DNA of 22,195 nt from a bacterium. GTDB taxonomy: Bacteria > SM23-81 > DAOVCL01. The position numbers and the translations under genes were made by a program. Positions 1 to 22,195 of the stretch are shown piece after piece. Location of the stretch: contig JAOZPP010000052.1 of NCBI GenBank assembly GCA_029932675.1, positions 1 to 22,195 of the forward strand, read 5' to 3'. The notes below the pieces were generated by a model that was not told where the DNA came from, made no database searches, and saw only the letters and a program-made list of their open reading frames with translations. Each line of letters opens with the position of its first letter. Positions within the stretch are counted from its first letter, which is position 1.

Positions 1-65
1 GGGGAATCCACCTAAAGCCTTCGTTTTACAAAAACCCACTTTTTCAGCAACCTCTCAAAAAAAAC

Positions 66-94
66 TTGACAACCCTTAACTGTTTTGTTACTAT
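66..94 (+). promoter_or_regulatory. sigma70-type promoter of the hydrogenase operon
   Basis: A perfect -35 box TTGACA (66-71) is followed by 17 bases and a -10 box TACTAT (89-94, five of six consensus bases). The expected transcription start is near 100-102, which leaves a leader of only about 20 nt before the first start codon. No good Shine-Dalgarno sequence is visible in that leader. Nothing else recognisable lies in bases 1-65. Confidence 0.7.
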
Positions 95-103
95 TGACCC
101 AAC

Positions 104-121
104 TTGTGAAAAATTTCCCAA
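104..121. promoter_or_regulatory. Rex-like redox repressor operator
   Basis: The 18-bp sequence TTGTGAAAAATTTCCCAA is an inverted repeat (8-base arms, 2-base centre, one mismatch) lying between the -10 box and the start codon. It matches the known Rex operator consensus TTGTGAA-N4-TTCACAA at all but one of the 14 defined positions. Rex represses fermentative and energy genes at high NAD+ and leaves DNA when NADH rises. The position would block transcription initiation. This fits an operon that encodes an NAD(P)H-linked hydrogenase. No rex gene is in the window. Confidence 0.6.
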
Positions 122-1162
122 ATGGAAGCTAAGTATATAGAGAAGAAAAACATCATTCCCTTCTTTATCGCCCTATCCCATCGAGCAGAACTCTACTCCA
201 GTGTGGTAAAGGATGAAGGGATATACTTAGAGAGGCTTTCTGGGGGCAATTTGGAGGATGTGCTCACCGGAGGGAGAAGGACAGTGCAGCCGCTCAAGGC
301 CCTCTTCTTTTTGCCCCTCTCCAAGGTGGGTGAGTACCCCAAAGGGAGTTGGAAACCAGAGGTAGGGGAGAGGATAATAGTGGGGGCTAGGGCTTGCGAT
401 CTGGAGGGGTTAAAGGTTTTGGACAAGGTATTTCTGGAGGGAGATTTTAAGGACCCCTTCTATGAGGCGAGGAGGGGTTCTACAGTGATCATTTCCGCCG
501 ACTGCACCAGACCGGAGGAAACCTGTTTCTGCACGGCAATGGGGGGGAAGCCCTACCCAGAGTCTGGGTTTGATCTCAACTTCTCTTCCCTGGAGGGAGG
601 GATGTTGGTGGAGATTGGTTCGGAGAGGGGAAGGAGGCTAATCAAGGATCATAGGGGGTTCTTTCGGGAGCTCACAGATGAGGAACTGCAGGAAAGAAAG
701 AGGAAGAGGGAGGAGGTAACCAGGGAGGTGGAGGGATTCAATTCTGAATTGGGAATTAAACCCCCTTATCACCCCTTGGTAAAGGGATCCACCGGCTCCC
801 CAAAATGGGCTAAGCTCGCCGAACGATGTGTGGAGTGTGGGGCCTGTCTCTATATCTGTCCCACCTGTCGCTGTTTTCTCCTCTACGACCAGAAGGGAAA
901 GAGGGCAAATGAGAGGGTGATGATCTGGGATGGCTGTTACTTTCCAGGTTATTGGAGGATGGCTGGTGGCCTCACCCCTAAGCCGAGGTTAACCACCAGG
1001 TTTGAGAACCGGTTTAATTGTAAGTTCGACTATTTTGTGGAAAACTATGGAGTGGAGGCCTGCACCGGCTGCGGCCGTTGCATAGAGGCCTGTATGGGCA
1101 AGATTGACATCAGGGAGTGCCTGCAGGAGTTGGGTTCCAAGCCGGTGAAGGAGAAGGTCTGA
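122..1162 (+). CDS. hydB: HydB-type 4Fe-4S electron-transfer subunit (sulfhydrogenase beta / AsrA family)
   Basis: This 346-residue cytoplasmic iron-sulfur protein belongs to the family of sulfhydrogenase beta subunit HydB and anaerobic sulfite reductase subunit A. The N-terminal two thirds carries the family segment GARACDLEGL (88-97) and a cysteine pair in TCFCTAMGG (134-142). The C-terminal third holds a dicluster ferredoxin domain with Cys 236, 239, 242, 246 and Cys 314, 317, 320, 324. Extra cysteines at 249 and 251 may be ligands or structural. In known HydBG pairs, HydB passes electrons between the flavin subunit and the hydrogenase. The hydG homologue follows after one base, which supports that role here. 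The start is the ATG next to the operator; it has no clear ribosome-binding site, so it may be read from a nearly leaderless message. Confidence 0.9.
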   Translation: MEAKYIEKKNIIPFFIALSHRAELYSSVVKDEGIYLERLSGGNLEDVLTGGRRTVQPLKALFFLPLSKVGEYPKGSWKPEVGERIIVGARACDLEGLKVLDKVFLEGDFKDPFYEARRGSTVIISADCTRPEETCFCTAMGGKPYPESGFDLNFSSLEGGMLVEIGSERGRRLIKDHRGFFRELTDEELQERKRKREEVTREVEGFNSELGIKPPYHPLVKGSTGSPKWAKLAERCVECGACLYICPTCRCFLLYDQKGKRANERVMIWDGCYFPGYWRMAGGLTPKPRLTTRFENRFNCKFDYFVENYGVEACTGCGRCIEACMGKIDIRECLQELGSKPVKEKV

Positions 1163-1163
1163 G

Positions 1164-1979
1164 ATGGAGAATCCATATCTCCCTGTGGAGGCAGAGCTTT
1201 TGGAGGTGGTGGAGGAGACCCCCACCATAAAGACATTCGTCCTCAAACCCGCGCAACCCATCCCCTTCCGGGCTGGACAGTTTATGCAGCTCACCGTTCC
1301 GGGAGTGGGGGAGGCTCCTTTTACCCCCTCCTCCTCACCGTATGAGGAGGAGAGGATGGAGATAACTATCCTCAAGACGGGGAGGGTAACTGAGGCCTTG
1401 CATAACTTGCAACCAGGGGTGAGCTTAGGCCTGAGGGGGCCGTTTGGCAAGGGCTATCCAGTGGAGAAGTTTGTGGGCAAGGAGGTGCTAATTGTGGGGG
1501 GTGGGGTAGGGTTAGCCCCCCTGAGGTCGCTCCTCTATTATCTCTTTGCCAATCTCGACAAATTCAAAAAGGTGTCTATAAAGTATGGGGCAAGGATGCC
1601 GGAGGAGCTCTGTTTCCAGAAGCTCTATCCCCAATGGGAGAAGTTGGAAAAGGTTGATTTTACGGTGACCATAGATGTTCCCGCCCCAGGATGGAAGGGA
1701 AGGGTGGGCTTGGTGACTACCCTCCTGGATGACCTGGATATCGATCTAAAGAATTCCTATGTGGTTTCCTGTGGGCCAGAGGTAATGTTAAAGTTCGTTA
1801 CCTACAAGCTGATCGATATCGGCTTTGCCCCTGAGCAGATCTACCTCTCTATGAACAGGAACATGAGCTGTGGTATCGGTAAATGTGGGCGGTGTATTAT
1901 CGGAAAATACTTCCTCTGTAAGGATGGACCTGATATGTGTTATGCGGATATAAAGGATATACCGGGGGTCTTTGGGTAA
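1164..1979 (+). CDS. hydG: HydG-type FAD/NAD(P)-binding electron-transfer subunit (sulfhydrogenase gamma / AsrB family)
   Basis: This 271-residue ferredoxin-reductase-like protein is probably the entry point for NAD(P)H electrons. Residues 1-100 form the FAD-binding barrel. Residues 110-125 contain the nucleotide-binding glycine motif VGGGVGLAPL, and CGPEVMLK (203-210) is the usual second NAD(P)-contact motif. The C-terminus binds a [2Fe-2S] cluster through Cys 236, 241, 244 and 252, as in HydG and PyrK; a further Cys lies at 259. It starts one base after hydB, and the next gene follows immediately, so the three are surely co-translated. Length and domain order are normal for HydG/AsrB. NADH versus NADPH preference cannot be read from the sequence, although the Rex-like site upstream hints at NADH. 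Confidence 0.9.
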   Translation: MENPYLPVEAELLEVVEETPTIKTFVLKPAQPIPFRAGQFMQLTVPGVGEAPFTPSSSPYEEERMEITILKTGRVTEALHNLQPGVSLGLRGPFGKGYPVEKFVGKEVLIVGGGVGLAPLRSLLYYLFANLDKFKKVSIKYGARMPEELCFQKLYPQWEKLEKVDFTVTIDVPAPGWKGRVGLVTTLLDDLDIDLKNSYVVSCGPEVMLKFVTYKLIDIGFAPEQIYLSMNRNMSCGIGKCGRCIIGKYFLCKDGPDMCYADIKDIPGVFG

Positions 1980-3725
1980 ATGGGTGAGATGAGGCGAGGC
2001 ATCTGCCCCTTCTGCTGCCTGCAGGATGGGTTGAGGGTTGAGGGGGGAGAGTTTGCTCTCATCTTCGGGGAGAATTCCCTCCTCCACCTGAACTATGAGT
2101 CAGGGGATAAAATAAACGAGGGTTCTCTCTGCTCCAGAGGAAACTCGGTGATCGACCTATTGGACCATCCCCAGAGGCTCGTTGCTCCCCTTTTGCAAGC
2201 TAAACAAGCAGATTGGAAGAAAGTCAAGAGGGTAATAGCCTCCAAATTAGGGGAGGGGACTTATATCTTCCTTGGCCCCAATCTCACATTAGAGGAGGCT
2301 TGGTTGGCCAAGGAGTTCTCCCGCTCCATGGGCTCAGGTGGGGTTGTCCATCTGGCCCCAGAAGACGGGGAGGCATTTCGAGTTTTGAGATGGTTGGGGC
2401 TGATTGGTGGGCCAGGGATGGAGGAGGTAGAGGGGTCGGATTTCATCCTCCTTGTGGGGGATGCCTTTATGGAACATCCGGTTATCTCTCAGAGGGTGCT
2501 CAGGGCAAAGTATAGGGAGAGGAAGAACAGGCTCTTTGTCCTCGATTCTGTGCGCACCAAACCAACCTGGTTTGCCGACCATCACCTGCAACCCAAGCCG
2601 GGGACTGAGGGGTTTGTCCTAGCCGGGTTGGCCAAAGCGATCTATAGGTCAAAACCTTCCTATTTAGCTCCCCTATTTAAGGAAATCGAGTTAGAGGGGG
2701 TAGCCGAGATCGCTGGCCTGGATAAGGGGGAAATAGAGGAGGTAGCCTCCCAGCTTGCCTCTGCCCGCCAGGGAATGGTTATTCTCTCTAATCTCTGGGG
2801 GAGGGTGGGACCAGTAGGGCTGGCCGCATTGTTCGGTAGCTTGCTGGCCTCCATTAGCGGGGGGAGATTTCTCCATCTCCCTGTCTATCAAAATGGGTTT
2901 GGAACGTGGCTCATCCTGGGGGAGGGGCCCTCTGGTGCGCAGCTTTTGGATGAACTGGGAAAGGTAAAGGGACTCTTCGTCATTGGGTTTGATCTTTTCT
3001 CCTCCCTCCCCGGGGGAACTGAGGATGGTATCCTGAAGAAGCTTGACTTCCTTTGGGCCACTGCCGTTCTTCCTAACCGGACGACGGAGAGGGCAGAGCT
3101 TGCCCTCCCCGCGGCGTCTGGTTTGGAGAAGGGGGGGAACCTTCTCTACTTGGATGGAGCCTTGCGGAGGATGGAACCAGTATTGCCGCCTCCGGGTGTG
3201 GCCAAGGCCGAGGGGGAAATCTTCCAGGATATAGCTGGTGAGGGGAAGCTTCCCCCTCCCAATGAGGATAAGTTAAGGGAGGCAGTGAAAGGGGAACCCC
3301 TTCCTGAGAGGGAGATCGTCCAAAGGGCTCAAGCCCTATGGGAGGAGGAGCTCTCCAAGGCCCCCCAAGAGAACCTCCCCTTTTGGCTTATTCCCTCTGC
3401 CCACCCCGCACACCTGGGGGATGGTTCAATTACCGGCCACTTGGGTTGGGCGAGGAAGATCTGTGCAGAACCTTCCATCGAGCTCAGTCCGCTTGCCGCC
3501 GAAAAGCTGAAACTGGAGGCAGGGGCCAAGGCAGTGGTGAGCTCGCCGGCTGGAAAGGAGACATTTACCGTCACCATAAACGAACGGCTAAAGGAGGATC
3601 AGGCTACGGGACCTGCCCACTTTCCTCAGCTACGCAGGCTCTTTCCTTGGGAGGTGGGGAGGACCCTGGGCGAGCTTTCCTTACGCCCCCAAAGGGTGAG
3701 GATCACCAAGGCCAAAGGGGACTGA
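1980..3725 (+). CDS. Molybdopterin-oxidoreductase-like (FdhA/NuoG-like) subunit, probably non-catalytic
   Basis: This 581-residue protein has the fold order of formate dehydrogenase A and NuoG. An N-terminal iron-sulfur segment (CPFCCLQDGL at 9-18 and Cys 51 in SLCSRGN) is followed by the central domains. A family motif LPAASGLEKGGN lies at 376-387, and the C-terminus (about 468-575) is dinucleotide-binding-like. The gene sits where fdhA sits in formate hydrogenlyase clusters. However, there is no cysteine between residues 52 and 493 and no in-frame TGA, so the Cys/Sec that binds Mo or W in formate dehydrogenases is absent. The cluster motif is also altered: Cys 9, 12 and 13 replace the usual CxxCxxxC spacing. 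It is shorter than typical FdhA. I infer a NuoG-like structural or electron-wiring subunit rather than an active formate dehydrogenase; binding of a pterin cannot be excluded. Confidence 0.8.
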   Translation: MGEMRRGICPFCCLQDGLRVEGGEFALIFGENSLLHLNYESGDKINEGSLCSRGNSVIDLLDHPQRLVAPLLQAKQADWKKVKRVIASKLGEGTYIFLGPNLTLEEAWLAKEFSRSMGSGGVVHLAPEDGEAFRVLRWLGLIGGPGMEEVEGSDFILLVGDAFMEHPVISQRVLRAKYRERKNRLFVLDSVRTKPTWFADHHLQPKPGTEGFVLAGLAKAIYRSKPSYLAPLFKEIELEGVAEIAGLDKGEIEEVASQLASARQGMVILSNLWGRVGPVGLAALFGSLLASISGGRFLHLPVYQNGFGTWLILGEGPSGAQLLDELGKVKGLFVIGFDLFSSLPGGTEDGILKKLDFLWATAVLPNRTTERAELALPAASGLEKGGNLLYLDGALRRMEPVLPPPGVAKAEGEIFQDIAGEGKLPPPNEDKLREAVKGEPLPEREIVQRAQALWEEELSKAPQENLPFWLIPSAHPAHLGDGSITGHLGWARKICAEPSIELSPLAAEKLKLEAGAKAVVSSPAGKETFTVTINERLKEDQATGPAHFPQLRRLFPWEVGRTLGELSLRPQRVRITKAKGD

Positions 3726-3726
3726 A

Positions 3727-4215
3727 TTGGAGGAGAAGAGGGTCATACTCGACCTCAACTACTGTATTGGGTGTCAATCCTGTGCGGCGGCCTGTTGGCA
3801 GGGGCATCATCAGCAGTCCAGGCTCTCACATGGGGAGGTAAGCGGGCTGGCCTTCCTTCCCCTCAACTGTCGTCAATGTGAGGAACCGGCCTGTGTTAAT
3901 GCCTGTCCCACGGATGCCCTGGAGAAGGGGGAGGATGGGATAGTGCGGCGCAGGGCCTTGCTTTGTGTGGGCTGTCGCTCCTGTGTCTATGCTTGTCCCT
4001 TTGGGGTGATGGAAGGGGAGCTAATCCAGCACCTTACCCCCAACTGTGATCTCTGCCAGGATCGGGTTAGCCGGGGAGAAGAGCCCAGATGTGTGGCCAC
4101 CTGTGTATCGGGAGCACTCAGGTTCGTTTCCCTTTCTGAGGTTTATGGTGAGGATAAGGGCGATTTACAAGTGGGAGCAAGGGTCATCTCCCGAAGCCTG
4201 TTGAAGAGGTCTTAG
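3727..4215 (+). CDS. HycB/CooF-like ferredoxin with four [4Fe-4S] clusters
   Basis: This 162-residue polyferredoxin has sixteen cysteines in four groups: 13/16/19/23, 48/51/56/60, 80/83/86/90 and 107/110/122/126. This is the pattern of HycB, HydN, CooF and DMSO-reductase-type beta subunits, which carry four clusters. It would relay electrons between the molybdopterin-like subunit or HydBG and the hydrogenase small subunit. The TTG start follows one base after the previous stop and is preceded by AAAGGGG as ribosome-binding site. It ends directly against the nuoH-like gene. Family membership is secure; its exact redox partner is inferred from position. Confidence 0.9.
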   Translation: MEEKRVILDLNYCIGCQSCAAACWQGHHQQSRLSHGEVSGLAFLPLNCRQCEEPACVNACPTDALEKGEDGIVRRRALLCVGCRSCVYACPFGVMEGELIQHLTPNCDLCQDRVSRGEEPRCVATCVSGALRFVSLSEVYGEDKGDLQVGARVISRSLLKRS

Positions 4216-5151
4216 ATGGAGTTCAGCCTTAAGCCGTTGTTATATTTTCTTGTATTTCCTGGATTTGCCTTTACGGCGATAGTGGGGCTTCTCTCCTCCT
4301 GGGTGGATAGGAAGGTTTCCGCCAAGGTGCAGTGGAGGGTTGGTCCCCCTTGGTATCAAAACTTCGCCGATATCATCAAGCTCCTTCATAAGGAGATAAT
4401 CGTCCCCCAGGGGAGCGGGTTCACCGGTTTTCTCTTCGCTCCCCTCTTAGGATTGGCTGGGGCCACCTTGGTCTCCACGATAATCTGGGTGATAAACCTC
4501 AACCCTGACTCGGGATTTGTTGGTGATCTAATTGTGGTCCTCTACCTCTTGGCCTTCCCCTCTTTAGGGGTGATCATTGGAGGTTCTGCCTCCCGGAACC
4601 CCTTGGGGGGATTGGGAGCATCAAGGGAGATGAAGCTTATCTTGGCCTATGAGCTTCCCTTTATCATTGCCGTCTTCACCGCGGTGCTTAAAGTGGGTTC
4701 CATTCTCCTCGGGGACATAATCGGTTACCAGCAGGTATCAGGGATTATGCTCAGGCATCCTTCCTGCATAATAGCCTTCTTGGTGGCCTTGATCTGTGCC
4801 CAGGCCAAGTTGACTTTAGTGCCCTTTGACATCCCGGAAGCCGAGCAGGAATTGATCGCTGGCCCATTTACCGAATATTCGGGAGCACCTTTGGCCATCT
4901 TCAAACTGACCAGAGCAATGATGCTCTTCATCCTTCCCGTCTTCTTAATCACCCTTTTCTGGGGAGGGATGAACTTTCATGGCTGGCAGATATTGGCCTC
5001 TTGCTTGAAATACTTAGCTATTCTGGTCTTCATTATCTTGGTAAAGAACACAAATCCCCGCCTGAGGATAGACCAGGCGATGAAGTTTATGTGGGGTCCG
5101 ATGACCATTTTGGCCATTGGAGGGATGATCTTGGCCGTAGTTGGGCTTTAA
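4216..5151 (+). CDS. mbhM: Hydrogenase membrane anchor subunit, NuoH/HycD/EchB/MbhM family
   Basis: This 311-residue membrane protein has about eight hydrophobic helices. The conserved cytoplasmic loop SSWVDRKVSAKVQWRVGP (27-44) follows the first helix, and the FDIPEAEQEL segment is the signature of the NuoH family. In group 4 hydrogenases this subunit anchors the small and large subunits and forms the first part of the ion-translocation path. It starts with ATG immediately after the previous stop. The next gene begins 13 bases after its stop. Length is typical, and no defect is visible. Confidence 0.93.
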   Translation: MEFSLKPLLYFLVFPGFAFTAIVGLLSSWVDRKVSAKVQWRVGPPWYQNFADIIKLLHKEIIVPQGSGFTGFLFAPLLGLAGATLVSTIIWVINLNPDSGFVGDLIVVLYLLAFPSLGVIIGGSASRNPLGGLGASREMKLILAYELPFIIAVFTAVLKVGSILLGDIIGYQQVSGIMLRHPSCIIAFLVALICAQAKLTLVPFDIPEAEQELIAGPFTEYSGAPLAIFKLTRAMMLFILPVFLITLFWGGMNFHGWQILASCLKYLAILVFIILVKNTNPRLRIDQAMKFMWGPMTILAIGGMILAVVGL

Positions 5152-5164
5152 AGGAGAGTTGCTG

Positions 5165-5578
5165 ATGGGACTAAAATCATGGTCTCTGAGGAAATCACCC
5201 TGGATATTCCATCTCTCCACCGGTTCCTGCAACAACTGTGACATCGAACTTTTAGATTGTCTCACTCCCAAATTCGATGTGGAGAGGTTTGGCATAGTTC
5301 TCGTCGGGAGTATCAGGCATGCCGATGCCCTGATAGTTACCGGTGCAGTGACCAGACAGGCAGCACCTAAGCTCAAATATCTCTGGGAGCAGATGCCTAA
5401 GCCAGGATTGGTTGTTGCCCTGGGGACATGTGGTTGTTCCTCCGGAATCTTCAGGGATTCCTACAACATCATCGGACCTGTAGATAAGATCATTCCCGTA
5501 GATGTCTATGTTCCGGGGTGCCCTCCCAAGCCGGAGGCGATCATCTCTGGGATCGTCAAGGGATTGGCCAAGCTTTGA
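5165..5578 (+). CDS. mbhJ: [NiFe] hydrogenase small subunit, NuoB/HycG/EchC/MbhJ family
   Basis: This is the small subunit carrying the single proximal [4Fe-4S] cluster of group 4 hydrogenases. Candidate ligands are visible in GSCNNCDIE (Cys 22 and 25), GTCGCSSG (Cys 89) and PGCPPKP (Cys 119), numbering from the chosen start. I chose the ATG at 5165 (137 residues) because AAAGGAGAG lies at good spacing before it. An in-frame ATG at 5141 overlaps the end of the previous gene and lacks a comparable site. There is no signal peptide or extra cluster domain, unlike uptake hydrogenases, so it faces the cytoplasm. It works with the large subunit two genes downstream. Confidence 0.92.
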   Translation: MGLKSWSLRKSPWIFHLSTGSCNNCDIELLDCLTPKFDVERFGIVLVGSIRHADALIVTGAVTRQAAPKLKYLWEQMPKPGLVVALGTCGCSSGIFRDSYNIIGPVDKIIPVDVYVPGCPPKPEAIISGIVKGLAKL

Positions 5579-5629
5579 GAGTGAGGAGAATGTTCTGAGG
5601 ATTGACCTCGATAAACCGTAGGTCGTTAT

Positions 5630-6055
5630 ATGGATGTAGCTGAGAAGATAAGAGCCGAATTCGGGGAGAGGGTGGATTTAGCCTTCAGATCTCCCAAGAG
5701 GTTGTATCTCCTGGTGGGCAAGGGAGATCTCCCCGCAGTAGCCCGTTTTCTCTTTGCGGAGCTCGGGGCCCGCTTCTGCACGGCCAGTGCAGTGGATACC
5801 AGAGCGGGGATTGAGATATTGTACCACTTCTTTTTTGACCAGCTTAGCTTGATGGTTAGCCTGAGGACCTTGCTTCCCAAGCCCTCCCCCCAGATAGAAT
5901 CGATTGCCCCCTTCCTTAAGGGTGCTGAGTGGGTAGAGAGGGAGATAGCCGACCTCTTTGGGGTAGAATTTCTCGGCCATCCTGACCCGCGGCGCCTGAT
6001 TCTCCCTGACGACTGGCCAGAGGGGGAATACCCATATCTGAGGAGTTCAGATTGA
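5630..6055 (+). CDS. mbhK: NuoC-like subunit, MbhK / HycE N-terminal domain family
   Basis: This 141-residue protein is related to NuoC (30-kDa complex I subunit) and to the N-terminal half of HycE. The signature is near the C-terminus: a WVEREIADLFGVEF segment followed by GHPDPRRLILPDDWPEGEYP. It has a structural role, packing beside the large subunit in the peripheral arm. A 51-base gap separates it from the small-subunit gene. The start codon has only a weak AGGT upstream. Its stop overlaps the TTG start of the large-subunit gene, indicating translational coupling. In E. coli HycE this domain is fused to the large subunit; here it is separate, as in Mbh. Confidence 0.9.
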   Translation: MDVAEKIRAEFGERVDLAFRSPKRLYLLVGKGDLPAVARFLFAELGARFCTASAVDTRAGIEILYHFFFDQLSLMVSLRTLLPKPSPQIESIAPFLKGAEWVEREIADLFGVEFLGHPDPRRLILPDDWPEGEYPYLRSSD

Positions 6056-7242
6056 AGACAATCATTCCTATAGGCCCCTATCATCCCCTCTTAGAGGAGC
6101 CGGAGTTCTTCAAACTGGTGGTGGAGGGGGAAACGGTAGTAGATATGGATATCAGAATTGGCTGGAACCATCGGGGGATAGAGAAGTTAGCCGAAACGAA
6201 GACCTTTGATCAACTGGTCTTCTTGGTGGAGCGGATATGTGGTATCTGTTCCACGTCCCACCCCATAGCTGATGTCTTGGCCCAGGAGGATCTGGCTGGG
6301 GTGGAGGTACCGGAGAGAGCCCAATATATCCGTTCCATTGTCGCTGAACTGGAGAGGCTGCACAGCCATCTTTTATGGCTGGGATTAGCTGGTCACTTTA
6401 TCGGATACAACACCGTCTTTATGTGGGTCTGGAAGTACCGGGAACCCCTCCTCGATCTATTTGAGCTGATCACTGGAAACCGCAACGATTATGCCATGCT
6501 CAGGCCAGGTGGCGTGCGGCGGGACATCTATAAGAAGGATCTGCCGGCCATCAGGAAGGTGATGGATGAACTGGAACCAGCCAATGAGATGCTCACCAAG
6601 GCGATCTTAGACGATCCGGTGCTTAATGCCCGGCTGAAGGGGGTGGGGGTGTTGAGCAAGGAGGATGCCATTAGGTACTGCGTAGTAGGGCCCACTGCCC
6701 GGGCCTCTGGGGTGGATATAGATGTCCGCCGCGATGAACCCTACGCTGCCTATGACAAGGTGGAGTGGAAGGTGATTGTGCAGGAGGATGGGGATGTACT
6801 GGCCAAGGCGGTGGTGAGGCTGTTGGAGAACTTCGAATCGATAAAGATAATTCGCCAATGTGTCGATAGGTTAGAAGAACTGCCTGAGGGGAATATCTGG
6901 AACCCTATCCCTGAGATGCCCCCGGGAGAGGGAATAGGTCATGAGGAGGCCCCGCGGGGTGAGTGCTTCCACTACATCCGTTCTGACGGAGGGAACTACC
7001 CAGTGAGGGTAAAGGTAAGGGCCCCCACTTTTAGCAACCTTCCCTCCTTTAAGGCTTCCTGTCTGGGGGAGACCGTTTCCGATGTGGCCCTAATTACCGC
7101 CGGGATTGATCCCTGCTACTGCTGCACGGAGAGGATGGCTGCGGTCTACGATGGCTCAAACAGAAGGTTATATGATTGGCAGGATCTGGTGAGGTTATCC
7201 CAGGAGAAGACGGAGAAGATTAGAAAGGAGTTGGGGAGATAG
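6052..7242 (+). CDS. mbhL: [NiFe] hydrogenase large (catalytic) subunit, group 4, MbhL/HycE type
   Basis: This 396-residue catalytic subunit binds the NiFe centre for proton reduction or H2 oxidation. Both nickel-ligand motifs are present: RICGICSTSH with Cys 63 and 66, and DPCYCCTER with Cys 355 and 358. They separate it from complex I NuoD, which has lost these cysteines. The DPCxxCTER motif is the group 4 form. The protein runs 38 residues past the last ligand. As in E. coli HycE, cleavage after the Arg of CTER by a HycI-type peptidase is plausible, but no peptidase gene is in the window. The start is TTG within TTGA, overlapping the previous stop, with GAGGAG just upstream. The Mrp-linked neighbourhood suggests subgroup 4b/4d-like; a phylogeny would be needed to assign it. 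Confidence 0.95.
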   Translation: MKTIIPIGPYHPLLEEPEFFKLVVEGETVVDMDIRIGWNHRGIEKLAETKTFDQLVFLVERICGICSTSHPIADVLAQEDLAGVEVPERAQYIRSIVAELERLHSHLLWLGLAGHFIGYNTVFMWVWKYREPLLDLFELITGNRNDYAMLRPGGVRRDIYKKDLPAIRKVMDELEPANEMLTKAILDDPVLNARLKGVGVLSKEDAIRYCVVGPTARASGVDIDVRRDEPYAAYDKVEWKVIVQEDGDVLAKAVVRLLENFESIKIIRQCVDRLEELPEGNIWNPIPEMPPGEGIGHEEAPRGECFHYIRSDGGNYPVRVKVRAPTFSNLPSFKASCLGETVSDVALITAGIDPCYCCTERMAAVYDGSNRRLYDWQDLVRLSQEKTEKIRKELGR

Positions 7243-7243
7243 G

Positions 7244-9082
7244 ATGGACCCAGTAACCCTTCTCTATCCAATTTTTATTCCCATAATCATAGGGGTGGTA
7301 GTCTTTCTTCTGCCCCAGAGGTGGAGACCCCTGCATGGTGGTTTAGCCTTTCTTTTCACTGGGTTCACCTCTTTCACTGCGCTGAGGATCTTCCTCTCCC
7401 CGCAGCTTGTCCATCAGCTTTTTACCTTGAGGTTGGGGAGGATCGACCTTTCCTTTGAGCTCTCCTCCCCCCATCTCGGGGCATTTGTGGTCCTCTTTGT
7501 GAACCTCTCCAGTCTCCTGCTTATCCTCTATTCCTTGGGCTATTGGCGGGGTAGGGAGTATCCCAACCGCTACTTTTCCTGGCTGCTGATCACTCTCGGA
7601 GCTTCTTGTGGAGCCGTTTTGGCCAACAACCTGATTTGGCTTTTGGTCTTCTGGGAAGTGGTCACCCTAATGTTTTACCTTCTGGTGACCTTAGGAGGGA
7701 ATAAGCTCTCCTCCTTGGCGGCTAAGAAGAGCTTTGCCATTTTGGGGTTTTCCGATTGTGCCCTGCTCTTAGGAATTGTCCTCATCTGGGGCCTAACGGG
7801 GACGCTTAGATTAAATGAGATCTCAGTGAGCTTAGGCAATTGGACATCCCACTTTATCTTCATCCTTTTTCTCATCGGGGCGATCACCAAGGCTGGGGCG
7901 ATGCCCCTCCACTCCTGGATTCCCACTGCGGCAGAAGGGGCCCCTGCTCCGGTGGTGGCCTTCCTTCCGGCGGCCTTGGACAAGCTCTTGGGGGTCTACC
8001 TTCTGGCACGTCTTAGTTTGGATCTCTTTATCATGGACAGGCCTATGGGGATGCTCCTGATGGTCATCGGTGGGTTGACCATCCTCTTCGCCGGTATGAT
8101 GGCCCTGGTCCAGAAGGATCTAAAGAGGCTCTTTGCCTTCTCCACAGTAAGTCAGGTGGGATATATGGTACTGGGGATAGGGACTGGTGTGCCCATAGGG
8201 ATAATGGGGGGGCTATTTCATATGCTGAACAATGCCATCTACAAATCTGCCCTCTTCTTAGGCGCCGCTTCCGTGGAGAAACGCACAGGGACAACCCAAC
8301 TTGCTCAGTTAGGAGGTCTGGCTTCAGCAATGCCCTATACCTTCTTTGCCTCCCTGGTCTGTGCCCTCTCCCTCTCTGGGGTTCCCCCCTTTAATGGCTT
8401 TGTATCGAAATGGATGATCTACCAAGGGACAATAGTCTCCCGCCAGCCAATCTTTTTAGTAATAGCTATGTTTGGCAGTGCTCTCAGTTTGGCCGCCTTT
8501 ATAAAGGCGCTATTTTCCGTCTTCTGGGGCCATAGGCCGCGGGAGCTTGCTGAGGTGAAGGAGGTGGGTTTTGCAATGGTCATTCCCCAGGTGGTTCTAG
8601 CCCTGGGCTGTATATTCTTTGGCATATTCGCTCAGTTCCCCCTCCGTCACTTCATTGGGCCAGTGATCGGGTATAGCTTCGACCAAGTGCCCAGAGGGAT
8701 AACCTTTTATAATGCCCTCTGGAGCCCGACTTTGGCTACCATTTTGATCTTTATTGCCCTTCTGTTGGGATTGATCATCTATCTCTTAGGCCACCTCAAG
8801 TTGAGACGCACTGGAGTCATGTTCGTGGGAGGGGAGACAATGGATCCCCAGGAGGTAAGGGTCTTAGGGACAGGCTTCTACCAGACGATCAGTGGGTTGA
8901 AGGGTTTCCAGGGGGTTTACGGTGATGCGGAGAAAGGGGTCTTTGATCTTTATTACTTGACCGGGAGGTATGGGAACAACATAGTGCAAGTGTTGAGGAA
9001 ACTCCATGATGGAGTTCTCTCCACTTACCTCTCCTGGTGTATCATCGGTTTGGGTTTTCTGCTCTTTCTTTTGATGAGGTGA
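7244..9082 (+). CDS. NuoL/HyfB-like proton/sodium antiporter subunit
   Basis: This 612-residue polytopic membrane protein belongs to the NuoL/M/N-MrpA/D family (Proton_antipo_M domain). Key transport residues are present: Glu 138 in FWEVVTL, Lys 216 in ITKAGAMPLHSW and Lys 247 in ALDKLLG. The C-terminal extension (about 520-612), with a VGGE segment and a final hydrophobic helix, resembles NuoL/HyfB-type tails. It starts one base after the large-subunit stop, so it belongs with the hydrogenase core. A second antiporter-type subunit (MnhD) is encoded downstream, which gives the complex two potential ion channels beyond the NuoH-like one. It could be named HyfB, HycC or NuoL-like; I leave the symbol open. 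Confidence 0.9.
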   Translation: MDPVTLLYPIFIPIIIGVVVFLLPQRWRPLHGGLAFLFTGFTSFTALRIFLSPQLVHQLFTLRLGRIDLSFELSSPHLGAFVVLFVNLSSLLLILYSLGYWRGREYPNRYFSWLLITLGASCGAVLANNLIWLLVFWEVVTLMFYLLVTLGGNKLSSLAAKKSFAILGFSDCALLLGIVLIWGLTGTLRLNEISVSLGNWTSHFIFILFLIGAITKAGAMPLHSWIPTAAEGAPAPVVAFLPAALDKLLGVYLLARLSLDLFIMDRPMGMLLMVIGGLTILFAGMMALVQKDLKRLFAFSTVSQVGYMVLGIGTGVPIGIMGGLFHMLNNAIYKSALFLGAASVEKRTGTTQLAQLGGLASAMPYTFFASLVCALSLSGVPPFNGFVSKWMIYQGTIVSRQPIFLVIAMFGSALSLAAFIKALFSVFWGHRPRELAEVKEVGFAMVIPQVVLALGCIFFGIFAQFPLRHFIGPVIGYSFDQVPRGITFYNALWSPTLATILIFIALLLGLIIYLLGHLKLRRTGVMFVGGETMDPQEVRVLGTGFYQTISGLKGFQGVYGDAEKGVFDLYYLTGRYGNNIVQVLRKLHDGVLSTYLSWCIIGLGFLLFLLMR

Positions 9083-9235
9083 AGGTTCAGCTTTTTGGGA
9101 ATTAAGACAAATGGGGCAATCGAGGTAGTGATCCCCTTTATTAATCCGGGAGACCCGAGGAAGATCTGTTCTTTGATAGGAGATCGATTAAGGGTATCTG
9201 CCATTTGGAGGGCTTTTAAAAAAGAGGTGTTTAAA

Positions 9236-9433
9236 ATGGGTGCATCAGGAAACCTTTTGGGCTTGTTTGCCCTTTCCAGCGCGATCTGTTGTCATCTAAT
9301 CTCGAAGGCACACTTTGGAGTTACCAAGAGTTGGATTACCAACAGATGGTTTTGGGTCGGGTTATTTGGGAATCTGCCCGCCCTGGTCGCTTTTTTGGGC
9401 CACATCTACCTTTCTAAAAGGGGAGGGGGTTGA
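9236..9433 (+). CDS. Small hypothetical membrane protein
   Basis: I do not recognise this 65-residue protein. It has two hydrophobic stretches, about residues 6-23 and 40-59, the second following an NRWFWVG segment, and a basic C-terminus. I chose the ATG at 9236 because AGAGGTG lies about six bases upstream. The frame is open back to a TTG at 9095, but that start has no ribosome-binding site and the extra 47 residues look unremarkable. It lies between the NuoL-like gene and an exported protein. It could be a small accessory subunit of the complex or cargo inserted with the next gene. Confidence 0.5.
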   Translation: MGASGNLLGLFALSSAICCHLISKAHFGVTKSWITNRWFWVGLFGNLPALVAFLGHIYLSKRGGG

Positions 9434-9488
9434 TCTGGGGTGGGATTCCTAAGGCCTTTAGCAAATCCTTAAGGCTGGGGAGGAGGGG

Positions 9489-11057
9489 TTGAAATCAATC
9501 ATTAAACTTTTTCTGATTTATGGTTGTTGGTTGTTCGTTGCTTTTCCATCCCCTCTTTGGGGAAGGGTGAGGGCTGCAGATCTATCGGATAATGACTACA
9601 CTGCACTTAAGGTCTGTGAAGGGGTAATCCAACTGTTCAAGCAGTTCCCTGACTCTGTTTGGCCGGGATACAACCTAACGGAGAGGCCATTTGTCTTCTA
9701 TATGCCTGGGAAGTGGGTGCTTCTCTTCAACTGCCCAAAAGAAGTAGAGGGCTTTGCTCCCTACCCAAAGGATTGGCCAGATTTAGGAACAGATGTGCTA
9801 TTTCATAGAGGAGAATATGAGGGGTTGGTTGGGCAGCTTGCCTTCGGCTTATCCATCGATTCGGTGGAGGCCGCTGCCGTCCCTTTTGTGGAAAGGCCTG
9901 TTGGGCAGCTCTTAGGGTTTATCGTCCACGAGAACTTCCACCAATACCAGAAGTATGGCAGATATCCTGCATTCGGGGAGATCCCCTGGGAACGGGAGGA
10001 GAGATATCCCATCCAAGATCGGGAAAACACAGCCCTTGCCTATCTGGAGATGCGGGCTTTAATGGATGCTTTAATGATGGCCGATAAGGGTGAGGAGAGG
10101 GGATGCCGGCGGAAGATAGGTCAATTTTTGGCCGTGCGGAATCAGCGGTGGAAACGGGCTATCCCCTTTGTGGCCAGATATGAGCAGGGTGAAGAGATCA
10201 ACGAAGGGACTGCCCGGTATGTGGAACTAAAGAGCATTGCCCTGATGGCTCGGGTGAAGTACAGGTCTTCACTTAATGGTCTAACGACCCCCCTCTGGGA
10301 GGATCTTTCCGCGATCTCAATGCCCGAATATCTCCTTGACGATTTCCGCGGTCGGATTACAGGAAAATCTATTTCCCCTGAGGATATGCCCCGGAACAGG
10401 GTATATCCAGTAGGGAGCGCTCAGGGGTTCTTGTTGGATCACTTGGGGATTGAGTGGAAGGACAGGGCTCAACGAGCTGGCCCTGAGTTCACCTATGCCC
10501 AGCTTTTCAGGGAAAAATTGGATGTGACCGAGGAGGAGATGGAGGATCTCCTAAGGGAAGCAAAAGAGGATTATAGTTGGGAGGAGGTTCTAACAGCAAC
10601 GGATTCGCTCATCCAGAGATATCTAAATGGCTATGATAAGGAACTTAGGGCCTTTGAAGCCCAGTCCGGCTACAGAATAGAGGTGGCCCTGAACTCCCGA
10701 GGCCTTACTCGATCGCGGTCCTCCAGCGCAAAGAAGTGGAGGGTGGATAATGGAACGCGGGAGCTCTGCAACCATTTTGATGTTTATCTTCTAAAGAACG
10801 ACTTCCTCCTCTTGAAAATACATGACAGCGGGGTGTGGGAGGAGAATGATTGGGACACGGGAAGGAGGGAAGTGGTTTTCTTCGATCCACAGCTTACCTC
10901 CTTCTCGTTGGACGAAGAACCCCTTAAGCCAGTGCAAGGGGCTTTGTACCGGTTTAAAGATATCCAAATCTCTGGGAAGAACTTTAAACTTCACTATTCC
11001 CGGGAAGGCACTGTGGTGATCAGGGATCATCGGGTGAAGGTGAACCTAATTGCCTAA
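9489..11057 (+). CDS. Exported HExxH protein, putative zinc metallopeptidase
   Basis: This 522-residue protein has an N-terminal signal peptide: a basic start, a hydrophobic core at about 4-20, and a likely cut after VRA near residue 29. The motif HENFHQYQ (147-154) is an HExxH zinc site. NEGTARYVE (238-246), about 90 residues on, looks like the third-ligand segment of gluzincin peptidases, with Glu 239 the candidate. I infer a periplasmic or surface metallopeptidase; substrate and exact family are unknown. The C-terminal 120 residues are beta-rich-looking and unassigned. The TTG start lies just after GGGGAGGAGG. The gene interrupts the hydrogenase operon between the NuoL-like gene and the Mrp module, on the same strand, with a 140-bp gap after it. 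No known hydrogenase function matches it. Confidence 0.75.
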   Translation: MKSIIKLFLIYGCWLFVAFPSPLWGRVRAADLSDNDYTALKVCEGVIQLFKQFPDSVWPGYNLTERPFVFYMPGKWVLLFNCPKEVEGFAPYPKDWPDLGTDVLFHRGEYEGLVGQLAFGLSIDSVEAAAVPFVERPVGQLLGFIVHENFHQYQKYGRYPAFGEIPWEREERYPIQDRENTALAYLEMRALMDALMMADKGEERGCRRKIGQFLAVRNQRWKRAIPFVARYEQGEEINEGTARYVELKSIALMARVKYRSSLNGLTTPLWEDLSAISMPEYLLDDFRGRITGKSISPEDMPRNRVYPVGSAQGFLLDHLGIEWKDRAQRAGPEFTYAQLFREKLDVTEEEMEDLLREAKEDYSWEEVLTATDSLIQRYLNGYDKELRAFEAQSGYRIEVALNSRGLTRSRSSSAKKWRVDNGTRELCNHFDVYLLKNDFLLLKIHDSGVWEENDWDTGRREVVFFDPQLTSFSLDEEPLKPVQGALYRFKDIQISGKNFKLHYSREGTVVIRDHRVKVNLIA

Positions 11058-11105
11058 ATAGCGCTTCCGGTGAGGAGGGAGTTACGAAAAATCCTATAGT
11101 GTCAA

Positions 11106-11122
11106 GCGGAGGAATTCCCCGC
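11106..11122. repeat. Imperfect palindrome in the gap before the Mrp module
   Basis: GCGG and CCGC flank the self-complementary GGAATTCC with a single bulged A. It could be an operator or a small hairpin. The 140-bp gap (11058-11197) holds no other clear signal; a TATAGT nearby lacks a matching -35 box. Confidence 0.25.
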
Positions 11123-11197
11123 GGAAATATCCAAAGGTGAACACCTGGGGTTATTTAAAGGGGATATACTCCATCCAACTTTGATGGGAGGTAGGAA

Positions 11198-11761
11198 TTG
11201 GTCTTATTTGTTGTCCTTCTTGTTTTTATGATCATCGGCTCCATCATCGCCATTGAGGCGAGGAACCTGCTCTCCTCGGTGATCTCGGTGGGGACTGTGG
11301 GCTTTGCCTTGAGCATTGCCTTCCTCCTCCTCGGGGCGCCTGATATCGCTATCACCCAGATAGTGGTGGAGGTAATCGCCCTCATCATCTTGATCAGGGG
11401 GACCATTTCCTTGGATAATACAGCGATAGAAAAACACAGGGACACATTTGCAATGGTCTCTGCCCTTGTCTTCTTCGGCATCTTCTTGGCCTTCAGCTAT
11501 GTTGCCCTTAAGGATATGCCTGAGTTTGGGAAACCTCTGATGAAGGTCTCTCAGGGTTATCTCCAGAGGGGGCTGCAGCGCACCGGGGCAGCAAACATAG
11601 TAATGTCCATAGTCCTTGACTTCAGGGGGTATGATACATTGGGAGAGGCTACTGTGCTCTTTACCTCTATCTTGGGGGCATTCGTGGTCTTACGGAAGAG
11701 GGGGAGGAAGAAGAAGGAGGAGAGGGATAGGGCCAGAGTGGGTATCCCTGGTGATCTTTAA
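11198..11761 (+). CDS. MbhD-MbhE fusion (DUF4040 plus MrpA C-terminal-like) antiporter subunit
   Basis: This 187-residue membrane protein joins two modules that are separate in the archaeal Mbh hydrogenase. Residues 1-90 match MbhD (DUF4040), with the segment LLLGAPDIAITQIVVEV. Residues 95-170 match MbhE, the MrpA C-terminal part, with DFRGYDTLGEATVLFTS. In classical Mrp antiporters both parts are the tail of MrpA. The module links the Mrp subunits to the rest of the membrane arm and takes part in Na+/H+ transport. The TTG start is preceded by GGGAGGTAGG. The C-terminal tail is very basic (RKRGRKKK). It heads the mnhB-mnhG series. Confidence 0.88.
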   Translation: MVLFVVLLVFMIIGSIIAIEARNLLSSVISVGTVGFALSIAFLLLGAPDIAITQIVVEVIALIILIRGTISLDNTAIEKHRDTFAMVSALVFFGIFLAFSYVALKDMPEFGKPLMKVSQGYLQRGLQRTGAANIVMSIVLDFRGYDTLGEATVLFTSILGAFVVLRKRGRKKKEERDRARVGIPGDL

Positions 11762-11773
11762 GGGAGGCAAGCA

Positions 11774-12235
11774 ATGCAGGGGATGACTATAATAGTAAAG
11801 ACGGTGGTGCGTATCGTCACTTCCTTTATCGTGCTCTATGGGATCTATATTGTCCTGTATGGCCACCTCACACCGGGAGGAGGCTTCCCTGGTGGAGTGA
11901 TCGTAGCCGCTGCCTACATCCTCATTATGCTGGCCTATGGGAAGGAGGTGGCTTTGAGAAGTTTTGGTGATAAGTCTGCTTCCCTGTTGGATAACCTTGG
12001 AGCCTTTGGCTTTTTAGCTATTGCCCTCTTGGGGCTGACCGGGGGTTACTTCTTCCTCAACTTCATCAACCACGGTCAACCCTTTAGGCTGGTCAGCGCG
12101 GGCACCTTACCCCTTTCTAATATCGCCATTGGGGTAAAGGTCTCCGCCTGCCTCTATGCCGTTTTCATTGCCTTAGCCATATTTGGCCGGGCAGTTTATC
12201 GGGCGATGGAGGAACCAGGGAAGGAGGAGCGATGA
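11774..12235 (+). CDS. mnhB: Na+/H+ antiporter subunit B (MnhB/MrpB, MbhF equivalent)
   Basis: This 153-residue protein has four hydrophobic helices. The MnhB signature HLTPGGGFPGGVIVAAAYI (51-69) sits between helices one and two. In Mrp antiporters and Mbh hydrogenase this subunit is part of the sodium-translocating membrane module. It starts 12 bases after the previous gene, with GGGAGGC as ribosome-binding site. Its stop overlaps the mnhC start by four bases. Length and motif are normal. Confidence 0.92.
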   Translation: MQGMTIIVKTVVRIVTSFIVLYGIYIVLYGHLTPGGGFPGGVIVAAAYILIMLAYGKEVALRSFGDKSASLLDNLGAFGFLAIALLGLTGGYFFLNFINHGQPFRLVSAGTLPLSNIAIGVKVSACLYAVFIALAIFGRAVYRAMEEPGKEER

Positions 12236-12582
12236 TAGTCTACCTTCTTACCTTCATTCTCTTCGTTATGGGCCTCTACTGCCTGGTGGCCAAGAAGAAT
12301 GTGGTCAAGAAAGTTATTGGGATAGTGATTATGGATTACGCGGTTAACCTCCTCCTCATCTTGGTGGGATATAGAAGGGGTGGAGTAGCCCCCATTCTCC
12401 TTAAGGGGATGGATAGGGCGAAGTTCACCACCCAGAGCGTAGATCCTCTACCTCAGGCCCTTGTGCTTACCTCCATAGTCATTGGGTTGGGAGTGTTGGC
12501 CCTAATGGTTGCCCTTTGCATCAGGCTATATGAGAAGTATAAGACCTTCGATATGAGCGAGATAAGGAGATTGAGAGGATGA
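12232..12582 (+). CDS. mnhC: Na+/H+ antiporter subunit C (MnhC/MrpC, NuoK-like, MbhG equivalent)
   Basis: This 116-residue protein has three hydrophobic helices and is homologous to NuoK. It contains the MnhC/MbhG-type loop with PLPQALVLTSIVIG, in which a proline-rich turn leads into the third helix. It overlaps mnhB by four bases (ATGA), so translation is coupled. It ends 18 bases before mnhD. It is expected to form, with MnhA/D-type subunits, the ion path of the antiporter module. Confidence 0.92.
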   Translation: MIVYLLTFILFVMGLYCLVAKKNVVKKVIGIVIMDYAVNLLLILVGYRRGGVAPILLKGMDRAKFTTQSVDPLPQALVLTSIVIGLGVLALMVALCIRLYEKYKTFDMSEIRRLRG

Positions 12583-12600
12583 GAGTTTCCAGGAGAAACG

Positions 12601-14076
12601 ATGCATAGCCTGCTTCCACTTTTTATTGCCATCCCCTTGGGTGCGGCCTTTTTAGGTCTAATCATCGCCAAGCTCTGGAGAGGGGTAGGTGGGCTCTTTG
12701 CCTTTCTGAGCACCCTCTCCCTAATGGTTTTCTCCTTTCTGCTTTTAGGCTCCTCCCCCTCCATCTATAAGATGGGGGGATGGATTCCTCCGGTGGGGAT
12801 AAACCTGGTCTCCGATGGGCTAAGTACCCTAATGCTCGTGGTGATAAATACCGTAGCATTCCTGGCCATAGTCTTCTCTATAAAGTATATGGAGCTCTAT
12901 ACAGCCAAACCCAAATACTATGCGCTTTTTATGCTTATGATGGCGGGAATGAATGGGGTAGCCCTTACTGGGGATATGTTCAACCTCTTCGTATTTTTAG
13001 AGATAGCCTCTATTGCCTCCTATGCCTTAGTGGCCTTTGGCTGTGAGCACGAGGAGTTGGAGGCCTCGTTTAAATACCTTATCTTGGGTGGGGTGGCCTC
13101 TACATTGGTCCTCTTGGGGATAGCCATCCTTTATAGCACAACGGGTACCCTGAATATGGCAGATATAGCCCAGAGTCTCTCCACTCATGGGGCGAATAAG
13201 GCTTCCCTCTTTGCCTTGGCCCTTCTGGTTATGGGATTCGGGGTAAAGGGTGCACTGGTTCCCTTCCATGCCTGGCTTCCTGATGCCCATCCTTCTGCCC
13301 CTGCCCCCATCTCGGCAATGCTCTCCGGAGTGCTCATCAAAGTTTTGGGAATTTACGCCCTTACCAGGGTTATCTTCCATGTTTTTGGCTTTACCCCCAC
13401 CCTGGGGGCTATCCTAATGGGCTTAGGTGGGCTCTCTATGGTGGTGGGTGCGCTGCTGGCCATTGGCCAGGACGACCTGAAGAGGCTCTTGGCCTATTCC
13501 ACTATAAGCCAAGTTGGTTACATAATTTTAGGGTTGGGATTGGGCACCCCACTGGGGATAATCGGGGGGCTTTTTCACCTCTTAAATCATGCTACGTTCA
13601 AGTCCCTTCTCTTTATGTCCTCTGGGGCTATTGAGTACTCTACGGGAACGAGGAGACTAAGCCAGATGGGGGGGTTGAACAAGAGGCTGCCTGTTACTAC
13701 GGCCGGCTCAACGGTGGGTTTCCTCTCCGTAAGCGGCATCCCCCCGTTTAATGGCTTCTTCAGTAAGCTGATTATAATTGTTGCCTGTGTGGCGGCCCAC
13801 CAGTACATATATGCTGGGATAGCTGCTTTCGTCGGCCTTTTTACCCTCCTCTACTTTTTGCGGGTGCAGAGGAACCTCCTCTTTGGAGATCTCCCAGAAA
13901 GCCTGCAGGGGATCAAGGAAGTTCCCTTCTTAATGTGTTTTTCGCTGGTGGTTTTAGCCGTCCTCTGCCTGGGGTTGAGCTTTCTCTATCCCCTGATGTC
14001 CAAGACCCTTCTGGCCTCAGCGCGGGATGCCCTTTTGAACACATCTGCATATATTAAACTTGTCCTGGGGGGGTAA
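12601..14076 (+). CDS. mnhD: Na+/H+ antiporter subunit D (MnhD/MrpD, NuoN/M-like, MbhH equivalent)
   Basis: This 491-residue, roughly 14-helix antiporter subunit contains the Proton_antipo_M domain. Glu 134 (FLEIASI), Lys 216 (GVKGALVPFHAWLPDAH) and Lys 247 (VLIKVLG) are the conserved charged residues of the proton path. The first two Lys positions coincide in number with those of the NuoL-like subunit upstream, a sign of the shared fold. Length is normal for MrpD. Its TAA stop shares an A with the mnhE ATG. It is the likely main pumping subunit of the Mrp module. Confidence 0.93.
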   Translation: MHSLLPLFIAIPLGAAFLGLIIAKLWRGVGGLFAFLSTLSLMVFSFLLLGSSPSIYKMGGWIPPVGINLVSDGLSTLMLVVINTVAFLAIVFSIKYMELYTAKPKYYALFMLMMAGMNGVALTGDMFNLFVFLEIASIASYALVAFGCEHEELEASFKYLILGGVASTLVLLGIAILYSTTGTLNMADIAQSLSTHGANKASLFALALLVMGFGVKGALVPFHAWLPDAHPSAPAPISAMLSGVLIKVLGIYALTRVIFHVFGFTPTLGAILMGLGGLSMVVGALLAIGQDDLKRLLAYSTISQVGYIILGLGLGTPLGIIGGLFHLLNHATFKSLLFMSSGAIEYSTGTRRLSQMGGLNKRLPVTTAGSTVGFLSVSGIPPFNGFFSKLIIIVACVAAHQYIYAGIAAFVGLFTLLYFLRVQRNLLFGDLPESLQGIKEVPFLMCFSLVVLAVLCLGLSFLYPLMSKTLLASARDALLNTSAYIKLVLGG

Positions 14077-14567
14077 TGACAAAGAAGATGACAATTTTTC
14101 TGGTTACCCTTGTCACCTGGCTTCTCCTCACCTGGTCACTTGATCCGGAAGAGGTAATTGCTGGGGTAACCGTTGCTCTTTTGATTTCCGTCCTCTTTTC
14201 GAATCTCTTCCTCAGCCAAGGGAAGAAAACTAATTTTGCACCACGGAGGCTTGGTTGGTTCCTCCTTTACCTGCCTGTCTTCTTCTACTATGTGATCAAG
14301 GCCAACTTCGATGTTGCCTACCGGGTGCTTCACCCAGAGATGCCCATAAATCCGGGGATAGTAAAGGTGAAGACCACCTTGAAGACCCAGACTGGAAAGA
14401 CCTTTCTGGCCAATTCCATAACCCTCACCCCAGGGACCCTTACCGTGGATATCGTGGGGGACTGGCTCTATGTCCATTGGATAAATATCTCTACTCTCGA
14501 TCCTGAGGAGCAGACTAAGCTAATCGTTACCAGGTTTGAACGATTCTTAAGGAGGATTTACGAATGA
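14076..14567 (+). CDS. mnhE: Na+/H+ antiporter subunit E (MnhE/MrpE, MbhA equivalent)
   Basis: This 163-residue protein has two or three N-terminal hydrophobic helices, including FLLYLPVFFYYVIKANF near 65-81. The cytoplasmic C-terminal domain carries the MnhE signature TLKTQTGKTFLANSITLTPG and DWLYVHWI. It is a structural part of the Mrp module. It overlaps mnhD by one base and mnhF by four bases. No irregularity was seen. Confidence 0.92.
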   Translation: MTKKMTIFLVTLVTWLLLTWSLDPEEVIAGVTVALLISVLFSNLFLSQGKKTNFAPRRLGWFLLYLPVFFYYVIKANFDVAYRVLHPEMPINPGIVKVKTTLKTQTGKTFLANSITLTPGTLTVDIVGDWLYVHWINISTLDPEEQTKLIVTRFERFLRRIYE

Positions 14568-14818
14568 CCTTGTTCATTTGGGTGCTGGTTTTTTGCTGTT
14601 TCCTCTGCCTGTATCGGGTAGGTGCTGGCCCCACTCCTCCAGATAGGACCGTGGCCATCGATATACTGGGGACTTTAGTGGTGGGGATCTGCACCATCTG
14701 GGCAGTAATTAAGGGGAAGGACTTTTACATCAACATCGCCATTGCCTGGGCTCTTTTGAGCTTCATTGGCACCATCACTTTAGCTAAATATCTGGAAGGG
14801 AAGGGATTCGATGAGTGA
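14564..14818 (+). CDS. mnhF: Na+/H+ antiporter subunit F (MnhF/MrpF, MbhB equivalent)
   Basis: This 84-residue protein has three hydrophobic helices. It has the family segment GAGPTPPDRTVAIDILGT after the first helix and a conserved IAIAWALLSFIGTITLAKYLEG end. AAGGAGGA precedes the ATG, which overlaps the mnhE stop. Its end overlaps mnhG by eight bases. Identification rests on the motif, length and position in the usual E-F-G order. Confidence 0.92.
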   Translation: MTLFIWVLVFCCFLCLYRVGAGPTPPDRTVAIDILGTLVVGICTIWAVIKGKDFYINIAIAWALLSFIGTITLAKYLEGKGFDE

Positions 14819-15170
14819 GACCGTAGGGATCATCTTCTTTATCATCGGTGGCCTCTTCGACCTCTTCGGCTGTATCGGACTGGTTAGGCTGCCAGACATC
14901 TACAACCGACTGCAGGCAGCTACCAAGTGTGTCACCCTGGGAACTTGTTTTATCCTCTTTGGCGCCTTTTTCTGGTCTGGCTTTTCGGCTATGGGGATCA
15001 AGGCGCTTCTTTGTGCCGCATTTATCCTCATCACTTCACCGACGGCCGCGCATGCTCTCGCCCGTGGCTCCCATATATTCGGAGTGAAGCTCTGGGAGAA
15101 AAGCCTTATGGACAAGTATGCTGAGGATGAAGAAGGGAGATTAAGCGGAGGGAAGGTTGAGAAAGCCTAA
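14811..15170 (+). CDS. mnhG: Na+/H+ antiporter subunit G (MnhG/MrpG, MbhC equivalent)
   Basis: This 119-residue protein has three hydrophobic helices. The MnhG signature LVRLPDIYNRLQAATKCVTLG lies between helices one and two, and TSPTAAHALARGSHIFG follows the third. It completes the Mrp set. It overlaps mnhF by eight bases and the following ferredoxin gene by fourteen, so the last three genes are tightly coupled. The C-terminal 20 residues are acidic then basic and lie outside the membrane. Confidence 0.92.
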   Translation: MSETVGIIFFIIGGLFDLFGCIGLVRLPDIYNRLQAATKCVTLGTCFILFGAFFWSGFSAMGIKALLCAAFILITSPTAAHALARGSHIFGVKLWEKSLMDKYAEDEEGRLSGGKVEKA

Positions 15171-15774
15171 GCTCAGGGAATTAAGGGAGGCAGTGAAGGC
15201 CTTTGTCAAGGGGCCATATACCACCAAGTTTCCCAAGGTTCCCTCGATTCCTCCAGAGACCTTTCGCGGGAAGCCGAAATATGATGAGGAAGGTTGTGTG
15301 GGCTGTGGGGCCTGCGCCCAGGTCTGCCCATCCGCTGCCATTGAGCTAATAGATGAGAGGGGAAAGGGCCCAACTGGGACGAGGAGGTTAGTCCTTCACT
15401 ACGATCTATGTCACTTCTGTGGACAGTGTGAGGCCAACTGTATTACCGAGGAGGGGATCAAGCTCTCCTTGGAATACGACCTAGCCACCTATGACCGGAG
15501 GGAGACAGTGGAGTCTGTGGAGAAGGAGCTTCTCTTCTGCGAGTTCTGTGGTGCCCCGGTTACTGCGGTTGACCACCTCAGATGGTTGGCCAGGAAACTT
15601 GGCCCTTTGGCCTTCTCCAATCAAGCATTGATATTGGTCTCCCACAAGGAGCTGGCCTTGGTAGAGAAAACCGCTCCCCGGGATAAGAGGCCTGTCTGGA
15701 GGACGGACTATATGAGAATCCTCTGTCCTAAGTGCAGGAGGGAGGTCATCTATACCGAGGAGTGGGGAACATAG
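15157..15774 (+). CDS. mbhN: NuoI/HycF/MbhN-like ferredoxin subunit with C-terminal zinc-ribbon-like cysteines
   Basis: This 205-residue peripheral subunit has two [4Fe-4S] clusters, ligated by Cys 47/50/53/57 and Cys 85/88/91/95. These are the clusters that feed the small subunit in complex I-like hydrogenases. The C-terminal half has two CxxC pairs (128/131 and 190/193) about 60 residues apart, a probable zinc or rubredoxin-like site as in HycF/HyfH-type proteins. The TTG start lies inside the mnhG coding end, after GGAGGGAAGG. It is the last gene of the operon and is followed by a strong hairpin. In P. furiosus Mbh the equivalent gene is also last. Confidence 0.9.
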   Translation: MRKPKLRELREAVKAFVKGPYTTKFPKVPSIPPETFRGKPKYDEEGCVGCGACAQVCPSAAIELIDERGKGPTGTRRLVLHYDLCHFCGQCEANCITEEGIKLSLEYDLATYDRRETVESVEKELLFCEFCGAPVTAVDHLRWLARKLGPLAFSNQALILVSHKELALVEKTAPRDKRPVWRTDYMRILCPKCRREVIYTEEWGT

Positions 15775-15815
15775 GGGAACGCCTCCGGTGCGGGGTTTGG
15801 GGATGGAAAATTCTG

Positions 15816-15846
15816 AATTAGGGGGGTTCATCACCCCCCTAATTTT
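15816..15846. terminator. Hairpin terminator ending the hydrogenase operon
   Basis: A perfect 12-bp stem has arms AATTAGGGGGGT (15816-15827) and ACCCCCCTAATT (15833-15844) with a five-base loop TCATC, followed by a short T run. It lies 41 bases after the last operon gene. The G/C-rich core and A/T-rich base would let it work as an intrinsic terminator. Confidence 0.75.
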
Positions 15847-15904
15847 GTCCCCCTTGGCTCCGCTTCCCTCATCTTAACTTTGGGCCGCAAACAAACCTTT
15901 AGGG

Positions 15905-16633
15905 ATGGATGCCCTTAAAAATCAACCAATGATTGCCATACTTAAAATTATAGCGGCCATACTTTTGGGACTTTTCGTCCTGGGCGTTGGCTCATTTATA
16001 ATCTCCTTCGATAACCTATCCGAGCTAATGGGGTCCCAACCCTGGGTAAGCGGATTTATCAATCACACGAATATGTTAGTTCTTTCCCTGTTAATTATTT
16101 TGCTCTTGAGCAGGGGGAGGATTAAAGCTTACGGTTTTCGGTTCGCAAGGGCCATCCACTGGAAGGGGATTGCTCTGTGGAGCCTGAGCATGGGGGTTGG
16201 GGGGAGCTTAATTGAGTTCCTTATCCCAGGAGAGGAGTTAACTTTTCTCGGGGAGTTCTCTTTCTTCCAGGTGGTAATCTTTATCTGGATCTATGCCAGC
16301 ATCTGCGAGGAGATCCTTACCAGGGGGTTGATCCAGGGCTACCTGGGCCCCTTGACTAAATATGGGTTTACTCTATTCGGATCGAGGATCAGCCTCCCGG
16401 TGCTTGTCGGCGCCCTATTTTTCGGGTCTATGCATCTTGCCCTATTAACGATGGGGGTGAGCGGTTTGCTGGTGCTCACCATCGTATTTTTTGCCTTTAT
16501 CCTGGGAATTATCGCCGGTTTTTACCGCGAGAGAACAGGTAGTATTATTCCCGCCATAGTTACCCATATGGCCTTCAACATCTCGGGGACGATTACGGGA
16601 TTGATAGTGACGCAGATCTTTAACTTCATCTAA
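15905..16633 (+). CDS. CPBP-family intramembrane glutamic protease (CAAX prenyl protease 2-like)
   Basis: This 242-residue membrane protein has about seven hydrophobic helices. The three family motifs are present: EEILTR with Glu 135, Glu 136 and Arg 140; FGSMH with His 177; and HMAFN with His 221 and Asn 225. Bacterial CPBP proteins are putative membrane proteases; some act in bacteriocin self-protection and most are unassigned. The gene stands alone after the hydrogenase terminator and converges on hflC with a 12-base gap. Ribosome-binding sequence before the ATG is weak, and no convincing promoter was seen in 15847-15904. Its substrate cannot be inferred. Confidence 0.85.
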   Translation: MDALKNQPMIAILKIIAAILLGLFVLGVGSFIISFDNLSELMGSQPWVSGFINHTNMLVLSLLIILLLSRGRIKAYGFRFARAIHWKGIALWSLSMGVGGSLIEFLIPGEELTFLGEFSFFQVVIFIWIYASICEEILTRGLIQGYLGPLTKYGFTLFGSRISLPVLVGALFFGSMHLALLTMGVSGLLVLTIVFFAFILGIIAGFYRERTGSIIPAIVTHMAFNISGTITGLIVTQIFNFI

Positions 16634-16645
16634 GGGAGCAGGCTC

Positions 16646-17599
16646 TTAGAATCTCCCCTTCTGCTTTTTAGGGGTTAAGCTTTTCAGATATTTGAGATAA
16701 TCGCTTTCCGTAGTGAGGATCAGCCAGGTGCGGTCATCGATGGTCTGTTTATAGGTGTCCAGAGTTTTGAGAAATGAGTAGAATTCGGGATCCTTATTAT
16801 AGGCCTGAGCATAGATCTTGGTGGCTTCGGCATCGGCTTTGCCCTTGATCTTTTGGGCCTTCTTGTAAGCCTCAGAGGTGATCCTCTGCAGTTCCTTCTC
16901 CATCTCACCTTCTATCTCCGCCTTTTTCCCTTGCCCCTGAGAACGGTACTTTTCGGCTATTCTTGTTCTCTCCGAGATCATCCTCTCATAGACTTTTTTC
17001 CTTACCTCCTCCACATAGTTGATGTGCTTTATCCGCACATCGACCAATTCGATGCCGTACTGAGGCACCATCTTCGCCGCCTGTTCCAATATCTGGCGGG
17101 TTATCTTCTCCCTGCCCCATTGGATGGGTATCCTAACCTCTTCGGCCAATTCCATCTCCGCCTCGGCGGTGGCCATCTCCCTATTTGAATTCCTTACTAT
17201 CTCCAAGAGTGGATGAGCCGTAACATAATCCCGGGTTGCGGCATCAATGATATCGTCTAATCGGCCCTGTGCCCCCTGTTCATTGCGCACCGATTGAAAG
17301 AATTTCAGAGGGTCAGCGATCCTCCACCGGGCATAGGTATCCACCCAGATGTATTTCTTGTCTTGGGTAGGGATCTGATTGGGATTGCCATCCCATTCCA
17401 GGATGCGTTTCTCGAAGGAGTTCACCTTCTCTACAAAAGGCCTCTTCCAGTGCAGGCCTGGTTCCTTGACAGGGGTCCCCACAGGTTTCCCGAACCTGGT
17501 AATCACCACCTGTTCGGTCATATCAACCGTGTAGAGGCCGCTGGCCAGTATGATTAGGGCCAGAAATATGAGCACCCCGATGGCTATCCATTTTGTCAT
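16646..17599 (-). CDS. hflC: HflC, SPFH-domain membrane protein, FtsH modulator
   Basis: This protein of about 317 residues has an N-terminal transmembrane helix, an SPFH/band-7 domain (about 25-200) and a long Ala/Glu/Lys-rich coiled coil (about 200-280), the normal HflC layout. HflC and HflK form a large membrane complex that encloses and modulates the FtsH protease. The ATG overlaps the hflK stop (TGATG), giving translational coupling; a GTG one codon earlier (17602) is an alternative start. An AAGGGGGG sequence lies upstream. The C-terminus ends in a basic KKQKGRF tail. ftsH itself is not in the window. Confidence 0.93.
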   Translation of the reverse strand: MTKWIAIGVLIFLALIILASGLYTVDMTEQVVITRFGKPVGTPVKEPGLHWKRPFVEKVNSFEKRILEWDGNPNQIPTQDKKYIWVDTYARWRIADPLKFFQSVRNEQGAQGRLDDIIDAATRDYVTAHPLLEIVRNSNREMATAEAEMELAEEVRIPIQWGREKITRQILEQAAKMVPQYGIELVDVRIKHINYVEEVRKKVYERMISERTRIAEKYRSQGQGKKAEIEGEMEKELQRITSEAYKKAQKIKGKADAEATKIYAQAYNKDPEFYSFLKTLDTYKQTIDDRTWLILTTESDYLKYLKSLTPKKQKGRF

Positions 17600-18594
17600 C
17601 ACTTCTTCCCCCCTTTCTCATCGAGTTGGAGCAAGGGCAGCAGTCCCCTCTGCTCCGAATCAATAATATACTTCCTTCCTACTTTGGGCAGGACTTCGTT
17701 CAGGGTTTCCAGGTAAAGCCTCCTTCTGGTCACATCTTTAGAGCGATTGTACTCCTTCCAGACAGCCAAAAACTTGTTGGCATCGCCCTGGGCCCTGTTG
17801 ATCCTGTTAAGGGCATAACCCTCCGCCTGTCTAATGGTCCTTTCCGCCTCCCCCTTGGCCTTGGGAACCACCTTGTTGTAAGCCTCCCAGGCCTGATTGA
17901 CCGTCCTTTTCATCTCCTGTTTTGCCTCGTTGACCTCATTGAAAGCAGGCTTCACTGGATCAGGGGGGTTGACGTCCTTCAACTGCACGGTGACGATGTG
18001 AATTCCAGTCCCATAGGAGTCCAGGATCTCCTGTAGCCGCTGTTTTGCCTTTAGGGCCATCTCCCGGCGGGAGAGGATGATCACCTCATCTACGCTCCGA
18101 TCCCCCACCACCTGACGCATAACCGACTCTGAGACATCTCGTATCGTTCCCTTCACCCCGCGGACGTTGAAAAGGTAAGCGACGGGATCCTTTATCCTAT
18201 ATTGAACGACCCATTCCACGACCGCGGAGTTTAAATCGCCGGTGAGCATCAATGATTCCTCCGTTGCCTTTGCCCTCCGATACTCTGTTCTCACCCCAGG
18301 TCTTGTTGTCCTAAACCCAAATTCCTCTTTTTGCACCCTCTGCACAGGCACTTTGGTCACCTTGTCGATGCCAAAGGGGAACTTAAAATGGAGCCCTGGT
18401 TGGGTGGTGTCGACGTACTTGCCAAATCGTTTGATCACTCCCACCTCATCAGCGCCCACTTGATAGAAGGAGGTGAAAATCAGGATTAACCCCACGATGA
18501 CGAGGATAGCAATTCGCACCAGCGATTTGCTAATTGCAGGCACAGTATAACCCTGCCCCCCAATTACGACCACTCTTTTTCCATTTGATCCCAT
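17599..18594 (-). CDS. hflK: HflK, SPFH-domain membrane protein, FtsH modulator
   Basis: This 331-residue partner of HflC has a short N-terminal cytoplasmic segment, a transmembrane helix at about 26-45 and an SPFH domain beginning with QVGADEVGVIKRFGKYV. A coiled-coil region rich in Ala and Glu follows, containing QAEGYALNRINRAQGDANKF, typical of HflK. It is shorter than E. coli HflK, mainly because it lacks the Gly/Pro-rich N-terminal extension, which is common outside enterobacteria. AAAGGAGG lies nine bases before the ATG. It is the first gene of a two-gene minus-strand operon with its own promoter. Confidence 0.93.
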   Translation of the reverse strand: MGSNGKRVVVIGGQGYTVPAISKSLVRIAILVIVGLILIFTSFYQVGADEVGVIKRFGKYVDTTQPGLHFKFPFGIDKVTKVPVQRVQKEEFGFRTTRPGVRTEYRRAKATEESLMLTGDLNSAVVEWVVQYRIKDPVAYLFNVRGVKGTIRDVSESVMRQVVGDRSVDEVIILSRREMALKAKQRLQEILDSYGTGIHIVTVQLKDVNPPDPVKPAFNEVNEAKQEMKRTVNQAWEAYNKVVPKAKGEAERTIRQAEGYALNRINRAQGDANKFLAVWKEYNRSKDVTRRRLYLETLNEVLPKVGRKYIIDSEQRGLLPLLQLDEKGGKK

Positions 18595-18672
18595 GCTTCT
18601 GCCCTCCTTTGTTTTTAGGTTTTAGCCCCACTTTGCCAGCAGGGAGAATGGGTTCCTTCCCATTCCTTAAAG

Positions 18673-18701
18673 AGGATAACCCTATTTTTTTCAAAAGTCA
18701 A
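18673..18701 (-). promoter_or_regulatory. Candidate sigma70-type promoter of hflK-hflC
   Basis: On the minus strand, TTGACT (18701-18696) is followed by 17 bases and TATCCT (18678-18673). Spacing is optimal; the -35 matches at five of six bases and the -10 at four of six. It lies about 80 bases upstream of the hflK start. Confidence 0.5.
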
Positions 18702-18892
18702 GGAGTTAATGAAGGCCCAGCTCCTTACTTTGGCCGGGGCCCCCATAGGTAACCAACCACGAACTACTATGATCCTTGGCTGCAGCCTTACTTCACTTAA
18801 TCCATTGTCCCTGAAGCAAGGAAGCAGAATCAGAAGTGACCCCCACCAGAGGCGCTAGGAAAAGCAAAAAATACAAAGAGGGGAAAAAGAGC
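18702..18892. other. Intergenic stretch without recognised feature
   Basis: The gap between hflK and the secreted-protein gene (18595-19099, 505 bp) contains two divergent promoters and a leader, listed separately. The part between the two promoters shows no gene, repeat or RNA that I can recognise. No sigma54 -24/-12 element was found in it. Confidence 0.4.
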
Positions 18893-18921
18893 TTGACTAA
18901 ATCCTTTAGATTGGCTATATT
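18893..18921 (+). promoter_or_regulatory. Sigma70-type promoter of the secreted protein-regulator pair
   Basis: TTGACT (18893-18898), 17 bases and TATATT (18916-18921) match the consensus at five of six positions each with ideal spacing. Transcription would start near 18928 and give a leader of about 170 nt. Confidence 0.6.
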
Positions 18922-18927
18922 TGATTG

Positions 18928-19016
18928 TGCGGTAAAGACCATAGGATTGGTAGCCGCAGGTTTAATAAGCGAAAATAAACTTTATAAATCAAACACTCGC
19001 GCAACCTAAAGGTTGC
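18928..19016 (+). other. Possibly structured 5' leader
   Basis: The leader begins with a nested stem: TGCGG (18928-18932) pairs with CCGCA (18954-18958), enclosing ACC (18938-18940) paired with GGT (18949-18951). A perfect hairpin GCAACC-TAAA-GGTTGC follows at 19001-19016, with no T run after it. The first stem starts at the predicted transcription start. I could not match it to a riboswitch class; part of it (GGTAGCCGCAGG) recalls, but does not satisfy, a GEMM element. Confidence 0.3.
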
Positions 19017-19099
19017 ACTTGCCCCACTTCTAAATTTTTGCCTAACAATCATATTCTTTGGTTTGAATCTGTCAATGATTTCCTTCTGTGAGGTGATGG

Positions 19100-19453
19100 A
19101 TGATGAGAAAATTAGGGATTATTTTATTAGGCATAGGTTTCCTTCTTTCCACAAATGGCCTTCTGCCGGTTAAGCAGGCCTCTGCTAACACTGGGAAGGA
19201 GAGACCAATGCTCATGGCCGCTGAGCCGTGGGATGAATATCATTGCGGTAGCAAGGGAGGTTCTCCTTATAATAATTCAGGGAGTTCATATACCCAACCT
19301 CAGAATCGGGAGTTTATACAAGGGAGTTCCACTATATCTGAATCTAACCAACTGGGAGAGATGAAGAAGAGGAGGAATATCGGGAACCATCCCTGGTATA
19401 AAAACTGGATTTGGAAGCTTGCCTTTTATCTACGGGTCTTCATCAATAAGTGA
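19100..19453 (+). CDS. Small secreted protein of unknown function
   Basis: This 117-residue protein has a clear signal peptide: MMRK, a hydrophobic core at about 5-22, and a likely cut after QASA near residue 29. The mature part is about 88 residues, rich in Ser, Asn, Gly and Tyr, with a single Cys (49) in EYHCGSKGG. The C-terminus is basic and aromatic (WYKNWIWKLAFYLRVFINK). AGGTGAT precedes the double ATG at good spacing. The end overlaps or abuts the start of the large TPR regulator, so they are co-transcribed and probably co-translated. I know no homologue. It could be a precursor of a signalling peptide or a surface protein sensed by the regulator. An alternative is that the C-terminal part is only an accidental extension. 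Confidence 0.6.
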   Translation: MMRKLGIILLGIGFLLSTNGLLPVKQASANTGKERPMLMAAEPWDEYHCGSKGGSPYNNSGSSYTQPQNREFIQGSSTISESNQLGEMKKRRNIGNHPWYKNWIWKLAFYLRVFINK

Positions 19454-22160
19454 ATCTTTGAGGGACAAAGCCGTGGGTGACAAAACGTCGAAATTAGAGG
19501 CCTTAATCAAGGAAATTGAGGTTCTCCTCTACAAGGAGAAGGGCCTGGACAGGGCGGAAGCAAAGGCCGGTGAGGCCATAAGAGAGATAATCACCTCACA
19601 ATTGGAGGATTCCGTTCAAGCAGCGTGGGTATATACCCTAACAACGGAAGTCAAGATAGAAATCGGTAAATATTTGGAAGCAGAGCATTTTGCATTTAAA
19701 GCTTTTGAGGTTCTAAAGGACTCTGCTGAAAATAGGTTAAAGGGTAGGGTCCAATGGTGTATAGGAAGGGTTTATAAAAACCTGGGTGATATGGATAAAG
19801 CCCGGATATACTTGGAAGATTCTCGAAGCACATATCGTACTATTGGATACAAGCAAGGTGAGTTGGAGGCATTGAATGGTCTAATTCACCTCGATTTTAT
19901 TGGCTCCGATTGGTCGTCTGCCAAGAAGAGGTTAAGATACGCATACCGATTAAATGAGGAGTCAGGCGACCAGCGAGGGATGGCCCTCTGCCTTACCAAC
20001 CTGGCAACAGTATTGAGGCACACCGCCGAGCATAATGCTGCGGAGAAAGCCCTCAAGGAGAGCATCCAGATCAAAGAAAAGTTGGGGGACCCACTCCTTT
20101 TGACCCACAGTTGGATCAGCCTCGCAAGGCTATATCTGAGGGAGCGCCGCTGGTCGCAGGCCTCTCGGCTTATTCAGAGGGCAAAGAAGGTCAGCCAGGA
20201 ACATAATCTTCCCCGTGAGTTGGCCATGAGCCTGGAGAGTGAGGGGGAGCTACACTTTGAGCGAAAGGAGTATGCCAAAGCCAAGGGGAGCTATCTTGAG
20301 GCCCTGAAGATAGGGAGGGAGATCTCCCCCGAGGGGGATGTGGTTGCAGAGCTATGCCGCAAGCTCGCTGACCTCTATGCGGCTACAAGGGATCCTGATA
20401 AGGCGATTGAATACGGGCAGAAGGCCTTGGAAGTATCAACTAAGCTTGGGGATGGATTTGAACAGGGCTGTTCCCATCGGGCCTTGGCTATGGGTTATAA
20501 CCTAAAGGGGATGAATGATAAAGCCCAGGAAGGGTTTGCTAAGGCTGTTACCATCTTCAGGGGTATTGGGGAGAAGTTTGAACTTGGGAGAACCCTTCTT
20601 GAGCAGGGTAGATTTGCTGCCTGTGCCCTTAAGGTGAGGGAACGAGGCCTAAAACTCCTCCAGGAGGCCCATCGTCTGTTTACTGAAATAGGGCCTGAAT
20701 GCCGATACTATTGTGGATTGGCTAAGCTGCAGATGGCTAAGGCGGAGATGTTATTCTCCCATCCCGATGTGGCGCAGAATTTCATATCTGAGGCAGAGAC
20801 CATATTCGTTGACTTGAATGACAAGGAAAGGCTAAAGGATACGGCGGAGCTCCGCCTGGAGATAGAGAGCCGATTTTGCAAGGCCACAGAGTCTGAGGAG
20901 AACCCCTATCTTCTTCTCAAGGAGCTATCCCTCAAACCTCCATCTGAGGCGGGGTTGAGGGGCCATCTCAAGAGGCTCCTGCATACCATTGCCGAAAGGG
21001 TGAGGGCAGACCAAGGGTTTGTCGCCTACAAAGAGGCTGATGATCTGAAGGTAGCCGAGAGGGTGAGGCTCAGGGAGCAGGAGGCCGAGAAGGCATTGCG
21101 TCTTTTGGCAACCAATTCCCTTGAGCCGGGAGAGCTTCTGGTTAAGCTCTCTGCCGCTGGTAGGTTCTCCTCCCTTAATGCACGAAACCTATTAGTTATG
21201 CCCCTGGGATTAAAGGGGAGACTGGATGGTATCCTGTATCTGGCCCAAAAGCCTGGCCGGATAGGGTGGAGGAAGGAGGATGTGCAGTTCTTTGTAGCTG
21301 CCTCTGAGCATATCCACAGGATAGTTGCCGATCTCAGAGTAGAGGGTCTGGAGGCTGAAAACCTCGTTTTGCGGGCCTATCAGACAGCGGACACCTATGG
21401 CTTTCCCAGGCTGATCACCGCTGACCGAAAGATGAAGGCGGTTTTCAGGATAGTAGATAAGATAAAGGACGCCTTAGGGGTAATACTTTTGATTGGGGAG
21501 TCGGGAACGGGCAAAGAGATCATTGCCAAGCTGAGTCATTATAGCAGCCAGAGGGCTTTGGGGCCATTTGTTACGGTGGATTGTGCAAGCATGACGGACT
21601 CATTGCTGGAGGATGAGCTGTATGGACATATCAAGGGGGCATTCACTGGGGCTACACGGGAGAGAAGAGGGAAGTTTGAGGAGGCAAATGGGGGGAGCAT
21701 CTTTTTAGACGAAATCTCCACTTTAAAGCCTGATCTTCAGGCAAAGCTGTTACGGGTATTGGAGCAAGGAGAGGTGCAGAGGAGAGGTGAGAACAGATGG
21801 AGGAAAGTAGATGTGAGAGTAATTGCGGCTACCAACAAGAATTTGGAGGCTGAAGTGAGGGCAGGGAGATTCAGGGAGGATGTTTTCTACAGGTTAAACT
21901 GCTTTCCCATAGAGATTCCCCCCTTACGCCAGAGGAAAGGGGATATACCCCTACTGGTGGAGCATTTTATTCGAGAAAGCTGCAGCGAGAATGGAGGAAA
22001 ACAGATAAAGGGGGTTGCTCCAGAGGCTATGGAGAAACTGATGGAGTATGACTTTCCAGGAAATGTGCGGGAGTTACGAAACCTGATTAAGAGGGCGGTG
22101 GTGCTTGCCGATGGGGATATGATAACCCCGGATTTGGTTAATCCTGAAATCGGCAAGTAA
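19419..22160 (+). CDS. Sigma54-interacting transcriptional regulator with TPR and GAF-like domains, no DNA-binding domain
   Basis: This cytoplasmic regulator has up to 913 residues. Residues about 75-480 form a run of TPR-like helical repeats, and residues about 505-645 look like a GAF domain. Residues about 665-895 are a sigma54 AAA+ domain: Walker A GESGTGKE (693-700), the sigma54-contact loop GAFTGA (740-745), Walker B GGSIFLDE (758-765) and the arginine-rich RFREDVFYRLN (817-827). The protein ends at NPEIGK, so the C-terminal Fis-type helix-turn-helix is absent; the stop is within the window. The start is uncertain: TTG 19419, TTG 19458 or GTG 19473, the last having GAGGGAC at good spacing. 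It overlaps or abuts the secreted-protein gene. It likely activates sigma54 promoters in response to a protein or peptide bound by the repeats. No target promoter was found here. Confidence 0.88.
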   Translation: MPFIYGSSSISESLRDKAVGDKTSKLEALIKEIEVLLYKEKGLDRAEAKAGEAIREIITSQLEDSVQAAWVYTLTTEVKIEIGKYLEAEHFAFKAFEVLKDSAENRLKGRVQWCIGRVYKNLGDMDKARIYLEDSRSTYRTIGYKQGELEALNGLIHLDFIGSDWSSAKKRLRYAYRLNEESGDQRGMALCLTNLATVLRHTAEHNAAEKALKESIQIKEKLGDPLLLTHSWISLARLYLRERRWSQASRLIQRAKKVSQEHNLPRELAMSLESEGELHFERKEYAKAKGSYLEALKIGREISPEGDVVAELCRKLADLYAATRDPDKAIEYGQKALEVSTKLGDGFEQGCSHRALAMGYNLKGMNDKAQEGFAKAVTIFRGIGEKFELGRTLLEQGRFAACALKVRERGLKLLQEAHRLFTEIGPECRYYCGLAKLQMAKAEMLFSHPDVAQNFISEAETIFVDLNDKERLKDTAELRLEIESRFCKATESEENPYLLLKELSLKPPSEAGLRGHLKRLLHTIAERVRADQGFVAYKEADDLKVAERVRLREQEAEKALRLLATNSLEPGELLVKLSAAGRFSSLNARNLLVMPLGLKGRLDGILYLAQKPGRIGWRKEDVQFFVAASEHIHRIVADLRVEGLEAENLVLRAYQTADTYGFPRLITADRKMKAVFRIVDKIKDALGVILLIGESGTGKEIIAKLSHYSSQRALGPFVTVDCASMTDSLLEDELYGHIKGAFTGATRERRGKFEEANGGSIFLDEISTLKPDLQAKLLRVLEQGEVQRRGENRWRKVDVRVIAATNKNLEAEVRAGRFREDVFYRLNCFPIEIPPLRQRKGDIPLLVEHFIRESCSENGGKQIKGVAPEAMEKLMEYDFPGNVRELRNLIKRAVVLADGDMITPDLVNPEIGK

Positions 22161-22195
22161 CTTGCCCAAAAAAGAAAAAACGGAGTTTTTCACTT

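Follow-up and report, generated by a model that had tools for sequence, protein, structure and literature searches.

Why does the operon of a group 4 [NiFe]-hydrogenase with an Mrp membrane module begin with HydB and HydG, and which electrons would such an enzyme take? Passing electrons from NADH to H2 is thermodynamically hard, which limits fermentation and syntrophy. Organisms are known to manage it by electron confurcation with ferredoxin or by reverse electron transport via separate enzymes. The locus lies in a 22,195-nucleotide stretch of bacterial DNA, referred to here as the window.

Composition of the operon

All named genes between 122 and 15774 lie on the same strand, mostly overlapping or abutting, and each has a family match. 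An earlier, sequence-only reading had placed HydB, HydG, a NuoG/FdhA-like protein, a four-cluster ferredoxin, a group 4 core and an Mrp module in one operon, and these matches bear it out. A promoter-like site and a Rex-like operator, both absent from that reading, place the start of the operon ahead of position 122.

66-94, +, sigma-70-like promoter TTGACA-17-TACTAT with extended -10 TG (10/12 consensus bases; consensus match only)
104-121, +, Rex-like operator TTGTGAAAAATTTCCCAA, adjoining the hydB ATG (single deviation from TTGTGAANNNNTTCACAA)
122-1162, +, HydB/AsrA-like iron-sulfur subunit, sulfhydrogenase beta (family and PDB matches)
1164-1979, +, HydG/AsrB/PyrK-like FAD, NAD(P), [2Fe-2S] subunit, sulfhydrogenase gamma (family and PDB matches)
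1980-3725, +, degenerate FdhA/NuoG-like molybdopterin-family protein (Molybdopterin domain; lacks catalytic residues)
3727-4215, +, HycB/CooF-like four-cluster ferredoxin (family match; 16 Cys)
4216-5151, +, NuoH/HycD/MbhM-like membrane subunit (family match)
5141-5578, +, NuoB/HycG/MbhJ-like small subunit (C30, C33, C97 and C127 invariant)
5630-6055, +, NuoC/MbhK-like subunit (family match)
6052-7242, +, [NiFe]-hydrogenase large subunit, NuoD/HycE/MbhL-like (CGIC, DPCYCCTER, C-terminal extension)
7244-9082, +, NuoL-like antiporter subunit (key Glu/Lys/Lys kept)
9083-11197, +, insert specific to the window, carrying two unrelated ORFs (9095-9433 and 9489-11057), outside the complex
11198-11761, +, fused MbhD-MbhE (family match)
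11774-12235, +, MrpB/MnhB (family match)
12232-12582, +, MrpC/NuoK-like subunit (family match)
12601-14076, +, MrpD antiporter subunit (key Glu/Lys/Lys kept)
14076-14567, +, MrpE (family match)
14564-14818, +, MrpF (family match)
14811-15170, +, MrpG (family match)
15157-15774, +, NuoI/HycF-like two-cluster ferredoxin with C-terminal CxxC...CxxC (family match)
15821-15840, +, terminator-like hairpin closing the operon (consensus match only)

The 522-residue protein of the insert has no Pfam match and is absent from all 80 other loci.

Is this composition unusual, as first proposed? That description is too strong. The same gene set was published in 2019 by Matheus Carnevali et al. for the enigmatic group 4 [NiFe]-hydrogenase of Saganbacteria RX5A: hydrogenase and Mrp subunits, an unclassifiable molybdopterin oxidoreductase, cooF, asrA and asrB (PMC6349859). 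Its nearest relatives were in Zixibacteria and Omnitrophica, its electron donor was left open and an Mbh-like function was proposed (PMC6349859). The asrA of that study is better matched to HydB here, and in our large-subunit tree a Saganbacteria locus (L037) falls in the window's subclade. Moreover, in Omnitrophota and Cloacimonadota the group 4 enzymes linked to Mrp already carry the label HydDB group 4g (PMC8542988), a group described as putatively ferredoxin-coupled (PMC5037454). Both phyla lie inside the HydBG clade, a tie to 4g that runs through the literature label on the phyla; HydBG does not appear in the available parts of these two 4g descriptions.

Conservation of the core and of the HydBG-HycB module

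The catalytic core is complete and its Ni ligands are intact. The best PDB match of the large subunit is MbhL of Pyrococcus furiosus Mbh (E 2e-84), its Ni ligand motifs CGICSTSH and DPCYCCTER are kept, and among relatives the L1 motif is found in 79/80, the L2 motif in 80/80, and C63, C66, C355 and C358 are invariant. The protein continues past DPCYCCTER, as expected of a cleavable extension, and the window's genome encodes two HycI-family maturation proteases. The cluster cysteines of NuoI are invariant or nearly so across relatives, and in the NuoL-like subunit and MrpD the Glu/Lys residues match E144, K229 and K399 of E. coli NuoL. MbhDE and MrpB-G accompany the core, as expected of an Mrp-linked (Mbh-type) complex; in three relatives (L045, L077 and L081) they were not found within 10 kb.

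Where does this enzyme stand among group 4 hydrogenases? A large-subunit tree, called for by the sequence-only reading, places MbhL outside the HydBG clade (98/97) on long branches; this much of the placement was obtained, in a tree whose outgroups were restricted to long-branched 4a, 4d and NuoD, with unsettled bootstrap and no named 4b, 4c, 4e, 4g, 4h or 4i references. Membership in group 4d Mbh was rejected given this position and the presence of HydBG and HycB. The P. furiosus enzyme shares the MbhDE, MrpB-G and NuoH/B/C/D/I modules with the operon, but it uses ferredoxin, has one antiporter-like subunit where the operon has two and, to our knowledge, has neither HydBG nor HycB. E. coli formate hydrogenlyase (group 4a) resembles the operon in its HycB-type adaptor, its HycF-like NuoI and the HycE-like extension after DPCxxCTxR, whereas its input is formate dehydrogenase H rather than HydBG, it has no Mrp module, and the two large subunits separate in the tree. 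The formate-linked classes 4a and 4b were rejected because the operon encodes no catalytically competent formate dehydrogenase subunit.

The HydBG pair carries the features of an NAD(P)H module: FAD and NAD domains, a PyrK-like [2Fe-2S] site and the HydB cluster cysteines. HydB best matches the beta subunit of P. furiosus sulfhydrogenase I (E 2e-46) with every cluster cysteine retained, and its ligand cysteines are conserved in 57 loci; HydG matches the gamma subunit (E 2e-54), and its four [2Fe-2S] cysteines are invariant in 60 loci. Homology to sulfhydrogenase I (group 3b, 9nez) extends over nearly the full length of both proteins, with cluster ligands kept. That enzyme is soluble and NADPH-linked, whereas the window's pair is tied to a membrane group 4 core; comparison of the two HydG proteins revealed no residue decisive for NAD versus NADP. 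The HycB-like protein has 16 cysteines and therefore four clusters, and those of three of the four are invariant or nearly so among relatives.

Family matches of HydB and HydG extend to AsrA and AsrB, so the pair might serve sulfur or sulfite reduction as in sulfhydrogenase or AsrABC, its adjacency to the core reflecting a shared redox role rather than one complex. We regard this reading as scarcely credible: the operon has no AsrC-like sulfite reductase, HydB scores higher with sulfhydrogenase subunits than with AsrA, and the pair shows strict synteny and distances matching those of the group 4 core.

Searched for in other genomes as the earlier reading had advised, the gene set recurs in 80 loci of about 16 phyla, and because gene order is conserved across phyla the arrangement is not due to chance. 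HydB accompanies the core in 58/59 testable loci, HydG in 62/62 and HycB in 64/64; since the loci are those whose NuoD best matches that of the window, these figures hold for this clade rather than for group 4 at large. One of the loci (L066) belongs to Marinilabiliaceae bacterium JC017, which may be an isolate, its record not being labelled a MAG. The proposal that HydBG belongs with the core had been staked on this co-occurrence, and it withstood the search. Distances of HydB, HydG and HycB correlate with those of NuoD (r 0.88-0.91) on par with the core subunits, a correlation that in part mirrors the shared descent of the hosts. The Mrp subunits range from 0.31 to 0.68; the weak value for MrpD (0.31) points to a possibly looser attachment of the Mrp arm.

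Could the enzyme nevertheless be a ferredoxin-dependent, Mbh-like hydrogenase, with electrons entering at NuoI or HycB, an Mrp arm that conserves energy and HydBG as a side module that reduces NAD(P)+ or combines NADH and ferredoxin electrons? This is a minority possibility that deserves weight. Electron transfer from ferredoxin to H2 is exergonic enough for ion pumping, both NuoI and HycB could accept such electrons, MbhL is the closest solved large subunit, and this reading agrees with the putative 4g coupling and the Mbh-like function hypothesized in the studies cited above. However, HydBG matches the catalytic core in constancy and stays close to it in distance, and an optional side module would not be expected to do so. 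Furthermore, no NuoF-like or NfnB-like flavoprotein, which would supply a second bifurcating site, is found among the operon's proteins; an electron-bifurcating hydrogenase of the NuoEF/HydABC type was rejected on the same ground.

What of the FdhA-like protein, which the sequence-only reading had treated as a defining part? It has a Molybdopterin domain (E 1.5e-12) and HMM matches to Fdh-alpha, and a working Mo/W oxidoreductase acting on formate or another substrate could feed the hydrogenase as in a formate-type Mrp enzyme like group 4b. We find this very improbable. The Mo-ligating Cys/Sec140, the catalytic His141 and the Arg333 loop (E. coli FdhF equivalents) are absent from all six family members, on which ground a formate dehydrogenase was rejected, and three of the six have lost the C-terminal cofactor domain. 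By profile search the gene is confined to a Zixibacteria/Latescibacterota/Saganbacteria/Margulisiibacteriota subclade, most relatives lacking it, so that it is neither a core subunit nor a defining part. PMC6349859 likewise could not identify the protein as a formate dehydrogenase. A fold model built on six sequences (mean pLDDT 71.7; N-terminal 51 residues below 50) gives a Mo-bisPGD family fold, with near-equal matches to Nap, FDH and NuoG (Z 25-26), so that it does not tell these apart. The model also matches the molybdopterin-oxidoreductase-like chain of Nfn-ABC (9bov_A), which like NuoG has a Mo-family fold in an electron-transfer complex; the FdhA-like protein differs from both in being shorter and in its hydrogenase operon context.

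The Rex-like operator and the electron donor

Rex is an NADH/NAD+-sensing repressor. Its consensus and regulatory logic are described in PMC5317091 and in the available portion of PMC2883068. A near-perfect predicted Rex operator lies between the promoter and hydB, and Rex would probably bind at 104-121. Sites with at least 12/14 matches precede hydB in 13/53 relatives, whereas 0.12% of the control segments contain one (binomial tail 1e-26). Six Omnitrophota loci have rex as the first gene of the operon, with sites of 11-13/14 ahead of it. Three of the four genomes in the window's phylum (the window's own, G000, together with G002 and G003) contain the pattern TTGTGAAANNTTTCNCAA exactly once, and in all three that copy lies at this operon. 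A search of the window's genome (97% complete) by BLAST with Omnitrophota Rex and with the Rex N-domain family found no rex gene; the other three (G001, G002 and G003) have one. About half of the relatives have neither rex nor the operator. The operator also resembles a CRP-type palindrome of equal spacing, and a Crp-like regulator lies upstream at one locus (L052).

The predicted operators and adjacent rex genes strengthen the link to NAD(P)H proposed earlier, and probable Rex control points to NADH, which argues against the ferredoxin-dependent enzyme considered above. Rex is not mentioned in the main text of PMC6349859; the operon is a member of a gene set reported before but uncharacterized, and the predicted operator ahead of hydB is the new element.

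The operator also bears on the direction of flow. If the enzyme worked mainly in uptake, H2 oxidation would reduce NAD(P)+ through HydBG and surplus energy would be stored as an ion gradient. At high H2, electrons pass downhill from it to NAD+, and HydBG modules of the sulfhydrogenase type (group 3b) are reversible. Most group 4 enzymes evolve H2, however, and the predicted Rex operator would repress when NAD+ is plentiful, just when H2-driven NAD+ reduction is useful; we therefore hold this reading improbable.

A proposed NADH:proton oxidoreductase

We favor, with somewhat more confidence than doubt, one membrane NADH:proton oxidoreductase in which HydG-HydB takes the place of the formate dehydrogenase module and ion flux offsets the uphill step. 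HydG, with its FAD and [2Fe-2S] cluster, would accept hydride in the cytoplasm, from NADH rather than NADPH, and HydB would relay electrons via [4Fe-4S] clusters. In other group 4 enzymes a HycB/CooF-type ferredoxin links formate dehydrogenase or CO dehydrogenase to the core; here it may be the adaptor through which electrons pass to NuoI, NuoB and the [NiFe] site in NuoD, where protons would be reduced to H2. NuoH, the NuoL-like subunit and the MbhDE/Mrp module, presumably parts of the same complex, would move Na+ or H+. The FdhA-like protein of the one subclade may be a subunit without catalytic activity that serves structure or electron wiring, much as NuoG.

In which direction would ions flow? 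NADH, at about -320 mV, is the weaker reductant of the two (H2: about -414 mV, standard), and unless H2 is very low its formation is therefore most likely driven by the ion gradient. With a partner that holds H2 down, the reaction could run at no net cost or move a few ions outward. A rising NADH/NAD+ ratio would release transcription from the operator, which suggests that the enzyme serves to get rid of fermentative NADH by making H2.

It is possible, just short of an even call, that these operons form a distinct NADH-linked group 4 class, present in about 16 phyla and currently labelled ferredoxin-coupled: complex I-like, with protons replacing quinone as acceptor, the ion gradient spent, HydBG as input and often Rex control. 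The Rex-like operator provides a directly testable prediction. If the proposal holds, the annotation would change for a hydrogenase class at present catalogued as ferredoxin-coupled and of undetermined role, and a single ion-coupled NADH:H+ oxidoreductase would explain fermentative living across many uncultured phyla.

Operon content and hydrogenase core

The window corresponds to contig C33 in a genome of 3.03 Mb (97% complete). Among named relatives, the nearest are Zixibacteria MAGs (L004, NuoD identity 92%). All genes at 122-15774 share one direction. Pfam and NCBIfam identify HydB, HydG, an FdhA/NuoG-like protein, a HycB/CooF-like ferredoxin, NuoH, NuoB, NuoC and NuoD, together with a NuoL-like subunit, a fused MbhD-MbhE, MrpB, C, D, E, F and G, and NuoI.

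Features in and around the operon
66-94: sigma-70-like promoter (sequence match and position)
104-121: Rex-like operator TTGTGAAAAATTTCCCAA, directly 5' of the hydB ATG, one deviation from TTGTGAANNNNTTCACAA
9083-11197: 2.1-kb insert with two unrelated ORFs, between NuoL and MbhDE
15821-15840: terminator-like hairpin (sequence match and position)

Matches of the promoter and hairpin types are about equally common in shuffled sequence; therefore, the support for both is their position. The insert's ORFs were found in no other locus among the 80 relatives' loci compared. One (9489-11057) encodes a protein of 522 aa that has no Pfam match; its N-terminus is signal-like and it contains an HENFH (HExxH-type) motif. 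By eye, 19419-22160 translates to a protein of 913 aa in which TPR-like and GAF-like regions are combined with a sigma-54 activator domain at the C-terminus.

Could the core be a Ni-less Ehr/Mbx complex? NuoD, the sole Complex1_49kDa gene product of the genome, retains CGIC and DPCYCCTER, with a C-terminal extension beyond the latter, its L2 motif is identical in 80/80 relatives, and the genome encodes two HycI-family proteases. We therefore reject a Ni-less complex; judged from these sequences, the hydrogenase is real. HycE has a similar extension, which is cut off at maturation, whereas the MbhL chain in the solved structure stops at the Arg matching the motif Arg of NuoD.

Conservation of HydBG and the FdhA-like protein

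Using NuoD, 80 loci from about 16 phyla were retrieved, and co-occurrence was counted solely where the contig reaches far enough (9-kb limit for HydB). HydG is present in 62/62 testable loci, HycB in 64/64 and HydB in 58/59, the sole exception (L057) having HydB just outside the limit; NuoL/Mrp subunits occur in about 93-97%. In three loci (L045, L077, L081), HydBG-HycB and core subunits are present but Mrp genes are missing from the surrounding 10 kb or so, which may be an assembly effect or reflect Mrp-free variants. Measured pairwise, the distances of HydB, HydG and HycB track those of NuoD (correlations 0.88, 0.90 and 0.91) about as closely as the distances of NuoB, NuoC and NuoH do (0.85-0.89), and more closely than those of the Mrp subunits. 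Cluster cysteines of HydB, HydG and NuoI are invariant or nearly so in the relatives' alignment; in HycB, the first cluster is conserved less well than the others. In a PMSF tree, every HydBG-linked NuoD falls in one clade (support 98/97), separate from HycE/HyfG, MbhL and E. coli NuoCD. Omnitrophota require ten label changes on the NuoD tree, suggesting inter-phylum transfer or mis-binned contigs.

Two Zixibacterial loci (L005 1-3402, L006 1-3807) have a further complex I-like set immediately 5' of hydB; its NuoD is devoid of both CxxC motifs, and it includes a NuoI-GltD-like fusion (about 625 aa). The window's genome has a second HydB/HydG pair (L110, G000:C9:21000-40000; HydG identity 45%) within a large cluster. 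Its neighbours there, named by eye, are an FlxC-like protein, an HdrA-like protein (1503 aa, including a GltD-like insert), fumarate-reductase-like subunits and a [NiFe]-hydrogenase of group 3 type.

An FdhA-like gene separates HydG from HycB solely in Zixibacteria, Latescibacterota, Saganbacteria and Margulisiibacteriota; elsewhere the two genes adjoin. The carriers fall within one NuoD subclade (support 100/96), consistent with a single gain. Sec140, His141 and the Arg333 loop of the E. coli FdhF reference are missing in 6/6 FdhA-like proteins, the C-terminal cofactor domain is also lost in three of the six, and the third Cys of the N-terminal CxxCxxxC (window 1980-2120) is Asp in all three Zixibacterial proteins, where the cluster may be Asp-ligated; those of Saganbacteria, Latescibacterota and Margulisiibacteriota retain it. 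A formate dehydrogenase role is therefore unlikely, and we infer a NuoG-like structural or wiring role. The AlphaFold model resembles Mo-family folds, including NuoG and an Nfn-ABC chain, and does not tell them apart. In a Clostridia MAG (L032 762-5774), an FdhA-family gene and rex precede the HydBG hydrogenase operon.

Rex-like sites upstream of hydB

The generalised Rex operator is TTGTGAANNNNTTCACAA (consensus quoted in PMC5317091). Three genomes of the window's phylum each have a single match to a relaxed pattern, every time at the hydrogenase operon; the reversed control gave none. Among the 53 relatives with sufficient upstream sequence, 13 have sites scoring at least 12/14 within 300 bases of hydB, whereas random segments drawn from these loci have them in 0.12% of cases (binomial tail 1e-26, which overstates the case as relatives are not independent). 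In six Omnitrophota loci rex lies directly upstream of hydB with an 11-13/14 site ahead of it; in five Bacteroidales loci the sites sit between hydB and a divergently oriented rex. About half of the relatives show no Rex link, the motif has its spacing in common with CRP-type sites, and rex was found in the phylum's three other genomes but not in the window's (97% complete). Rex represses at low NADH/NAD+, a logic also applied to the Rex-controlled NADH-linked [FeFe]-hydrogenase of Caldithrix (PMC5317091).

Proposed electron path and relation to known enzymes

What, then, might feed this hydrogenase? The simplest wiring would run from NADH through the HydG flavin, HydB clusters, HycB, NuoI and NuoB to the [NiFe] site. 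In formate hydrogenlyase and CO-linked complexes, a HycB-type ferredoxin serves as the adaptor for the catalytic input module; here HydBG would take the place of that module. Because H2 formation from NADH is uphill at standard conditions, ion flow through the two antiporter-like subunits, both with intact Glu/Lys residues, would most likely pay for it; alternatively, these subunits would recover a little energy if H2 is held very low.

The same gene set is on record from Saganbacteria RX5A, where it was called an enigmatic group 4 hydrogenase; it comprises Mrp subunits, a molybdopterin protein that could not be classified, cooF, asrA and asrB. Relatives in Zixibacteria and Omnitrophica were noted and Mbh-like working proposed (PMC6349859). 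Mrp-linked group 4 enzymes of Omnitrophota and Cloacimonadota have been labelled HydDB 4g (PMC8542988), a group of undetermined role, putatively ferredoxin-coupled (PMC5037454). Neither the Rex link nor HydBG as the universal module turned up in the literature searched, which comprised few subscription papers and no supplements, and prior notice may exist elsewhere. What is new in this analysis is the regulatory evidence. The operon thus belongs to a hydrogenase kind already described but uncharacterised, for which we contribute a sharpened, testable hypothesis on the electron donor.
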